A DNA stretch of 64,000 bases from Leadbetterella sp. (GTDB taxonomy: Bacteria; Bacteroidota; Bacteroidia; Cytophagales; Spirosomataceae). Below are positions 1 to 64,000 of this stretch, in pieces. The stretch spans positions 28,406 through 92,405 of the forward strand of contig JAHBUH010000020.1 of the NCBI GenBank assembly GCA_019638185.1. The letters run 5' to 3'. The notes under the pieces were generated by a model that worked only from the letters and a program-made list of their open reading frames with translations, was not told the DNA's origin and ran no database searches. The first letter of the stretch is position 1, and the number at the start of each line of letters is the position of its first letter. The translations under genes and the position numbers were made by a program.

Positions 1-324
1 ACGGGACACATGAGCGCTATTGTGTGGCTGGTGGCCGTGGGTTTTGGCGCCTACCTGGCGTATTCCATGTGTAACAGCATTTATTTTGAGCGTATGCTGG
101 CCAGCTTTCAATACGTGGGCACGGTAGGATTTATGATCACACTGGCCGACTATTATGCCTATTTCGGGAGCCTGGGGGTACTGTTTTACAAGAATTTCTT
201 TCAGCATTCCATCTCTAACCTGAATTTCTTTATCGCCATTTCGTATGCCGTAAGCGGGGTGTATTTTGTGCTGGTGCTGTTTTCTGTGGGTTATTTCAGG
301 CGGAAGGCAGGGCGGGAGGGGTAA
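1..324 (+). CDS. DUF5690-like membrane protein, C-terminal part
   Basis: The reading frame is open from base 1, so this is the 3' end of a gene that starts before the window; the ATG at 10 is probably internal. The 107 visible residues form three hydrophobic segments and end in a basic RRKAGREG tail. The patterns IYFERMLA and GSLGVLFYKNF resemble the last helices of DUF5690, an MFS-like family of unknown function common in Bacteroidota. It is presumably an inner-membrane protein. The substrate is unknown. The assignment rests on recalled family patterns and the fragment is short. Confidence 0.65.
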   Translation, partial: TGHMSAIVWLVAVGFGAYLAYSMCNSIYFERMLASFQYVGTVGFMITLADYYAYFGSLGVLFYKNFFQHSISNLNFFIAISYAVSGVYFVLVLFSVGYFRRKAGREG

Positions 325-330
325 GCGGGT

Positions 331-531
331 CTATTCCTCTACCAGGAAATCCTCCAAATTATCGGGGCTTATTATCTTAAACCCGCTGCCCGGGTAGGTT
401 TTCAGAAAAAGCTGAGGAGATTTTACTTTGGCCCGGGCATTCCATTTGAATTCATAGGCGGTCAGCTGGTCGTTAGCGTCTTCCACCGTTTTGGAATCCA
501 GGTCGAACATTTGCCCCAGTTCATTAAAATT
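331..531 (-). pseudogene. Relic of a DUF4143-type AAA ATPase with internal deletion
   Basis: The reverse strand encodes about 66 codons between stop codons, ending at 331. The first part (FNELGQMFDLDSKTVE) matches the central winged-helix region of AAA_14/DUF4143 ATPases. The second part (AYEFKWNARAKVK, then FLKTYPGSGFKIISPDNLEDFL) matches the nuclease-like C-terminus of the same family. The two motifs normally lie about 100 residues apart, so they have been joined by an internal deletion, and the P-loop half is absent. This is a decayed gene and cannot make a working ATPase. The family assignment comes from recognising both motifs in the expected order. Confidence 0.7.
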
Positions 532-550
532 TTACTTTTCAGGAATGAAA
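518..550. repeat. Short repeat, copy 1 (TTCATT...AATGAA)
   Basis: A segment running from AGTTCATTAAA to GGAATGAAA recurs in slightly shorter form at 647-674. Each copy has inverted ends (TTCATT and AATGAA). This copy overlaps the 5' edge of the ATPase relic. It looks like a leftover of a local duplication rather than a known element. Confidence 0.5.
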
Positions 551-576
551 TCCAAAAAAGTTGTAACTTTTTTGGA
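551..576. repeat. 26-bp near-perfect inverted repeat
   Basis: TCCAAAAAAGTT and AACTTTTTTGGA form perfect 12-bp arms around a 2-base GT centre. The element lies just upstream of the ATPase relic. It could be an operator, a hairpin at the start of the old transcript, or a transposon-end remnant. The sequence does not decide between these. Confidence 0.6.
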
Positions 577-646
577 ATTTAGCTGGAGAGCCCCCTTTCC
601 TTCAAGTCTCCTGTATCACGGACGGGGCGGAAGGTTTTATTGTGGT

Positions 647-674
647 AGTTCATTAAAGTTTTCCGGAATGAAAA
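647..674. repeat. Short repeat, copy 2 (TTCATT...AATGAA)
   Basis: This is the second copy of the motif at 518-550, with an internal shortening. On the reverse strand both copies read Asn-Phe-Asn-Glu-Leu, which suggests partial duplication of the start of the ATPase relic. The rest of 576-700 shows no gene or recognisable RNA. Confidence 0.45.
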
Positions 675-701
675 TGGTAACTCATGAAATTCCCGATTCC
701 C

Positions 702-1658
702 TTACCTGTTAAAAAGGCTCTCCACAAACGCCATCTTATTAAATACCTGCAGATCCTCCATCTTTTCGCCTACACCGATGTATTTTACCGGGATTTTGAA
801 TTCATCGGAGATGCCGATCACCACGCCGCCTTTGGCGGTGCCGTCCAGCTTGGTGATGGCCAGGGAGTTTACGTCGGTTACGCGGGTGAATTCGCGGGCC
901 TGGATCACAGCGTTCTGGCCGGTACTGCCGTCCAGGACCAGCATCACTTCGTGGGGGGCTTCGGGCAGTACTTTCTGCATGACGCGCTTGATCTTGCCCA
1001 GCTCGTTCATGAGGTTTACTTTGGTGTGGAGGCGGCCGGCGGTGTCTATGATGATGACATCGGCGCCTTTTTCCAGCCCGGCTTTCACGGCGTCATAGGC
1101 TACGGAGGAGGGGTCAGTGTTCATGCCGTGGTCTATGACTTCCACGCCTACGCGCTCACCCCAGAGTTTCAGCTGGTCTACTGCGGCGGCGCGGAAGGTG
1201 TCTGCTGCGCCCAGCACCACTTTTTTGCCGTTCTGAGTGAAGTTATGGGCCAGCTTGCCGATGGTGGTGGTTTTTCCCACCCCGTTTACGCCTACCACCA
1301 TGAGTACGTAGGGCTTGGGCAGGTTTTCGGTTTCGAAGCTGTTCGTTACGTCCTGGGAGTTATTTTCCTGGAGCAGGGCGGCTACCTCTTCGCGGAGGAT
1401 GCGGTCCAGCTCGCCGGTGGACGTATATTTATCCCGTGCCACCCGTGCTTCAATGCGCCGGATGATCTTTACGGTGGTTTCCACGCCTACGTCTGAGCTG
1501 ATGAGGATCTCTTCCAGCTCATCCAGTACTTCTTCGTCCACTTCCGATTTTCCCACGATGGCCTTGGTGAGCTTATCGAAGATCCCGGTCTTGGACTTTT
1601 CCAGTCCTTTATCTAAAGATTCTTTTTTGTCTTTGCTGAAAAAATCAAAAAAACCCAT
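702..1658 (-). CDS. ftsY: Signal recognition particle receptor FtsY
   Basis: FtsY is the membrane-associated SRP receptor GTPase that docks ribosome-SRP complexes at the translocon. The 318-residue protein has a short charged N-terminus, a helical N domain (about 30-110) and a G domain. The P-loop is GVNGVGKTT (residues 123-131), followed by the SRP-family motifs DTFRAAA, DTAGR and TKLDG. It lacks the long acidic A domain of E. coli FtsY, which is normal for Bacteroidota. The ATG at 1658 begins MGFFDFFSK, a typical amphipathic start. It is the last gene on the minus strand here and has its own promoter at 1680-1687. Confidence 0.97.
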
Positions 1659-1679
1659 TCTTTATTGTTTGAATTTGTA

Positions 1680-1687
1680 CAAAAGTA
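1680..1687 (-). promoter_or_regulatory. Probable -7 element for ftsY
   Basis: On the reverse strand TACTTTTG matches the Bacteroidota -7 consensus TAnnTTTG exactly and lies 22 bases upstream of the ftsY ATG. The upstream TTTG-like -33 element is weak. Together with the hairpin at 1777-1817 it supports separate transcription of ftsY. Confidence 0.5.
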
Positions 1688-1776
1688 GTTAATAATTTAA
1701 GCCCCTAATAATGAAACGATGGCTTTTGTGGAAAGAACCGCTCAGTTTGCACAGGGAACATACAGAAAATGGCACA

Positions 1777-1817
1777 AAGACAAACAGCACAGATGAGTCA
1801 CCTGTGCTGTTTGTCTT
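1777..1817 (-). terminator. Strong hairpin after the efflux adaptor gene
   Basis: AAGACAAACAGCACAG and CTGTGCTGTTTGTCTT form a perfect 16-bp stem with a 9-base loop, 20 bases after the stop of the adaptor gene. No long U-run follows, so termination efficiency is uncertain. It separates the adaptor/TolC operon from ftsY. Confidence 0.7.
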
Positions 1818-1837
1818 ATAGGGCTGTATTAGTGAGC

Positions 1838-3244
1838 CTATTTCTTTTTGTCTTTCTTTTCCGGCTTTGGCTGGGCGTTTTTGTCGATGACCTTACTACC
1901 GTCTTCCAGGCGTTTGGATACCTCGATGAACGGACCGGTGATCACCTGCTCGCCGGCTTTAAGACCGGAGAGAATCTCGATATTCCCGGTGGAGATATCG
2001 GTAATGCCGGTAGTAACTTCCCGTTTTTTGGCTACGCCGTTTTCATTGACAAACACCATTTCCTTTGGTTTTTCCACCTTGGTGTGGTCTTCTTTGACGG
2101 CACCAAAGCGGCCACCCTCGTCCTGTGATTCCGTTGTTACCGGGGTTTCCGCAGTACGGGTGGTGACGGCCGAGATAGGGATGGTCAGCACACCGGATTT
2201 CTTTTCAGTGATGATGTCTACGGTGGCGGTCATGCCCGGTTTGAAGGGATATTTTTTGCCACGGGAGTGATCGATCAGGTCCCGGTAAGATTCCGGCAGG
2301 ATCTTGATCCGCACCTCAAACTCGGTTACGGATTCGGTGCTGTTACTGGCAGCGGCGGTCAGTGAGCCGCCGCTGCCGATGGCCGTATTCGCCACGCGCG
2401 TTACCAGCCCTTTGAATTTCTTATTCTGGTCGCTGTAGGCATCCACATCTACAATCACGGTGTCACCCATATCCACCCGGATGATGTCATTTTCATTCAC
2501 GTTCACCCGTACTTCCATGTTATTCAGGTTAGCGATCCGCAGCAGTTCCGTACCGGCCATCTGGGAGGTACCCACTACTCTTTCCCCCAGTTCCACGGCC
2601 AGCTTGGAGACGATTCCGCTCACGGGGGCGTAGATATTGGTTTTGCGAAGGTTTTCAGAGGCGTCTTTCAGGGCGGCTTCCGAGCTGTTTATCCCGAAAC
2701 GGGCGGCTTCAAAGTTAGCCTTGGCCGAGGCCAGGTCCTGGCGGGCGGCCAGGAGGTTAGCTTCCGCGGTCTGGAGGTCAGCCAGGGAAACCACTTTGTC
2801 TTCGTACAGTTTTTTCTGGCGGTTAAACTCGGTTTCCAGGCGGGCCAGCTGGGACTCGGCCCGGGAGATGGCAGCGCGCGACTGCTCAGCCGAGGCCTTG
2901 CTCTGGTTCACGCCGGCTTTGGATCTTTCTACCAGCGAGATGTAGTTCTCGGGCTGGATCCGGAGCAGGAGCTGGCCTTTCTGAACGGAGTCTCCTTCCT
3001 TCACATACAGGGCAATGATCTCTCCCGGTACGTCAGGTGATATTTTCACTTCCACTTCCGGCTGGACCTTGCCGGAGGCCGAAACCGACTGGGTGAGATT
3101 TCCTGTGGCCACTTTCATGATTTCCACTTCGGTGGGTTTTTCGGCGCCGATCCATCCGGCTTTTTTGCCGATGATGAGGAACAGGATCAGTGCAGCCAGC
3201 AGGCCGGTGATCACCCATATCATTTTTTTAGACTTCTTTTTCAT
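1838..3244 (-). CDS. HlyD/MacA-family periplasmic adaptor
   Basis: This is a membrane-fusion protein of 468 residues that links an inner-membrane pump to an outer-membrane channel. One N-terminal membrane helix (residues 9-26) is followed by the lipoyl half-motif, a long Ala/Glu/Arg-rich coiled-coil hairpin (about 100-200), a second lipoyl half (IYAPVSGIVSKL) and beta-barrel domains. The C-terminus is a Lys-rich tail. It lies 12 bases downstream of the TolC-family gene, so the two form one operon. No pump gene follows: a hairpin and ftsY come next. It may work with a transporter encoded elsewhere, perhaps an ABC exporter, since MacA-like features dominate. Confidence 0.88.
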   Translation of the reverse strand: MKKKSKKMIWVITGLLAALILFLIIGKKAGWIGAEKPTEVEIMKVATGNLTQSVSASGKVQPEVEVKISPDVPGEIIALYVKEGDSVQKGQLLLRIQPENYISLVERSKAGVNQSKASAEQSRAAISRAESQLARLETEFNRQKKLYEDKVVSLADLQTAEANLLAARQDLASAKANFEAARFGINSSEAALKDASENLRKTNIYAPVSGIVSKLAVELGERVVGTSQMAGTELLRIANLNNMEVRVNVNENDIIRVDMGDTVIVDVDAYSDQNKKFKGLVTRVANTAIGSGGSLTAAASNSTESVTEFEVRIKILPESYRDLIDHSRGKKYPFKPGMTATVDIITEKKSGVLTIPISAVTTRTAETPVTTESQDEGGRFGAVKEDHTKVEKPKEMVFVNENGVAKKREVTTGITDISTGNIEILSGLKAGEQVITGPFIEVSKRLEDGSKVIDKNAQPKPEKKDKKK

Positions 3245-3256
3245 ATATCTGTCGGT

Positions 3257-4687
3257 TTAGAATTCAAGCGGTTTGTTCTGATAAAAATCTAATACTTTGG
3301 TCCGGAAAATATAATCGTATTTTGCAATGACGAGGTTGGTATTGGCCCGGTCGAGGTTCGTTTTGGCCAGGTTATAGTCTACAAAAGTACCTGCTCCGGC
3401 GTTATACCTTTTCTCGGCAGCAACGAACGCCTTGTTCAGCGCTTCTGCCTGGGCCAGGGTGGCGGAGTATTTCTTCCGGGCATTCAGCATATCAATATAC
3501 GCCTGATCAATGTTCTGTTTGATCTGGATTTCAGTGGCCTTGTTCTGGAGGTCCACCTGTTTTTTCTGTATCTGTGCCGCCTGGGTCTGGTATTTGGTGT
3601 TGAAACGGTTAAAGATAGGTACGTTCAGCGAAAGGCCGAAACTCAGGTTCTGGTTATTGCCCAGCTGGTTAAAGTAGGGAATGTTTTCCATGGTGTAGCT
3701 GGTTTCGGGCCAGTTGATGGTCACGGGAACGGTCTGTCCCTGGAACTCGGCCGAGATCGGAATCTGGCGCGAAGAAGTAGTAATGGTTCCGGCGCGCTTA
3801 GCCACACTGGAATAGGCCGTACCCCAGTTGGTACTCAGGGAAATGGTGGGATGCCCCAGGCTTCGCGCAATGGCGATGTTCCGGTCTGCGGCATTCATCC
3901 GGATCTTTCCTGCCCTGACCTCGGGGAGAAAGCTCAGCGCGGTCTGGTAAATAGAGGAAGAAGAAGCTTCCTGAGCCAGCATCTGGGGGTCTGGTACTTC
4001 GCTCTTCACTACGCTGAACATCATTTCCAGGGGGGCGTTCATGGTTCTTTTGAGGGCCAGGAAGGCCGACTCCCGGCTGTTTTCGGCATTGACCAGGGCC
4101 AGTTCATCATTGGCCTTCTGGGCGTCCAGGTCGAAGAGATTGGTCTCAGGAAGCGCGCCGCCGTCTATCAGTTTCCGGGTGCGGTCATACTGCAGGCGGG
4201 TCACTTCCAGCTGTTTCTGGGACACTTCGATGAGGTCTTCGGCCGAGAGCACATTGAGGTAGGCCACGGCCACCTGCAGGGCAATGTTATTTTTCTGGGT
4301 CTGCACGTCGGTCATGGTGGCTTCCAGCGACAGCTTATCCCTTTCCACGGCGTTTTTGAGGCGGTTTCCCTGGTAAACCGGCAGGTTCAGCCCCACGCCC
4401 ATGTTATTGGTTCCGATGGTCTGGGTAACAATGCCGTTCGTAAAGGGATCCACGTTCCGGCCGGTATTGCCGTTTCCGCTCATAAAACCGGTTACAGAAG
4501 GGAGGCGCTGGGCCTTGGACTGGTTCAGCAGGTTATCGCTGTTTTCCACGGCCGCTTCCGACTGCCGGATGGTAATGTTATTCTGAAGAGCATATTCTAT
4601 GCAGTCGCGCAGGGTAAATGAACTCCCGCTCTGGGCGGTCACCCCCTTGGCTATCATCAGAAAGAGAAGCATATGTAGGTACTTCAT
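3257..4687 (-). CDS. TolC-family outer-membrane efflux channel
   Basis: The 476-residue protein begins with a signal peptide ending in VTAQS. Two repeats of the outer-membrane efflux protein family follow, rich in long helices (for example ALQNNITIRQSEAAVENS near the start and IDQAYIDMLNARKKYSATLAQ near the end). Such proteins form the trimeric channel of tripartite export systems. It is the first gene of a two-gene operon with the adaptor downstream, and an AraC-type regulator is encoded just upstream on the same strand. Confidence 0.9.
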   Translation of the reverse strand: MKYLHMLLFLMIAKGVTAQSGSSFTLRDCIEYALQNNITIRQSEAAVENSDNLLNQSKAQRLPSVTGFMSGNGNTGRNVDPFTNGIVTQTIGTNNMGVGLNLPVYQGNRLKNAVERDKLSLEATMTDVQTQKNNIALQVAVAYLNVLSAEDLIEVSQKQLEVTRLQYDRTRKLIDGGALPETNLFDLDAQKANDELALVNAENSRESAFLALKRTMNAPLEMMFSVVKSEVPDPQMLAQEASSSSIYQTALSFLPEVRAGKIRMNAADRNIAIARSLGHPTISLSTNWGTAYSSVAKRAGTITTSSRQIPISAEFQGQTVPVTINWPETSYTMENIPYFNQLGNNQNLSFGLSLNVPIFNRFNTKYQTQAAQIQKKQVDLQNKATEIQIKQNIDQAYIDMLNARKKYSATLAQAEALNKAFVAAEKRYNAGAGTFVDYNLAKTNLDRANTNLVIAKYDYIFRTKVLDFYQNKPLEF

Positions 4688-4820
4688 ATCTATTGAAATG
4701 GGTTAAACAGATGGCTTGAAAAGCACAGTGCAAGTTTACTACAATATGATATGCGGTATCCGTATTTTTATTTGAACGGTTAAATACAAAGGGTGAACAG
4801 GATTTCTGCGGGGTGAATGC

Positions 4821-5663
4821 TTATATTTTCTTGGGGGTGGTGCCGTACTTTTCCTTAAAGCTCTTGATAAAGTGGGACACGGAGTCGAAGCCCACCGCCT
4901 CGGCCACTTCTTCCACGGTATTCAACTTGTTTTTGAGAAGGAAGTGGGCGTGTTCCAGCTTTTTGGCCCGGAGGCGGGCGGCGGGCGGTTCGCCGTATTT
5001 TTCGGAGAATTCCCGTTTAAAAGCGGAGAGGCTGCGCCCGGAGATCCGGGCCAGGTCATGGATAGTGAGGTTTTTGAGATAAAAGGTATTGATGACGTAG
5101 TCCAGGTCTATTTTTTTGCCGCTGAAGTTATCCAGCAGGAATTTCCGGAAGTTGCCCTCGGTATCGGCATTGATCAGGTGCAGCAGGAGCTCCTGGGCTT
5201 TCAGGCGGAGGAAGTGTTCCAGGTAACGGGTTTCGGCCCGGAAATAGGGCAGCACGGATTCCACAAATTTTTCAAAGGATTCATCCGCCGCCAGTTTCAG
5301 TACCCAGGAGGGCGACTGCCGGGGCGGGCCTTCCTGCAGGATACCGGTGTTCTGGTTCACAAACTCGCGGAGGAGGGCGCTGTCAATAAAAAACACGAGG
5401 CTTTTGTAACCGGCATTGGTAGACTCGGAATAGAGGTAATAGCCTTTCCTGACAAAGAGCAGGTCTCCTTTTTTTACGCGGAACTCGGTCTTTTCCGAGC
5501 GGAAGATCTTGTCGCCCTCCAGGATGTAGATCACCGTATTTTCCTCGAAGAAGATCTGGTTACTGAAGGGGTAGAGGTTACTCCGGAACGCCACAAAGGT
5601 GTTTTTCCTGAATTTCAGGGATTCAAACGGCTGGGACGGTATTTCGGAAGGAATTCTGAGCAT
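4821..5663 (-). CDS. AraC-family transcriptional regulator
   Basis: The 280-residue protein has an N-terminal cupin-like sensory half and a C-terminal pair of helix-turn-helix motifs. The first HTH is near ISGRSLSAFKREFSEKYG. The second is near VAEAVGFDSVSHFIKSFKEK, with the family ending GTTPKKI. The N-terminal half resembles the ExsA-type domain often annotated in Bacteroidota. It lies 133 bases upstream of the TolC/adaptor pair on the same strand, so control of that pair is plausible but not shown. The effector is unknown. Confidence 0.9.
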   Translation of the reverse strand: MLRIPSEIPSQPFESLKFRKNTFVAFRSNLYPFSNQIFFEENTVIYILEGDKIFRSEKTEFRVKKGDLLFVRKGYYLYSESTNAGYKSLVFFIDSALLREFVNQNTGILQEGPPRQSPSWVLKLAADESFEKFVESVLPYFRAETRYLEHFLRLKAQELLLHLINADTEGNFRKFLLDNFSGKKIDLDYVINTFYLKNLTIHDLARISGRSLSAFKREFSEKYGEPPAARLRAKKLEHAHFLLKNKLNTVEEVAEAVGFDSVSHFIKSFKEKYGTTPKKI

Positions 5664-5779
5664 ACGTTCTGTTAACTGATGTTACGCATTTCGTGAAATA
5701 GGTTTAATCCCATAGATTATGTATCTGTTGTAGTTTGATAATAGTATGTAGCATCAACTGCTAAGTTAACGGATCGTGT

Positions 5780-6784
5780 TTATGAATTCAAGGAAGAGAG
5801 CACAAGATATTCGGCCAGAAGGGCCTTTTGATGAATATCGGAGTGCCAGAAGATCTGGTAGGCGGGCTTAGCGGCCCATTTTTTTAACAGGGAGAAGTTA
5901 AATGGAGCGAACGGGGCGCCTATAAACGTATGAAAACCTTTGCTGCTAAACTGCGAAAGGTCAAGCGGTGCTCTTTTCTCTTCCATTTTGATCAGGGCCG
6001 ACTCCATAATGACGCGGTTCATGAAAACCTTTTCGCGGGTCAGGGCCTCTTTGAGGGCAGAGATGATCAACGGCCGGAGGGGATCGAGGGGTGAGGGGAA
6101 GCGGCTCATGAAACGGCTGTAGTGGTAGAGGATCAGGGCGGGGGTGGCATAATGCCGGGCTATTTCAAAAGGGCGGCTCAGCGCTTCCCCAGCTTTTTCA
6201 CGCAGGAAAGCGAACGTGTCGTAGTCCGTGCGGGTGAGGGGCAGGGTATGGGTATGGAAAAGGTAGAGCAGGTTCAGCAAGGCACAGACATCCTGCTCTT
6301 TGGGCATATTTTTACCGTACCACGTAGAATAGATCCTTTGCCCGGAGGGCAGGTCTTCTGCAAAAGTCTCTGTGAGGTCTTTCAGGGCCTGAACTTCTTT
6401 AGGGGGTGTTTTCAGGGTGAGAGTGATGAGGGCGGTGTCATCGATGTCGTCCGGCAGCCGGAAGTGATCCAGGTGCTGCATGAGGTAGCCGTTCGGGAAG
6501 TGTCCTGACGGGCGTGTAGGGTAGAAGTTATAGGTGATGCGGCCGTCTTTGTTCTGAAAGCGGGGGTATTCACGGGTGATGAGCCGGGTGATCGCCGCGA
6601 TTTTTTGCCGGTTTTCCGGGCTGAGGCGGGGTTCCAGCTCCTGCAGGATAAACAGGGTGGAGGCCAGGGAAAAGATGTTGTTTTCCGGGCGCCGGTAGTG
6701 CCAGAAAGGGGTGAAGCGGGTGGCCCACCGGTCAGGATGGGCGTTCAGGCCGGTCTCTATTTCCGAAATTATTCGGTCAAGCAT
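5780..6784 (-). CDS. Unrecognised protein, possible alpha/alpha-toroid fold
   Basis: I do not recognise this 334-residue protein. It has no signal peptide or membrane helix. It is rich in helices, with a DDIDDTALITLTL stretch and a HYATPALILYHYSRF stretch that recall the alpha/alpha-barrel of terpene-cyclase-like proteins. That is only a fold suggestion. The open frame extends to 7195, but the extension is the antisense of the neighbouring plus-strand gene. The ATG at 6784 (MLDRIISEIETG) leaves a normal 61-base divergent spacer, so I chose it. Confidence 0.7.
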   Translation of the reverse strand: MLDRIISEIETGLNAHPDRWATRFTPFWHYRRPENNIFSLASTLFILQELEPRLSPENRQKIAAITRLITREYPRFQNKDGRITYNFYPTRPSGHFPNGYLMQHLDHFRLPDDIDDTALITLTLKTPPKEVQALKDLTETFAEDLPSGQRIYSTWYGKNMPKEQDVCALLNLLYLFHTHTLPLTRTDYDTFAFLREKAGEALSRPFEIARHYATPALILYHYSRFMSRFPSPLDPLRPLIISALKEALTREKVFMNRVIMESALIKMEEKRAPLDLSQFSSKGFHTFIGAPFAPFNFSLLKKWAAKPAYQIFWHSDIHQKALLAEYLVLSSLNS

Positions 6785-6845
6785 TTTTTCAAGGTAAAGA
6801 TAAGATCCGTATATTTGTGATTCAGATTTTACAAAAGTAAGTATA

Positions 6846-7256
6846 ATGGAAGTTTCAGGAACCATAAAAGTGATTAATCCGGAGCAGCAGGTAAGCCCTT
6901 CCTTTAAGAAGAGGGAGCTGGTAGTAACTACCGATGAGCAGTATCCGCAGCATATTCTGATTGAATTTACACAAGACAGGACCGACCTGCTTAATGCGTA
7001 TAGTATAGGAGATGCCGTAAAGGTATCTATTAACCTGAGAGGCCGGGAGTGGGTAAATCCGCAGGGAGAGACCCGGTATTTTAACAGTATCCAGGGCTGG
7101 AGAATTGAGAAGGCGGGCGCTGAGGCATCGATGGGCAGCGGACCAGCTGCAGGAGCGCCGGCCGCCGGAACACCTTCCGCCAGTATTCCAGCCACCGGAA
7201 TGCCGGCGACCCCTGTTCCGGGATCCCTGGAAGGAGAAGACGATCTGCCGTTTTAA
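6846..7256 (+). CDS. DUF3127 protein (OB-fold-like) with repeat tail
   Basis: Residues 1-95 match DUF3127, a small Bacteroidota family thought to have an OB-fold related to single-strand DNA-binding proteins. Visible markers are FKKRELVVTT, YPQHILIEF and the end ISNLRGREW-like strand followed by YFNSIQGWRIE. The tail (residues 99-126) is five pentapeptide units of the form xPAxG, followed by an acidic EGEDDLPF end like the C-terminal tip of SSB. The tip suggests interaction with replication or repair proteins. The gene is divergent from the unrecognised 5780-6784 gene. Confidence 0.85.
   Translation: MEVSGTIKVINPEQQVSPSFKKRELVVTTDEQYPQHILIEFTQDRTDLLNAYSIGDAVKVSINLRGREWVNPQGETRYFNSIQGWRIEKAGAEASMGSGPAAGAPAAGTPSASIPATGMPATPVPGSLEGEDDLPF
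7140..7223 (+). repeat. 15-nt tandem array in the DUF3127 gene
   Basis: Five and a half degenerate 15-base units with the consensus NNNCCNGCCGCCGGA encode GPAAG, APAAG, TPSAS, IPATG, MPATP and VPG. The array links the folded domain to its acidic tip. Similar 15-nt periodic arrays occur at 10420-10560 and 61432-61614. Confidence 0.75.
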
Positions 7257-7374
7257 TAAGGTACGCGATAGTGGCGAAGCCGGCAGTATCCGGGCCCGCA
7301 GTGGGGTGAATGATCTGTCGGGCAGGGCGGTTTTCGGGGGTTAAAAAAGGCCCGCAGATTTTTTTAAGAAAAAA

Positions 7375-7406
7375 TTTGGTGTGAATGAAATAATGCTCTA
7401 ATTTTG
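7375..7406 (+). promoter_or_regulatory. Promoter of the tRNA operon
   Basis: TTTG at 7375-7378 and TAATTTTG at 7399-7406 match the Bacteroidota -33 and -7 elements, with 20 bases between them. The first tRNA begins 38 bases after the -7 element. Confidence 0.7.
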
Positions 7407-7444
7407 CAACTCCTTAATAAAAGGGACGCGTTCTTTGAAGACAG

Positions 7445-7527
7445 GGGGGTGTACCAGAGTGGCCAAATGGGGCAGACTGTAAATCTGCTGGTGTATGCCT
7501 ACGGTGGTTCGAATCCATCCGCCCCCA
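7445..7527 (+). tRNA. tRNA-Tyr (GTA)
   Basis: The 83-base gene has acceptor arms GGGGGTG and CGCCCCC, an anticodon loop CTGTAAA in a GCAGA/TCTGC stem, a long variable arm as expected for Tyr, and a T arm with loop TTCGAAT. CCA is not encoded. It is first in a three-tRNA run leading into tuf. Confidence 0.95.
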
Positions 7528-7541
7528 CACAGAAAACATAA

Positions 7542-7614
7542 GCGGGAGTAGCTCATTTGGTAGAGCGATAGCCTTCCAAGCTATAGGTGGCGGGTTCGAG
7601 CCCCGTCTCCCGCT
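7542..7614 (+). tRNA. tRNA-Gly (TCC)
   Basis: The 73-base gene has acceptor arms GCGGGAG and CTCCCGC, an anticodon stem ATAGC/GCTAT around CTTCCAA (anticodon TCC), and T loop TTCGAGC. CCA is not encoded. Confidence 0.95.
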
Positions 7615-7628
7615 CAGAATTCCATCAA

Positions 7629-7700
<72 letters not shown>

Positions 7701-7808
7701 CTGAAAGTTTTCAAGACTTTGAGCAGAACTTTCCCGTAAGGGAGAGGTGCAGGGGGCGGCCTACCGCCGGGCGGCGAGCCGCTTCAATCCTGCTCAAAGG
7801 CTCTGAAA
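7701..7808 (+). repeat. Insertion-like segment with duplicated tRNA-Thr tail
   Basis: A 26-base stretch covering the 3' end of tRNA-Thr (7681-7706) recurs exactly at 7783-7808, offset by 102 bases. The DNA between holds three hairpins: CTTTCCC-GTAA-GGGAGAG, GGCGG-CCTA-CCGCC (7755-7768) and GCGG-CGAG-CCGC (7771-7782). Attachment-site-like duplication of a tRNA end is a classic trace of site-specific integration. Here the insert is far too short to encode an integrase. The last two hairpins match the element at 42434-42461. Confidence 0.65.
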
Positions 7809-7886
7809 TTTTTTGGGAATTTGGGGAACTCTGAAAGATTTTGGGGTTCATTTTTTATTGATGCGCGAGCATTTAGTTTTAGTAAA

Positions 7887-7894
7887 TAGTTTTG
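7887..7894 (+). promoter_or_regulatory. Probable -7 element of a tuf promoter
   Basis: TAGTTTTG matches TAnnTTTG exactly and lies 25 bases before the tuf start. A TTG at 7858-7860 is 26 bases upstream, a little further than usual for the -33 box. The tRNA promoter may also read through to tuf. Confidence 0.45.
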
Positions 7895-7918
7895 AACAAA
7901 TAAAATTCATTAAATAAA

Positions 7919-9106
7919 ATGGCAAAAGAAAATTTTGACCGTAGTAAGCCTCACGTGAATATTGGTACTATCGGTCACGTTGACCACGGTAAAACCACTC
8001 TTACTGCTGCAATCTCCTCAGTTCTTGCTGGAAAAGGACTTGCTGCAAAAAGGGATTTCTCGTCAATTGACAATGCTCCTGAAGAAAAAGAGCGTGGTAT
8101 CACTATCAATACTTCGCACGTAGAGTATGAAACTGCTAACCGTCACTATGCTCACGTTGACTGTCCTGGTCACGCTGACTATGTGAAAAACATGGTTACA
8201 GGTGCTGCTCAGATGGACGGCGCGATCATCGTGGTAGCTGCTACTGACGGTCCTATGCCACAAACCCGTGAGCACATCCTTCTTGCCCGTCAGGTAGGTG
8301 TACCTCAGCTGGTTGTATTTATGAACAAAGTGGACCTTGTAGATGATCCCGAGCTTCTTGAGCTGGTGGAAATGGAAATCAGAGAACTGCTTTCATTCTA
8401 CAAATTCGATGGCGATAATATTCCTGTAATTCAGGGTTCTGCTCTGGGTGGTCTTAACGGCGAGCCTCAGTGGGTGGCTAAGATCGAAGAGCTGATGGAT
8501 GCAGTAGATAACTGGATTCCACTTCCTGCAAGAGCTACCGATAAGCCTTTCCTTATGCCAGTAGAAGACGTATTCTCTATCACAGGTAGAGGTACTGTAG
8601 CTACAGGTCGTATCGAAACAGGTGTTATCAACTCCGGAGATCCTGTAGATATCCTGGGTATGGGTGCTGAAGGCCTGAAGTCTACCGTAACCGGTGTGGA
8701 AATGTTCCGTAAGATCCTTGACAGAGGTGAGGCTGGTGATAACGTAGGTCTGCTGCTGAGAGGTATTGATAAAGATCAGATCCGTAGAGGTATGGTAATC
8801 TGTAAGCCAGGTTCTGTTAAGCCTCACACTAAATTCAAAGCTGAGGTTTACGTTCTGTCGAAAGAAGAGGGTGGTCGTCACACACCATTCTTTAACAAAT
8901 ACCGTCCTCAGTTCTACTTCAGAACCACAGACGTTACCGGTGAGATCTTCCTTCCTGAGAACGTGGAGATGGTAATGCCTGGTGATAACATCACTATTGA
9001 AGTACACCTGATTAACGCTATCGCGATGGACAAAGGTCTTCGTTTCGCGATCCGTGAAGGTGGACGTACAGTAGGTGCCGGTCAGGTAACTGAAATCATC
9101 GCATAA
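7919..9106 (+). CDS. tuf: Elongation factor Tu
   Basis: EF-Tu delivers aminoacyl-tRNA to the ribosome. The 395-residue protein shows the GTPase motifs GHVDHGKT (residues 18-25), DCPGH and NKVD, then domains 2 and 3 ([20 protein letters not shown]). Its codon use differs visibly from the neighbours, with many GCT, CGT and GGT codons, as expected for a very highly expressed gene. It follows the tRNA cluster and is closed by a strong terminator. In many Bacteroidota tRNA-Trp, secE and nusG come next; here they do not. Confidence 0.98.
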
Positions 9107-9128
9107 TCACGAGATAGATTATAGAAGG

Positions 9129-9157
9129 AAAGCACCCCGAAAGGGGTGCTTTTTTTG
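9129..9157 (+). terminator. Intrinsic terminator of tuf
   Basis: AGCACCCC-GAAA-GGGGTGCT forms an 8-bp stem with a stable tetraloop and is followed by a run of seven T. It is 24 bases after the tuf stop. Confidence 0.92.
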
Positions 9158-9192
9158 TTTATTTTCGTACTTTAGCCGAAAATCATCGCATT

Positions 9193-10860
9193 ATGAAAAG
9201 AGCTTTTCTTATCCTTTGTATCCTGGTTATAGTGCTGCCGCTCAGGGCGCAGCTGAGTTCCGGTGAAATTGACGCTTTGGTAAACCGGACGCTCCGGACT
9301 TTTGATGTGCCGGGGATTGCGGTTTGCGTGATCAAGGATAAGAAGATCGTTCATGCCCGGGGCTACGGCGTACGGTCACTGAACACGAAACAGCTGGTGG
9401 ATGAGCATACGCTGTTTGGTATTGCTTCTAATTCCAAGGCATTTACGGCCGCGGCACTGGGGATGCTGGTGGAGGAAGGGAAGCTGAAGTGGGATTCCAG
9501 GGTGACGGATTTTATACCGGAGTTTAAGATGTATGATCCCTACGTAACGGCGGAATTTACCATACGCGACCTGCTGACGCATCGCAGCGGGCTGGGCCTG
9601 GGGGCCGGCGACCTGATGTTCTGGCCGGATGAGAATAATTTTACGAAGACCGATATCATTTATAACCTGCGGTACCTGAAGCCGGTGAGCTCGTTCCGGA
9701 GTAAATATGATTACGATAACCTGTTGTATATTGTAGCGGGAGAGGTGGTGGCCCGGGTGAGCGGCAGCAGCTGGGAGACGTTTATCCAGAAGCGGTTCTT
9801 TTACCCGCTGGATATCCGGACCGCGGCGCCGTCTTTTCACCTGCTGAAGGATAAATCCAATGTGATAGACCCGCATTTTTATGTAGACGGTAAGCTGCAG
9901 GTGATTCGCCGCGACTGGAGTGAGAATGCCAACGCGGCCGGGGGTATTTATGCTTCGGTAACCGATATGTCGAAATGGATGCTGGCGCTGCTGAACGGCG
10001 GGAAGTACGGCGATAAGCAGCTTTTTTCAGCCGCTACGCTGCGGGAGCTGTGGAGCCCGCAGACCCTTTTACCGCTGGGTTCACCGGGTCCTTATAATAC
10101 GCAGTTTGCCGCCTACGGCCTGGGCTGGGTGCTGAACGATGTCAAAGGGCATAAGCAGGTGAGCCACACCGGCGGCCTGGCGGGAATAGTGACGCAAACG
10201 GTGATCATCCCTGACCTGGACCTGGCTATCCTGGTGTATACGAATCAACAGTCAGGCGCTGCTTTCAATGCCATTTCCAATACCATTAAAGACGCTTACC
10301 TGGGTGGGAAAGCGAATGAAGACTGGGTGGATTTCTACCACAAGCGGGTAACGGCCGCGAAGAAGGAGGCCGATGAGATTCTGGCCAAAGTGGAGGCGGA
10401 GATCCGGAAGAATACGGATGGGGCAGCAGGGACGCCAGCGACCGGAAGCGGGGCGGGAACATCCCGACCAAGCGTGGCCCGACCGACCGCGACCCAGCCA
10501 AGTGTGGCCCGGCCAAGCGTGGCCCGACCTAATACGGCCCAGCCTGCCGCGGCCTGTCCCTCATTTGAGGTTAAAGGCATATATGCCGACCCCTGGTTTG
10601 GTGAGGTGGAGATCAGCGAGAAAGAAGGGCAGCTGTGGTTTGCGTCGAAACGTTCTTCCCGGCTGACGGGCCCCATGTATTACTATAAAGGCAATACGTA
10701 TATTGTACGCTGGACGGATCGCTCCATGGATGCGGATGCTTACCTGGTGTTCAGCCTGGACACCGAAGGCACGGCTCATGGAATTAAAATAAGCGCCATC
10801 TCTCCGCTGACCGACTTTAGTTTTGATTTCCAGGACCTGGATCTGAACCGAAAGAAATAA
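9193..10860 (+). CDS. Serine hydrolase of the beta-lactamase/PBP4* family
   Basis: The 555-residue protein has a signal peptide (to about LRAQ) and a class C beta-lactamase-type domain. The SxxK motif is SNSK (in ASNSKAFTA), the YxN motif is YDN (in SKYDYDN) and the third motif is HTGG (in QVSHTGGLAG). These are serine peptidases or esterases of the periplasm, usually not true beta-lactamases. A C-terminal DUF3471-like beta domain (about 457-555) follows. Between the two lies a 47-residue Pro/Ala/Val repeat (410-456) not expected for the family. It appears to be a single gene between the tuf terminator and metY. Confidence 0.88.
   Translation: MKRAFLILCILVIVLPLRAQLSSGEIDALVNRTLRTFDVPGIAVCVIKDKKIVHARGYGVRSLNTKQLVDEHTLFGIASNSKAFTAAALGMLVEEGKLKWDSRVTDFIPEFKMYDPYVTAEFTIRDLLTHRSGLGLGAGDLMFWPDENNFTKTDIIYNLRYLKPVSSFRSKYDYDNLLYIVAGEVVARVSGSSWETFIQKRFFYPLDIRTAAPSFHLLKDKSNVIDPHFYVDGKLQVIRRDWSENANAAGGIYASVTDMSKWMLALLNGGKYGDKQLFSAATLRELWSPQTLLPLGSPGPYNTQFAAYGLGWVLNDVKGHKQVSHTGGLAGIVTQTVIIPDLDLAILVYTNQQSGAAFNAISNTIKDAYLGGKANEDWVDFYHKRVTAAKKEADEILAKVEAEIRKNTDGAAGTPATGSGAGTSRPSVARPTATQPSVARPSVARPNTAQPAAACPSFEVKGIYADPWFGEVEISEKEGQLWFASKRSSRLTGPMYYYKGNTYIVRWTDRSMDADAYLVFSLDTEGTAHGIKISAISPLTDFSFDFQDLDLNRKK
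10420..10560 (+). repeat. 15-nt tandem array in the serine hydrolase gene
   Basis: About nine degenerate 15-base units encode pentapeptides such as GAAGT, PATGS, RPSVA, RPTAT, QPSVA and RPNTA. The array sits between the catalytic domain and the C-terminal beta domain. The period is the same as in the DUF3127 and araB arrays. Confidence 0.75.
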
Positions 10861-10880
10861 GAGAATATTAGGAGGAGTGA

Positions 10881-12232
<1,352 letters not shown>

Positions 12233-12236
<4 letters not shown>

Positions 12237-12958
12237 CCGTGAATGAAGCCCAGCATATCGTCTTTGTATTCTTCGTTATCCAGTTCCAGGAATTCTTCCC
12301 AGAAGGCGTTTTCAGGTACGGGTGCCTTGCAGAGAACGGGCTCTTTCTTAACCGGGTGGATAAAGTATACCCGCCGGGCGTGGAGAAAGATAGAGCCGTC
12401 GTTATTGCCTTTGGGGGCGCCGTACTTGACATCGCCTTTGATGGGAGTGCCCATGGAGGCCAGTTGCACCCGGATCTGGTGGGGCCGCCCCGTGATGGGG
12501 TTCACTTCTATCAGGTGGTGTTTATTGACGGTACCCAGGTAGCGGTAGTCGAGGTCGGCCCGCTGCGAGCCGGCTACTTCCTGTTCAAAGGCTTCGGTTT
12601 TATTGGCTATGGGGTCTTTCCGGAGCCAGTGGGTCAGGCGGCCTGATTTTTTTTCCGGTTTCCGCTGGGTCACGGCCCAATAGGTTTTTTGGATCTGTCT
12701 TTTCTTGAAGAGCTCGTTCATCCGGGCCAGGGCTTTGGACGTGCGGGCAAAGATGACCAGCCCGCTTACCGGGCGATCCAGCCGGTGTACGGTACCCAGG
12801 AAGACTTCGCCGGGTTTATCGTATTTTTCTTTGATGTATTCTTTTACAAAGTCCTCCAGGGTCTTGTCGCCGGTGCTGTCGCCGTGCACCAGGATGCCTG
12901 CCGCCTTATTGACGATGATGAGGTGATTGTCTTCGTAGATGACGTGAAATGGTTTCAT
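12233..12958 (-). CDS. RluA-family RNA pseudouridine synthase
   Basis: The 241-residue protein carries the family motif HRLDRPVSGLVIFA with its catalytic Asp, then KTYWAV and the RPHQIRVQLA motif. It converts a uridine in rRNA or tRNA to pseudouridine. It lacks an N-terminal S4 domain, as in RluA/TruC-type members, so the exact target site cannot be named. Its start overlaps the stop of dxr by four bases (ATGA), which indicates translational coupling. Confidence 0.92.
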
Positions 12959-14106
12959 ACTATTTTTTCGAGGGCTTTTTTCCTCGTTTCGTGATCGGTT
13001 TCCATATAGGTTTCGAGATCCGGTTTTTCCACAAAAGGTATTTTTTCCAGGCAGTATTCAATGAGGTCTGACATGCCCGGGAAGCTGACGCGGTCTTTTA
13101 AAAACGCATCTACGGCGATTTCATTGGCTGCATTCAGGATACAGGGCATGTTACCGCCTTTTTGCAGGGAACTGAAGGCCATGCCCAGGTTCCGGAAGGT
13201 ATCCAGGTCGGGCTTTTCAAAGGTCAGGCTGGGATATTGCAGGAAATCAAACCGCGGGAAATTGTTTTTCAGCCTTTGCGGGAAGCCCAGTGCGTACTGG
13301 ATGGGCAGTTTCATGTCAGGCAGGCCCATCTGGGCTTTGATGCTGCCGTCTTCAAACTGCACCAGGGAATGAATGATGCTTTGGGGGTGGATGACCACAT
13401 CGATCTGCGCGGGTTCCAGGTCAAAGAGCCATTTGGCTTCAATGACCTCCAGGCCTTTGTTCATGAGGCTGGCGGAGTCAATGGTGATCTTGGCGCCCAT
13501 TTCCCAGTTCGGGTGCTTCAGTGCCTGGGCTTTACTCACTGTCTTCAGAAATCCGGCATTTTTACCCCTGAACGGGCCTCCTGAGGCCGTCAGGATGATC
13601 TTTTCAATGGGGTTATAGTATTCCCCGGTGAGGCATTGAAAGATGGCTGAGTGCTCGGAATCTACCGGGAGGAGATCTACCTTATGTTTTATGGCCAGCT
13701 CCGTGATGATATCGCCAGCCACCACCAGCGTTTCCTTGTTGGCCAGGGCAATGGTCTTCCCGGCCTTAATGGCATGGATGGTGGGCAGCAGGCCGCTATA
13801 GCCTACCAGGGCGGTCAGCACTATGTTTATGCTTTCGCTTTGCACTACGGAGTTCAGTGCATTGGGGCCGCAATATACTTTTATGTCCAGCGGGTCAAGG
13901 GCCGCATTTACCTTATCATAAAGATTTTCTTCGCCGATCACCACCACGTTGGGCCGGAACCGGGCCGCCTGTTCAATCAGGAGGTCGGCGTTACTTTGGG
14001 CGGTAAGTACTTCTGCCTCAAAGCGGTCAGGATGAGCCGCAATGACCTCCAGAGCCTGGGTGCCTATAGACCCCGTGGAGCCGAGCAGAGCAATTTTTTT
14101 CTTCAT
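12955..14106 (-). CDS. dxr: 1-deoxy-D-xylulose 5-phosphate reductoisomerase
   Basis: This is the second enzyme of the MEP pathway to isoprenoids, making 2-C-methyl-D-erythritol 4-phosphate with NADPH. The N-terminal nucleotide-binding motif is LGSTGSIG. Other markers are ANKETLVVAG, the metal-binding PVDSEHSAIFQCL, LTASGGPF and NWEMGAKITIDSASLMNKG. I chose the ATG at 14106 (MKKKIALLG); an upstream ATG at 14127 would add seven unconserved residues. The product has 383 residues, the normal length. It is coupled to the downstream pseudouridine synthase. Confidence 0.97.
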   Translation of the reverse strand: MKKKIALLGSTGSIGTQALEVIAAHPDRFEAEVLTAQSNADLLIEQAARFRPNVVVIGEENLYDKVNAALDPLDIKVYCGPNALNSVVQSESINIVLTALVGYSGLLPTIHAIKAGKTIALANKETLVVAGDIITELAIKHKVDLLPVDSEHSAIFQCLTGEYYNPIEKIILTASGGPFRGKNAGFLKTVSKAQALKHPNWEMGAKITIDSASLMNKGLEVIEAKWLFDLEPAQIDVVIHPQSIIHSLVQFEDGSIKAQMGLPDMKLPIQYALGFPQRLKNNFPRFDFLQYPSLTFEKPDLDTFRNLGMAFSSLQKGGNMPCILNAANEIAVDAFLKDRVSFPGMSDLIEYCLEKIPFVEKPDLETYMETDHETRKKALEKIV

Positions 14107-14186
14107 CGGAACTGAAACAATCTGCAAAAATACGGGTTTTTGGAGGAAAAACGGCCGATATCCTTCAGAAGTTATCGGGCCAGGCT

Positions 14187-15002
14187 CTATCTCACCGCCT
14201 GCCGTATCTTCACCAGATCCTTCAACAGCCCTTCCAGGTTATCGAGGTGCAGCATGTTAGCGCCGTCTGATCTGGCATTGGCGGGATCGGGGTGGGTTTC
14301 GATGAAGAGCCCGTCGGCACCTACCGCTATGGCGGCTTTGGCGATGGTGGAGATCATGGCGGGGTCTCCGCCGGTTACGCCGGAGGTCTGGTTCGGTTTC
14401 TGAAGGGAGTGGGTGCAGTCCATGATGACGGGTACCCGGAATTTAGCCATTTCTACCAGGTTTCGGTAGTCCACCACCAGGTCAGAGTAACCGAAGCTGT
14501 TGCCGCGATCCGTCAGCAGGGCGGGGGCATCCGGGTTTACGGACCGGATCTTGTCTACGGCGAAGCCCATGGAGGCGCCGGAGAGAAATTGTCCCTTTTT
14601 TATATTCACGGCCCGGCCGGTACGGGCGGCGGCTTCCAGGAGCTCGGTCTGGCGGCAGAGGAAGGCCGGGATCTGCAGCACGTCTACGTAGGGGGCTGCC
14701 AGGGCGGCCTCGTGCGATTCATGGATGTCCGTGACCACCGGAATCCCGAAGGTATCACTTACTTCTTTCAGGATAAGGAGGGCTTTTTCATCGCCAATGC
14801 CCGTAAAGCTGTCGGCTTTGGTGCGGTTAGCTTTGCGATAGCTTCCCTTGAAAATATAGGGGATTTCCAGGGTACGGCAGATCTTATCTATTTTTTCGGC
14901 GATGCTCAGGGCGATATCGCGACCCTCTATAGCACAGGGTCCGGCCATCAGGAAGAAGTTACCGGAAGAGTACTTTTGTAACTTATCAAGGTATAATTGC
15001 AT
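14187..15002 (-). CDS. kdsA: 3-deoxy-8-phosphooctulonate synthase
   Basis: KdsA condenses PEP with arabinose 5-phosphate to make KDO 8-phosphate for lipopolysaccharide. The 271-residue protein shows LMAGPCAIEG, FKGSYRKANRT, VTDIHE, the ligand segment LQIPAFLCRQTE, NIKKGQFL and DCTHSLQKPN. The cysteine in IPAFLCRQ and the DCTH Cys are consistent with either metal class. The frame is open upstream to 15074, but the ATG at 15002 (MQLYLDKLQKY) gives the family-like start. The gene lies 80 bases upstream of dxr on the same strand. Confidence 0.96.
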   Translation of the reverse strand: MQLYLDKLQKYSSGNFFLMAGPCAIEGRDIALSIAEKIDKICRTLEIPYIFKGSYRKANRTKADSFTGIGDEKALLILKEVSDTFGIPVVTDIHESHEAALAAPYVDVLQIPAFLCRQTELLEAAARTGRAVNIKKGQFLSGASMGFAVDKIRSVNPDAPALLTDRGNSFGYSDLVVDYRNLVEMAKFRVPVIMDCTHSLQKPNQTSGVTGGDPAMISTIAKAAIAVGADGLFIETHPDPANARSDGANMLHLDNLEGLLKDLVKIRQAVR

Positions 15003-15134
15003 TATTTCTTCGTGTTTCTGTTTTGAAAATACAAATATGCACTCTATCTTTAAGCTGGAAAAACACTTAATCATTTTGTTGGTTCAAGTTAATTATTTTT
15101 CTTTGTACCGTTTTTAACCAAAATACATTTTCAA

Positions 15135-15371
15135 ATGTCTGACGTTGCATCAAAAGTTAAGAAAATTATCGTTGAGAAATTAGGAGTAGATGAGGCTGAA
15201 GTTACTACAGAAGCATCTTTCACAAACGATTTGGGAGCTGATTCCCTGGACACAGTAGAATTGATTATGGAGTTCGAGAAAGAATTTAATGTTTCTATTC
15301 CTGACGATCAAGCTGAAAATATCCAAACAGTCGGGCAGGCTATTAGTTATTTGGAAGAACATTCGAAATAA
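15135..15371 (+). CDS. acpP: Acyl carrier protein
   Basis: The 78-residue acidic protein carries the phosphopantetheine site DSLD in [16 protein letters not shown]. It carries the growing chain in fatty acid synthesis. It is followed by fabF and rnc, a conserved order in Bacteroidota. Codons are A/T-rich compared with the neighbours, consistent with high expression. Confidence 0.98.
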
Positions 15372-15386
15372 TTATTTCGCTCAGAC

Positions 15387-15444
15387 AAAGTTCAATATTC
15401 TATTGGAAAATGTTTAGGCATTTGAGATTGGGGTATTGAACTTT
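15387..15444 (+). promoter_or_regulatory. Nested hairpin between acpP and fabF
   Basis: AAAGTTCAATA and TATTGAACTTT form a perfect 11-bp outer stem. An inner hairpin, AAATG-TTTAGG-CATTT, sits within it. The outer stem ends in TTTTAATTTTTT just before the fabF start. It looks like a partial terminator or an mRNA-processing structure that would let acpP be made in excess over fabF. Confidence 0.65.
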
Positions 15445-15458
15445 TAATTTTTTAGAAT

Positions 15459-16706
15459 ATGTCATTTAAAAGAGTAGTTGTCACCGGTTTAGGAGCGTTA
15501 ACGCCCATAGGGAATACGGTGGAGGAATTTTGGAACGGACTTTCCAACGGAGTCAGCGGATGTGATTATATCACCCGTTTTGATGCCACTAATTTTAAAA
15601 CCCGTTTTGCCTGCGAGGTTAAGAACTTCGAGGCTACCGATTTTATTCCGCGACAGGATGCTCGGAAAATGGACTTATTCACCCAGTTCGGGGTGGTGGT
15701 GGCTGATCAGGCCATAGCAGACTCCGGGCTTACCGAAGAAAACATTGACCATAATAAGGTAGGTGTGATCTGGGGTTCCGGTATCGGCGGGTTAAAGACC
15801 TTTGAAGAGGAGATGACCAGCTATATCCAGGGTAACGGCGTGCCGCGGTTCAATCCCTTCTTTATTCCGAAGATGATCGCTGACGGGGTTTCGGGCCAGA
15901 TCTCGATCCGTCACGGATTCCGCGGACCTAATTATGTGACGGTTTCGGCCTGTGCTTCGGCTAATAACGCCATCATCGACGCCTTTAATTACATCCGCCT
16001 GGGCAGGATCATCGCCTGTGTTACCGGTGGGTCAGAAGCTTCCAATACGCAGTCGGGTATAGGCGGGTTTAACGGCCTGAAGGCCCTCTCCGAGCGGAAC
16101 GACGATCCCAAAACGGCTTCCAGGCCGTATGATCGGGATCGTGACGGTTTTGTGCTGGGAGAAGGCGGCGCGGCGCTGGTCCTGGAAGAGTACGAACACG
16201 CCATGGCCCGCGGAGCCAGGATCTACTGTGAGCTGATCGGCGGCGGGTTTTCATCGGATGCCTACCATATCACTGCACCGCACCCGGATGGCTACGGCGC
16301 TTACCTTTCCATGAAAGATGCGCTGGAGGATGCCGGCATATCCACCTCAGAAGTGGATTATATCAATACCCACGGTACTTCTACGCCGCTGGGTGACCCG
16401 CAGGAGATCAAGGCCATCGAACAGCTTTTCGGGGAGGATACCTATAACATATCTATCAGTTCTACCAAGTCCATGACCGGGCACCTGCTGGGCGGGGCCG
16501 GAGCGGTGGAATCGGTGGCTTCGGTACTGGCTATTGAGCACCAGGTGGTACCTCCTACCATTAATTTGTTTAATATTGACGAAACCATCGATCCGCGGAT
16601 TGATCTCACGCCTAACGTGGCCAAGAGCCGCAAGATAGATGTGGCGTTGAGCAACTGTTTTGGTTTTGGAGGGCATAATGCTACATTGATTTTCAGGAAG
16701 TTGTAA
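15459..16706 (+). CDS. fabF: Beta-ketoacyl-ACP synthase II
   Basis: FabF elongates acyl-ACP with malonyl-ACP. The 415-residue protein has the catalytic Cys in VSACASANNAI, the first His in NTHGTSTPLGD, the second His in KSMTGHLLGGAGAVE, and the Gly-rich end FGFGGHNATL. It lies between acpP and rnc, 16 bases from the latter, so all three genes probably share transcripts. Confidence 0.97.
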   Translation: MSFKRVVVTGLGALTPIGNTVEEFWNGLSNGVSGCDYITRFDATNFKTRFACEVKNFEATDFIPRQDARKMDLFTQFGVVVADQAIADSGLTEENIDHNKVGVIWGSGIGGLKTFEEEMTSYIQGNGVPRFNPFFIPKMIADGVSGQISIRHGFRGPNYVTVSACASANNAIIDAFNYIRLGRIIACVTGGSEASNTQSGIGGFNGLKALSERNDDPKTASRPYDRDRDGFVLGEGGAALVLEEYEHAMARGARIYCELIGGGFSSDAYHITAPHPDGYGAYLSMKDALEDAGISTSEVDYINTHGTSTPLGDPQEIKAIEQLFGEDTYNISISSTKSMTGHLLGGAGAVESVASVLAIEHQVVPPTINLFNIDETIDPRIDLTPNVAKSRKIDVALSNCFGFGGHNATLIFRKL

Positions 16707-16722
16707 GAAGAAGAGGGATTGA

Positions 16723-17442
16723 ATGAATATAGGGAGGTTTTTTGGACGGGAGGATAAATTCAAAGACTTTAACAGGGCTATTGAGTTAATCGTGGGTTCA
16801 AAGCCGTCTAACCCCCTTATTTACCAGCTGGCCTTCCGCCACACTTCCGCTTCCAAAGAGAGTACTTTTAAGGGTTTCCGGGAGTCTAATGAACGCCTGG
16901 AATTCCTGGGTGACGCTGTTCTGGGGCTGATCGTAGGGGAGTATCTCTTTAAAAAATATCCTTTTAAGAATGAAGGCTTCCTGACGGAGATCCGGTCGAG
17001 GATCGTGAACCGGGAGTCGCTTAATAACGTGGGTCGTAAACTGGGCCTGGAAAACCTGATCGAGTCTGACGGAACCCGGAATTACCACCGCACTTCCCTG
17101 CTGGGCGATGCCATGGAGGCGCTCATCGGGGCCATTTACCTGGACAAAGGCTATAAGTTCACCCAGAAATTTGTAGTGTCCAAGCTCCTCTCCAATCATT
17201 TTAACCTGGACGAGGTGATCTCCAATAACACGAACTATAAGTCGTCTATCCTCAGCTGGGCGCAGTCGGAAGGGAAGAAAGTGGAGTTTGTGATTGTAGA
17301 AGAGAAAGGCAAAAACCACAGCCGCGAGTTTGTGGCCCAGGTACTGATCGATTCGGAGATCATCAGCCACGGAAACGGCTGGAACAAGAAGAAAGCCGAG
17401 CAGGATGCCTCCCGGCGGGCCTGCGAGATCCTGAAGATCTAG
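16723..17442 (+). CDS. rnc: Ribonuclease III
   Basis: RNase III cleaves double-stranded RNA in rRNA maturation and mRNA decay. The 239-residue protein has the signature NERLEFLGDAVL and the second acidic site GDAMEALIGAIYLDKG. A C-terminal dsRNA-binding domain ends KKKAEQDASRRACEIL. The gene starts 16 bases after fabF and ends one base from the convergent gene that follows. Confidence 0.97.
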   Translation: MNIGRFFGREDKFKDFNRAIELIVGSKPSNPLIYQLAFRHTSASKESTFKGFRESNERLEFLGDAVLGLIVGEYLFKKYPFKNEGFLTEIRSRIVNRESLNNVGRKLGLENLIESDGTRNYHRTSLLGDAMEALIGAIYLDKGYKFTQKFVVSKLLSNHFNLDEVISNNTNYKSSILSWAQSEGKKVEFVIVEEKGKNHSREFVAQVLIDSEIISHGNGWNKKKAEQDASRRACEILKI

Positions 17443-17443
17443 A

Positions 17444-18175
17444 TCAGGGCAGTGAATTTTCTACAGCGATTTTTACGGGCCGGAGCCCGATACCCAGGCG
17501 CATTCCCAGGCTCAGGTAATAAAACGGGGGAAGAGTTCTCCACCCTTTGGGGGTATCTATAGGAATATAGTCATAACGCATCACCAATCCGTGGTGCTCA
17601 TAGTAGTCTTCCTGGCCTTCGGTTTTCTCCCTGATCTGCTGCAGGCTGTGGTGTCTGAAGGTAAACCGGGCGCCGCCCCCGATGAAAATATCAAAACGGA
17701 GGTCTCCTGCTTTCATTTTTCTACCCAAAAGTGCCCCTGCCTTCAGATAGTAGTCATGAATCCGTGCATCCGCCTTCAGCGCGGGCTGACCCTCTTCCCG
17801 CCATTCGATATTACCGGGTAGCCCCTTATGGGAAATGTGAAAAATCCCCATCTCCGGCATAATGTAGCCGGAGTTAAATTTAGGGACAAAGTATTTTTTG
17901 AAGCCCAGGCGGATATACTGGTGGCTTTGATCCTCATAGTGCAGTTCTTTTTTCTCCCTGGACCTGATGCCATAACTCAGGGTATAGGCCCACAGGTTTC
18001 CCCGGCTGTATTCAGCTCCTACCTCTATGGCCGGATGAATAAAATGGAGGCCGCTGGTGGGCGTAATCCAGGCGATCCACCGGTCATGCTTCAGGGTATC
18101 TGTCTGAGCCTGTAGCGGGATGGCCAACAGGAGGATACACAGCGTCAGGTAATATGGAATTTTAGCGTTAGTCAT
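17444..18175 (-). CDS. Exported beta-barrel-like protein of unknown function
   Basis: I do not recognise a named family. From the ATG at 18175 the protein has 243 residues with a signal peptide ending PLQAQ. Alternating aromatic strands follow (YTLSYGIR, YIRLGFKKYF, YYLSLGMRLGIGL), as in small outer-membrane barrels. Longer starts at 18184 or 18226 are possible but would put extra residues before the signal peptide. It is convergent with rnc and divergent from the efflux operon. Confidence 0.65.
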   Translation of the reverse strand: MTNAKIPYYLTLCILLLAIPLQAQTDTLKHDRWIAWITPTSGLHFIHPAIEVGAEYSRGNLWAYTLSYGIRSREKKELHYEDQSHQYIRLGFKKYFVPKFNSGYIMPEMGIFHISHKGLPGNIEWREEGQPALKADARIHDYYLKAGALLGRKMKAGDLRFDIFIGGGARFTFRHHSLQQIREKTEGQEDYYEHHGLVMRYDYIPIDTPKGWRTLPPFYYLSLGMRLGIGLRPVKIAVENSLP

Positions 18176-18370
18176 ACCGGTCATATAAGCGGGTACGAAT
18201 ATAGATTTTTTCAGCAGGCGGGGCAAACAGACTTACCGGAAAACTTAGTTTACGGCAGGGAAATTAGCGGGCGTCCCAAAATCAGACACTTTTTGCTTGT
18301 CCTCTTCTTTGTAAATATCTAATAATAAGATGATTGTAAATTTTGAAAAAATCCGTGCTAATTTTCGTCC

Positions 18371-19615
18371 ATGGATAAAGAAATCAGCAAAGACAGGATA
18401 CGGGGGCGCCAGTGGAAACGGGGCCTGTATGTTACAGGGGGCATAGGGATACTGTGCGGGGCCCTGTGGCTTTTCAGGCAGGTACTGACGCCGGGTATTA
18501 AAAGGAGTGAGGTCATAGTAGGCGAGGTGCGGGAAGGAGAGATGGAAAACACGGTTTCGGCAAACGGTACGGTGGAGCCTTCTTCGGAGGTGGTGCTGGT
18601 CAGCCCGCTTTCGGCGAAGATCCGGAGGATCGTGACGGAGAACGGCACGCAGGTGAAGAGCGGGGACCCTATCCTGATCCTGGATACGGAGTATTCGGAG
18701 CTGGAGTTTCAGCGGCTGAAAGACGAGCTGAAGCTGAAGGATAATAACGTGGTGCGACTGAAGCTGGAGTTGGAGAAGAATATCCGGGATATTGAGCTGG
18801 ACGACCAGGTGAAGGATCTGCAGGTAAAAAACTTTGAGGCGCTGCTGGCCGATGCCCGGCGCCTGCAGGCTATAGGCGGGATGACCCAGGAAGAGGTGGA
18901 TAAGGCGCGTCAGAACCTGTCTATTGCCTTGCTCGAAAAGAAAAAGCTGGAGAATGAGCTGAAATACAGGAAGGAGTCTATTGCTTCCAGTGTATTGAAT
19001 GAGCAGATCCAGTCGTCTATTCAGCGTCAGCGGCTCGATGAACTGGCCAAGAAGCTGAGGAATGCCACCCTGAGGGCGGAGGTACCGGGGGTGATCACCT
19101 GGCTGGATAACCGGATAGGCACGCAGGTGCAGGAGGGCGACCCGCTGGTGCGCCTGGCCAATATTTCTTCGTACAGCATCATGGCGCAGGTGTCGGATAT
19201 GCATGCCGATAAGATCAGCCTGGGCCAGCCGGTGCAGGTGGAAGTGAATAACGGGATGGAGATGGGGGAGATAGAGCAGATCCTGCCGGCGGTGGAAAAT
19301 AATACGATACAGTTTAAGATCCGGCTGCGGAAGGCGGATTCCGATAAGCTGAGGCCTAAGATGAAGGTGCCGGTGCGGATCATTACGGATACCCGGCAGC
19401 GGAGCGTTTACATCCCGAACGGCCCGGGTATCCTGGCGGGGAAGTCGCAGAAGGTTTTTGTGCTGCAGGACGGCCGGGCCGTGGCGCGTACGGTGGAGCT
19501 GGGTTTCCGGACCAGCGACAAGGTGGAGGTGATCAGCGGGCTGAAGGCGGGGGAGAAAGTGATATTGTCGGATATGAGTGTGTATGAGGGGAAAACTGAA
19601 CTGCGGGTGAGATGA
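18371..19615 (+). CDS. MacA-like periplasmic adaptor of an ABC efflux system
   Basis: The 414-residue membrane-fusion protein has an N-terminal membrane helix (about 20-38), a first lipoyl half with SANGTVEPSSEVVLVSP, a long coiled-coil hairpin (about 110-225) and a second lipoyl half near LRAEVPGVITWLD. It ends in beta-barrel domains. It opens an operon of adaptor, TolC, ATPase and permeases. The stop overlaps the next start (ATGA). Together they would form a tripartite exporter for small molecules or lipids; the substrate is unknown. Confidence 0.92.
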   Translation: MDKEISKDRIRGRQWKRGLYVTGGIGILCGALWLFRQVLTPGIKRSEVIVGEVREGEMENTVSANGTVEPSSEVVLVSPLSAKIRRIVTENGTQVKSGDPILILDTEYSELEFQRLKDELKLKDNNVVRLKLELEKNIRDIELDDQVKDLQVKNFEALLADARRLQAIGGMTQEEVDKARQNLSIALLEKKKLENELKYRKESIASSVLNEQIQSSIQRQRLDELAKKLRNATLRAEVPGVITWLDNRIGTQVQEGDPLVRLANISSYSIMAQVSDMHADKISLGQPVQVEVNNGMEMGEIEQILPAVENNTIQFKIRLRKADSDKLRPKMKVPVRIITDTRQRSVYIPNGPGILAGKSQKVFVLQDGRAVARTVELGFRTSDKVEVISGLKAGEKVILSDMSVYEGKTELRVR

Positions 19616-21189
19616 AGGGGAGAATTTTGAATGGAGTTAACCACATAGGGAGCATAGCGTGTGGGGTAGGGAGTGCCGGATGGGGCGGTGCGCTTACCTG
19701 CGGGCGTCCTGCTGCGCGGGTGGACGGTGTGTGGGCCTTTTCTGTGGCTGCCTGGAAGAGAGTACTTCTGGCCTTTGGGGTGGCTTTTCATCTCCTGGTT
19801 ATGAGGTCTTTTGCGCAGTCGGATACCCTGAGCCTTTCGCAGGCCATTTCCCTGGCTCAGGAGCATGCTTTAAGTGCAAAGAAAGTGCGGATGGAGTATG
19901 GTGTGGCTCAGAATAATGTGCTGTATAACCGGGCGGAGCTGCGGCCGCAGGTGGCGTTAGGGGCCACGCTGCCTAATTTTTACAAGACCACTTCGGCCGT
20001 TACCCAGCCTGACGGTACCATCAGCTTCCTGCCCATTTCCCAGGATAACAGCAGCCTGAACCTGAGCGCGTCGCAGCGGGTGCTGAGGACCAATACCCTG
20101 TTTTTTGCGGAGTCAAGGTTAAGGCGGTACAGTGACTTTACGGAAAACGGGCTGAAGAATTTTAATTCGGTACCGTTCCGGGTGGGGATCGAGCAGCCGC
20201 TGAATACGTTTAATTCCCTGAAATGGAACCGGCGGTTTTATGTCCTGGAAGAGGAGATAGCGCGGATAAACCTCGACATTAACCGGGAGCAGATCTCCGG
20301 CGAGGTGGTCAGCCGTTTTTTTGACCTGATGGCGGCCCAGGTGAACCATGAGATCGCGCAGACCAATGTGGAGAACAGCCGGAAGATCTTCGCTATAGCG
20401 GAGGAGCGCGACCGGCTGGGCAAGATCTCCAAAAGTGATTTTCTGCAGCTGGAGCTGAACCTGAACTCGGCCCGGCAGGGTACGGTAAATGCCCGGCGGG
20501 AGCTGATCCGGGCCAATGCCGAGCTGAAAAAGGCCATGGGCTGGGAAACCCACAGCGATGCCATTTACGTGCTGCGGCTACCGGAAAACCTGCAGGGGCA
20601 GGCTCCTGATGCGGAGGATGCGGCACAGAAGGCGTGGATGAAAAGACCGGAGCAGAAACAATTGGAAAAGCTGTTACTTGAAGCGGACCAGGCGCTGGAG
20701 CTGGCCCGGAAGAATAACGGCTGGCAGGGAAGCCTGTCGGCTACGTTCGGATGGGTGGGCACCGGTGGCCTGCTCCCGCAGTCGTACCAGCTGCCCCAGG
20801 TAGAGAATTTTGTGCAGCTTACGCTTCGGGTGCCCCTCCTGGACGGGGGAAAGCGGAAGTACAGTACCCGCTCTGCCCTGGAGCAGCAGCGCTATGCCGA
20901 AGCAGAGAAAGAGTTTACGGAGCTGACGTTTAAGCAGAATGTACGGCAGCTGGTGTACCAGTTCCGTGAGCTGAAGGAAGACGTGGCGCTGGGCGACAAG
21001 AGTTTTGAATTAGCCCGGCAGCGGTACGAAATTGCGAACCAGCGCTATATTTTAAACGATATTAGCATCACGGACCTGACCTATGCGTTTAATGAGCGCG
21101 ACAGTGCCTGGCGTAATTACATCAGCCTGCTGCGGGCGTATTGGGTGACGTATTATACCCTGCGGCAGCTGACCTTAAGTGATATGTAA
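19612..21189 (+). CDS. TolC-family outer-membrane channel
   Basis: From about residue 69 the protein is a normal outer-membrane efflux channel, with helices such as LSQAISLAQEHALSAKKVRM and LGDKSFELARQRYEIANQRY. A signal-peptide-like segment (WKRVLLAFGVAFHLLVMRSFAQ, truncated here to its core ALLAFGVAF-type stretch) precedes it. The first 47 residues before that are Gly/Ala/Arg-rich and unusual. The ATG at 19612 overlaps the adaptor stop, which favours it as the coupled start. A later start would give a conventional signal peptide. The protein is 525 residues from the first ATG. Confidence 0.85.
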   Translation: MKGRILNGVNHIGSIACGVGSAGWGGALTCGRPAARVDGVWAFSVAAWKRVLLAFGVAFHLLVMRSFAQSDTLSLSQAISLAQEHALSAKKVRMEYGVAQNNVLYNRAELRPQVALGATLPNFYKTTSAVTQPDGTISFLPISQDNSSLNLSASQRVLRTNTLFFAESRLRRYSDFTENGLKNFNSVPFRVGIEQPLNTFNSLKWNRRFYVLEEEIARINLDINREQISGEVVSRFFDLMAAQVNHEIAQTNVENSRKIFAIAEERDRLGKISKSDFLQLELNLNSARQGTVNARRELIRANAELKKAMGWETHSDAIYVLRLPENLQGQAPDAEDAAQKAWMKRPEQKQLEKLLLEADQALELARKNNGWQGSLSATFGWVGTGGLLPQSYQLPQVENFVQLTLRVPLLDGGKRKYSTRSALEQQRYAEAEKEFTELTFKQNVRQLVYQFRELKEDVALGDKSFELARQRYEIANQRYILNDISITDLTYAFNERDSAWRNYISLLRAYWVTYYTLRQLTLSDM

Positions 21190-21210
21190 AACCAAAAAAC
21201 TATACAAATA

Positions 21211-21876
21211 ATGATAGAGCTGAAAAACCTGAGTAAGTCGTATTACACCGACGTCCTGGAAACGGTAGCCCTGAATGATATCTCCCTGAAGATCGGGAAG
21301 GGGGAGTTTGTGTCCATCATGGGGCCTTCCGGCTGTGGTAAGTCCACCCTGCTGAACATGATCGGGCTGCTGGACTCGCCCACACGCGGCCATGTCAGCA
21401 TCAAGGGGGTGAACCTGGAAAACCAGAAGGAAAATGACCTGGCGAAGTTCCGGAACGAGAACCTGGGCTTCATTTTCCAGAGTTTTCACCTGATCTCTGA
21501 CCTGAGCGTGATTGATAACGTGGAGCTGCCGCTGCTGTATCGCGGGGAGAGTGCTAAAGAACGGAAGCGGCTTTCCGAAGAGGCCCTGGAGAAGGTAGGC
21601 CTGCTTAATCGCAAGAACCACTACCCTAACCAGCTTTCCGGCGGACAGCGCCAGCGGGTGGCCATAGCGCGGGCCATAGTAGGGAAACCGGCCGTGGTGA
21701 TGGCCGATGAGCCTACGGGTAACCTGGACAGTGTGCTGGGCAACGAGGTGATGCAACTGCTCCTGGATCTGAACGAGCAGGAAAAAGTGACGGTAGTGAT
21801 GGTGACCCATGACGAGAGCATGGCGCGGAAGACGCACCGCGTGATCCGGTTATATGACGGCAGCCTGGTGAATTAA
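21211..21876 (+). CDS. ABC transporter ATP-binding protein (MacB/LolD type)
   Basis: The 221-residue ATPase has Walker [10 protein letters not shown], signature [15 protein letters not shown], Walker [13 protein letters not shown] and switch His in VTHDESMA. Sequence and size fit the MacB/LolD/FtsE group that powers mechanotransmission by FtsX-like permeases. It sits 21 bases after the TolC gene and 54 bases before the first permease gene. Confidence 0.95.
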
Positions 21877-21930
21877 TGGTTAATTATTAATAAGGGGGCG
21901 TTGCCGGCAAGATTCATCTTCAAAAATTAA

Positions 21931-23277
21931 ATGAATATGTTAAAGAATTATTTCAAAATAGCCATTAAGGTGCTGAAGCGGAATAAGCTGTATACGTTTA
22001 TCAGCCTGTTTGGAATCAGTTTTACGCTGATGGTGCTGATGCTGGCATCGGCGGTGCTGGAGAATGAGCTGGGGGCTAATCCGCCGCTGAGTAAAAGAGA
22101 CCGGATATTATTCCTGCCGTCTTTTACAGGGCAGGGTTTTGAGCGGGAAAAGATAAGCACGTATGATACTACGGAAGTTAACGGGGTGATGAAGATAGAC
22201 ACCACGGTGACTACTAAAATTATAGAGGGGAAAGTGGCCTCTAACACCGTTTCCAGCCTCAGCTATAAGCTGTACAAAGACCACCTCAGCCGGATGAAAA
22301 CACCGGAATTAATCAGTGTGTTTATTGATTATGCCCCCCTGGATGTTTATCCGCAGGGGCAAAAACTAACGCTTAACGGTAACCTCACGGATGCGGCTTA
22401 CTGGAAGATATTTGATTTCCGGTTTGTGGAAGGCGGGCCGTTTACGCGGGAGGCGGTAGATAATAAGGCGAACGTGATCATCCTGAGAGAAAGTACGGCC
22501 GAAAAGTATTTTGGGAAGCAGGCGTCCTACCTGGGTAAGGAACTGGCCTGGGGAATTCAGGGCTCGTTTAAGGTAGTGGGCGTGGTGAAGGATGCCCATA
22601 CTTCGAACCGCTCGGTACGGGCTGATTTTTTTGTTCCGATTTCCTGGGCCGGAGAGAATGAGCTGGATTATCCCCAGGCGTATTTCGGGAGCTGCGTGGT
22701 GGCCCTGCTGGCCAAAACCCCCGCGGATATGCCTAAGATGGAAGAGGAGCTGAGAAACGTGGAAAACAACCTGGAAAAAGCGAACAATTTTGACCGGTAT
22801 ATGATCCATGAAAAGAATGCGGCAGATGTTTATGCCTGGCAGTTCATGGGCACGCAGGAAACCCGGAAAGGGGGAGAGTTCCTGGGAATCGTTTTGGGAG
22901 TGCTGGCCTTTTTCCTGGTAATCCCTATCCTGAACCTGGTGAATCTTAATGTGACCCGGATTTTTGAACGGTCTTCCGAGATAGGCGTCAGAAAGGCGTT
23001 TGGTGCAAAAACCGGGGATCTGCTCCTACAGTTTTTGTTTGAAAACCTGATCATAACGTTTTTAGGAGGGATCATCGGGGTGTTTCTCTCCCTGCTGGTG
23101 ATGAACGTTCTGAACCGGGCGGAAGTCTTCGGGGTAACTAAGCTCACCTTTAACCTGTCTGTTCTTTTTATAAGCATCTTTATCACTTTTGTCTTTGGTA
23201 TTTTATCCGGGTTTCTTCCGGCGTGGAGGATCGCTAAAACCCCGGTGGCCGGAGCGTTAAAAACAGGAAAGTTATGA
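21931..23277 (+). CDS. MacB-like ABC permease, first copy
   Basis: The 448-residue protein has one N-terminal membrane helix, a large periplasmic MacB-type domain (about 50-300) and three C-terminal helices of the FtsX family. The family motif EIGVRKAFGAKTGDLL precedes the last two. It ends RIAKTPVAGALKTGKL. Its stop overlaps the start of the second permease, so the two are coupled and probably form a heterodimer. Confidence 0.92.
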   Translation: MNMLKNYFKIAIKVLKRNKLYTFISLFGISFTLMVLMLASAVLENELGANPPLSKRDRILFLPSFTGQGFEREKISTYDTTEVNGVMKIDTTVTTKIIEGKVASNTVSSLSYKLYKDHLSRMKTPELISVFIDYAPLDVYPQGQKLTLNGNLTDAAYWKIFDFRFVEGGPFTREAVDNKANVIILRESTAEKYFGKQASYLGKELAWGIQGSFKVVGVVKDAHTSNRSVRADFFVPISWAGENELDYPQAYFGSCVVALLAKTPADMPKMEEELRNVENNLEKANNFDRYMIHEKNAADVYAWQFMGTQETRKGGEFLGIVLGVLAFFLVIPILNLVNLNVTRIFERSSEIGVRKAFGAKTGDLLLQFLFENLIITFLGGIIGVFLSLLVMNVLNRAEVFGVTKLTFNLSVLFISIFITFVFGILSGFLPAWRIAKTPVAGALKTGKL

Positions 23278-24446
23278 TAGCACATTATTTTAAACTGATA
23301 TGGAAGCGGAAAGGGAAAAATGCGTTCCTTTTTGTTCAGCTGATCTTCGTATTCTGGGTGGTTTTTGCGGTATTTTCTTACGGGATCTCCCAATACCGCT
23401 ATTATGCTTCTCCTTTGGGTTTTGACTGGAGAGAGGTATACCGGGTACAAATTAATTTTAAGACCGAAGATACGGCGGCTACCCGGTTAATGATAAAGTC
23501 GCTGAAGCATGATCTGAAGGCCATGCCGGAAACAGACCAGGTTTCCTACAGCGTAAACGTATCGCCCTACTTGGGAAATATCTGGGGAAACGGGAATGAT
23601 AATGACGGTTTTGTGTTTAATGCGCGCTATATGTATGCGGATGAAGACTATGCCCGTGTCTGGAAAATCCCCATGAAATCAGGCCGGTTTTACACCCGGG
23701 AAGACCTTAACAGCAAGTACACACCGGTAGTGGTTACGCAGAAATTTGTAGATAAATTCATGAAGGGCAAAGAGCCTTTGGGTTTCAAATTTCATTTTAC
23801 GAAAGAGATGGAAACCGAGATCATAGGCGTAGCTGAGAATTTCAAATTTCAGGGCGATTTTACGGAAGAGGATCCCTTCCTGTTTGTGCCCCTGGCGGAT
23901 GATGCCACGGACCTCCACCAGGCCATCAATGTGCGCGTAAAACCGGGTACGGGGCCTGAGGTGGAGAAGAAGATCAATGACCTGGTGGAGAACGCCACGA
24001 AGAACAATGATTTCAGCCTGGTAAAGGTAGATATAACGCGTAAAAGTACGAATAGCCGCACCTATATCCCCCTGGCGGCCATGTTCTTCCTGGCCATCTT
24101 CCTGATCATTAACATTTCCATGGGGCTGTTCGGGATTTTGCGGTACAATATTGCCCGGAGAATCCCGGAGATCGGGTTACGGAAGGCTGTGGGGGCTTCC
24201 ACGGGGGCGGTTCGCCGGCAGTTTACAGGGGAGATGCTGGTGCTGGTGGTGCTGGCGTTTGTGATTGCGGTTATTTTTGCGGTACAGTTACCGTTTATCA
24301 CCACCTTACCCATTGAAAAAGATGCCTATTTTATGGGAATCGGGGCAGGGGCCCTGCTGATCTTTGTACTGGTGTATGGCTGTACGCTGGCGCCCAGTCA
24401 GCAGGCGGCGATGACCCTGCCGGCCAAAGCACTGCATGAAGAATAA
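23274..24446 (+). CDS. MacB-like ABC permease, second copy
   Basis: The 390-residue paralogue has the same plan: a membrane helix at the start, a periplasmic domain, then three FtsX helices with IPEIGLRKAVGASTGAVRRQ. The start codon overlaps the preceding stop. A third, broken permease gene follows directly. Confidence 0.92.
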   Translation: MIAHYFKLIWKRKGKNAFLFVQLIFVFWVVFAVFSYGISQYRYYASPLGFDWREVYRVQINFKTEDTAATRLMIKSLKHDLKAMPETDQVSYSVNVSPYLGNIWGNGNDNDGFVFNARYMYADEDYARVWKIPMKSGRFYTREDLNSKYTPVVVTQKFVDKFMKGKEPLGFKFHFTKEMETEIIGVAENFKFQGDFTEEDPFLFVPLADDATDLHQAINVRVKPGTGPEVEKKINDLVENATKNNDFSLVKVDITRKSTNSRTYIPLAAMFFLAIFLIINISMGLFGILRYNIARRIPEIGLRKAVGASTGAVRRQFTGEMLVLVVLAFVIAVIFAVQLPFITTLPIEKDAYFMGIGAGALLIFVLVYGCTLAPSQQAAMTLPAKALHEE

Positions 24447-24456
24447 TTAACGGCCG

Positions 24457-25258
24457 GATAGAAATAGACACGGTGGTCACTACCCGGATCAATGAAGCGG
24501 AGAATGACGGGATGGCCGCCGGCGGGTTTTCCAATACTTTTGTAGGAAAGTATATCGATTCCCTGCCGGAGGTGAAGGCCTTAACGTTCTTTACTTCAGA
24601 CCGGGTAGACCTGGTAGCGGGTGACCTATTTTTCTGAAAAGTTTTTAGCCGATTACGAGGTGATCGGGGGGATTAAAAATTTCAAGTATGACGGCCATTT
24701 TAAAGCGGAAAATCCCATTATGCTTACGCTGGTATGGTTCAATAAGAATGCCTGGGCCCATAGCCTGTATTCCGTAAAGGCAAGCCCCGGCACAGGGACG
24801 GAGGTGCTTCCGTTATTATACAAGACCGTGGAGAGGGTCATGAAAAATGAGCAACGGAAGGCCAACCGCTCCAGTGTGATCCCGTTACTGACCCTGCTGT
24901 TTATCGGGGTATTCCTGGTGATCAGCATCAGCATGGGGCTGTTAGGAGTGTTAAAGTACAATATAAACAGCCGGATACCCGAAGTGGGCCTCCGAAAAGG
25001 GATGGGTGCCATCACGGCGGATATTAAAAGGATGTTTGTAGGAGAAATGATGACCCTGACGCTGATAGCGTTATAGTGGCGTTGGTGTTTGCGGTGCAGG
25101 TGCCGTTTGTCAGCAGTTTTCCCCTGACGCGAAGCTCGTATTTTGCCGGGATGGGAATGGCTGCCCTGCTGATTTTCGGGCTGGTGTTTTTTTGCAGTTG
25201 GGTTCCCAGCCGGCAGTTGGCCGGAATTTTACCGGCCGAAGCGCTTAGAGAAGAGTGA
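24457..25258 (+). pseudogene. Broken third MacB-like permease
   Basis: Three consecutive pieces resemble the two intact permeases. The first (24457-24638) corresponds to the start of the periplasmic domain (IEIDTVVTTRINE) and stops after VDLVAGDLFF. The second (24621-25075) restarts at YFSEKFLADYEVIGG and runs through IPEVGLRKGMGAITAD to LTLIAL. The third (25076-25258) is the last helix in another frame, ending LPAEALREE. A central deletion, a shorter deletion near ADY-EVIGG and a frameshift at about 25072 explain the pattern. No functional permease can be made. Confidence 0.85.
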
Positions 25259-25260
25259 AT

Positions 25261-26580
25261 ATGAAACCTAAGATATTGATCATTGACGATGACCGGACCA
25301 TCTGCCAGTCGCTGAAGCTGCTGTTCAGCATGAAGGGCTTTGAGGTGCAGTATATCATGAACCCGCTGAATATGGTGGAGTTTACGGAGAACTTCGGGCC
25401 TGACGCGGTGATCCTGGACATGAACTTTACGCTGGAGGCTTCCGGCGATGAGGGCCTGGCCCTGCTAAAGAAGCTGCGGGCATCTTTCCCGGAGCTTCCC
25501 GTGGTGCTGATCACGGCCTGGGGCACCTTAGAGCTGGCTGTGGCGGGCATGAAGGCGGGAGCCGTGGATTTCATGACCAAGCCCTGGAATAATGACGACC
25601 TGGTTTCCGCTGTACAGACCCAGCTGCAGCTGAAACAGGCGCAGCGCCAGGCCGGGGAAAGCCGCCTGGCCGGCATCATCGGGAGCTCAGCGGCGGTACG
25701 CTCGCTGAAATCCACGCTTCTGCAGGTGGCGGAAACAGATGCTGCCGTGCTGCTCTCCGGCGAGCGGGGAACGGGGAAGGAGCTGCTGGCAGAAACCCTG
25801 CACGACCTGAGCCCCAGGAAGGGCAGGCCCTTTGTAAAAGCCGGGCTGCCGGGCCTGCCGGAGGATCAGCTGGAAAGAGAGGTTTTCGGGTACCGGCGGG
25901 CGGCCTTCTCGCCCGATTCCGGCGGACTGCTGGCCAAATCAGGCGAGGGCACCCTCTTCTGGGATGAGGTGGATCAGCTTTCGCCGGTGATGCAGGGCAA
26001 ACTCCTGCGCGTGCTGCAGGAAAGGACCTTTACGCCCCTGGGCAGCGATGCGGTGAGCCGGTTCCGGGCGCGGCTGATCAGTGCGGCGTCAGCGGAGATC
26101 AAAAAGAAAACGGCCGGTGGCGGATTCCGGGAAGATTTGCTGTACAAGATCGGGATCGTGCATATTGAGGTGCCGCCGCTTTCCGAACGCCGGGAGGATA
26201 TCCCGGAGCTGGCCCGGTATTTTATGGAGAAGCTGAATACGGATGACCGCCGGAAGAAGATAGATTCCGCGGCGTTAGAGTGGTTATCCACGCAGGAGTT
26301 CCCGGGGAATATTGCCCAGCTCCAGCACCTGGTGGAAAGGAGCTGGATGCTGTCTGAAAAGCCTACCCTCACCATCCGCGAGCTTAAAAAGAATCACGCT
26401 ACCGGCGGGGAAACGGATATGACCCTGGAAGAGATGGAAAAAGAGATGATCCGGAAGGCCATTGCGGCCAAAAAAGGGAATATGTCGGAAGTGGCTAAAA
26501 AATTGGGCATCACCCGCAGCTCATTGTACCGCAGAATGAGTAAATTCGGGATTTCCAATTCAGACACGGATGAGAGTTAG
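25261..26580 (+). CDS. NtrC-type response regulator with altered GAFTGA motif
   Basis: The 439-residue protein has a receiver domain (acceptor Asp in VILDMNF), an AAA+ domain with Walker A GERGTGKE and Walker B-like GTLFWDEVDQL, and a Fis-type HTH (VAKKLGITRSSLYRRM). The loop that contacts sigma-54, normally GAFTGA, reads AAFSPD. It may therefore regulate without opening sigma-54 promoters in the usual way. I chose the ATG at 25261; a GTG at 25255 is possible. It overlaps the kinase gene by 11 bases and probably controls the efflux operon upstream. Confidence 0.92.
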   Translation: MKPKILIIDDDRTICQSLKLLFSMKGFEVQYIMNPLNMVEFTENFGPDAVILDMNFTLEASGDEGLALLKKLRASFPELPVVLITAWGTLELAVAGMKAGAVDFMTKPWNNDDLVSAVQTQLQLKQAQRQAGESRLAGIIGSSAAVRSLKSTLLQVAETDAAVLLSGERGTGKELLAETLHDLSPRKGRPFVKAGLPGLPEDQLEREVFGYRRAAFSPDSGGLLAKSGEGTLFWDEVDQLSPVMQGKLLRVLQERTFTPLGSDAVSRFRARLISAASAEIKKKTAGGGFREDLLYKIGIVHIEVPPLSERREDIPELARYFMEKLNTDDRRKKIDSAALEWLSTQEFPGNIAQLQHLVERSWMLSEKPTLTIRELKKNHATGGETDMTLEEMEKEMIRKAIAAKKGNMSEVAKKLGITRSSLYRRMSKFGISNSDTDES

Positions 26581-27847
26581 AGGGCAATTACTGCTGATCT
26601 TCGGCCTGCTGTTCATGGTACTGGCCGTACTGGTTTTCCTGCTTTTCCGGGAGAGGCCGGTGATTCTTTTTGCGTCCGAGGTGGTCCTGATCCTCCTGCT
26701 GGCGGCATTTTACTTCCTGCTGATGAGAATCACCCGGCCGCTGGAGCAGATCGTACTGGGGCTGGATTCACTGAAAGACCAGGATTTTTCGGGCTATATG
26801 CGGCCTACGGGCTCCAAGGAGATCAACCTGCTGGTGGAGGTGTATAACAAAATGCTGGATAACATCCGGAAAGAGCGGCTTTTTCAGCAGGAGCAGCATT
26901 TTTTCCTTCAGAACCTGATCGAAGCGCTGCCCGTAGGCATGATCATCCTGGATTTTGATGACCAGCTGAAGGAGTATAACCCGGCCGCCGGAGAAATTTT
27001 AGGGATCAAAGAGGAAGACCGGGGCCGGAAGCTGACCGATACCTCGTTACTCCTGGGCAGCGAGATCCTGAGCCAGGAGATCCGGCGCCCGCAGACCTAC
27101 CGCATCAGCCCCACGCGCTACCTCCGCGTATATGTAGACCGCTTCCGGAACCGTGGCTTTTACCAGAAGTTCGTGATCCTGGAAGAGGCCGGCGAAGAGA
27201 TCCTGAAAGTGGAGAAGCAGTCGTACGGAAAAGTGATCCGCATGATGGCCCACGAAGTAAAAAACTCGGTAGGGGCCATTAACAGCATCCTGGAAACGCT
27301 GGCCACGGCCGCCGAACTCCCTGCGGCAGAGCGGGCAGAGTACCTGCAGATCGTGATCGACCGGAACACCCGCCTGAACCTGTTCATGGAGAATTTTGCC
27401 CGCGTGGTGCGGCTGCCCCTACCCGGAAAGCAGGTGTTCAGCCTGTCAGAAACCGTGCGTTCAGTACACCACCTGATGAAACTGAGATTCCAGCACCGGC
27501 CCGTAGAATTTAATTGTGTTTTACCGCCGGAACCCGTGATGGTGACGGGCAGCCAGGAGCAACTGGAGCAGGCGCTGATCAATATCGTGCTTAACGCGTT
27601 TGAGGCCATTGACGATGAAGGCAGGGTAGAAATCCGGCTAAGCCAGGATTCCCTCACGGTTACTGACACGGGCTGTGGTATTTCCGAAGAAGCCGAAGCC
27701 GGCCTCTTTACCCCGTTCTTTTCCACCAAACCCACCGGCCAGGGAGTAGGCCTGACCATGGTGCGGGAGATCCTGCATAATCACGGGTGGAGGTTTGAGC
27801 TGGGGGTGGGGGATGGGGTGACGGTGTTTGTGATTCGGTTCAACTAA
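26570..27847 (+). CDS. Sensor histidine kinase partner of the NtrC-type regulator
   Basis: The 425-residue kinase has two close N-terminal membrane helices, a HAMP segment (ITRPLEQIVLGLDSL), a PAS domain (about 120-200), the phospho-acceptor His in MMAHEVKNSVGAINS, and an ATPase domain with the N box (NIVLNAFEAI), DTGCGIS, FFSTKPTGQGVGLTM. The order matches NtrB/NtrY-type kinases. The overlap with the regulator gene makes this a clear two-component pair. The periplasmic loop is very short, so the signal is probably sensed in or near the membrane. Confidence 0.93.
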   Translation: MRVRGQLLLIFGLLFMVLAVLVFLLFRERPVILFASEVVLILLLAAFYFLLMRITRPLEQIVLGLDSLKDQDFSGYMRPTGSKEINLLVEVYNKMLDNIRKERLFQQEQHFFLQNLIEALPVGMIILDFDDQLKEYNPAAGEILGIKEEDRGRKLTDTSLLLGSEILSQEIRRPQTYRISPTRYLRVYVDRFRNRGFYQKFVILEEAGEEILKVEKQSYGKVIRMMAHEVKNSVGAINSILETLATAAELPAAERAEYLQIVIDRNTRLNLFMENFARVVRLPLPGKQVFSLSETVRSVHHLMKLRFQHRPVEFNCVLPPEPVMVTGSQEQLEQALINIVLNAFEAIDDEGRVEIRLSQDSLTVTDTGCGISEEAEAGLFTPFFSTKPTGQGVGLTMVREILHNHGWRFELGVGDGVTVFVIRFN

Positions 27848-27948
27848 ATTCTTTACAATATAATAGAAAGACCATAAATCCATGGAGTCCTATTTGAAAA
27901 CCGGATTGTCCTGGAATTTCTGACAATCAATAATTATCAACAGCTATA

Positions 27949-28569
27949 CTATTTACTGTAATCGCTATACACTAACCTAAATACCATACCGACATTAAAC
28001 GATACATAAGATTCATGTTTTAAAAATGGTTTTAAAACAGCTTCCGGGACTGGAGCCCCAACTTTTAAATCAAAAGTCTTGTAATCAGCAATGGGGAAAT
28101 AATTTTCCTTTAATGGTTTATCTCTCATTTTGTTTTGGTTTAAATAATGCATTCCCCCTGAAAATCCGATAGCAGGGAGTTTAGAAAACGGAAAGAATGC
28201 AATACCTAGCCCAAATGGTGTTTGAGTATTAAATAAACCACTACTTACTTTTGTATCAGACACATTACTTTTTAAATCAAAAATAGGAATACTTATCATA
28301 ACATTTCCTGTCCCTTTGTTATTAAAGGGGATTAACCAAACTAATGAAGCGGTAGCCCCGGATTTATTTTCTGCTGTAGGTTCCAGACTGGAATCCTGAT
28401 TTAATAGATATACGTATTCTCCTTTAGGATTATAAAAGGCACTAATACTGATTCCTGGTCTTAGAATATCGGCAAGCTTAACCGTTTTTTCTCGCTCATT
28501 GGATGCTTTTTGTCCAAAAGTGCTAGAAACAAAAAGAGTTAAAACAAATACAATTGCTGGTTTTTTCAT
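27949..28569 (-). CDS. Exported protein of unknown function, AT-rich
   Basis: I do not recognise this 206-residue protein. It has a signal peptide (MKKPAIVFVLTLFVSSTFGQ) and then strands rich in aromatic and glycine residues (GLGIAFFPFSKLPAIGFSGG, SYVSFNVGMVFRLVYSDYSK), as in a small outer-membrane barrel. The start at 28569 puts the signal peptide at the N-terminus; the frame extends to 28599. The gene and its flanks are visibly more AT-rich than the neighbours, which suggests recent acquisition. Confidence 0.65.
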   Translation of the reverse strand: MKKPAIVFVLTLFVSSTFGQKASNEREKTVKLADILRPGISISAFYNPKGEYVYLLNQDSSLEPTAENKSGATASLVWLIPFNNKGTGNVMISIPIFDLKSNVSDTKVSSGLFNTQTPFGLGIAFFPFSKLPAIGFSGGMHYLNQNKMRDKPLKENYFPIADYKTFDLKVGAPVPEAVLKPFLKHESYVSFNVGMVFRLVYSDYSK

Positions 28570-28695
28570 TAGAGTATTTTTAAAATGGTTTATATTCAAG
28601 AATAAAAAAACAACATTATTCTTAATATCCCAAAATAAATTTGATTAATTTTTCTGAGTATAGGTTTCTTATTTGCCCAATTCCGATCAAATAAA

Positions 28696-29550
28696 TCATG
28701 AATTCCCCCGCCCCCACACCACATTCAGCACCACCGCCCCGATGATCACCACGATCCCCAGCAGGCTCAGTGCATTATAGGTTTCATCAAACAGGAAATA
28801 CCCGGCCAGGAGGGCGTAGATTACGCCCAGGTAGTTCAGGATGGAGACGCGGGCCAGGTTAGCGGTCTGGTAGGAGAGGGTCATGTAGTATTGGGCTATC
28901 TGGGTCATGATGCCTATGCAGAGGAGGTAGAGCCAGTCGGTGCCCCGGGGTGTTTGCCAGTGATAGAGGCAGTAAATGCCCGTGACGGGCAGGGTGACCA
29001 TGGGGAAGTAAAACATGATGACCAGGGGGTGCTCTGAGGTCTTCAGCATGGCGATGACGTTATAGGCCAGGCCGGCAAAAAAGGCGGCGCCCAGGCCGAT
29101 GCCCACATCGAAAAGCGATACCCGGGGGTCAAAGCCCCGGATCATCACCACGCCGGCCAGCGCCACGCCGAAAAATAAAAACTGGATGGGCCGGAGCTTT
29201 TGCTGCACCAGGAAAATGCCCATTACGGCGGTAAAAAGCGGCGACAGGTAGTTTAGGGTTACAGCGGAGGCCAGCGGGATATGCTGTAAGGTGTAATAGG
29301 AACCGATAAGCCCCAGGCAGCCGGCCGCGCCCCGGTAAAAGAGCAGTTTTTTCTGGTTCCCCAGAACCGGGACAGCCTGTTTTTTGAGGATAAGGTAAGT
29401 GGCAAAAAAGCTGAAAACCGCTCGGAAGAAAACCACTTCCACCGTGGGGAGATGCGATACCTGCTTCACGAAGATATTCATGACTGCGAAACCCAGCCCG
29501 GCTATCAGCATGTATCGTACACTTTTATCCACTTCAGGCCTTTCGTACAA
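28696..29550 (-). CDS. DMT-superfamily (EamA) transporter
   Basis: The 284-residue protein has about ten hydrophobic segments arranged as two EamA repeats. The first repeat has [17 protein letters not shown] and the second [20 protein letters not shown]. Such transporters export metabolites or amino acids; no substrate can be given. The start overlaps the end of the YjdM/PhnA gene by 17 bases, so the two are cotranscribed. A later start would remove the overlap. Confidence 0.88.
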
Positions 29551-29875
29551 ATTCCGACTTCAGGCCCATGGCGCCGAAACCGTCTACTTTGCAGTCAATA
29601 TTATGGTCACCGTCAGCCAGGCGGATGTTTTTCACCTTAGTACCGGCCTTGATAGGCTTCGGAGCCCCTTTAACGGGTAGATCTTTGATGATCACCACGG
29701 AATCGCCGTCTTTCAGCTCGTTTCCGTTGGAATCCAGTACTTTCAGGGTGCCGTCTGCTTCGGCCGGCTCTTCTTCGGGGTTCCATTCGTGGAAGCACTC
29801 CGGGCAGATGAGCAGGTTATCGGAAGGGTAAACGTATTCGGAGCTGCATTTAGGGCAGGGAGGAAATTCGGACAT
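29534..29875 (-). CDS. yjdM: YjdM/PhnA zinc-ribbon protein
   Basis: The 113-residue protein has an N-terminal zinc ribbon with CPKC and CPEC pairs, then the conserved PhnA domain ([24 protein letters not shown], and the end [14 protein letters not shown]). Despite the old name, this family is not part of the phosphonate pathway and its function is unclear. It heads a two-gene unit with the DMT transporter. Confidence 0.95.
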
Positions 29876-29985
29876 GCGTTTCTGTAATTTTCGGGCAAAT
29901 TTACGAAATTATATCGGTAGGGACCAATGGGATGCGGGGATTGATCGCTATCTTTAGAAGTTCCGGGGCATAAACCTTAATCAAT

Positions 29986-32355
29986 ATGAAAACATTTACC
30001 CTACTCCTCAGCCTTACGGTTTTCACCACCTGTGCCCACGCCCAAAACACAGCGCCGGAAATCCTGGAGAAACCCTGGGCGGCCCAGTGGATCACCACGC
30101 CGGATCATTCTGCCACGGCTTACGGCGTTTACCTCTTCCGGAAAACGCTGGAGTTGCCGGCCGTTCCGGACCAGTATACCGTGCACGTGTCGGCCGATAA
30201 CCGCTACCAGCTTTTTGTGAACGGGCAGATGGTTTCTTTTGGCCCGGCGCGGGGCGATCTGAATCATTGGAATTTTGAGACGGTGGACCTGAAACCTTAT
30301 CTCCGGCGGGGGAAAAACATCCTGGCAGCCCGGGTATGGAACGAGGCCGAATGGCGGCCGGAGGTACAGATCACCGCCATGACCGGCTTTATCCTGCAGG
30401 GCAATACGGCCGTAGAAGAACCCGTGAATACCGGCGCTTCCTGGAAATGCATTAAAGACGATAGCTATGCGCCCCTGAAGCTGAGCGTACCCTTCTATTA
30501 TGTATCCGGGCCGGGCGAGATCCGGGACTTTTCCCGGCATCCGCGGGGCTGGGAAGGCACGGATTTTGACGACTCCGCCTGGCCTGCTGCCCGCACCCTC
30601 TTCCGGGGCCTGCCCAAAGACGTGCTGGGGCCTTTCGGCACTACTAACGTGTGGATGCTTCGCCCTTCGGGGATTCCACCCATCGAGCTGAAGCCGGAGC
30701 GGATTCCGCGGGCCACGGCCAGCGGGCTTTCCCTGCCGGCCGGCTTCCCGGAGAAGAAACAGGACGTGATCGTCCCGGCCCATACATCGGTAAATATCCT
30801 GCTGGATCAGACCTACCTCACTAATGCTTACCCCGTGCTGGAGTTCAGCAAAGGGAAAGAGGCGCGGATAGCTATGGGCTATGCGGAGGCCCTTTACAGT
30901 GAGGGTTACCGGAAGGGAAACCGGAATGAAACCGAAGGGAAACGGCTGATAGGCCGGACAGACAGCCTGATCTCCGCCGGTTCGGAGCGGCAGGTGTTTT
31001 CACCCCTGAGCTACCGCACCTACCGCTACCTGGAGCTACGCATCACCACGGCTGCGGAGCCGCTGGTGCTGAAGGATATCTACAGCATTTTTACGGGGTA
31101 TCCCTTCCGGATGAACGCCGGTTTCCGGTCGGATAGCCCGGAGCTGAACACTATCCTGGATATCGGCTGGCGGACCGCCCGGCTGTGTGCCACGGAGACC
31201 TACATGGACTGCCCTTACTACGAGCAGCTCCAGTACATTGGCGATGCGCGGATACAGGCACTGGTTTCGCTTTATAACAGCGGCGACGACCGTCTCGTGA
31301 AAAACGCCCTGAACTACATGGACTATTCCAGGCAGCCGGAAGGGGTGACCCTCAGCCGGCATCCGTCGTACACGCCGCAGTACATCCCTACTTTTTCTTT
31401 GTGGTATATCGGTATGCTACACGACTACCTGCGTTACGGGCCGGATCCGGAGTTTATCCGGGGTAAGCTGGAAGGGGTATATGCTATTCTGAACTATTTC
31501 GAAAAATACCAGGGGGCTGACGGCTCGCTTCTCCGGGTTCCGCAATGGCGCTTTACGGATTGGGTGAATGATAAAGACTGGAATGCCGGCGAGGGACCCA
31601 TGGGCCGGGACGGCACCTCTGCCATGCTGGACCTGCAGCTGCTGTGGGCTTACCAAACGGCGGTACAGCTGGAAGGGGATCTTGGGATTAACCGGTATTC
31701 TGAAAAATACAAGGGGCAGGCCGCAAAGCTGAAAGCCACGATCCTGAAAAAATACTGGGATGCGGGGCAAGGCCTGTTTGCGGACCGGGAAGAAAAAGAC
31801 CTCTTCTCCCAGCATACCAATGCCCTGGCTATCCTCACCGGTGCGGCAGATCAGCAGAAAATACCGGGCATGGCAGACCACCTGCTGAATAATAAGGCGC
31901 TGTCTCAGGCCTCCATTTACTTCAAATATTACCTGCACCGGGCCCTGATTCGTGCCGGCCGGGGCAATGACTACTCGGCCCTGCTGGATAAATGGCGGGA
32001 GAATATTTCCATGGGCCTGACCACCTGGGCGGAGATGTCGGATGTAGACGGCTCGCGGTCGGATTGCCACGCCTGGGGCGCCAGTCCGAACATCGAGTTT
32101 TACCGTACCCTGCTGGGTATTGACAGTGACGCCCCGGGCTTCTCCAAAGTAAAAATAACGCCACATTTGGGCGATCTGAAGAGTGCTACCGGCCATATCC
32201 CGCATCCTAAAGGAAGGGTGGCGGTTTCTTATCAACTGGTAAACGGGCGATGGGAGGTGGAAATTGACCTCCCGGAAGGCGTCAGCGGAAGCCTGGTGTG
32301 GAAAGAGGAGACCCGGCCGCTGAAGGCGGGGAAAAACAGGTGGGTGATGAAGTAA
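29986..32355 (+). CDS. GH78-type alpha-L-rhamnosidase
   Basis: The 789-residue exported enzyme (signal peptide to AHAQN) has an N-terminal beta-sandwich (about 30-250) and an (alpha/alpha)6 catalytic barrel. The GH78 acid region is recognisable as TYMDCPYYEQLQYIGDARI, where the usual DCPQREE-type motif carries the general acid. Trp-rich WRFTDWVNDKDW and WGASPNIEF follow, and a C-terminal beta domain closes the protein. It would release L-rhamnose from pectin side chains or glycosides in the periplasm. It is the first gene of the rhamnose unit, 40 bases before rhaT. Confidence 0.87.
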   Translation: MKTFTLLLSLTVFTTCAHAQNTAPEILEKPWAAQWITTPDHSATAYGVYLFRKTLELPAVPDQYTVHVSADNRYQLFVNGQMVSFGPARGDLNHWNFETVDLKPYLRRGKNILAARVWNEAEWRPEVQITAMTGFILQGNTAVEEPVNTGASWKCIKDDSYAPLKLSVPFYYVSGPGEIRDFSRHPRGWEGTDFDDSAWPAARTLFRGLPKDVLGPFGTTNVWMLRPSGIPPIELKPERIPRATASGLSLPAGFPEKKQDVIVPAHTSVNILLDQTYLTNAYPVLEFSKGKEARIAMGYAEALYSEGYRKGNRNETEGKRLIGRTDSLISAGSERQVFSPLSYRTYRYLELRITTAAEPLVLKDIYSIFTGYPFRMNAGFRSDSPELNTILDIGWRTARLCATETYMDCPYYEQLQYIGDARIQALVSLYNSGDDRLVKNALNYMDYSRQPEGVTLSRHPSYTPQYIPTFSLWYIGMLHDYLRYGPDPEFIRGKLEGVYAILNYFEKYQGADGSLLRVPQWRFTDWVNDKDWNAGEGPMGRDGTSAMLDLQLLWAYQTAVQLEGDLGINRYSEKYKGQAAKLKATILKKYWDAGQGLFADREEKDLFSQHTNALAILTGAADQQKIPGMADHLLNNKALSQASIYFKYYLHRALIRAGRGNDYSALLDKWRENISMGLTTWAEMSDVDGSRSDCHAWGASPNIEFYRTLLGIDSDAPGFSKVKITPHLGDLKSATGHIPHPKGRVAVSYQLVNGRWEVEIDLPEGVSGSLVWKEETRPLKAGKNRWVMK

Positions 32356-32395
32356 AATGTTTAAGCTATTTTTGTTCATACGTTTCAACCTTACT

Positions 32396-33451
32396 ATGCA
32401 AACCCTACTCGGAATAATCTTTCATGCCATCGGCGGGATCTCGTCGGGGAGTTTTTACATGCCCTTCAAAAAAGTCAAGGGCTGGGCCTGGGAAAGCTAC
32501 TGGATCACGGGCGGTCTTTTTTCCTGGCTGATCGTGCCGCCGCTGGCTGCCTGGCTGACGGTGCCGGATTTTGCGGAGATCATCAGCGGTACGGACTCCG
32601 GGGTCAAATCACTTATTTATACCCTGGGCGTACTGTGGGGGATCGGCGGACTGACCTACGGCCTGGGAGTGCGCTACCTGGGGATGTCACTGGGAAACTC
32701 GGTGATCCTGGGCGTGAGCTCGGCGCTGGGCTCACTGGGGCCGGCCATTTACTATAATTTTAAGCCGGTAGCGGGGCGGCCGTCGTTTACCGATATGCTG
32801 CAAAGTTCCGGCGGGCAGGTAGTGCTCCTGGGTATTTTAGTCTGCCTGATCGGGATTTATGTTTCCGGGAGAGCGGGCATGATGAAAGAAAACGAACTCC
32901 CGGCGGAGACCAAAAAAAGCACCACTACAGAGTTTAATTTTGTAAAAGGCATCATCATCGCCGTCATTTCCGGCCTGCTCAGCGCGTTCTTTAATTTCGG
33001 GATCGAGGCCGGTAAACCCATGGCCGATGTGGCCGTACAGCACGGGCATAACCCCCTCTTCCGGAATAATGTAACTTACGTGGTGCTGCTTTGGGGTGGC
33101 CTTACCACTAACCTGCTCTGGTGCGTATACCTGAATGTTAAGAACCGTACCTACGGTGACTATACCAACGCCCGTACGCCGGTGTTACGGAATATCCTCT
33201 TTGCCGGGCTGGCCGGCACCCTGTGGTACATCCAGTTCTTTTTTTACGGCATGGGGGAAAGTAAGCTGGGTAACGGTGCCAGCTCCTGGATCCTGCACAT
33301 GGCCACCATCATTCTGACGGCCAATTTCTGGGGGCTGTACCTGAAAGAATGGACCGGGGTAAGCCGGAAAACATTCCGGACCTTTTTATGGGGGATAGGC
33401 CTGATCCTGGCGTCTATTTTCCTGGTGGGGATAGGGAATTCGATTGGATAA
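32396..33451 (+). CDS. rhaT: L-rhamnose-proton symporter
   Basis: The 351-residue membrane protein has about ten helices and the RhaT-specific start (IGGISSGSFYMPFKKVKGW) and SNLLWCVYLN-like segments. It imports L-rhamnose across the inner membrane with protons. I chose the ATG at 32396 (MQTLLGIIFHAIGG); the frame extends to 32357. It is followed 18 bases later by the fused aldolase/dehydrogenase gene. Confidence 0.94.
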   Translation: MQTLLGIIFHAIGGISSGSFYMPFKKVKGWAWESYWITGGLFSWLIVPPLAAWLTVPDFAEIISGTDSGVKSLIYTLGVLWGIGGLTYGLGVRYLGMSLGNSVILGVSSALGSLGPAIYYNFKPVAGRPSFTDMLQSSGGQVVLLGILVCLIGIYVSGRAGMMKENELPAETKKSTTTEFNFVKGIIIAVISGLLSAFFNFGIEAGKPMADVAVQHGHNPLFRNNVTYVVLLWGGLTTNLLWCVYLNVKNRTYGDYTNARTPVLRNILFAGLAGTLWYIQFFFYGMGESKLGNGASSWILHMATIILTANFWGLYLKEWTGVSRKTFRTFLWGIGLILASIFLVGIGNSIG

Positions 33452-33468
33452 TCATTAAAAACAAAAAA

Positions 33469-35565
33469 ATGGAATTTAAACACGTGAGCTACCTCTGGGA
33501 CGAAGCCCAAGCCGCCCGGATCACGGATGAGACAGACCTGTTCATTTACCGCTCCAACCTGCTTGGGGCTGATCTCCGGCTGACCAACTACGGGGGCGGT
33601 AACACTTCCGTAAAAATAAAAGACAAAGATCCCCTGACCGGTGAGGAAGTGGATGTCATGTGGATCAAGGGTTCAGGCGGTGACATCGGAACGCTGACTA
33701 AATCTGGCTGTGCAGCGCTCTACCTGGCCCGTCTCCGGGCCCTGAAAAACGTGTACCGGGGCATTGAATTTGAAGACGAGATGGTGGCCCTGTTTAATCA
33801 CTGCATCTTTGACCTGGCCTCCAAAGCGCCGTCTATTGATACCCCGCTTCACGGCTTTTTGCCCTACAAACACATTGACCACCTCCACCCGGATGCGGCC
33901 ATTGCCATTGCCGCCGCTAAAGACGGTAAAGCCATCACGCAGGAGCTCTTTGAAGGCGAAATAGGTTGGGTAGACTGGAAAAGGCCGGGCTTTGACCTGG
34001 GCCTGGAGCTGAAGGCCTGTGTGGATGAAGCAGCCACCGAAGGCCGGGAGCTGAAAGGCATCATGCTGGGTTCTCACGGGCTCTTTACCTGGGGAGATAC
34101 TTCCTATGAAAGCTATGTGAACACCCTTCAGGTGATTGAAAAATGTGCGGAATACATAGAAAACAAAACCGGGAATGTGTTTGGGGGTGCCCGGAGCGAA
34201 TCGCTCCCGGAAGACCAGCGCAAAACGCAGGCCGCAGCCATAGCCCCCGTGCTGAGGGGTTTCTGCTCGTCAGAACGGCCCATGATAGGACACTTTACGG
34301 ATGATGAACGCGTGCTGGAATTCATTAACTCCCATGACCTGGAAAAGCTGGCTCCCATGGGTACTTCCTGCCCGGATCACTTCCTGCGTACCAAGATCAC
34401 GCCCCTGGTGCTGGAAATAGCGCCCCATGAAGACCTGGCGGGAGTGAAAGAAAAGCTGGCACCGGCATTTGAAGCGTACCGGCAGATGTATACGGAATAC
34501 TACGAAACCTGTAAGCATGCCAACTCCCCCGCCATGCGCGACCCTAACCCGGTGGTGATCCTGTACCCCGGCGTGGGCATGTTTACCTTTGCCAAAGACA
34601 AGACTACCGCCCGCCTGGCAGCCGAATATTACGTGAATGCCATTAACGTGATGCGGGGTGCGGAGGCCATTTCAGCATACACGGCCCTGCCGCGCCAGGA
34701 AGCCTTCAATATTGAATACTGGCTGCTGGAAGAGGCCAAGCTGCAGCGCATGCCTAAGCCTAAAGCCCTGGCCGGAAGAATAGCCCTGGTGACGGGTTCC
34801 GGCGGCGGGATCGGCAAGGCCATAGCCCGGAAGTTGGCACAGGAAGGCGCCTGTGTGATCCTGAGTGATATTGACGAAACCCGCCTGGCTGGAGCTCAGG
34901 AAGAGTTTGTACAGGCTTTTGGAAGAGATGCCGTGGCCGGTACCGTGCTGAATGTAACCGATGCCGCTAGTGCTGAAGCCGCTTTCGGAAAGGCTTCCCT
35001 GGCTTTTGGCGGCGTGGATATCGTGGTGAACAATGCCGGCATCAGCATTTCCAAATCCATTGAGGAGCATAGCCTGGAAGAATGGGACCGCCTGTATGAC
35101 ATCCTGGTGAAGGGCCAGTTTATCGTTTCCAAAGCGGCCATTCCCGTCCTGAAAAAGCAGGGGATGGGGGGTGATATCCTGAACATTGTATCCAAAAATG
35201 CCGTAGTAGCCGGACCCAATAACCCGGGCTACGGCTCAGCCAAGGCCGCGCAGGCGCACCTGTCGCGCCTGATGGCCGCCGAACTGGGCAGCGCCGGCAT
35301 CCGGGTCAATACCGTAAACCCCGATGCGGTCATCGCCGACTCTAATATCTGGGCCGGCGGCTGGGCCGAAGGCCGCGCCAAAGCTTACGGCATCACGGTG
35401 GAAGAGCTGCCGGCCTATTACGCCAAACGCACCCTGCTAAACCAGGTGATCCTGCCGGAGGATATCGCGAACGCCTGCTTCGTTTTCGTGAGCGGGCTGC
35501 TGAACAAGAGTACAGGTAACGCCCTGAATGTGGATGGGGGCGTGGCTATGGCATTTTACAGATGA
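33469..35565 (+). CDS. rhaEW: Rhamnulose-1-phosphate aldolase / lactaldehyde dehydrogenase fusion
   Basis: The 698-residue protein joins two enzymes. The N-terminal class II aldolase domain (about 1-420) has the TNYGGGNTSVK start and a metal-site HLHPD. It splits L-rhamnulose 1-phosphate to DHAP and L-lactaldehyde. The C-terminal short-chain dehydrogenase (about 440-698) has the nucleotide motif TGSGGGIGKA, NNAG and the YGSAK catalytic pair, and oxidises lactaldehyde to L-lactate. The frame is open back to 33349, but that part overlaps rhaT; the ATG at 33469 begins MEFKHVSYLWDEAQ as in the family. Confidence 0.93.
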   Translation: MEFKHVSYLWDEAQAARITDETDLFIYRSNLLGADLRLTNYGGGNTSVKIKDKDPLTGEEVDVMWIKGSGGDIGTLTKSGCAALYLARLRALKNVYRGIEFEDEMVALFNHCIFDLASKAPSIDTPLHGFLPYKHIDHLHPDAAIAIAAAKDGKAITQELFEGEIGWVDWKRPGFDLGLELKACVDEAATEGRELKGIMLGSHGLFTWGDTSYESYVNTLQVIEKCAEYIENKTGNVFGGARSESLPEDQRKTQAAAIAPVLRGFCSSERPMIGHFTDDERVLEFINSHDLEKLAPMGTSCPDHFLRTKITPLVLEIAPHEDLAGVKEKLAPAFEAYRQMYTEYYETCKHANSPAMRDPNPVVILYPGVGMFTFAKDKTTARLAAEYYVNAINVMRGAEAISAYTALPRQEAFNIEYWLLEEAKLQRMPKPKALAGRIALVTGSGGGIGKAIARKLAQEGACVILSDIDETRLAGAQEEFVQAFGRDAVAGTVLNVTDAASAEAAFGKASLAFGGVDIVVNNAGISISKSIEEHSLEEWDRLYDILVKGQFIVSKAAIPVLKKQGMGGDILNIVSKNAVVAGPNNPGYGSAKAAQAHLSRLMAAELGSAGIRVNTVNPDAVIADSNIWAGGWAEGRAKAYGITVEELPAYYAKRTLLNQVILPEDIANACFVFVSGLLNKSTGNALNVDGGVAMAFYR

Positions 35566-35595
35566 GTTAGAATAGGGGACAAATCAACCCAAAAC

Positions 35596-36867
35596 ATGGT
35601 CTTAGATAAAAAACACATTGAAAATCACAATTCCGACGAGCTGGCCGCTCATACCCGGAGATTGGCCCATACCCGTTCGGAAGTAAACCATACGGACGCC
35701 ATCATCGAAAAGCTGAAAGCCTTCCAGGTGGCCATCCCCTCCTGGGCCCTGGGGACCGGCGGAACGCGCTTCGGGCGCTTCCCGGGCGGAGGTGAGCCGG
35801 GGAACATTGAGCAGAAGCTGGAAGACATTGGCCTGCTGCACGCTCTGAACCGCTCGTCAGGCGCGGTATCGCTGCATATTCCGTGGGACATCCCTTCGGA
35901 TTATACTGCTCTGAAAAAACTGGCGGCTCACCTGGGCCTGGCCTTTGACGCCATGAACTCTAACACTTTCCAGGATCAGGCCGGGCAGGCGCACAGCTAT
36001 AAGTTCGGGTCGCTGCAGCACATGGATAGAAATGTCAGGAAGCAGGCCATAGCGCATAACATCGAAGTGATCCGCCACGGCGAAGCCCTGGGCTCTCAGT
36101 CGCTTACCGTATGGCTGGCCGACGGCTCCTGTTTCCCCGGCCAGCTGAACTTCCGGAAAGCCTATGAAAATACCCTGGAGAGCCTGAAAGAGATTTACGC
36201 GGCCCTGCCGGCCCACTGGAAGCTGTTCCTGGAATACAAGGCCTTTGAGCCCAACTTCTATAGCACTACCGTGGGCGACTGGGGGCAGTCGTACTCCTAC
36301 GTGAACAAGCTGGGCGAAAAAGCCTACACCCTGGTAGACCTGGGCCACCATCTGCCCAATGCGAACATCGAGCAGATCGTGTCTATCCTGCTGATGGAAG
36401 GAAAGCTGGGCGGGTTCCATTTTAACGACTCCAAATACGGCGACGATGACCTCACCACCGGCTCCGTGAAGCCTTACCAGCTCTTCCTGATCTTTAATGA
36501 GCTGGTGGAAGGCATGGACGCGCGCGGCATGAATCCCACCCGTGACCTGGGCTGGATGATTGATGCCTCGCACAATGTGAAAGATCCGCTGGAAGACCTG
36601 CTGCAGTCGGTAGAGGCCCTGATGATCGCCTATGCCCAGGCGCTGTCCGTAGATACCCGGGCACTGAAAGCCGCCCAGGCGGAAAATGACGTGGTGATGG
36701 CCCAGGAGATCCTGCAGCACGCCTTCCGGACCGACGTGCGCCCGCTGGTGGCCGAAGCCCGCCTGCAATCTGCCGGGGCACTGAACCCGCTGAAGCTGTT
36801 CCGAAGCCTGGAAGTAAGGAAAAAGCTGACCGCGGAAAGGGGATTCCAGCAGGCATCGGGACTATGA
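35596..36867 (+). CDS. rhaI: L-rhamnose isomerase (RhaI type)
   Basis: The 423-residue protein belongs to the RhaI family of TIM-barrel isomerases rather than to E. coli RhaA. Visible markers are PSWALGTGGTRFGRFPGGGE, SLHIPWDIP, WLADGSCFPGQ, LFLEYKAFEPNFYSTT and DLGHHLPNANIE. These include the metal-binding Glu, Asp and His positions. It converts L-rhamnose to L-rhamnulose. It lies between the aldolase fusion and the kinase and overlaps the kinase start by four bases. Confidence 0.94.
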   Translation: MVLDKKHIENHNSDELAAHTRRLAHTRSEVNHTDAIIEKLKAFQVAIPSWALGTGGTRFGRFPGGGEPGNIEQKLEDIGLLHALNRSSGAVSLHIPWDIPSDYTALKKLAAHLGLAFDAMNSNTFQDQAGQAHSYKFGSLQHMDRNVRKQAIAHNIEVIRHGEALGSQSLTVWLADGSCFPGQLNFRKAYENTLESLKEIYAALPAHWKLFLEYKAFEPNFYSTTVGDWGQSYSYVNKLGEKAYTLVDLGHHLPNANIEQIVSILLMEGKLGGFHFNDSKYGDDDLTTGSVKPYQLFLIFNELVEGMDARGMNPTRDLGWMIDASHNVKDPLEDLLQSVEALMIAYAQALSVDTRALKAAQAENDVVMAQEILQHAFRTDVRPLVAEARLQSAGALNPLKLFRSLEVRKKLTAERGFQQASGL

Positions 36868-38192
36868 GCCGCATACTGATTTTTGATATCGGGAAAACCA
36901 ATAAAAAGGCTTTCGTGTTTGACGAAAGCTATACTATTCTTTGGGAAAAGAGCATTGGGCTTGACGAAGTAGCCGATGAAGACGGCGATCCCTGCGAGGA
37001 CCTGCCACAGCTCATCACCTGGATAAAGGCCGTATACGAAGAGGTGAAAGCGGCCTACGAAATAAAGGCCGTTAATTTCAGCAGCTACGGCGCCACACTG
37101 GTATTCCTGGACGGGAACGGCCGGGTGCTCACCCCGCTTTACAACTACCTCAAAGCCTATCCCGAAGAACTAAAGCGGAAATTTTACGATACCTACGGGA
37201 GCGAAGCGGAGGTGTCCGCCACCACGGCTTCGCCGGTGCTGGGAAGCCTGAACAGTGGCATGCTGATCTACCGCCTGAAGCATCGGCGCCCGGAGGTTTT
37301 CTCCGCCGTTAAACGCATCCTGCACCTGCCTAACTACCTCAGCTTTTTATTCTCCGGACAGAAAGTGACGGACATCACCAGCGTAGGCTGCCATACGCAG
37401 CTCTGGGACTTCCCCCGCGGAGCGTATCACCGCTGGGTAGGAGAGGAGGGAATAGACCGCTTCCTGGCCCCGCTTCACGCGCCGGATCAGCCGTTTCAGG
37501 GCCCTGACGGGGTGGCGGTGGGCATCGGCCTCCATGACTCTTCCGCCGCGCTGATCCCCTACCTGAAGCGCTTTGAAGAGCCCTTTGCCCTGCTCTCTAC
37601 CGGCACCTGGAACATCACCATGAATCCCTTTAACGAGGCGCCACTCAGCCGGGAAGAACTGGACAATGACTGCCTGTGTTTCCTGAAAACTAACGGACAG
37701 TCCGTCAAGGCCTCCCGGCTTCTGAGCGGGCTGTACCATGAGCAGGAAGCGGCTAAAATAGCCCGGTGTTTCGGGATTACACCGGCAGAGTTAATGATGA
37801 TGGACCATGGCCCGGAAATAGAAACGGAAGCCCTGTGCCTGGAAAACTACCGGATACAAAACCCGGTTTCGGGGCCGGGGCGGCTCTGGCGGGAATACGA
37901 AACTGCTGCGCAGGCCTATCACCAGCTCATGGCAGACCTGGTGGCGCTGCAGAAACGGTCTTCTGACCGGGTATTAAAAGACGCTCCGGTGAAAAGGCTG
38001 TATGTAGACGGCGGCTTTAGCAGGAGCCGGATCTTCATGAAAATGCTGTCGGCCGCCTACCCTGAAACGGAGGTGTGGGCCAGCGAGGTTCCCCAGGCCC
38101 CGGCGCTGGGTGCGGCACTGGTGTTGCACGGCCACTGGAACGGCCGGCCCGTGCCCGAAGATTTGATAAAATTGAACCCATTTACAAACTAA
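36864..38192 (+). CDS. FGGY-family kinase, probable rhamnulokinase
   Basis: The 442-residue sugar kinase begins ILIFDIGKTNKKAFVFD, the phosphate-1 motif of the FGGY/ASKHA fold. It has LLSTGTWNITMNPF and a C-terminal LYVDGGFSRSRIFMKML adenosine region. Neighbouring genes for isomerase and aldolase indicate that it phosphorylates L-rhamnulose. It is a distant relative of RhaB, so the substrate is inferred mostly from context. The start overlaps the rhaI stop (ATGA). Confidence 0.87.
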   Translation: MSRILIFDIGKTNKKAFVFDESYTILWEKSIGLDEVADEDGDPCEDLPQLITWIKAVYEEVKAAYEIKAVNFSSYGATLVFLDGNGRVLTPLYNYLKAYPEELKRKFYDTYGSEAEVSATTASPVLGSLNSGMLIYRLKHRRPEVFSAVKRILHLPNYLSFLFSGQKVTDITSVGCHTQLWDFPRGAYHRWVGEEGIDRFLAPLHAPDQPFQGPDGVAVGIGLHDSSAALIPYLKRFEEPFALLSTGTWNITMNPFNEAPLSREELDNDCLCFLKTNGQSVKASRLLSGLYHEQEAAKIARCFGITPAELMMMDHGPEIETEALCLENYRIQNPVSGPGRLWREYETAAQAYHQLMADLVALQKRSSDRVLKDAPVKRLYVDGGFSRSRIFMKMLSAAYPETEVWASEVPQAPALGAALVLHGHWNGRPVPEDLIKLNPFTN

Positions 38193-38256
38193 AGTTTCTA
38201 TATTTACAGCACCCGGAAGTAATATATCTTCATACCAGACTTATTTTTATTTTAAA

Positions 38257-39402
38257 ATGCTGAATTATAACCCGAAATACCCCGGCATCGATGACCTCAT
38301 CCGTAAGGCAAAAAAGCGTATGCCGAAATTTGCCTTTGAATACCTGGACGGCGGATGTAACGAAGATGTCAACCTCTACAAGAACACCAAAGAGATCAGG
38401 GATATAGAGCTGGTACCTTATTACTTACGGGAGTACAAAGAGCCCAAGCTGAAAACGGAGCTCTTCGGTCATGTGTATGATGCGCCTTTCGGGGTATCAC
38501 CGGTGGGGCTGCAGGGCCTGATGTGGCCTAACTCGCCGGAAATCCTGGCCAAAGCCGCCGTAGAGCAGAATGTTCCGTTTATCCTGAGCACGGTGAGCAC
38601 TTCCAGCATTGAAAGAATAGCCGAAATAACAGAAGGCAAGCTCTGGTATCAGCTGTATCACCCGGCCAAAGAAGAATTAAGAGACGATATGCTTAAACGC
38701 CTGGAGGCCGTAGGGTGTAAGACCCTGGTGGTACTGACAGACGTGCCCACTTTCGGGTTCCGGCCCCGCGATGTGCGGAATGGCCTGGCCATGCCGCCCC
38801 AGATGACCTTTAAGAATATTCTCCAGATACTGACGCACCCCACCTGGGCCCTCAGTACCCTGTATTACGGCCAGCCGAACTTCGCCACCATGAAGAAATA
38901 CATGCCTAAAGGGCTGAACATGAAGCAGCTGGGTCTTTATATGAACGAAACCTTCTCCGGCCGGATCAGCCAGGAAAGATTACAGACCATCCGCGATAAA
39001 TGGAAAGGGAACCTGGTGATGAAGGGCGTGGCCACGGCGGAAGATGTGGGCCAGGCCGTGAAATTCGGGCTTGATGGCGTGATCGTTTCTAACCACGGCG
39101 GCCGCCAGCTGGATGCGGGCGAGTCGTCTATTCATACGCTTTACCCTATAGTGGAGCAGTATAAAGGCCAGATCAAAATCATGCTGGACAGCGGCCTGAG
39201 GAGCGGGCCGGATATAGCCCGTGCCCTGGCGGCAGGTGCTGAGTTTACTTTTATGGGCCGTACCTTCATGTACAGTGTGGCCGCTTTAGGCGCTGAGGGC
39301 GGAAATCACATCATGAACCTGCTGAAAATACAGTTGAAGCAGGTCATGGACCAGGTGTGCTGCGAAAAAGTGGAAGATCTGCCCCAGCATTTGAAGCGGT
39401 AG
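38257..39402 (+). CDS. FMN-dependent alpha-hydroxy-acid dehydrogenase (lactate-dehydrogenase-like)
   Basis: The 381-residue TIM-barrel flavoenzyme has the catalytic motif VSNHGGRQLD and the FMN phosphate loop LDSGLRSGPDIARALA plus AEFTFMGRTF. Members oxidise L-lactate, glycolate or similar acids. Position 64 bases after the rhamnose kinase gene suggests that it oxidises the L-lactate from rhamnose breakdown to pyruvate, feeding electrons to quinone. This role is inferred from context. Confidence 0.88.
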   Translation: MLNYNPKYPGIDDLIRKAKKRMPKFAFEYLDGGCNEDVNLYKNTKEIRDIELVPYYLREYKEPKLKTELFGHVYDAPFGVSPVGLQGLMWPNSPEILAKAAVEQNVPFILSTVSTSSIERIAEITEGKLWYQLYHPAKEELRDDMLKRLEAVGCKTLVVLTDVPTFGFRPRDVRNGLAMPPQMTFKNILQILTHPTWALSTLYYGQPNFATMKKYMPKGLNMKQLGLYMNETFSGRISQERLQTIRDKWKGNLVMKGVATAEDVGQAVKFGLDGVIVSNHGGRQLDAGESSIHTLYPIVEQYKGQIKIMLDSGLRSGPDIARALAAGAEFTFMGRTFMYSVAALGAEGGNHIMNLLKIQLKQVMDQVCCEKVEDLPQHLKR

Positions 39403-39418
39403 ATATAAATTTCCGGGA

Positions 39419-40525
39419 ATGATAAGAAAGATCATTTTCTGCCTGGTCCTGTGGAGCTCGCCGGCCTTAGCCCAAACGCCGGGCGAGGTAAAAGCCCTCA
39501 TTGAAAAAGTAAATCATTACTGGCAAAGCACCCACCCGGCCCCCGGCCATGCCTTCTGGGATGTGGCCGCCTACCACACGGGTAACATGGAAGCGTATTT
39601 CCTGACCGGGCAGGAAGCCTACCGGTTATACTCCGGGAAATGGGCGGAGCATAACCAGTGGAAAGGCGCACGGTCCACGGAGAAATCCGAATGGAAATAC
39701 ACGTACGGGGAAACGGATGAGTACGTGCTCTTCGGCGACTGGCAGATCTGCTTCCAGACCTACGCCGATCTCTATAATCTGGCACCGGATCCGCAGAAAA
39801 TAGCCCGCGCCCGCGAGGTTATGGAATACCAGATGAGCACCCCCCGTAAGGACTACTGGTGGTGGGCAGACGGCCTGTACATGGTCATGCCCGTGATGAC
39901 CAAAATGCACAAAATCACCGGTGATCCGCTGTACCTGGAGAAGCTGCACGAATACTTCCGTTTTGCTAACGGCCTCATGTATGATAAAAAAGCCGGCCTC
40001 TACTACCGGGATGCCAAATACGTGTATCCGAAGCACAAAAGCCTGAACGGGAAAAAAGACTTTTGGGCCCGGGGTGACGGCTGGGTTTTTGCCGGCCTAG
40101 CCAGGGTTTTGCAGGAACTGCCGGAAAACGATAAACACCGAAAAGAATACATTAAGATATACACAAAAATGGCGAAGGCCCTTAAAAAATCGCAGCAGGC
40201 CGAAGGTTACTGGACACGCAGCCTGCTGGATCCCGAACACGCACCGGGCCCTGAAACCAGCGGCACGGCTTTCTTTACCTACGGCCTGCTGTGGGGCATG
40301 AATAACGGCTACCTCAGTAAGAAGGAATACGCCCCCACGGCAGAAAAAGGCTGGCGCTACCTCACCGGTACCGCCCTGCAGGAAAACGGCAAAGTGGGCT
40401 ATGTGCAGCCCATCGGGGAAAAGGCCATTCCGGGGCAGGTGGTGGATGAAAACTCCACGGCGCCTTTTGGCGTAGGCGCGTTTTTACTGGCTGCCTGTGA
40501 AATGTACAGGTTCCTGGATCAATAA
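39419..40525 (+). CDS. GH105/GH88 unsaturated glucuronyl hydrolase
   Basis: The 368-residue protein has a signal peptide (to LAQT) and an (alpha/alpha)6 barrel. The two catalytic-type Asp motifs are WWWADGLYM and ARGDGWV. Such enzymes remove the unsaturated uronic acid left at the end of oligosaccharides by pectate or rhamnogalacturonan lyases, as YteR does. It is the last gene of the rhamnose unit, 16 bases after the lactate-dehydrogenase-like gene, which fits rhamnogalacturonan as the source of rhamnose. Confidence 0.9.
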   Translation: MIRKIIFCLVLWSSPALAQTPGEVKALIEKVNHYWQSTHPAPGHAFWDVAAYHTGNMEAYFLTGQEAYRLYSGKWAEHNQWKGARSTEKSEWKYTYGETDEYVLFGDWQICFQTYADLYNLAPDPQKIARAREVMEYQMSTPRKDYWWWADGLYMVMPVMTKMHKITGDPLYLEKLHEYFRFANGLMYDKKAGLYYRDAKYVYPKHKSLNGKKDFWARGDGWVFAGLARVLQELPENDKHRKEYIKIYTKMAKALKKSQQAEGYWTRSLLDPEHAPGPETSGTAFFTYGLLWGMNNGYLSKKEYAPTAEKGWRYLTGTALQENGKVGYVQPIGEKAIPGQVVDENSTAPFGVGAFLLAACEMYRFLDQ

Positions 40526-40548
40526 CTGAAAATTCATGGAGAGGAGGC

Positions 40549-40580
40549 TGAGCAAATAGGGGGAAAGTCCGTTTTGCTCA
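40549..40580. terminator. Hairpin between convergent genes
   Basis: TGAGCAAA and TTTGCTCA form an 8-bp stem with a 16-base loop, 24 bases after the GH105 stop. It could serve transcripts from both sides. No strong T-run follows. Confidence 0.45.
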
Positions 40581-40612
40581 TTGCACGTGGCGGGAAATCG
40601 CAAATACCGCTC

Positions 40613-41065
40613 TTATCCCTCGCCGGTTTTCCTTTGCCGCAGCACGTAATCCAGCAGCAGAAGAAGGCCCATACCCAGGATGGAGAGGGCATACACGGGG
40701 GAAATACCCACAGACGGGATAGCGAAAAGCTGCCGGGTAGCCGGCCCGAAGAAAGCCTCGGAAGAGCTGAAATAATGCCCGGTAACCCAGAACATCAGCG
40801 CAAAAGCCGCAATAGCCACCCGGCCCCACAGGCCCAGCAGGGGGCGCGGCTCAGCGGAAACCGAAATTTTCTGCATCACCTTCTCACTGAAAGCGGCAGA
40901 AGCGGTATCCGCCGGCAGGCGCTGCAGAAGCTGCTCCAGTGAAGCCGCCCGCACGGCATCCAGCTCTGCTTCAGAATGCACGCTTTTCATCACCGCTGAT
41001 GAAAAATCAGCGGCGGGCCTGTCGGTCAGCGGGGTTTCCCGGAGTATTTTGTCCAGCTTATTCAT
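40613..41065 (-). CDS. Probable membrane anti-sigma factor
   Basis: The 150-residue protein has a soluble N-terminal half and two C-terminal membrane helices (about 80-98 and 120-140). I do not recognise a named domain. It follows an ECF sigma gene by 55 bases on the same strand, the usual place for an anti-sigma factor. The cytoplasmic N-terminus would bind the sigma factor. No zinc-binding HxxxCxxC motif is visible, so it is not a ZAS-type protein. Confidence 0.6.
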   Translation of the reverse strand: MNKLDKILRETPLTDRPAADFSSAVMKSVHSEAELDAVRAASLEQLLQRLPADTASAAFSEKVMQKISVSAEPRPLLGLWGRVAIAAFALMFWVTGHYFSSSEAFFGPATRQLFAIPSVGISPVYALSILGMGLLLLLDYVLRQRKTGEG

Positions 41066-41120
41066 GTTTAAAAGCTTTCAGCCTTTAGCCCTTCCCTTGC
41101 GGTCTGACAGCTAACTGCTC

Positions 41121-41648
41121 TTACAATAAAAACCGTAAACGTTCCTGTAAAGTTTTCCGGGCGCGGAATAACTTCACTTTGATATTCACTTCTGTCAGCC
41201 CGGTGATATCAGCGATCTCCCGCACCGGGCAATCGTCCATATAAAACAGGGTGATCAGCAGGCTCTCCGTGGGCGGCAGGGCGTCTATGGCCTTTTTAAC
41301 CAGGGCGCTTTGCTCTTCCTGCATCAGCTGCCCCACCGGCGTATCCGTATGCGGCTCATGACGGGCTTCTTCCATTTTGAGAAACCGCTTCTGGTGCGTT
41401 TTGTCGATGGCCGACCGGTAAATGATGGTATACAGCCAGGTAGAAAACTTGGACTTCCCCTCAAACCGATGGATCTGCTGATACGCTTTTACGAAACCTT
41501 CCTGGGCCGCATCTTCAGCGTCAGCAGAGCTCTTCAGGATCCTATGGGCAATAGTATAGGCCATATCGCGGTACTTATCTACCAGGAAGCGGAAAGAAGC
41601 CGTGTCTCCTCTTTTCACTCTTTCCACATACATCAGGTCTTCGTGCAT
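41121..41648 (-). CDS. ECF-type RNA polymerase sigma factor
   Basis: The 175-residue sigma-70 factor has region 2 (YRDMAYTIAHRILKSSADAED, with the core-binding AQEGFVKAYQ) and region 4 (LPPTESLLITLFYMDDC, then the HTH EIADITGLTEVNIKVKLFRA). Region 3 is absent, as in ECF factors. It precedes the probable anti-sigma gene. It is not the type paired with FecR/SusC. Confidence 0.93.
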   Translation of the reverse strand: MHEDLMYVERVKRGDTASFRFLVDKYRDMAYTIAHRILKSSADAEDAAQEGFVKAYQQIHRFEGKSKFSTWLYTIIYRSAIDKTHQKRFLKMEEARHEPHTDTPVGQLMQEEQSALVKKAIDALPPTESLLITLFYMDDCPVREIADITGLTEVNIKVKLFRARKTLQERLRFLL

Positions 41649-41725
41649 CCTAAACGTTACGTTACGGGTATGACAGGAGAAAGACGGGAATGGTTACAGG
41701 GAGCGGAAACTTTTTTTCGGGAATC

Positions 41726-41743
41726 AGCTATCAGCGGATAGCT
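41726..41743. repeat. 7-bp-stem hairpin in a divergent intergenic region
   Basis: AGCTATC-AGCG-GATAGCT lies between the ECF sigma gene (start 41648) and the DUF6249 gene (start 41899). The rest of this 250-base interval shows nothing I can name. Confidence 0.4.
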
Positions 41744-41898
41744 CTGAGGTTCCGGATGGACTAACGTTTGGCCAAGCGGTACAGGGCCTGATGCTCTGAT
41801 AAATGAAGGCTTTTCCTTCTGTAATCGGTAAAAAAAATCCCGTCCCCTGTAACCTCTACCCCCCTCTTCCTGTCTCATGACCAAAATTTAAAAAAACT

Positions 41899-42249
41899 AT
41901 GGGACCAGGAGAAACTTTTATTGCACTTATTGGCGGACTCACCATTATAGGCTACTTATTTTTTACGGCAAGGCATCGCGAAAGGATGTCGATGATTGAC
42001 AAAGGGGTGAATTCTTCCCTCTTTTTATCCAAAGAGAAAGGCAGCCTCCGGCTCACCCTTAAGCTGGGCATGCTGGCCATCGGGGTGTCTCTGGGGATTA
42101 TCACCGGTATCCTCCTGCGGGAGAGTTTTGACAGGATGAATGATGGAATTGTACTGGCCGCGATCCTGCTGTTTGGCGGTATAAGCCTCATCGTGAATTT
42201 CCTGATTGAAAGAAAAATGGACGAGGACGCTAAGAAAGATGCCGAATAA
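41899..42249 (+). CDS. DUF6249-like small membrane protein
   Basis: The 116-residue protein has three hydrophobic segments. An N-terminal helix is followed by a basic loop (RHRERMSMIDKG), then two further helices, and a charged tail (ERKMDEDAKKDAE). This plan and the RxxMSMIDKG motif match DUF6249, a Bacteroidota family often encoded next to ECF sigma genes. Function is unknown. Confidence 0.8.
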   Translation: MGPGETFIALIGGLTIIGYLFFTARHRERMSMIDKGVNSSLFLSKEKGSLRLTLKLGMLAIGVSLGIITGILLRESFDRMNDGIVLAAILLFGGISLIVNFLIERKMDEDAKKDAE

Positions 42250-42257
42250 ATAATAAC

Positions 42258-42341
42258 GGCCTGCAGGAGTTAAGTGATTGTTTTAGAGGTGCCTGAGAGT
42301 TCTTGGAAACTACCACAGGCCCCTTCTGAATCCTGCAGGCC
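42258..42341 (+). ncRNA. Possible structured RNA or complex terminator
   Basis: An 84-nt element is closed by a perfect 11-bp stem (GGCCTGCAGGA with TCCTGCAGGCC). Inside lies a second stem (GGTGCCTG with CAGGCCCC, seven of eight pairs), which itself encloses AGTT-CTTGGA-AACT. It starts 9 bases after the DUF6249 stop and lies about 210 bases before a TonB-type barrel gene. I could not match it to a riboswitch, SRP RNA, 6S RNA or tRNA. It might only be an elaborate terminator, but no T-run follows. Confidence 0.45.
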
Positions 42342-42433
42342 CCGGCGAGCCAAGGAAATTATTTTGCATATTACCTTGTATTGCAAAGTACCTTGTTTAT
42401 ATTTGTATCGAAAAACTATTACTTAACAAAAAA

Positions 42434-42461
42434 GGCTGATTAGCCGGGCGGCGAACCGCTT
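42434..42461 (+). repeat. Two-hairpin REP-like element, copy 2
   Basis: GGCT-GATT-AGCC, a GG spacer, then GCGG-CGAA-CCGC and TT. The same plan occurs at 7755-7784 (GGCGG-CCTA-CCGCC, GG, GCGG-CGAG-CCGC, TT). The second hairpin is conserved in sequence while the first keeps its shape with different bases. Another hairpin, GGAGG-TACG-CCTCC, follows at 42479-42492. The whole 42342-42549 interval is otherwise non-coding leader DNA. Confidence 0.6.
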
Positions 42462-42549
42462 TCAGAAGTCAGACACCGGGAGGTACGCCTCCTGCTGCTG
42501 ATGACTGAATCGGTACGTCGCCAGGGCTGACAGCTGAAAATTTTTACAC

Positions 42550-44952
42550 ATGAAAAAGCTATTACTTACCTTAATGCTCTTTGTAGGGTTTCTTACTGCC
42601 CATGCTCAGCATCAGCTCAAAGGCACTGTCACCGATTCCGCCTCCGGGAAACCCCTGGAATTCATCACCGTAAGCCTGCTGAAAGATCAGAAAGCGGTAA
42701 AGGGGGACTATACCAAAACCGACGGCTCCTTTACCTTCGCCGGCCTGAACCCGGCACGCTATGAAGTGCAAATCACGGCGGTGGGCTACCGCAGTCACGT
42801 CCTCCCGGTGGAGATCACGGAGCACTCCGTAGACCTGGGAAAAATAGGGCTGCGGGAAAACACCGCCGGCCTCCGGGAGGTGAAAGTCACCGCCGCTAAG
42901 CCTATTGTACAGCAGGAGGCTGACCGCATCCTGTATGATACCCAGGCTGACCCGGAAAGCAAGGTCTTTAACGTACTGGACATGATGCGGAAAGTGCCCT
43001 ATCTCTCCCTGGATGCCGATGACAATATCCTGCTGAAAGGAAACGCAGACTTCAAAATACTCATTAACGGCAAACCCTCAGGCATGATTGAAAGAAACTA
43101 CAAAGACATCCTGAGGAGCATGCCGGCCTCTTCTATCCAGCGCATTGAGGTCATTACCACGCCTCCTTCCAAATACGATGCCGAGGGCCTGTCAGGCATC
43201 ATTAACATCATCACCAATAAACGGGTAGATAACGGCTACACCGGGAACCTGAATGCCAACTGGCGCTACCCGGCGGGTGGCCCCGGCGCCGGCGGAACGC
43301 TCTCGGCCCGGTTGGGAAAATGGGGCCTGTCGGCCTTTGGCGGAGCCAGCCGCTATAACGTTCCCGCTCTCTCGTTTATCAATACCCGCTCTACCTTCAG
43401 GGAATTTCCCAGCACTACCGACCAGCGGGGAACGAACAGCTCAGAGAGCGGTAACGCCTACCTGGGCATGGAGGTCAGCTACGATATTGACAGCCTGAAC
43501 CTCATCTCCGGCCAGCTGAACCTGAACGGGAACCGGAACTCCGGCCTGGGAACCCAAACCTCCCACCTGGAAACCCCTGACGGCATAGAGCAGCACTACC
43601 GCCTGCTTAACACCGGAAGCGGCCACGGAAACGGCCGTGACGCCGCCCTGAACTACCAGCGGGGCTTCAAGGCCGACAAAAATCGCCTGCTTACCTTCTC
43701 TTACCGGTATTACGGTTTTGAAAACAGCCAGAAAAACACCATCGGTATTTCTGAGCGTGTCCGGTATGAATTACCTGATTACCGCCAGCTGAATAACCAG
43801 CGGTTTTCTGAGCAGACTCTGCAGGCCGACTTCGTGTATCCTTCCAAAAAACTAAGCGTGGAGGCCGGGGTCAAGGCCATATTCCGGAAAAATGAAAGTG
43901 ATTTCGGCTACCTTAACCGCGTGACAGATACCGGTGAATACCAGCAGGCCGACTCGCTCAGTAACCATTACCTGAACTCCCAAACCATCTACGGACTCTA
44001 CAATACCTATCGTTACAAGCATAAAAGCTGGGATATCCGGGGTGGATTCCGGGTGGAGCAGACCCTGCTGGATGCCGACTTCCTCTCCACTAATTCCCAG
44101 GTGAGCCAGAACTACTTTAATGTCATTCCCACGATAGCGCTGGGGCATAAAGTAGGAAAAGGAAACCTGAGCCTGAGCTATACCCAGCGTATCCAACGGC
44201 CGGGCATTTACCAGCTGAACCCCTTTGTGGACCGGACTAACCCTAACTTTGAACGCACCGGGAACCCGGACCTCCGCCCGGCCATCATGACGGATATTAA
44301 CCTCAGCTACAGCTGGGCCAAAAAGACCTCGGTGAACGTGGCCGTGGGGCATGTGTTCATTAAAGACATGATCTTCCCCGTGGTGGTGTACGACCCGGCC
44401 ACCGGTATCTCCCGGTCTTCCTACAATAACGTGGGCAGGGCCCGGCTGCTTCCCACCTTGAACCTGAACGTGAACCATCCCTTCTCCAAAAAATGGAACA
44501 TGAGCCTGAACAGCCGGCTGGCGTACGGCATGACCGAAGGGATGATCAATAACGAACGGATCAAAAACCAGGGTGTAATGTACGGTGCTTATCTTTCTTC
44601 AGGATACCGCCTGGAAAAGAACTGGCGGGTGAATGCCAATGTCAACTTTAACGGCCCCGGCATGAATATCCAGGACCGGACTAACATGGCGATCTACTCT
44701 TCATTCAGCGTCAGCAAAGACCTGGTGAAAGATAAACTGACCTTTTCCGGATCACTGAATAACCCCTTCAATAAGTACCGCAGGAACATCCGTAACAGCT
44801 TCGGCCCGGATTTCCGGCAGTACTACGAGCGGCAGGATTACTTCCGGTCTTTCCAGGTCAGCCTTAACTATAAATTCGGTAAGCTGAAAGAGCCTATCCG
44901 CAAAGCGGCCCGCAGCATCCGGAATGACGATGTGCAGAATTCTAACCCTTGA
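42550..44952 (+). CDS. TonB-dependent-receptor-like outer-membrane barrel protein
   Basis: The 800-residue protein has a signal peptide (to AHAQ), an N-terminal carboxypeptidase-regulatory-like domain (about 22-105, GTVTDSASGKPLEFITV), a plug-like region with RSMPASSIQRIEVITTPPS and YDAEGLSGIINIIT, and a C-terminal barrel of the family often called outer membrane beta-barrel (about 390-780). It ends with a polar tail rather than an aromatic residue. Such proteins are TonB-receptor relatives of unknown ligand. It is followed 81 bases later by an ECF sigma gene. Confidence 0.88.
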   Translation: MKKLLLTLMLFVGFLTAHAQHQLKGTVTDSASGKPLEFITVSLLKDQKAVKGDYTKTDGSFTFAGLNPARYEVQITAVGYRSHVLPVEITEHSVDLGKIGLRENTAGLREVKVTAAKPIVQQEADRILYDTQADPESKVFNVLDMMRKVPYLSLDADDNILLKGNADFKILINGKPSGMIERNYKDILRSMPASSIQRIEVITTPPSKYDAEGLSGIINIITNKRVDNGYTGNLNANWRYPAGGPGAGGTLSARLGKWGLSAFGGASRYNVPALSFINTRSTFREFPSTTDQRGTNSSESGNAYLGMEVSYDIDSLNLISGQLNLNGNRNSGLGTQTSHLETPDGIEQHYRLLNTGSGHGNGRDAALNYQRGFKADKNRLLTFSYRYYGFENSQKNTIGISERVRYELPDYRQLNNQRFSEQTLQADFVYPSKKLSVEAGVKAIFRKNESDFGYLNRVTDTGEYQQADSLSNHYLNSQTIYGLYNTYRYKHKSWDIRGGFRVEQTLLDADFLSTNSQVSQNYFNVIPTIALGHKVGKGNLSLSYTQRIQRPGIYQLNPFVDRTNPNFERTGNPDLRPAIMTDINLSYSWAKKTSVNVAVGHVFIKDMIFPVVVYDPATGISRSSYNNVGRARLLPTLNLNVNHPFSKKWNMSLNSRLAYGMTEGMINNERIKNQGVMYGAYLSSGYRLEKNWRVNANVNFNGPGMNIQDRTNMAIYSSFSVSKDLVKDKLTFSGSLNNPFNKYRRNIRNSFGPDFRQYYERQDYFRSFQVSLNYKFGKLKEPIRKAARSIRNDDVQNSNP

Positions 44953-45033
44953 CATAAAAATCTTTTCCTCCCTTACGCTTGAAAATCCAGGTGTTTTATA
45001 CGACATTAGGCTTTTCCTGCGTAAGGCGAGGTC

Positions 45034-45612
45034 ATGAAGGAATATTCAGGTCAAAGTAACGGGCAATTGATGGCCCTGGTTCGTCAGCACGACGAACGGG
45101 CTTTTACCGAAATTTACAATCGGTACAAGGGGGTGCTTTTTGTCCATGCCTACCGCATGCTGGAAAATGCCGAAGAAGCCCAGGATGTCATCCAGGACCT
45201 GTTTACCATGCTGTGGAGCCGCCGCAGCGAGATCATGATCACGGGCTCCCTCTCGTCCTACCTCTACGCCGCCGTGAAAAACCGGATCCTGGACCAGATG
45301 GCAAAAGACAGGAACCGCGACCGTTACATAGACTCCCTGGCCGGGTTTATGGAAGAAGGCGAATACATTACCGATCACCAGTTGCGGGAAAACGAACTCA
45401 GCCACCTCATCGAAAAAGAAGTAGCCCTCCTCCCCGCTAAAATGCGGCAGATATTTGAGCTGAGCCGCCTCAGTAACCTCTCCCACAAGGAAATTGCGGC
45501 GGAAATGAATATCTCTGACAAGACCGTCAAAAAGCAGATCAGCAACGCCCTGCTCATCCTCCGGAAAAAAATCGATGTGGCTTTTTCGCTTCTCGCCCTA
45601 CTGTTAAGCTGA
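45034..45612 (+). CDS. ECF sigma factor of the FecR/SusC-linked type
   Basis: The 192-residue sigma factor has region 2 (YNRYKGVLFVHAYRMLENAEEAQD) split across the usual helices, and region 4 with the HTH LSHKEIAAEMNISDKTVKKQI. The hydrophobic end (VAFSLLALLLS) is typical of the Bacteroidota family that partners FecR anti-sigma factors and STN-bearing SusC proteins. Its expected partner, FecR, is now 7.6 kb away, with the graveyard in between. It may still act on the locus at 53-60 kb. An 8-bp inverted repeat (CCTTACGC at 44971, GCGTAAGG at 45019) flanks its promoter region. Confidence 0.92.
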   Translation: MKEYSGQSNGQLMALVRQHDERAFTEIYNRYKGVLFVHAYRMLENAEEAQDVIQDLFTMLWSRRSEIMITGSLSSYLYAAVKNRILDQMAKDRNRDRYIDSLAGFMEEGEYITDHQLRENELSHLIEKEVALLPAKMRQIFELSRLSNLSHKEIAAEMNISDKTVKKQISNALLILRKKIDVAFSLLALLLS

Positions 45613-45705
45613 AAATTTCCGTTGTATTTAAAGCCGGAAATAAAAAGAAATACAATAGAGTAAGCACAGCGGAGATTATTAACGACAGCCATTTAGTATA
45701 CGTAA

Positions 45706-46157
45706 CGCCTCAAAAAGAATGGCTATCTACAGGCCGTGGGGGTGGATGCCGCGGGCAGAAAGCAATACCGCTATCATCCGGATTGGGTAAACTGGCGCTC
45801 GGATGAAAAATACTTCAGGCTGCTGGAATTTGGGAAAGCCCTGCCTAAGGCCAGGAAACAAATGGAGAAAGACTTACGGCGAAAAAACCCGGATGAAAGG
45901 AAAGTGCTGGCCTTCTGCGTTAAGATATTGCAGGAAACACTGATCCGGATAGGCAGTGCCGCCCATGAAAAAATCCATAGCAGTTACGGGCTGAGCACCT
46001 TAAAAGACAAACACTCGTATACCCGGTTTTACTGGAGTCTTTTGAGGCCGGCCGTTTGCAGCGTTACCTGAAGCGGATTATACCGCCGGGCACCGCTGAA
46101 GCATTAAAAAAGAATGAGGCTGTTCTAATCCGGTTGCTAAAATCGGTAAAAGGATAA
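45706..46157 (+). pseudogene. Topoisomerase IB relic
   Basis: The frame encodes GYLQAVGVDAAGRKQYRYHP, then LLEFGKALPKARKQME and ETLIRIG with YGLSTLKDKH, all conserved in bacterial/poxvirus-type topoisomerase IB. The N-terminal third is missing. After SYTRFYW the catalytic core is lost. The gene's end reappears in another frame (FEAGRLQRYLKRIIPPGT to LLKSVKG, stop at 46155). The tyrosine segment is deleted, so the relic is inactive. Confidence 0.82.
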
Positions 46158-46172
46158 ACCGGTTATTCGCGA

Positions 46173-46343
46173 TTTTATAAAAGATCAAATATTTTTTGTA
46201 CTAATCTACTGCCATTGCCCTCCTGAACCGTCTTAGGAGAAAAGCAGATCATTATGCACCGATCTCAGGCAAGGGACCTCTTAAAAAAACACCGGGAAGG
46301 TACGCTCACCCATGACGAACGGGTGATACTGGAAAGCTGGTAC
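46173..46343 (+). repeat. FecR leader direct repeat, copy A
   Basis: This 171-bp segment matches 53163-53334 with about five mismatches or indels. It covers the untranslated leader of FecR and its first 30 codons. The match stops abruptly after GGAAAGCTGGTAC. The copies are in the same orientation, 6,990 bp apart. Confidence 0.92.
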
Positions 46344-46409
46344 AAAGCCGTGAAAGAAGGCCTTTTTGTGCGGCGCGACTTTAAGGACGGGCAGATGGCC
46401 CGCGCATGA
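46254..46409 (+). pseudogene. Truncated FecR fused to foreign sequence
   Basis: The first 30 codons (MHRSQARDLLKKHREG to ILESWY) are nearly identical to the intact FecR at 53245. After 46343 the frame continues into sequence that leads into a GH43 gene fragment and stops at 46407. The FecR membrane helix and sensory domain are missing, so no functional anti-sigma factor can be made. Confidence 0.85.
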
Positions 46410-46895
46410 CCCTATACGTAAACGATGACGGCACCGGCTACCATATCTACTCTGCCGAAGAAAACCTGACTTTGAACATGGCCGAGCTGAGCAGCGACTA
46501 CCAGAGCTTCACCGGCAAATACATCACCCTGGTCCCGGCAGGCCATAACGAAGCTCCCGCCATTTTCAAGCAGGGCGGCTGGTATTATCTCATCACCTTC
46601 GTCTGCACCGGCTGGGATCCTAACGCCGCCCGCTCGTTTCGGGCGCGGTCAGTACTGGGCCCCTGGGAGCCGCTGAAAAACCCGTGTGTAGGTGAAGGGA
46701 CTGACCTCACCTTCCATTCCCAGAGCACGTTTATCCTTCCCGTAGCTGGCAAAAAACGCCTTCATCTTCATGGCCGCCCGCTGGAAACCCAAAAACCATA
46801 TCGATGGCCGCTACATCTGGCTACCGGTGAAAGTGGTCAACGGCCAGCCGGTGATTGAATGGATGGATAAGTGGGATCTGGGGGTGTTTGACTGA
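46344..46895 (+). pseudogene. GH43 glycosidase 3' fragment
   Basis: Residues YVNDDGTGYHIYSAEENLTL, HNEAPAIFKQGGWYYLITF and CTGWDPN match the C-terminal half of a GH43 enzyme family (galactan- or arabinan-active types). The frame shifts at an A6 run (46751-46756). The true end continues in another frame as AFIFMAARWKPKNHIDGRYI to EWMDKWDLGVFD, with stop at 46893. A second shift lies near 46404. The N-terminal half with the catalytic base is absent. Confidence 0.85.
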
Positions 46896-46909
46896 TCCTC
46901 ACCGCCCGT

Positions 46910-49306
46910 CTATAACCGGCTTCGCTCTTCTTCGGAGCTGAGCTGGCGGTCCTGGCCGCTTTGTACGGTTCTTTTTCCGAAACGGTGAATCAGGCTGATC
47001 CCCATCCGCCGTGAATCCTGCCAGGTACGGCCTGTTTGCGAAAAGTCGGGTAAGTCGCTCACTACGGTCATGCGGTTACTGAAAAACACGTCGCTTACAC
47101 TGAGGATCAGAGAGGTCAGGTTTTTATTGAAAGATTTTCTCAGAGCCAGATGGAGGTTATGGTTGTATTTAATTTTATACAAACCCCATACCGAACGGCT
47201 GTTATAATTCCAGTTGGCTTCCAGTTTAAAGTCTATGGGGAGTGTGATGTTATAAGAAAAGGTAGGAGCCTGGGTATTCAGCTCTATATTGGCCAGGTTA
47301 GTGTTAAATGTGCTGTAAAGCAGGTTTCCATACTGGGTGATTTGCCATTTTTCGGTAACATTGACAGGCCAGAATACACTAAGCGAATACATATCAAAAT
47401 TATTGATATTAATATTTTTATATATCAGCACATCGGGATTTTCAGCACTACGCTGCGGCACTTCGTAAATATTATCTTTTGTACTGGTATAGCTCAGGGA
47501 TGCCTGAATAGTGCTGTTAAACGTATAATTCAGCTCAAAATTGTTTGATATAGCCGGATTCAGGTCGGGGTTTCCGGTATATATCGTGTAGGGGTCAATA
47601 ATATATACAAAGGGGTTCAGGCTGGCATAATCCGGGCGGGTTATCCTGCGGGAGTAACTAAGGCCGACCTGGTTTTTGCTATTCAGCCCCCCGGGAGTAA
47701 AACACACTCGGGAAAAGCTGGCCGTAATTTTTGGTAAACCGGGCATCCTGGTTCCGTGAAAGTCCCTCTGCATGGGTGTGCTCATACCGGAGGCCGGCTT
47801 TTATGCTGTTTTTTTATGTTCAAAAGCATAGCTCACATAAGAGGCGGTAATGTTTTCATTATACTGAAAATTAAATGTGCGGCCAGGGTCTGTTACCCAT
47901 TGGTCTCCTATCTTTTCTTCAAACCGGGCATCGTTTTTCCCTTTTACATTACTGAATTTTGCCCCGACTTCAAATACCCCGCTTTTGAGGGATTTGATAT
48001 AGTCTAGCCGCCCTGCTATAATATCGGTGGTGCTGGGAGTGGTATTGATAAAATATTGATTTCCGGCAGATTCTTCTTTATTAAACAAAGTATTACGGAT
48101 GTCAGCCACGATATCCCGCTTAAAAGCCGAATAATCCACATCACGGGTAAGCTCATGGTTACTACCGTTTAAGAGGGCTTTAAAATAGCCGTTTGCCGTA
48201 AACGTACGAGCATCAGTACGCTGGTCAGAAACCTGATGGATAAGACTGATGGCCCCGGGGCCGCCGGCTGTATCTGTACGGCCTGTTTTCCGCTCATCAT
48301 AATATACTTTAGAAAAAACCAGGTTGGAACCCACTGCCCATTTTTTAGAAATATCCCAGTTGAAAGAATTTCGGAACATAAAATTTTGATTGCGAAACTT
48401 AGTGTGGGTTTTCATATCCAGAGCCATCGTTTTTACCCCGGCATCGAAATACTGGTTTTCGCTGTCCAGGAACCTGGCTGTGAAGCCATCAGAATAGTTG
48501 AAGTAATTATTCATGGATACCGCCCTGGTTTTAGTGCCTAAACCCAGTCCGGTATTCCATTGGTCATAATCGCCTCTTCTGTAGCCTGCGTTTATGCTTC
48601 CCCTGGTGCCCATGGTCCGGCCTTTTATGGTTTTTATATTAATGATTCCTCCCACACCTGTCGCATCGTATTTAGCCGGAGGATTGGAAATAAGCTCTAT
48701 AGACTCTATTTCGGAACTGGACAGGCTTTTGAGATAGCGTATGGCATCGGGCTGAGACATGTAGGTTTGGCGGCCGTCTAGCATTATCAGGACATTGCCT
48801 TTCCCCTTAAAACGGATGCTGCTTTCATCCGGGCTTACCTGTAAACCGGGTGAAAGGGCCAGCACCTCAAGTGTATTTTTTCCGGCAGCCAATGCAGAGT
48901 TTTCTACGTTTACTACTATACGGTCTACCTCTACTTTAAACAAGGGTTTGGTGGCCGTTACAGTGACTTCGACGAGGCTTGTACTGGCAGGATTTAAGAC
49001 CGCGGTGCCTAAATGGAGGTCAGCATTGTCAAGTGTAAAACTTAAAAAAGAATCTTCATAACCCATAAACGTGGTTTTGAGCAGGTAATGGCCCGGAGAA
49101 ATCCCATCCAGCTTAAAAATCCCGTCTGCATCCGAATACCCGGCTTTAACAATGCTGCTGTCTTTGGCCTGCAAAACCATCAGGGTTACAAACGGTAAAG
49201 TGGCCTGGTTTTCGTCAAGGGTTTTTCCAGTGACAGAATACAGGTTTTGGGCAAAACTGTTGCCGTATGCCCATAAAATAAAAATGACCAGATAGATTTT
49301 TCTCAT
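46910..49306 (-). pseudogene. Frameshifted outer-membrane barrel protein
   Basis: The gene reads from 49306 as a TonB-receptor-like barrel: signal peptide to SFAQN, a carboxypeptidase-regulatory-like domain, and the plug motif SIRFKGKGNVLIMLDGRQTY. At the A7 run (47809-47815 on the plus strand) it shifts frame. A short middle part (KAGLRYEHTHAEGLSRNQDA) is in a second frame. At a G6 run (47687-47692) it returns to the first. Adding one A and removing one G restores about 800 continuous residues, the same plan as the intact gene at 42550. It is either a recent pseudogene or an assembly error in homopolymers. Confidence 0.85.
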
Positions 49307-49337
49307 GTTTGCTTATTTTTACCTGACGAAATAACCT

Positions 49338-49979
49338 GTGATATTCCTGGATATCTCCATGCCTGGCATCACCGGAATTGAACTGCTTAAGGCACTGATG
49401 AATACGAATCATCAGACCCACACTATCATTACCTCTGCCAATTCCGTCCATGCCATAGACGCTTTTGACCTCAATGTGATAGATTACCTGTTAAAACCCA
49501 TTTCATTTGACCGGTTTTTAAAAGGAGTTTTAAAAGCTCAAAAAGTATTGGAAATCGACCGCTTATCAGACTCGCAGCCGGAAAATATTCCAACCTCCTC
49601 AAAACTCAGCTATTCGGATACCACTGTGTCAGTTTCCGAAAGTACCGGAAAACTCTGGATTAAAGCGGATAAAAAAAAGTACCACCTTGATGTAAACAAA
49701 TTAATAGCGGTGGAATCCCTGAAAGATTACGTACAGTTCCGAAATATCGACGGAACTAAAGTCATTGCCTACCAGACCTTGCAACAAGTAGAAAACTTAC
49801 TGCCCGACCCGGATTTCCTTCGTATTCACCGTTCATACATTGTCAATATCGGGCAGATAAAATACATATACGGCAATACAATTGCGATGAATACAGGGGA
49901 AGAATTTCCTGTTGGAATATCTTACCGGAATACTGTCATGGCTAAACTCAATATTCTTGAAAATTTCGAAGGAAAGTAA
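49338..49979 (+). pseudogene. LytTR response regulator lacking its N-terminus
   Basis: The frame starts at the phospho-acceptor region (IFLDISMPGITGIELL) directly after a stop codon. The first 50 or so residues of the receiver, including the acidic DD pair, are missing. The remainder is intact: the VIDYLLKPISFDRFL end of the receiver and a LytTR DNA-binding domain (KYHLDVNKLIAVESLKDYV to FLRIHRSYIVNI). The truncation point lies 20-30 bases from the divergent barrel gene start, so a deletion probably removed the 5' end and any shared promoter. Confidence 0.82.
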
Positions 49980-51080
49980 GGGCTATGACTATCTGGTCTC
50001 ACGGATAAACTCCTTTTTGTTTAGGAGATATAAAAATATAGGGCAGAGAATATTTTTTCACTTAATTTTCTGGGTTCTTATTTGCTCTCTTGAAGTCATA
50101 ATAGGGCTGGATAAATGGCCTGGAGATATCCCCGTCAGGCATCTTCTCCCTTTGTTTCTTGCAAAAATACCCATCATTATTTTTTCTATTTGTTTTTTTA
50201 CTCCAACATCATTAAACAGCTCTTACCAAGGTTTGTTATAAGTTTCGGACTTTTTTATGTGATTACCCATTGGGTTTGCTGTTTTAGTCTTTATTTAACC
50301 TTACAAGATGAAGAGTTGACGAATTTGTCCAAGGCATTTGTAAGAACATTTAAAGATATAGGGTATTTCGATTTTTTCAGCTCAAAAGTGGTTTCGGCAA
50401 ATCTTTATGCAATGGCATTTGGTTTCTTTCCTGTTGCTTTAAAATTTGCCGAAAACTTATATGTGGTAAACCTTCAAAAGCAAATGCTGGAAGTAGAAAG
50501 TAAAAAGGTGGAGTTAAATTATCTCCGGAGTCAAATCAATCCTCATTTCATTTTCAATGTAATTAACAATGCCTATTTCTACGTATTCAAAAGGGATAAG
50601 CAGTCTGCAGAACTCCTTTTAAAGCTGGCAGATATTATTCGTTATACCATTGAGGAAACAGGCGAAGATTTAATTTCACTGGAAAAAGAAGTCACCATAC
50701 TACAGGAGCTAATTGCGATAGAGAAAATAAGAAGTTCTACCCATGCCACCATCACTTACCATCCGATAATTGAATCCGATATTTCAAATGTCAAAATTCT
50801 TCCGCTGGCTTTGGTAACCTTACTCGAAAATGCCATTAAGCATGGTGTGGGCATTTATGATAAACGGGGGTTTGTAGATTGTACACTCACGGTAACGGAT
50901 AGCCATATTGATTTTCGGGTTATCAACTCGGTTAACCTCCAAAAGTCTGAAAGCTCTACAGGCATAGGCTTAGCCAACCTGAAGAGAAGGCTGAAACTGG
51001 TATATGGAGATGGATATGATCTTAGTTTGGTTAGTGGAGAAAGTAAATATGAGGTAAATTTAAGAATTAGGCTTTCTTAA
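49980..51080 (+). pseudogene. LytS-type sensor histidine kinase with frameshift
   Basis: The C-terminal frame (to 51080) has the His_kinase motif SQINPHFIFNVINNAYFY and an ATPase domain (LPLALVTLLENAIKHGV, TGIGLANLKRRL). The membrane region begins in another frame (RIFFHLIFWVLICSLEVIIG). It joins at a T7 run (50193-50199), where one more T would make the frame continuous. No good ATG is seen for the first part. It is the natural partner of the truncated LytTR regulator just upstream. Confidence 0.8.
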
Positions 51081-51081
51081 C

Positions 51082-51093
51082 GGTGACGTCACC
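51082..51093. repeat. 12-bp perfect palindrome
   Basis: GGTGACGTCACC lies one base after the end of the kinase relic. It could be a protein-binding site. No partner copy was noticed. Confidence 0.4.
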
Positions 51094-51171
51094 TCCCCGG
51101 ATCTTACAGCCCAAACCCGATTTGAAAGTAATAAATTCATTTGAAGGAATTTAAAAGTTTACTATCTTTAA

Positions 51172-51662
51172 ATCCGTGAAGTGAATCCCGGGAACCGAAA
51201 AATCACTGATATCGGAGGTGTAAAAGACGATGGCAGCTTGTTTCATAAAGACACATTAGTAAAGTTTATTCAATACCTGAACGGCACAGAATTTATTTGT
51301 GGTCATAACCTTTTCGACCACGATTTAAAATATATCGGAAAAGCGATTCATAAGGCAGGAGTAAAACCGGAAAACATAGTTGACACCCTGGTTCTTTCCC
51401 CTCTTTTATTCCCTGCCTGGCCTTGAAGGCCAGGGATTTATTCTATGATGAAATTGCAGCCTTCCGGCAAACGGATGAAACACTACAGGAAATTTTCGGA
51501 TTGCTTTTAAATGATCAGGAAAAATTTTCTACCTTTTTTGGGGTCATTAATTACTCCATTACAAATTTTGATCTTGAGAAGCGTATTCGCCAAAAATTTC
51601 AAAATGAGATTTGTGAACAGGCAGATCTTACCCAAAGACGATTCATATTCTCCCAGGTCTTT
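51172..51662 (+). pseudogene. Exonuclease/helicase relic
   Basis: Two pieces are visible. The first (EVNPGNRKITDIGGVKDDG to VDTLVLSPLLFP) is the DEDD-type 3'-5' exonuclease domain found at the start of a large Bacteroidota helicase family. It lacks its initial DLE acidic residues and ends in AWP and a stop. The second (KARDLFYDEIAAFRQTDETL to NEICEQADL) continues the same protein after a loss of about 20 codons. A 19-base hairpin (51416-51434, CCTGGCC-TTGAA-GGCCAGG) lies exactly at the joint. The helicase part is gone. Confidence 0.7.
51416..51434. repeat. Hairpin at a deletion joint
   Basis: CCTGGCC-TTGAA-GGCCAGG is a perfect 7-bp stem. It replaces about 20 codons of the exonuclease relic and brings a stop codon. 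Confidence 0.6.
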
Positions 51663-51689
51663 CCCCCAGACCAGTCATCGGAATTTTGG

Positions 51690-52027
51690 GTGAAAATTTG
51701 GACAAGAACGGCACTTTGCTCCGGATATAGCGGAGGGGATGGCCGTGATGGCCCCACGAGAGGTGCAGGTAGCTCTGGCCGTTAACCATCATGTGATGGA
51801 GCAATGGTCAGCTTTCGCTTTCCTACGATCACCTTTCCGGCTGCATCGAAATAAGAAATGAACTGGGTACCCTTATAAGTCATTAACGGTTTTTTTCGAA
51901 AGATAATGGTGTTAATAGAATTCTCCGCCCAGCCTTCGTCTGCCTCTGAAATATGTATTTTCTGGGCGGAGGCTATGGCCGTATAAAATAAAAAGAAGGC
52001 CAGAACCGGAGCGGAGAATGGGATCAT
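51690..52027 (-). pseudogene. BNR_4-repeat protein relic (GH145/PL25-like)
   Basis: From an ATG at 52027 the reverse strand encodes a signal peptide (FFLFYTAIASAQ), then KIHISEADEGWAENSINTII and FISYFDAAGKVIVGKRKL, the start of BNR_4 proteins. After a joint at 51786-51799 the frame changes to HHMMVNGQSYLHLSWGHHGH, the conserved HLSxxHHGHPL motif, and the gene then breaks off near 51690. About 13 residues are missing at the joint. BNR_4 proteins include rhamnose-glucuronate-cleaving enzymes, which fits the polysaccharide theme. The longer frame to 52204 is not part of the gene. Confidence 0.72.
51786..51799. repeat. Hairpin at a second deletion joint
   Basis: CCATCA-TG-TGATGG sits exactly where the BNR_4 relic loses about 13 codons and changes frame. 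Confidence 0.5.
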
Positions 52028-52209
52028 AAAGATTTTTAAATGTAAACATCGGAATTTCAGACGAGATAATGAAAAGAGGGTAGGAGCCGGAGAGAAAAGA
52101 AATACTTCTTTGAAAATAAAGGCAGGAAATAACTCGTTATAAATGAACGAGATTCCGGGTTTCCAGGCATATCGCCCACCGCCTGTGTCAGGAACTAAAT
52201 ACATGAACT

Positions 52210-52767
52210 ATGAAAGCAACAAATAAAATCTTAGCAATCACTTTTTCAACAGGATTATGGGTTCTTTTAAATTCCTGTGCATCTATCCCTGAAAATGCGG
52301 TACCTGTTCAAAACTTCGATGCCGATCGCTATTTAGGCACCTGGTATGAAATCGCCCGTTTAGATTATCGCTTTGAAAAGAACCTGGACAATGTTTCTGC
52401 TCAATATAGCCTGGATAAAAACGGGGATGTTAATGTATTGAACAGCGGGTATAACTTGAAAAAGAAGAAGTGGGAGAAAGCCGAAGGCAGGGCAAAATTC
52501 AGGGGTGATAAAAATATTGCGGCACTGAAAGTAAGCTTTTTCGGTCCTTTCTACTCAGGTTATAACGTGGTAGCCCTGGATGAAAACTACCAATATGCCT
52601 TAGTGGCGGGGAAAAACCTGGATTATCTATGGATATTGTCAAAAACAAAAAGTATTCCCGGAGAAGTGAAGACCCGGTATCTGAACCTGGCCCGGGATAT
52701 AGGTTACGATACGTCTGCATTAATATGGGTTAAGCACGACAAAAACGACAACCCGTTTTTGAAGTAA
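52210..52767 (+). CDS. blc: Lipocalin-family outer-membrane lipoprotein (Blc-like)
   Basis: The 185-residue protein has a lipoprotein signal with lipobox LNSC and the lipocalin GxW motif in YLGTWYEIARLDYRFE. It shows the characteristic LALVAG-type strand (YQYALVAGKNLDYLWIL). Blc-like lipocalins bind lipids or fatty acids at the outer membrane under stress. It is intact although surrounded by relics, and overlaps or abuts the next gene. Codons are more AT-rich than in the flanking loci. Confidence 0.93.
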   Translation: MKATNKILAITFSTGLWVLLNSCASIPENAVPVQNFDADRYLGTWYEIARLDYRFEKNLDNVSAQYSLDKNGDVNVLNSGYNLKKKKWEKAEGRAKFRGDKNIAALKVSFFGPFYSGYNVVALDENYQYALVAGKNLDYLWILSKTKSIPGEVKTRYLNLARDIGYDTSALIWVKHDKNDNPFLK

Positions 52768-52805
52768 TGCCTTCTTTTCATTCACAACAATTAAATCGTA
52801 ATACC

Positions 52806-53153
52806 ATGATACAGTCAAAATTTCAATTTTGTATAGAAGCGTGCCGGGAATGCACGGTAATATGCCACCAATGCGCAGTTGCCTGTTTGCATGAAAAAGA
52901 AGTGGATCACCTTCGGAATTGTATACAGCTTAATTTAGAATGTGTTGCCCTTTGTGATGCCGCCGTAAAAGTGATGAGCCTGGATGGCAGATTCAGCCGG
53001 GAGACCTGCCGGGTATGCCGCGACATCTGTAACGCCTGCGCGGAAGAATGTGAAAAGCACGCCGCCATGGGAATGGATCACTGCCGGGAATGTGCCGAAA
53101 CCTGCCGCAGATGTGCCGCAGCCTGCGAGGAAATGCTGGTGTCTGCCGCATAA
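52806..53153 (+). CDS. Cys-rich four-helix-bundle copper-binding protein
   Basis: The 115-residue protein (from the ATG at 52806) contains many Cys in CxxxC and CxxC spacing (CIEACRECTVICHQCAVAC near the start, CRECAETCRRCAAACEE near the end). This matches the Csp/DUF326 copper-storage family, whose four-helix bundle holds Cu(I) on Cys side chains. The frame extends upstream to 52767, but those residues are not family-like. No export signal is seen, so a cytosolic Csp3-like protein is likely. Confidence 0.9.
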   Translation: MIQSKFQFCIEACRECTVICHQCAVACLHEKEVDHLRNCIQLNLECVALCDAAVKVMSLDGRFSRETCRVCRDICNACAEECEKHAAMGMDHCRECAETCRRCAAACEEMLVSAA

Positions 53154-53162
53154 TTCCGGTCT

Positions 53163-53334
53163 TTTTATAAAAGATCAAATATTTTTTTGTACTAATCTAC
53201 TACCATTGCCCTCCTGAACCGTCTTAGGAGAAAAGCAGATCATTATGCACCGATCTCAGGCAAGGGAACTCTTAAAAAAACACCGGGAAGGTACGCTCAC
53301 CGATGACGAAAGGGTGATACTGGAAAGCTGGTAC
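53163..53334 (+). repeat. FecR leader direct repeat, copy B
   Basis: This is the intact-locus copy of the 171-bp repeat at 46173-46343. It includes the FecR leader with TTTTATAAAAGATC and the first codons of the functional FecR gene. Confidence 0.92.
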
Positions 53335-54366
53335 CTCAGGCGGGCCCGTTCTCTGGGGCTGGAAGCCGGCCGGGAGAACATCCAGGCGCACCTGGACAGC
53401 CTGCCGGAGCTTCCTGCGCGGGAAGCCCGCCGGGCCGTGGGAAAGTGGCTGTCCGCGGCGGCCGGTATTCTGATCGTCCTGGGCGCAGGGGTCTGGTATA
53501 TGACCCGTCCTGTGCCGGTAGCCCCGGCTCCCGTGCTGGTGAATGACGCGCTTCCCGGTGATAACCGCGCCCGCCTCATCCTGGCCAGTGGTAAAGACAT
53601 CCTGCTGGACGAAGCCTCCAGCGGCGAGCTGGCCCGGGAGGGGAATACCTCCATTGTGAAAACAGACCAGGGCGAGCTGGTTTACCATACCGCGCAGCAA
53701 GCCGCTGAAAATACTACGCCATCGTACTATAACACCATTGAAACTCCCAAAGCAGGGCAATACCACATCCGGCTCTCTGATGGCACCCGGGTATGGCTTA
53801 ATGCTGCCTCTTCTATCCGTTTCCCTACGCAATTCAGCACGCACCAGCGCGTGGTGGATGTGGTGGGGGAGGTCTACTTTGAAGTAGCCAAAGCCACCAC
53901 CGGCGGGCGGCGCATCCCCTTTAAAGTGGTGTCCGGAAACCTGGAAGTGGAAGTGCTGGGTACCCGCTTTAACATTAACAGCTATTCCGACGAGGGCGTC
54001 ATCCGGACCACCCTGCTGGAAGGCAGTATCCAGGTGCGTACACCTAAAAAAGAGATCGTGCTGCAGCCGGGGCAGCAGGCCCGGGTATCCGGTGGCCAGA
54101 CCCTGAAGGTCAGCCAGGTGAATACCGGCCAGGTCATGGCCTGGAAAGAAGGTTATTTCAGTTTTGACGGCGTAGGCCTGAAAGAGCTCATGCGCCAGCT
54201 TTCGCGCTGGTATGACATGGAAGTGGTGTATGAAGGGAATACCCCTGACTATGAGTTTGTAGGGCAGATCTCCCGCAATACCCGGCTTTCCGGTGTGCTG
54301 CAGATCCTGGAAGCCGGCGGCGTGCGGTTCCGGGTAGACGGGAAGAAAATAATAGTAAGCGAATAA
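53245..54366 (+). CDS. FecR-family anti-sigma factor
   Basis: The 373-residue protein has a cytoplasmic N-terminal sigma-binding region (about 1-70), one membrane helix (WLSAAAGILIVLGAGVWYM), the periplasmic FecR domain (LSDGTRVWLNAASSIRFPT, FEVAKATTGGRRIPFKV, LEVEVLGTRFNINSY) and a C-terminal DUF4974/STN-like domain (about 295-373). It relays occupancy of the SusC transporter to an ECF sigma factor. Its likely sigma partner is at 45034, separated by the graveyard segment. SusC with an STN domain follows. Confidence 0.94.
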   Translation: MHRSQARELLKKHREGTLTDDERVILESWYLRRARSLGLEAGRENIQAHLDSLPELPAREARRAVGKWLSAAAGILIVLGAGVWYMTRPVPVAPAPVLVNDALPGDNRARLILASGKDILLDEASSGELAREGNTSIVKTDQGELVYHTAQQAAENTTPSYYNTIETPKAGQYHIRLSDGTRVWLNAASSIRFPTQFSTHQRVVDVVGEVYFEVAKATTGGRRIPFKVVSGNLEVEVLGTRFNINSYSDEGVIRTTLLEGSIQVRTPKKEIVLQPGQQARVSGGQTLKVSQVNTGQVMAWKEGYFSFDGVGLKELMRQLSRWYDMEVVYEGNTPDYEFVGQISRNTRLSGVLQILEAGGVRFRVDGKKIIVSE

Positions 54367-54477
54367 AACTTTAAACAACCAGGCCTATGAGATAAAGAAT
54401 ACTTATCATTTAAACCCGAAAGCCGGCGTAAAACCTCCGCCCGGCCGGGTTCCCGCAGGAAAGGCCCCGAAAAAAAA

Positions 54478-54502
54478 CCGTTTCAGATGCGACCTGAAAC
54501 GG
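54478..54502 (+). terminator. Hairpin between FecR and SusC genes
   Basis: CCGTTTCAG-ATGCGAC-CTGAAACGG forms a perfect 9-bp stem. It lies in the 222-base gap before susC and follows the FecR stop by about 110 bases. It may end the FecR transcript or shape the susC leader. No T-run follows. Confidence 0.5.
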
Positions 54503-54588
54503 CTGAAAGTTCGGGTTAGCCTGTCTTTCCGCATCAGCGATGCGGAGTATTGATTGAAAACAAGTAATAACCAAAACCTTACAAAACT

Positions 54589-57500
54589 ATGGAATTTTCT
54601 TTACGCAAGAAAGAGATGCTCCTCCGGGCCTCTCTTAAAATGCTCTTGTTTATGAATCTGACCGCCATTTTTTTAATACTGGGATGCATGCATGTGTCCG
54701 CTGCGGTATTCTCGCAGAAGCTCTATCTTTCTGTGAAGGACGTGCCGCTCACTTCAGTGTTCCGGTCCATTGAGAAGCAAAGCAGCTATACTTTCTTTTA
54801 CGATAACCGCCTGGTCAAAAACACCGAAAACGTGAGTGTGGAATTCCGGGAAGGGACCATCCACCAGCTCATGGACAAGGTCCTGCAAAACCAATCCCTC
54901 ACTTACGAGGTACTGGATAAAATCATTGTCATCCGGAACAAAGAGGCGGTTAAACCCGCGCCGGCTAAAGTTCCTTCCATGGTATATCAGCCCCTGGAGC
55001 CGCCGGCCCCCGATATCCGGAAACTTGAAAGTAATAAACCCGGTACTATCCTCATGGATCGGGTGGTGGCCGTGGCGCCCCTGGAAATCACCGTTCGGGG
55101 CAAGGTAACCGACGAGAAAGGCGAGGGCGTAGCCGGGGTGAGTGTCGTCATTAAAGGCACCACCCGCGGGGTGGTGACGAATGTAGACGGCGACTACACC
55201 CTGCAGGTGCCTGATGAAAAAGCCGTGCTGGTCTTTACCATTGTAGGCTACCAGAGCCAGGAGCACACCATAGGAAACCGCACCCGGCTGGATGCCGTGC
55301 TGAAGCTGGACGAGCAGAAGCTGGAGGAAGTGGTGGTGGTAGGCTACGGTACCCAGAAAAAGGCTAACCTCACCGGGGCAGTAGGTACCGTGGGCTCCGA
55401 AGTGCTGGAAAACCGGCCCGTTCCTAACCTGACCCAGGGGCTGCAGGGCGTACTGCCTAACGTAAACATCCGGATGCTGGACGGTAAACCTAACCAGTCG
55501 CCCAGCATTAACGTGCGGGGTGCCACGTCCATCGGCCAGGGCGGTAGCGCACTCATCCTGATCGATGGTGTGGAAGGAGACCCCTCCATGATCAATCCCG
55601 GCGATGTGGAATCCGTGACCATCCTGAAAGATGCAGCTTCGGCGGCCATCTACGGCGCCCGGGCGGCCTTTGGGGTAGTGCTTATCACTACCAAAAGACC
55701 GGTAAAAGACAACTTCTCCGTTACCTATAACATGAACTACAGCACCAAGAAACCTACCGTGCTGCCTAACTTCCTGACCGACGGCTACCAGTGGGCCAAG
55801 ATGTTTAACGAATCGTTCTATGCCTGGGAAGGCACCTACCCGCAGGCCATAAACAAGACCCTTACCTTTTCCCAGGAATACCTGGCTGAGCTGGAACGGA
55901 GATCCAAAGACCCCAGCCTGCCCAAAACCGAAGTGGGCCCTAACGGCCGATATGTTTACTATGAAAATACCGACTGGTATGACCTGCTCTACAAAGATAA
56001 CCTGAGTGCCACCGAGCATAACCTGACGCTCTCCCGCAGCACGGATAAATCCAGCTTTATGATCACCGGCCGCTATAACAGCCAGGAAGGGCTCTTCCGT
56101 TATAACTCGGACGACTTCAGCGTGTATAACATCCGGGCCAAAGGAAGCATGCAGCTCTTCCGGTGGCTGGAAGTCAGCAATAACTTCGACTTCTCTAACC
56201 GCAAATATCATAACCCCATGAACGTGGGTGAAAGTGGCGGGATCTGGCGGAACATTGCCGATGAAGGACACGTGCTGGCGCCCATGCTGAACCCTGACGG
56301 CACCATCACCTTCTCCGGCGCCTATACCGTGGGCGACTTCTACTACGGCAAAAACGGGATAGACTCCGAACGCTCCATCATCCGGAACATGACGGCCTTT
56401 GAGTCGCGCTTCCTGAACAATACCCTCCGGGTGATCGGTAACGCCACTTTCCAGAATACCTATAACGACGAGACCCGTCGCCGCGTACGGGTGCCTTACA
56501 GCCGTGCGCCGGGGGTGATCGAATACGTGGGTACCACCTATGACGACCTCCGCGAATACCATAACCGCACCAACTACATCGCCACTAACCTGTGGGGAGA
56601 ATACGAACGCACCATCAGCAAGCATTACTTCAAAGTGATGGTGGGCACTAACTACGAGCGGTCGGTATATGACCGCCTGGAAGTGCAGCGGAACGGGCTG
56701 GTTTTCGATGATGCCACCAACATTAACCTGGCCCTGGGGCAGTCCATCACCACCTCCGGTAACTACGAGGCCTGGAATATCCTGGGCGGCTTCTCCCGGA
56801 TCAATTACATCTACGGTGACCGCTACCTCTTTGAATTTAACGGGCGTTATGACGGTTCTTCTAAATTCCCGGATAACGAACGCTTTGCCTTCTTCCCGTC
56901 GGTGTCTGTAGGCTGGCGGATCTCAGGAGAACCTTTCTGGAAAATCTCGCCCAAGACCGTGTCTGACCTCAAAGTGCGCTGGTCTTACGGCTCGCTGGGT
57001 AACGGGAGCATCGGTTCTTACGCCTTCCAGCAAACCTTTGATATTTCACAGTCGGGGCGTATCCTGAACGGCATCAAGCCTCAGCGTACCAGCCGGCCCA
57101 GTGTGCTGCCTGACGGCCTCACCTGGGAAACCGCCACCACCAGTAACGTGGGTCTTGACCTGGCTATGTTTGCTAACCGCCTGAACCTGAACTTTGATGC
57201 CTATAACCGGAAAACCACCGATATGTACACTATCGGGATGACGCTGCCGGCCACCTTCGGTGCCACATCGCCCCGCGGTAACTACGCCGACATGGAAACC
57301 AAAGGCTGGGAGCTGGTAGTAGGCTGGAACAGCCGGGTGAACGTGGGCCGGAAGCCGCTGAACTACCGCCTGGGCTTTAACCTGGCCGACAACAAATCGA
57401 AAATTCTGCGGTATAATAACCCCAACAAGTTCCTGAACGATTACTACGTGGGACAAACCCTCGGCGAAATGTGGGGCTACCAGACAGAAGGCTTCTTTAA

Positions 57501-58230
57501 AAATGCGGAGGATATCAAAAACCACGCCGACCAGAGCCGTTATCTCTCTACCGCCCGGGGTGAGATCCTGCCCGGCGATATCAAGCTGAAAGACCTGAAC
57601 GGAGACGGGGTGATCAGCCAGGGAGATAACACGGTAGATAACCCCGGCGATCGCATCATTATCGGCAACAACCGTGCCCGTTACACCTATGGCATTAACC
57701 TGGGAGCCGACTACGGCGGGTTCTTTGTGTCGGCGTTCTTCCAGGGAGTGGGCAAGCAGAACTGGTACCCCAGTACGGAGTCAAACACCTTCTGGGGGCT
57801 GTATAACCGGCCTTACGGCGACGTGCCCACGTGGCACCTGAAAGAAGGCATCATCTGGACGCCCGAAAACCCCGACGCCTTCTTCCCGCGCTTTGTGACC
57901 CGCCTGGCCAACCGCTCCGGCGCCGTGCTCACCTACCCGCAAACCCAGTATGTGATGAACGTGGCCTACCTGCGGCTTAAAAACGTGCAGGTGGGGTATA
58001 ACCTCCCGTCTGCCTTGCTGAAAAAGACCAAAGCCGTCCGGAGCGCCCGGATCTTCCTCTCGGGCGAGAACCTGCTCACCTGGTCGCCCCTCTTAAAGAT
58101 AGTAGACAATGTGGACGTGGAAAATGCAAACGCGCCTTCCGATCAGCTGTTTACCGACAGCAATGCGGGTGACGGCTATAACTATCCCATGTTAAAAGCC
58201 ATTACAATAGGTCTAACGGTAACATTCTAA
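54589..58230 (+). CDS. SusC/RagA-type TonB-linked outer-membrane transporter
   Basis: The 1213-residue transporter imports oligosaccharides with its SusD partner. After the signal region comes an STN domain (about 45-105, LTSVFRSIEKQSSYTFFYDN) for contact with FecR. A carboxypeptidase-regulatory-like domain follows (about 165-240, GVAGVSVVIKGTTRGVVTNV), then the SusC signature LEEVVVVGYGTQKKANLTGA. The plug has VESVTILKDAASAAIYGARA. A 22-strand barrel fills the rest. It ends in KAITIGLTVTF with a terminal Phe. susD follows after 12 bases. Confidence 0.96.
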   Translation: MEFSLRKKEMLLRASLKMLLFMNLTAIFLILGCMHVSAAVFSQKLYLSVKDVPLTSVFRSIEKQSSYTFFYDNRLVKNTENVSVEFREGTIHQLMDKVLQNQSLTYEVLDKIIVIRNKEAVKPAPAKVPSMVYQPLEPPAPDIRKLESNKPGTILMDRVVAVAPLEITVRGKVTDEKGEGVAGVSVVIKGTTRGVVTNVDGDYTLQVPDEKAVLVFTIVGYQSQEHTIGNRTRLDAVLKLDEQKLEEVVVVGYGTQKKANLTGAVGTVGSEVLENRPVPNLTQGLQGVLPNVNIRMLDGKPNQSPSINVRGATSIGQGGSALILIDGVEGDPSMINPGDVESVTILKDAASAAIYGARAAFGVVLITTKRPVKDNFSVTYNMNYSTKKPTVLPNFLTDGYQWAKMFNESFYAWEGTYPQAINKTLTFSQEYLAELERRSKDPSLPKTEVGPNGRYVYYENTDWYDLLYKDNLSATEHNLTLSRSTDKSSFMITGRYNSQEGLFRYNSDDFSVYNIRAKGSMQLFRWLEVSNNFDFSNRKYHNPMNVGESGGIWRNIADEGHVLAPMLNPDGTITFSGAYTVGDFYYGKNGIDSERSIIRNMTAFESRFLNNTLRVIGNATFQNTYNDETRRRVRVPYSRAPGVIEYVGTTYDDLREYHNRTNYIATNLWGEYERTISKHYFKVMVGTNYERSVYDRLEVQRNGLVFDDATNINLALGQSITTSGNYEAWNILGGFSRINYIYGDRYLFEFNGRYDGSSKFPDNERFAFFPSVSVGWRISGEPFWKISPKTVSDLKVRWSYGSLGNGSIGSYAFQQTFDISQSGRILNGIKPQRTSRPSVLPDGLTWETATTSNVGLDLAMFANRLNLNFDAYNRKTTDMYTIGMTLPATFGATSPRGNYADMETKGWELVVGWNSRVNVGRKPLNYRLGFNLADNKSKILRYNNPNKFLNDYYVGQTLGEMWGYQTEGFFKNAEDIKNHADQSRYLSTARGEILPGDIKLKDLNGDGVISQGDNTVDNPGDRIIIGNNRARYTYGINLGADYGGFFVSAFFQGVGKQNWYPSTESNTFWGLYNRPYGDVPTWHLKEGIIWTPENPDAFFPRFVTRLANRSGAVLTYPQTQYVMNVAYLRLKNVQVGYNLPSALLKKTKAVRSARIFLSGENLLTWSPLLKIVDNVDVENANAPSDQLFTDSNAGDGYNYPMLKAITIGLTVTF

Positions 58231-58242
58231 ACACTGAATCAA

Positions 58243-60045
58243 ATGAAAATACGCATTATATTATCCTTACTGGCCCTCCTGACCTTCACCGGCTGTGACC
58301 TGGAGGAGACGCCACAGCATACCGCCAATAAAAACGTCATCTTCGGAACGGAAAGCGGTCTTCAGCTCTACGCCAACTCGTTTTACGAATGGCTGCCCAG
58401 TGCGAATAACGTGCATTCCGCTGACGCCATTTCCGACTACTCGGCCCGGCGGAATGTACCGGACTTCCTCCGGGGCGATGTGTATAATTCCCGTGCTAAC
58501 GACAACACTTCCGCTTCGGGTTACTCCCTGGTGGCGCTGGGGTCAGACTGGAACTGGGGTTGGGGCTCGCTGAGAAATATCAATTATTTCATTGTGAATA
58601 ATGAGAACCCCGCCATCCCCGAAGCCGTGCGCCGGCATTATACCGGGCTGGCCCGCTTCTTCCGTGCCTGGTTTTACTTTGAAAAAGTGAAGCGTTACGG
58701 TGACGTGCCGTGGATCGATAAGCCCCTGGACGTCTCCGATCCCAAGCTGTTTGAAGGACAGGACTCCCGCACCCTGGTCATGGACAAAGTGCTGGAAGAT
58801 CTGGATTACGCCATTGCCAATATCCAGACCGTATCTGACGCCTCACGCACGCTCATCACCAAAGACGTGGCACTGGCTCTGAAAGCCCGCGTGGCACTCT
58901 TTGAAGGAACCTTCCGGAAATACCATACCGATAAGGGGCTGACCGCTACGGCAAACACCTGGCTGGAGCACGCGCGGTCGGCAGCGAAGACCATTATTGA
59001 CGGTGGCCGCTACCGGCTGAACACCAGCGGCGGTACCGATCTGGCCTATCGTAACCTCTTCATTGCCGATGCCCCTAATGCCACTGAAATTATGTTATCG
59101 GTGGTTTCGAGCGTGAGCCTGGCCGTTCGGCATGATGCCAACTGGTGGTATACCAGCTCCACTACCGGCACCCGTTTCAGTTTCATCCGGCCGTTTATTC
59201 ATACCTATCTGAACCTGGATGGCACGCCTTTTACCGATACACCGGGCTATGCCACCAAGAGCTTTGCGGAAGAAACCAAAAACCGGGATAAAAGGCTTCA
59301 GCAGACCATCCGTACTCCGGGCTACACCCGCCTGAACGGCGCTAACCGCGTAGCGGCGCCACCGGCATTTACCTATACGTACACCGGCTACCAGCCTATT
59401 AAATGGACCACCGATGACGTGGCCGCAGACGGTGGTACCAATAACGTGAACGCGGTGTCACTCTTCCGTTACGCCGAAGTGCTGCTGAACTACGCCGAGG
59501 CCAAAGCCGAGCTGGGGTCCCTCACAAACGAGGACTGGGCCCTGACCATCGGCGCACTGCGCGGCCGGGCCGGCATCACCGGCGGGCTTCAGACCCTGCC
59601 CGCTAAAGTGGACACCTATCTGAAAGCTACTTATTTCCCGGACATCTCTGATCCGGTCATCCTGGAAATAAGACGGGAAAGGGGCATTGAGCTGGCCATG
59701 GAAGGCTTCCGCTTCTATGACGTGGTGCGCTGGAAAAGAGGCGAGCTCTTTACTATGCCCTGGCACGGGATCTACATTGCGGAAGCGAATAAGCTGGTGG
59801 ACCTGAACGGTGACGGCGTAAATGACGTCTTCTTCTATACCACCACGCCACCCTCGCAGGTAAGCGGTGTGACTTATATCAATGTAAATACCGAAACCCA
59901 GCGCCTGACCGGCGGTACTTCAGGGCAGATCACCTGGCTGGATAACATTCCCAAGACCTTCACCACCCGGAACTACCTGTACCCCATCCCGGAAACGCAC
60001 CTGCTGACAAACACGAACCTGAAGCAGAACCCGGGATGGAATTAA
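58243..60045 (+). CDS. SusD/RagB-family outer-membrane lipoprotein
   Basis: The 600-residue protein has a lipoprotein signal (LLALLTFTGC) and the SusD helical (TPR-like) plan, with ARFFRAWFYFEKVKRYGDVP near residue 140 and the C-terminal SusD motifs FRYAEVLLNYAEAKAEL and IRRERGIELAMEGFRFYDVVRW. It forms the lid of the SusC barrel and binds glycans at the surface. A terminator follows the gene. The downstream arabinose genes suggest an arabinose-containing glycan as ligand. Confidence 0.95.
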   Translation: MKIRIILSLLALLTFTGCDLEETPQHTANKNVIFGTESGLQLYANSFYEWLPSANNVHSADAISDYSARRNVPDFLRGDVYNSRANDNTSASGYSLVALGSDWNWGWGSLRNINYFIVNNENPAIPEAVRRHYTGLARFFRAWFYFEKVKRYGDVPWIDKPLDVSDPKLFEGQDSRTLVMDKVLEDLDYAIANIQTVSDASRTLITKDVALALKARVALFEGTFRKYHTDKGLTATANTWLEHARSAAKTIIDGGRYRLNTSGGTDLAYRNLFIADAPNATEIMLSVVSSVSLAVRHDANWWYTSSTTGTRFSFIRPFIHTYLNLDGTPFTDTPGYATKSFAEETKNRDKRLQQTIRTPGYTRLNGANRVAAPPAFTYTYTGYQPIKWTTDDVAADGGTNNVNAVSLFRYAEVLLNYAEAKAELGSLTNEDWALTIGALRGRAGITGGLQTLPAKVDTYLKATYFPDISDPVILEIRRERGIELAMEGFRFYDVVRWKRGELFTMPWHGIYIAEANKLVDLNGDGVNDVFFYTTTPPSQVSGVTYINVNTETQRLTGGTSGQITWLDNIPKTFTTRNYLYPIPETHLLTNTNLKQNPGWN

Positions 60046-60082
60046 ACTAAAATCTTTATTTAAGGTAGATAGTAAACTCACT

Positions 60083-60116
60083 TTAGCTGCTCCGCCTGGG
60101 GCAGCTAATTTTTTTT
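60083..60116 (+). terminator. Intrinsic terminator after susD
   Basis: TTAGCTGC and GCAGCTAA form an 8-bp stem with a 10-base loop, followed by eight T. It closes the fecR-susC-susD unit. Confidence 0.9.
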
Positions 60117-60219
60117 AAACGGCATCAGCCGTACACCGGATCGTGATTTTAATAACAATATTTTGCGGAAATGAAATATTCATCTTAATGTTGCAGGATA
60201 TAGTGATCAACCGAATAAA

Positions 60220-60954
60220 ATGCAGTCCTCTGACCCTTTAACTCTATCCTCTCCCATGAGCCGGTATGCCCATGGGGAAAGGCTTTTAGTGGCCCTGGAC
60301 TGCATCGTTTTCGGTTTTGACGGGGACTTCCTGAAGCTGCTCCTGGTGAAACGGAACTTTGAGCCGGAAAAAGGGAACTGGTCACTCATGGGTGGTTTTG
60401 TGGAGCGGAATGAAGGCCTGGAAGCGGCTGCTAACCGGATCCTTTTTGAGCTTACCGGGCTGAAAGACGTGTATTTTGAGCAATTACAGACCTTTGGTGA
60501 TGTGGACCGGGACCCGGTAGAAAGAACCATTTCCGTAGCCCTCTTTGCCCTGATCAATATCCATGCGCATGACCAGGATGCCGCCCGGGCCCAGAATGCC
60601 TACTGGATTAACATGGACCGCCGGCCGGAACTCATATTTGACCACGGCCGGATGGTGGAGCTGGCCCTGGATAAACTGAGATACAAAGCAGCCATGCACC
60701 CCATCGGCTTTGAACTTCTCCCGGAAAAATTCACCATCCCCCAGCTGCAGAAATTGTACGAGGCCATCTACAATCAGCCCCTGGACCGGAGAAACTTCAG
60801 CCGAAAGATCCTTTCTACCCGGCTGCTGATTGATACCGGGGAAAAGAATGAGAAATCAACCACCAAAAAGGCGGTTTTGTACAAGCTGGACCAGGAGAAA
60901 TATCACCGGCAGTTTAACAGTTTCCATTATTTCATTTCTCCGGGCAAAGGCTAA
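60220..60954 (+). CDS. Nudix-type transcriptional regulator (AraR/NrtR-like)
   Basis: The 244-residue protein has an N-terminal Nudix-fold domain (about 20-150) with a degenerate Nudix box (GGFVERNEGLEAAANRILFE), and a C-terminal winged helix (about 165-240). In Bacteroidota, regulators of this kind (AraR) respond to arabinose and control arabinose genes. Loss of key Glu residues of the box suggests ligand sensing rather than hydrolysis. Its position between a SusCD pair and araB supports the AraR role. Confidence 0.88.
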   Translation: MQSSDPLTLSSPMSRYAHGERLLVALDCIVFGFDGDFLKLLLVKRNFEPEKGNWSLMGGFVERNEGLEAAANRILFELTGLKDVYFEQLQTFGDVDRDPVERTISVALFALINIHAHDQDAARAQNAYWINMDRRPELIFDHGRMVELALDKLRYKAAMHPIGFELLPEKFTIPQLQKLYEAIYNQPLDRRNFSRKILSTRLLIDTGEKNEKSTTKKAVLYKLDQEKYHRQFNSFHYFISPGKG

Positions 60955-61017
60955 ACGGGGAGGCATTTCGTTGTAGGAGAAAAAATATAAATTAATGTGT
61001 TAAAAAGACACCAAAAA

Positions 61018-62850
61018 ATGAATGACCAATACACCTTAGGGATTGACTTCGGCACAGACTCGGTAAGAGCGGTGGTCGTAAACACGGCAAACGGGGCGTT
61101 TGCCGGCACCGCTGTAAGCTATTACCGCCGCTGGAAGGCCGGTGAATTCTGTGACGCCTCCGTTTCCCGCTTCCGCCAGCATCCCCGGGATTACCTGGAA
61201 TCCATAGAAGAAGCGGTCACGGGTGCCCTGGCCGGGCTATCGGCAGAACAGAAACAAAATGTAAAAGGAATCTCCATAGATACTACGGGGTCTACCGTGG
61301 TGGCCGTGGATGAGCAGGGCACACCGCTCTCGCTGCTTCCGGAGTTTGAGAATAACCCGCACGCCATGTTTATCCTCTGGAAAGACCATACCGCTAACCG
61401 CGAGGCCGAAGAAATTAACACCACAGCCCGGGGAGGTGCGGCCCGCGAACGGGCGGCCCACGAACGGGCGGCCCACGATGAACCTGTTCAGGAAATAGCG
61501 GCCTGTGAAATTTCGTCTCCCGAAAGCTTATCTCCCGAAATAGCGGCTCACGAAAGGGCGGCCCGCGAAAGGGTAATCCGCGAAAGAGGAGAGGATGAAG
61601 GAGCCTCTGCCGGGTGGCCGCTGGACTACACAAAATACGTAGGCGGCATCTACTCCTCGGAATGGTTCTGGGCCAAAATCCTGAAAACCTACCGCACCGA
61701 TGAAGCCGTACGGCAGAAAGCCTTCTCCTGGGTGGAGCATTGCGACTGGATGTCTGCCGTGCTCACCGGGAATACCCGGCCCCGGGAAATTAAAAGGTCG
61801 CGCTGTGCCGCCGGCCATAAGGCCATGTGGCACGAAGAGTTTGAAGGCCTGCCGCCCGAAGAATTCCTGGTGGAGGTAGACCCGCTCCTGGCCGGCCTCC
61901 GGGAACGGCTTTTCCGGAATACCTATACTTCAGATGAACCCGTAGGCCACCTTTCGACCGAATGGGCCGCCCGCTTCGGCCTTCCTGAAGACGTGGTGGT
62001 AGGCGTGGGGGCCCTGGACTGCCACATGGGCGCCGTGGGCGCTGAAATCAGCCCCTACACCTTTGTACGGGTCATGGGTACCTCTACCTGCGATATCCTG
62101 ATCGCACCGAACGGGGAAATGAAAGATACTCTGGTCAAAGGGATCTGCGGGCAGGTAGACGGCTCCGTGGTGCCGGGTTACCTGGGCATGGAAGCGGGGC
62201 AGTCGGCCTACGGCGACTACTACGCCTGGTTCCGGCGCCTGCTCACCGGGCCGGTGCGCGCCCTCCTGGGTCCTGCCGCCGCTGATGAGCTGGAGGATAA
62301 AGTGCTGCCTTACCTTTCAGCGGAAGCCTATAAGCTGCCGGTTTCGGAAGAGGATATCGTAGCTACCGACTGGATCAACGGCCGCCGGACCCCGGATGCT
62401 AACCATAATCTCAAAGCCGCATTTACCGGCATGAACCTGAGTACGGATGCCGTGAAGCTCTTCAAGGCCATTGTGGAGGCCACTTCTTTCGGTTCCAAAG
62501 CCATCGTAGACCGGTTTATCGAAGAAGGTGTGCCCATTAAAGAGGTGATCGCCATAGGCGGAGTAGCCCAAAAGTCGCCTTTTGTGATGCAGAACCTCTC
62601 CGATGTGCTGAATATGCCTATAAAAGTAGCCGCTTCCGACCAGGCCTGCGCCCTGGGTGCAGCCATGTTTGCGGCAGTGGTAGCCGGCATCTACCCGGAT
62701 GTGAAAACCGCCCAGGAAAAAATGGGTTCAGGTTTTGACCAGGAATATACCCCGCGGCCCGCCTATGTGGAAATATATCAGGAGCTATACCATAAATATC
62801 AAAAATTGGGAGGCTATATTAATGCTCAAACTTTATCTCAAAAGAAATGA
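61018..62850 (+). CDS. araB: Ribulokinase with a repeat insertion
   Basis: The 610-residue FGGY kinase phosphorylates L-ribulose in arabinose breakdown. Motifs include GIDFGTDSVRAVVV at the start, WKDHTA, YVGGIYSSEWFWAKI, RVMGTSTCDI and the C-terminal IAIGGVAQKSPFVMQ. Residues 139-199 are a 61-residue repeat array inserted between EINTTA and LDYTKYVGG; known ribulokinases are about 550-570 residues. The ATG at 61018 (MNDQYTLGIDFG) fits better than an upstream GTG at 60997. A GTGT-N7-ACAC inverted repeat at 60997-61011 could be an operator. Confidence 0.94.
   Translation: MNDQYTLGIDFGTDSVRAVVVNTANGAFAGTAVSYYRRWKAGEFCDASVSRFRQHPRDYLESIEEAVTGALAGLSAEQKQNVKGISIDTTGSTVVAVDEQGTPLSLLPEFENNPHAMFILWKDHTANREAEEINTTARGGAARERAAHERAAHDEPVQEIAACEISSPESLSPEIAAHERAARERVIRERGEDEGASAGWPLDYTKYVGGIYSSEWFWAKILKTYRTDEAVRQKAFSWVEHCDWMSAVLTGNTRPREIKRSRCAAGHKAMWHEEFEGLPPEEFLVEVDPLLAGLRERLFRNTYTSDEPVGHLSTEWAARFGLPEDVVVGVGALDCHMGAVGAEISPYTFVRVMGTSTCDILIAPNGEMKDTLVKGICGQVDGSVVPGYLGMEAGQSAYGDYYAWFRRLLTGPVRALLGPAAADELEDKVLPYLSAEAYKLPVSEEDIVATDWINGRRTPDANHNLKAAFTGMNLSTDAVKLFKAIVEATSFGSKAIVDRFIEEGVPIKEVIAIGGVAQKSPFVMQNLSDVLNMPIKVAASDQACALGAAMFAAVVAGIYPDVKTAQEKMGSGFDQEYTPRPAYVEIYQELYHKYQKLGGYINAQTLSQKK
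61432..61614 (+). repeat. 15-nt tandem array inside araB
   Basis: About twelve degenerate 15-base units encode pentapeptides of the form ExAAx: ERAAH, ERAAH, DEPVQ, EIAAC, EISSP, ESLSP, EIAAH, ERAAR, ERVIR, ERGED. Neighbouring units such as GCGGCCCACGAACGG are nearly identical at DNA level. The array keeps the frame throughout. Confidence 0.85.
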
Positions 62851-63962
62851 AAACCTACTATTGGCTAATTTTGTGTATCATGACAGCAGCATGCAGTAAA
62901 GAGAAACCGGCGTCTAACATCCTGAAATCCGATTTTGGGGTGCTGGCTGACGGCTCCAAAGCAGACCTATATACCCTTACCAATGCCGCGGGCATGGAAG
63001 TGAAGATCACGAACTACGGGGGTACCATCACTTCCTGGACTGCGCCGGACCGGAACGGTAAGTATGAAAACATTACCCTGGGGTATGAAACCGTGGAAGA
63101 CTATGTGGCCGGGAGCCCGTATTTCGGCGCTATCATTGGCCGCTACGGTAACCGGATAGCCGGTGGTAAATTTACCCTGGCCGACAGCACCTGGCAGTTG
63201 CCCCTGAATGACGGCCCGAACTCGCTCCACGGCGGTGAAAAAGGATTTGACAAAGTACTGTGGGAAGCCACACCGGTAGACGGCGAAGAACCTCAACTGA
63301 AACTGACCTATCTTTCCAAAGATGGGGAGCAGGGCTACCCGGGTAACCTGAACGTCACGGTCACCTACACCCTTCAGAAAGATAACGCCCTGAAAATCGA
63401 TTACGAAGCTACCACGGATAAGGAAACCGTGGTTAACCTGACTAACCACGCCTACTTTAATCTGGCAGGCAGAAAGGCCGGTCCTATCACGGATCACGTG
63501 CTGACCCTGCACGCTGACCGCTACCTGCCGGTCAGTGAAACGCTGATCCCTACCGGTGAGCGCCGGGCCGTGGCCGGTACCGTGTTTGATTTCACCAAGG
63601 CCAAGCGTATAGGTGAAGGTATTGGTGCCAGTGACGAGCAGATCCGTTTCGGCAAAGGGTATGACCATTGCTGGGTCTTTACCGACTCCGGCACCACGCT
63701 GAAACCCGTGGCCCGGGTTTCGGATCCGAAATCCGGCCGGGAAATGGAAGTGCTCACCACGGAGCCTGCCATCCAGTTTTACTCTGGTAATTTCATGACG
63801 GGGGAATACAAAGGAAAGGGCGGCCTGAGCTACCCGTACCGTACCGGCTTCTGCCTGGAAACCCAGCATTACCCGGATTCGCCGAACCAACCGTCGTTCC
63901 CGTCTACTTCCCTGAAGCCCGGCGAGATCTATAAAACCACCACCGTGTATCGCTTTTTATAG
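62847..63962 (+). CDS. galM: Aldose 1-epimerase, lipoprotein form
   Basis: The 371-residue mutarotase interconverts alpha and beta anomers of sugars. It has a lipoprotein-like signal (IMTAACSKE), so it probably acts in the periplasm. Motifs are GAIIGRYGNRIAGGKF, NDGPNSLHGGEKGFDK, the catalytic His in NLTNHAYFNLAG, the Asp loop KGYDHCWVF, and the Glu in TGFCLETQHYPDSPN. Its start overlaps the araB stop (ATGA), so the two are coupled. Confidence 0.96.
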   Translation: MKTYYWLILCIMTAACSKEKPASNILKSDFGVLADGSKADLYTLTNAAGMEVKITNYGGTITSWTAPDRNGKYENITLGYETVEDYVAGSPYFGAIIGRYGNRIAGGKFTLADSTWQLPLNDGPNSLHGGEKGFDKVLWEATPVDGEEPQLKLTYLSKDGEQGYPGNLNVTVTYTLQKDNALKIDYEATTDKETVVNLTNHAYFNLAGRKAGPITDHVLTLHADRYLPVSETLIPTGERRAVAGTVFDFTKAKRIGEGIGASDEQIRFGKGYDHCWVFTDSGTTLKPVARVSDPKSGREMEVLTTEPAIQFYSGNFMTGEYKGKGGLSYPYRTGFCLETQHYPDSPNQPSFPSTSLKPGEIYKTTTVYRFL

Positions 63963-64000
63963 GAGCATATAATAATTTCAACAATAATTTGAACTAAAAG
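63963..64000 (+). other. Intergenic start of the next gene region
   Basis: The last 38 bases are AT-rich and non-coding. More arabinose genes would be expected beyond, but none is visible. Confidence 0.5.

Follow-up and report, generated by a model that had tools for sequence, protein, structure and literature searches.

Evidence for a small dispersed family of 15-base tandem repeats, within and between genes, in a Leadbetterella genome and other members of its order

The stretch of Leadbetterella sp. DNA analysed here (hereafter the window; 64,000 nt of contig JAHBUH010000020.1) contains tandem arrays of 15-base units that are read as pentapeptides. The first-pass annotation had claimed such arrays in three genes, encoding a DUF3127 protein, a serine hydrolase and a ribulokinase, and all three are present, in frame and at the places given. 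A fourth array, located in noncoding DNA at 7753-7782, was missing from its list. The features, in window positions, are:

6846-7256, + strand: DUF3127 gene (PF11325, profile match); the array precedes an acidic C-terminal tip
7140-7229, + strand: DUF3127 tail array, six 15-base units (GPAAG APAAG TPSAS IPATG MPATP VPGSL)
7753-7782, - strand: noncoding two-unit GCGG-type array, each unit 11/13, within a partial tRNA-Thr duplicate
9193-10860, + strand: serine hydrolase gene, Beta-lactamase domain and DUF3471
10468-10557, + strand: serine hydrolase linker array, six 15-base units (PSVAR PTATQ PSVAR PSVAR PNTAQ PAAAC), private unit
60997-62850, + strand: ribulokinase gene, FGGY_N and FGGY_C
61435-61614, + strand: 180-base ribulokinase insert made of twelve 15-base units, some of them degenerate; private unit

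At a threshold of 29/45 identity, the window contained four lag-15 clusters, the ribulokinase being counted twice, and no lag-15 cluster reached this threshold in any of 100 dinucleotide-shuffled versions of the window. Clusters were also denser here than across the remainder of the genome sampled (4 vs 0.24 expected, 29/45 threshold). The DUF3127 array is the weakest of the three (lag-15 identity of 29/45). The hydrolase units are clear at 10468-10557 (up to 32/45), the periodicity at 10420-10467 being loose by eye, and the ribulokinase array reaches up to 34/45.

The proposal that these arrays sit in loops or linkers fits two of them: the hydrolase array separates the Beta-lactamase domain (32-359) from DUF3471 (462-552), and the DUF3127 array is placed downstream of a domain spanning residues 2-88. 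In the ribulokinase, the FGGY_N match ends at residue 111, where the insert starts. The AlphaFold model gave the insert a pLDDT mostly below 50, and locating it in a loop by means of the structure was dropped because the whole model is poor (mean pLDDT of 66.8). Absence from relatives, proposed earlier as a check, was found for the ribulokinase insert, which had no counterpart in 29/29 aligned relatives (29 of the 42 relatives having any match). The protein is exactly 60 aa longer than 28 of these 29; the 29th, also without the array, is 1 aa longer than the rest. Similarly, the hydrolase array was absent in 7/7 aligned relatives (7 of 19 fetched, the remaining ones being weaker matches). The case of DUF3127 is less clear, since its tail length overlaps with that of distant relatives: in an alignment that took in 11 of 29 fetched relatives, the tail of 56 aa compares with 39-43 aa in the eight nearest, all of which it exceeds, and with 48-58 aa in three more distant ones, one of which it does not exceed.

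A general excess of period 15, for which a genome scan had been proposed, was not significant at two of three thresholds in the 1.596 Mb outside the window. Lag-15 clusters numbered 6, 7 and 6 at the three thresholds, while lags 9, 12, 18, 21 and 24 averaged 4.6, 4.4 and 2.2 (P = 0.31, 0.16 and 0.025, respectively). A 15-base period in itself thus stands out little; the spacings of all 6-mer pairs showed no peak at 15 either. In a near relative (G008, GC 0.405), a single weak cluster occurred in the 400 kb sampled. The lack of significance at two of the thresholds and the near-empty sample of this relative both favour independent births of the arrays, that is, local tandem duplications of resident GC-rich sequence that are kept if in frame, the likeness between arrays coming from codon habits (Ala-Ala, Pro-Ala-Gly) in genomes of medium to high GC content.

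Comparison of array sequences revealed a different picture for part of the arrays. We delineated a probable dispersed family in which the 15-base tandem unit comes in two similar versions, GCGGNNTGCCGCCCA and CCGGNNTGCCGGCCA (GCGG- and CCGG-type). A unit of the DUF3127 array, CCGGAATGCCGGCGA, matches the CCGG-type consensus at 12/13 positions and a second unit at 11/13. In addition, this array has 17 identical bases in common with an array in an MDR-MaoC gene on another contig, the shuffle maximum being 12. On this consensus match and this long exact stretch, the DUF3127 array is probably a member of the dispersed family. The same probably applies to the noncoding array at 7753-7782, judged on its sequence; in G008 no such stretch was found between the tRNA-Thr and the following gene, read as EF-Tu.

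Units related to the DUF3127 array were also found in CoaE, in a histidine kinase and, less surely, in AroA of this genome. Translation of the CCGG-type unit gives GMPAT in DUF3127, AGHRD in CoaE and VAGIP in MDR-MaoC, and two other arrays have 26 identical bases in common, yet are read as GTPVA and RSPGR. Among 12 arrays of this genome, 4 of 66 pairs shared 14-26 identical bases (shuffle maximum 11-13), and stretches of 26 and 17 identical bases between unrelated genes argue against independent births. Inserts of 30 and 45 bases were lacking in 8/8 aligned relatives for CoaE and 9/9 for AroA, the ribulokinase insert measuring 180 bases. CoaE is exactly 10 aa longer than seven of its eight relatives, and AroA exactly 15 aa longer than eight of nine; the eighth and the ninth, respectively, also lack the array and are 3 aa longer than the rest. 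The AroA units fit the consensus weakly (10/13, P = 0.05-0.09). At the CoaE site, the residues R-D-A-G, like those of one unit, are already present in 7/8 relatives without the array, so that local duplication of a resident near-match explains this array equally well, a further point for independent births.

Exact units in a 1.66 Mb sample of this genome comprised three of the CCGG-type and none of the GCGG-type. With 3 mismatches allowed, CCGG-like dimers turned up at 8 places; these fall into 6 loci, and one locus, an ABC-transporter-like gene (C16), has no array. Several arrays were picked up by pattern search, so their likeness to the consensus is no independent evidence. Weak lag-15 clusters also occur at L187, L199 (18669), L237, L242 (15142) and L244; the L187 unit and the second L199 unit did not match the dispersed family. 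Among over-represented 12-mers, the PVAG core CATTCCGGTGGC occurred 8 times vs 0.53 expected, amid mostly unrelated words.

The hydrolase and ribulokinase units are private, as independent births would have it. They agree with the family consensus at 7/13 (P of 0.93-0.95 in shuffles) and 8/13 (P of ∼0.7) positions, respectively, which gives no ground for placing either in the family, and neither array has a stretch of 11 or more bases in common with any of the 11 other arrays. The ribulokinase unit, sought elsewhere in this genome with up to 3 mismatches, was found in its own array only, and a looser dimer pattern gave 21 matches in this genome vs 37 for the control. Each of these two arrays is more likely a private local tandem expansion, retained by the same frame filter. 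Thus, the earlier idea of one common process spreading 15-mers stands in part: there are further arrays elsewhere in the genome, several with units in common, and differences of whole units separate orthologous arrays of other genomes, but the hydrolase and ribulokinase arrays have no sequence link to the dispersed family.

We then turn to the order. The GCGGNNTGCCGCCCA dimer, with up to 2 mismatches, was present in 23 of 390 sampled genomes, whereas the reversed pattern, a control that covers composition and not codon usage, was found in 0/390. Allowing free spacing and no mismatch, there were 65 GCGG pairs in 13 genomes. Among the matches listed (31 of the 65 pairs), 23 had a period of exactly 15; these represent 17 arrays, pairs within one array or in orthologous arrays not being independent. 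In 22 of these 23 the spacer was CCA, although the spacer was not part of the search pattern. Arrays ranged from two to ∼6 units and occupied different places in different genomes, within and between genes. CCGG-type dimers were rare at up to 2 mismatches (4/390 genomes: G000 at 4 places, G350 at 2, G025 and G129 at 1 each), with 1 place for the reversed control, in G292. CCGG-like dimers with 3 mismatches were found at 72 places in 12 of 59 relatives, 36 of them in G052, the control giving 6 matches in 4 genomes.

The GCGG-type unit was found within protein domains in five of the six frames, in several genera, and also between genes. In 10 of 30 proteins scanned, the unit lay inside or at the edge of a Pfam domain. 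It is read as xAAQR in penicillin amidase, Gfo/Idh and DinB and at a GH95 edge, as GxPPS in a short-chain dehydrogenase, as GGxPL in a hydantoinase and a cytidylyltransferase, as WAAxR in nSTAND1, and as GRHSA/GRQSA in aldose epimerase and TsaD. Whichever two variable bases it carries, the unit has no stop in any of the six frames. Orthologous arrays in different genomes measured 126 vs 111 bases in nSTAND1 (a 15-base difference) and 129 vs 84 and 84 bases in the hydantoinase (a 45-base difference).

Although the scarcity of the CCGG dimer (4 genomes only) would suit independent births, that explanation has to produce one 15-base unit, nearly always with a CCA spacer, in unrelated genes of several genera, in five frames and in noncoding-looking DNA, with an empty reversed-pattern control. 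We regard it as unlikely for the arrays as a whole. Selection at the protein level, by which Pro/Ala/Gly pentapeptides useful as flexible linkers would make xPAxG repeats evolve repeatedly, could account for the recurrence of PVAG-like readings and for the natural linkers among the hosts (the DUF3127 tail, the hydrolase linker and, as read, an FtsK linker in G034). Nevertheless, the same DNA is read AGHRD, RSPGR, AAQRN, RWAAD or GRHSA elsewhere, ten cases lie inside or at the edge of recognised domains and others in noncoding-looking DNA. For the family this explanation is contradicted, and it is improbable overall; the hydrolase linker alone could still fit it.

Another reading takes the units for REP-like palindromes that a RAYT (Y1 transposase) mobilises. 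In most units it is possible to draw four-base inverted pairs, which made a hairpin attractive by eye, and one array of G034 lies ∼270 bases from a Y1_Tnp gene with internal stops. The palindrome was dropped because 0/17 tested units exceeded their own shuffles in pairing (stem length, lowest P = 0.086). A RAYT origin was dropped as well, since this genome (G000), 95% complete, has no PF01797 (Y1_Tnp) match, although 9/9 genus-mates searched have some. Moreover, the unit, 15 bases long and arranged head to tail, lacks the GTAG or CGTC tag described for REPs (PMC3733652). This makes the RAYT route very improbable. Assembly error in repeats might be suspected from the draft state of this genome (39 contigs) and from G052 (∼720 contigs), some of whose arrays are at contig ends. 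Such an error is extremely improbable, since arrays are found in many different genomes, one of which at least is in a single contig (G034), their frames are open and orthologues differ by whole units.

Taken together, these data point, with a probability of about 0.6, to a small dispersed tandem repeat family in some members of the order, whose coding copies are filtered by selection for frame. Unrelated genes contain the same unit in different reading frames and in both orientations; the frame differences suggest that the repeat spreads at the DNA level and persists wherever it leaves the protein unbroken. The inserts measured on rigid alignments came to exact multiples of 15 bases. The earlier statement that the repeats never break the frame was too strong: arrays also lie in apparently noncoding DNA, and one array in another genome has a period of 16, at a site that looks intergenic, yet is spanned by two small ORFs (109 and 120 aa). 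For both reasons, frame keeping looks like selection acting after repeat formation. A unit might reach a new site through some templated or recombinational event, to which a resident sequence already similar to the unit might predispose; slippage would then lengthen or shorten the array by one or more whole units. Inside genes, the unit would be let through because it adds five codons and has no stop in any frame, and selection would retain the copies located at tolerant positions.

We found neither an enzyme nor a mobile gene capable of moving the unit. It is possible, though we hold this at less than even odds, that the unit is an element mobile or copied in a sequence-specific manner, which spreads among genera of the order and, read in several frames, builds pentapeptide arrays into core enzymes. 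If the unit does spread by a route of its own, it would be a very small agent adding five codons per step to core enzymes, with the frame intact in any reading; we know of no smaller protein-coding mobile or copied element. It would also supply new linkers and a natural experiment on insertion-tolerant protein sites. Its scattered occurrence over genera, together with the whole-unit differences, makes movement vs local slippage directly testable.

A literature search gave no account of this 15-base repeat among the matches listed, subscription journals being largely outside the search. Rickettsia palindromic elements (RPEs) and other protein-coding repeats or MITEs within genes are small and non-autonomous and lie in frame in conserved genes and also between genes (PMC2229807, PMC3733652). 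The in-frame insertions into conserved genes, absent from orthologues, of ribulokinase, AroA and CoaE resemble them. RPEs, however, are described as 105-146 bases with long stem-loops (PMC2229807, PMC3733652), in contrast to a 15-base tandem unit in five frames; unlike an RPE-type element of ∼100-150 bases with a long stem-loop, the inserts here measure 30, 45 and 180 bases, and the units show no pairing above shuffles. Small dispersed repeats (SDR) of cyanobacteria (Elhai et al. 2008) are presented as very small, perhaps mobile, tandem and variable in copy number (PMC2884548), and are alike in being very short, dispersed and tandem; they differ in length (∼20 vs 15 bases) and phylum (PMC2884548). 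REP/REPIN sequences with RAYTs are likewise short, dispersed and at times intragenic, being tagged palindromes of 20-40 bases, mostly intergenic and sometimes in genes (PMC3733652), whereas our unit fails the palindrome test and this genome has no Y1 transposase match. PARCEL repeats are intragenic and tandem, with dyad symmetry and a patchy distribution, and are thought to be exchanged between genomes (PMC2996958); they encode a 25-residue motif in ORFs without assigned functions, as against 5 residues, several readings and known enzymes here.

Whole-unit copy-number change, as in minisatellites or VNTRs, was seen between the nSTAND1 and the hydantoinase orthologues of different genomes. Minisatellites are generally locus-specific, whereas here one unit recurs at many loci in several genera. 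In-frame variable segments within genes are already known (PMC2884548), and the hydrolase and ribulokinase arrays fit this in-frame minisatellite or variable-segment class well.

The first-pass annotation had reported arrays of 15-base period in the genes for DUF3127, a serine hydrolase and ribulokinase, and all three were found, in frame. At 29 matches in 45 positions, the window contained four lag-15 clusters, whereas none of 100 dinucleotide shuffles contained any. The proposed placement in loops or linkers agreed with the domain scan for the hydrolase, whose array lies between two domains, and for DUF3127, whose array follows its domain; in ribulokinase the array interrupts the FGGY_N domain, where it may or may not form a loop. 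The DUF3127 protein ends in EGEDDLPF (window 7230-7253), which we take to resemble the acidic tip of single-stranded-DNA-binding proteins; a similar tip is present in 11 aligned relatives.

Comparison with relatives bore out lineage specificity for two of the arrays. The ribulokinase insert of 60 residues was absent from 29 of 29 aligned relatives, 28 of them being exactly 60 residues shorter, and the hydrolase linker region measures 75 residues against 31-35 in seven relatives. The DUF3127 tail region has 56 residues compared with 39-43 in the eight nearest relatives, and three farther ones have 48, 53 and 58, so that, judged by aligned lengths, this tail is variable and makes the weakest case of the three.

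It had also been suggested that a genome-wide process expands 15-mers inside genes. We scanned 1.596 Mb of the source genome (4.22 Mb, 39 contigs) outside the window at three thresholds, where lag 15 gave 6, 7 and 6 clusters. The corresponding counts for lags 9, 12, 18, 21 and 24 were 4, 5, 7, 5 and 2 at the first threshold, 7, 3, 5, 4 and 3 at the second, and 3, 1, 4, 2 and 1 at the third. Because lag 15 does not clearly exceed the other in-frame lags, the broad idea is weak on the annotation's own criterion. Lags 36 and 54 gave 9 and 5 clusters, and lag 45 gave 8, some coinciding with 15-base arrays. The GC content of this sample was 0.498, versus 0.405 in a sample of a genus-mate (G008). 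The stronger arrays from the lag scan were:

Stronger 15-base arrays outside the window
EPSP synthase (AroA): DPAAGVPAAGDPAAT, N-terminal to the conserved DDHRMAM
CoaE: GHRDAGHRDAG
MDR-MaoC fusion: PVAGIPVAGTPAAG
Ketoacyl synthase: RGAAI
Upstream of a methylglyoxal synthase gene (named by reading of the sequence)

The CoaE and AroA inserts, 10 and 15 residues, are exact multiples of 15 bases and were absent from eight of eight and nine of nine relatives, respectively, one relative in each set carrying 3 extra residues. Since seven of the eight CoaE relatives have residues similar to one unit at that place, arrival of a unit may be favoured by likeness of the resident sequence, or the CoaE array may simply have arisen by duplication in place.

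Pairwise comparison of 12 arrays of the source genome (66 pairs) shows that what they have in common is DNA, not peptide. The DUF3127 and MDR-MaoC arrays share 17 identical bases, on opposite strands of the two genes; CoaE and MDR-MaoC share 14; two arrays immediately upstream of genes share 17; and two arrays from a pattern search, in a histidine kinase gene and a gene without Pfam match, share 26, translated as RSPGR and GTPVA. Shuffles of these pairs reached at most 11-13 bases, and two further pairs, sharing 11 and 12, fall within that reach. Among the 12 arrays, those of the hydrolase and ribulokinase had no stretch of at least 11 bases in common with any other; their units did not match the consensus of the dispersed family, and AroA matched it weakly. 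A fourth window array probably belongs to one of the family's two close variants, the CCGG and GCGG types:

7753-7782, two GCGG-type units (11/13 match each), within a stretch (7702-7807) that partly duplicates the 3′ end of tRNA-Thr and lies between that gene and the next

No stretch like this duplicate was present in G008.

We then extended the search to other genomes. The GGNNTGCCGGCCACCGGNNTGCCGGC dimer, with up to 3 mismatches, occurred at 72 places in 12 of 59 genomes: 8 matches at 6 loci in the source genome, 36 in the distant G052 and 1-7 in each of ten others, with none in nine genus-mates. The reversed control matched at 6 places, spread over four genomes that included neither the source genome nor G052. 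In a sample of 390 genomes of the order, Cytophagales, at up to 2 mismatches, the tandem dimer of the G052 unit, GCGGNNTGCCGCCCA, was present in 23 genomes, which fall in five families and 12 of the 129 genera (51 matches in G052, 1-5 in each other positive genome), and its reversal in none; the CCGG-type dimer in the other orientation was found in four, against one control match. In other genomes, CCGG-like units lay in genes read as IleRS, a kinase-like protein, a DacB-like protein and an FtsK linker, and at an intergenic-looking site. With spacing free from 0 to 18, exact GCGGNNTGCCGCCCA pairs numbered 65 in 13 genomes (44 in G052). Among the 31 pairs listed, the period was 15 in 23, 27 in four (a composite repeat of G052), 16 in two (a single array of G350), and 22 and 30 in one each; the spacer of the 23 period-15 pairs was CCA in 22 and TCA in one. 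One common spacer at unrelated sites would not be expected from chance or independent local birth. In the G052 composite (e.g. C36:14981-15034), whose period of 27 is again a multiple of three, the core of the 15-base unit is joined to the next through a CACCGTTGCGGGAA-like stretch.

Domain scans of 30 proteins (29 from other genomes, one from the source genome) placed the unit inside domains in five frames:

Frames of the unit within domains
xAAQR: penicillin amidase, Gfo/Idh/MocA, DinB; GH95 (edge)
GxPPS: short-chain dehydrogenase
GGxPL: hydantoinase, a cytidylyltransferase
WAAxR: nSTAND1
GRHSA type: aldose epimerase, TsaD

The array was inside a domain (for GH95, at its edge) in 10 proteins and beside one in 12, several near a gene start whose true position is uncertain; eight had no Pfam family. 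No domain in this set contained the unit in its sixth frame (ACxRP type). Whichever bases fill its two variable positions, the unit is free of stop codons in every frame, which we would not call rare by itself for a GC-rich 15-mer. Copy number appears to change in steps of whole units: the nSTAND1 arrays of G158 and G305 differ by 15 bases (126 versus 111), and the hydantoinase array of G305 differs by 45 from those of G215 and G291 (129 versus 84).

These results demonstrate dispersal of one unit, its use in differing frames, whole-unit change and absence in orthologues. Protein-level selection as the explanation for the family is contradicted by the use of different frames. A unit would reach a site through a templated or recombinational step, the array would afterwards change by slippage, and selection alone would keep the frame. 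This last point fits the noncoding-looking arrays and the intergenic-looking period-16 array, which make a rule that arrays never break frame too strong. A hairpin reading of the units failed on test. So did an origin from RAYT, the Y1 transposase tied to REP palindromes, with no Y1_Tnp match in the source genome; each of the nine genus-mates searched does have Y1_Tnp matches. In another genome, G034, about 270 bases separate one array (C1:935693) from a Y1 transposase gene that contains stops (935989-936333). Among the papers listed in our literature searches, none was seen to describe a tandem unit of 15 bases that is read in five frames and occurs in several genera; in the parts of the sources consulted, the nearest likenesses include cyanobacterial small dispersed repeats and protein-coding repeats such as the Rickettsia palindromic elements (RPE). 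The end of a ribulokinase gene in another Bacteroidota genome, and the stretch beyond it (L073, 4525-4693), hold a strong 15-base array whose unit (TGGTTTCTGGTTGGA type) is unrelated.
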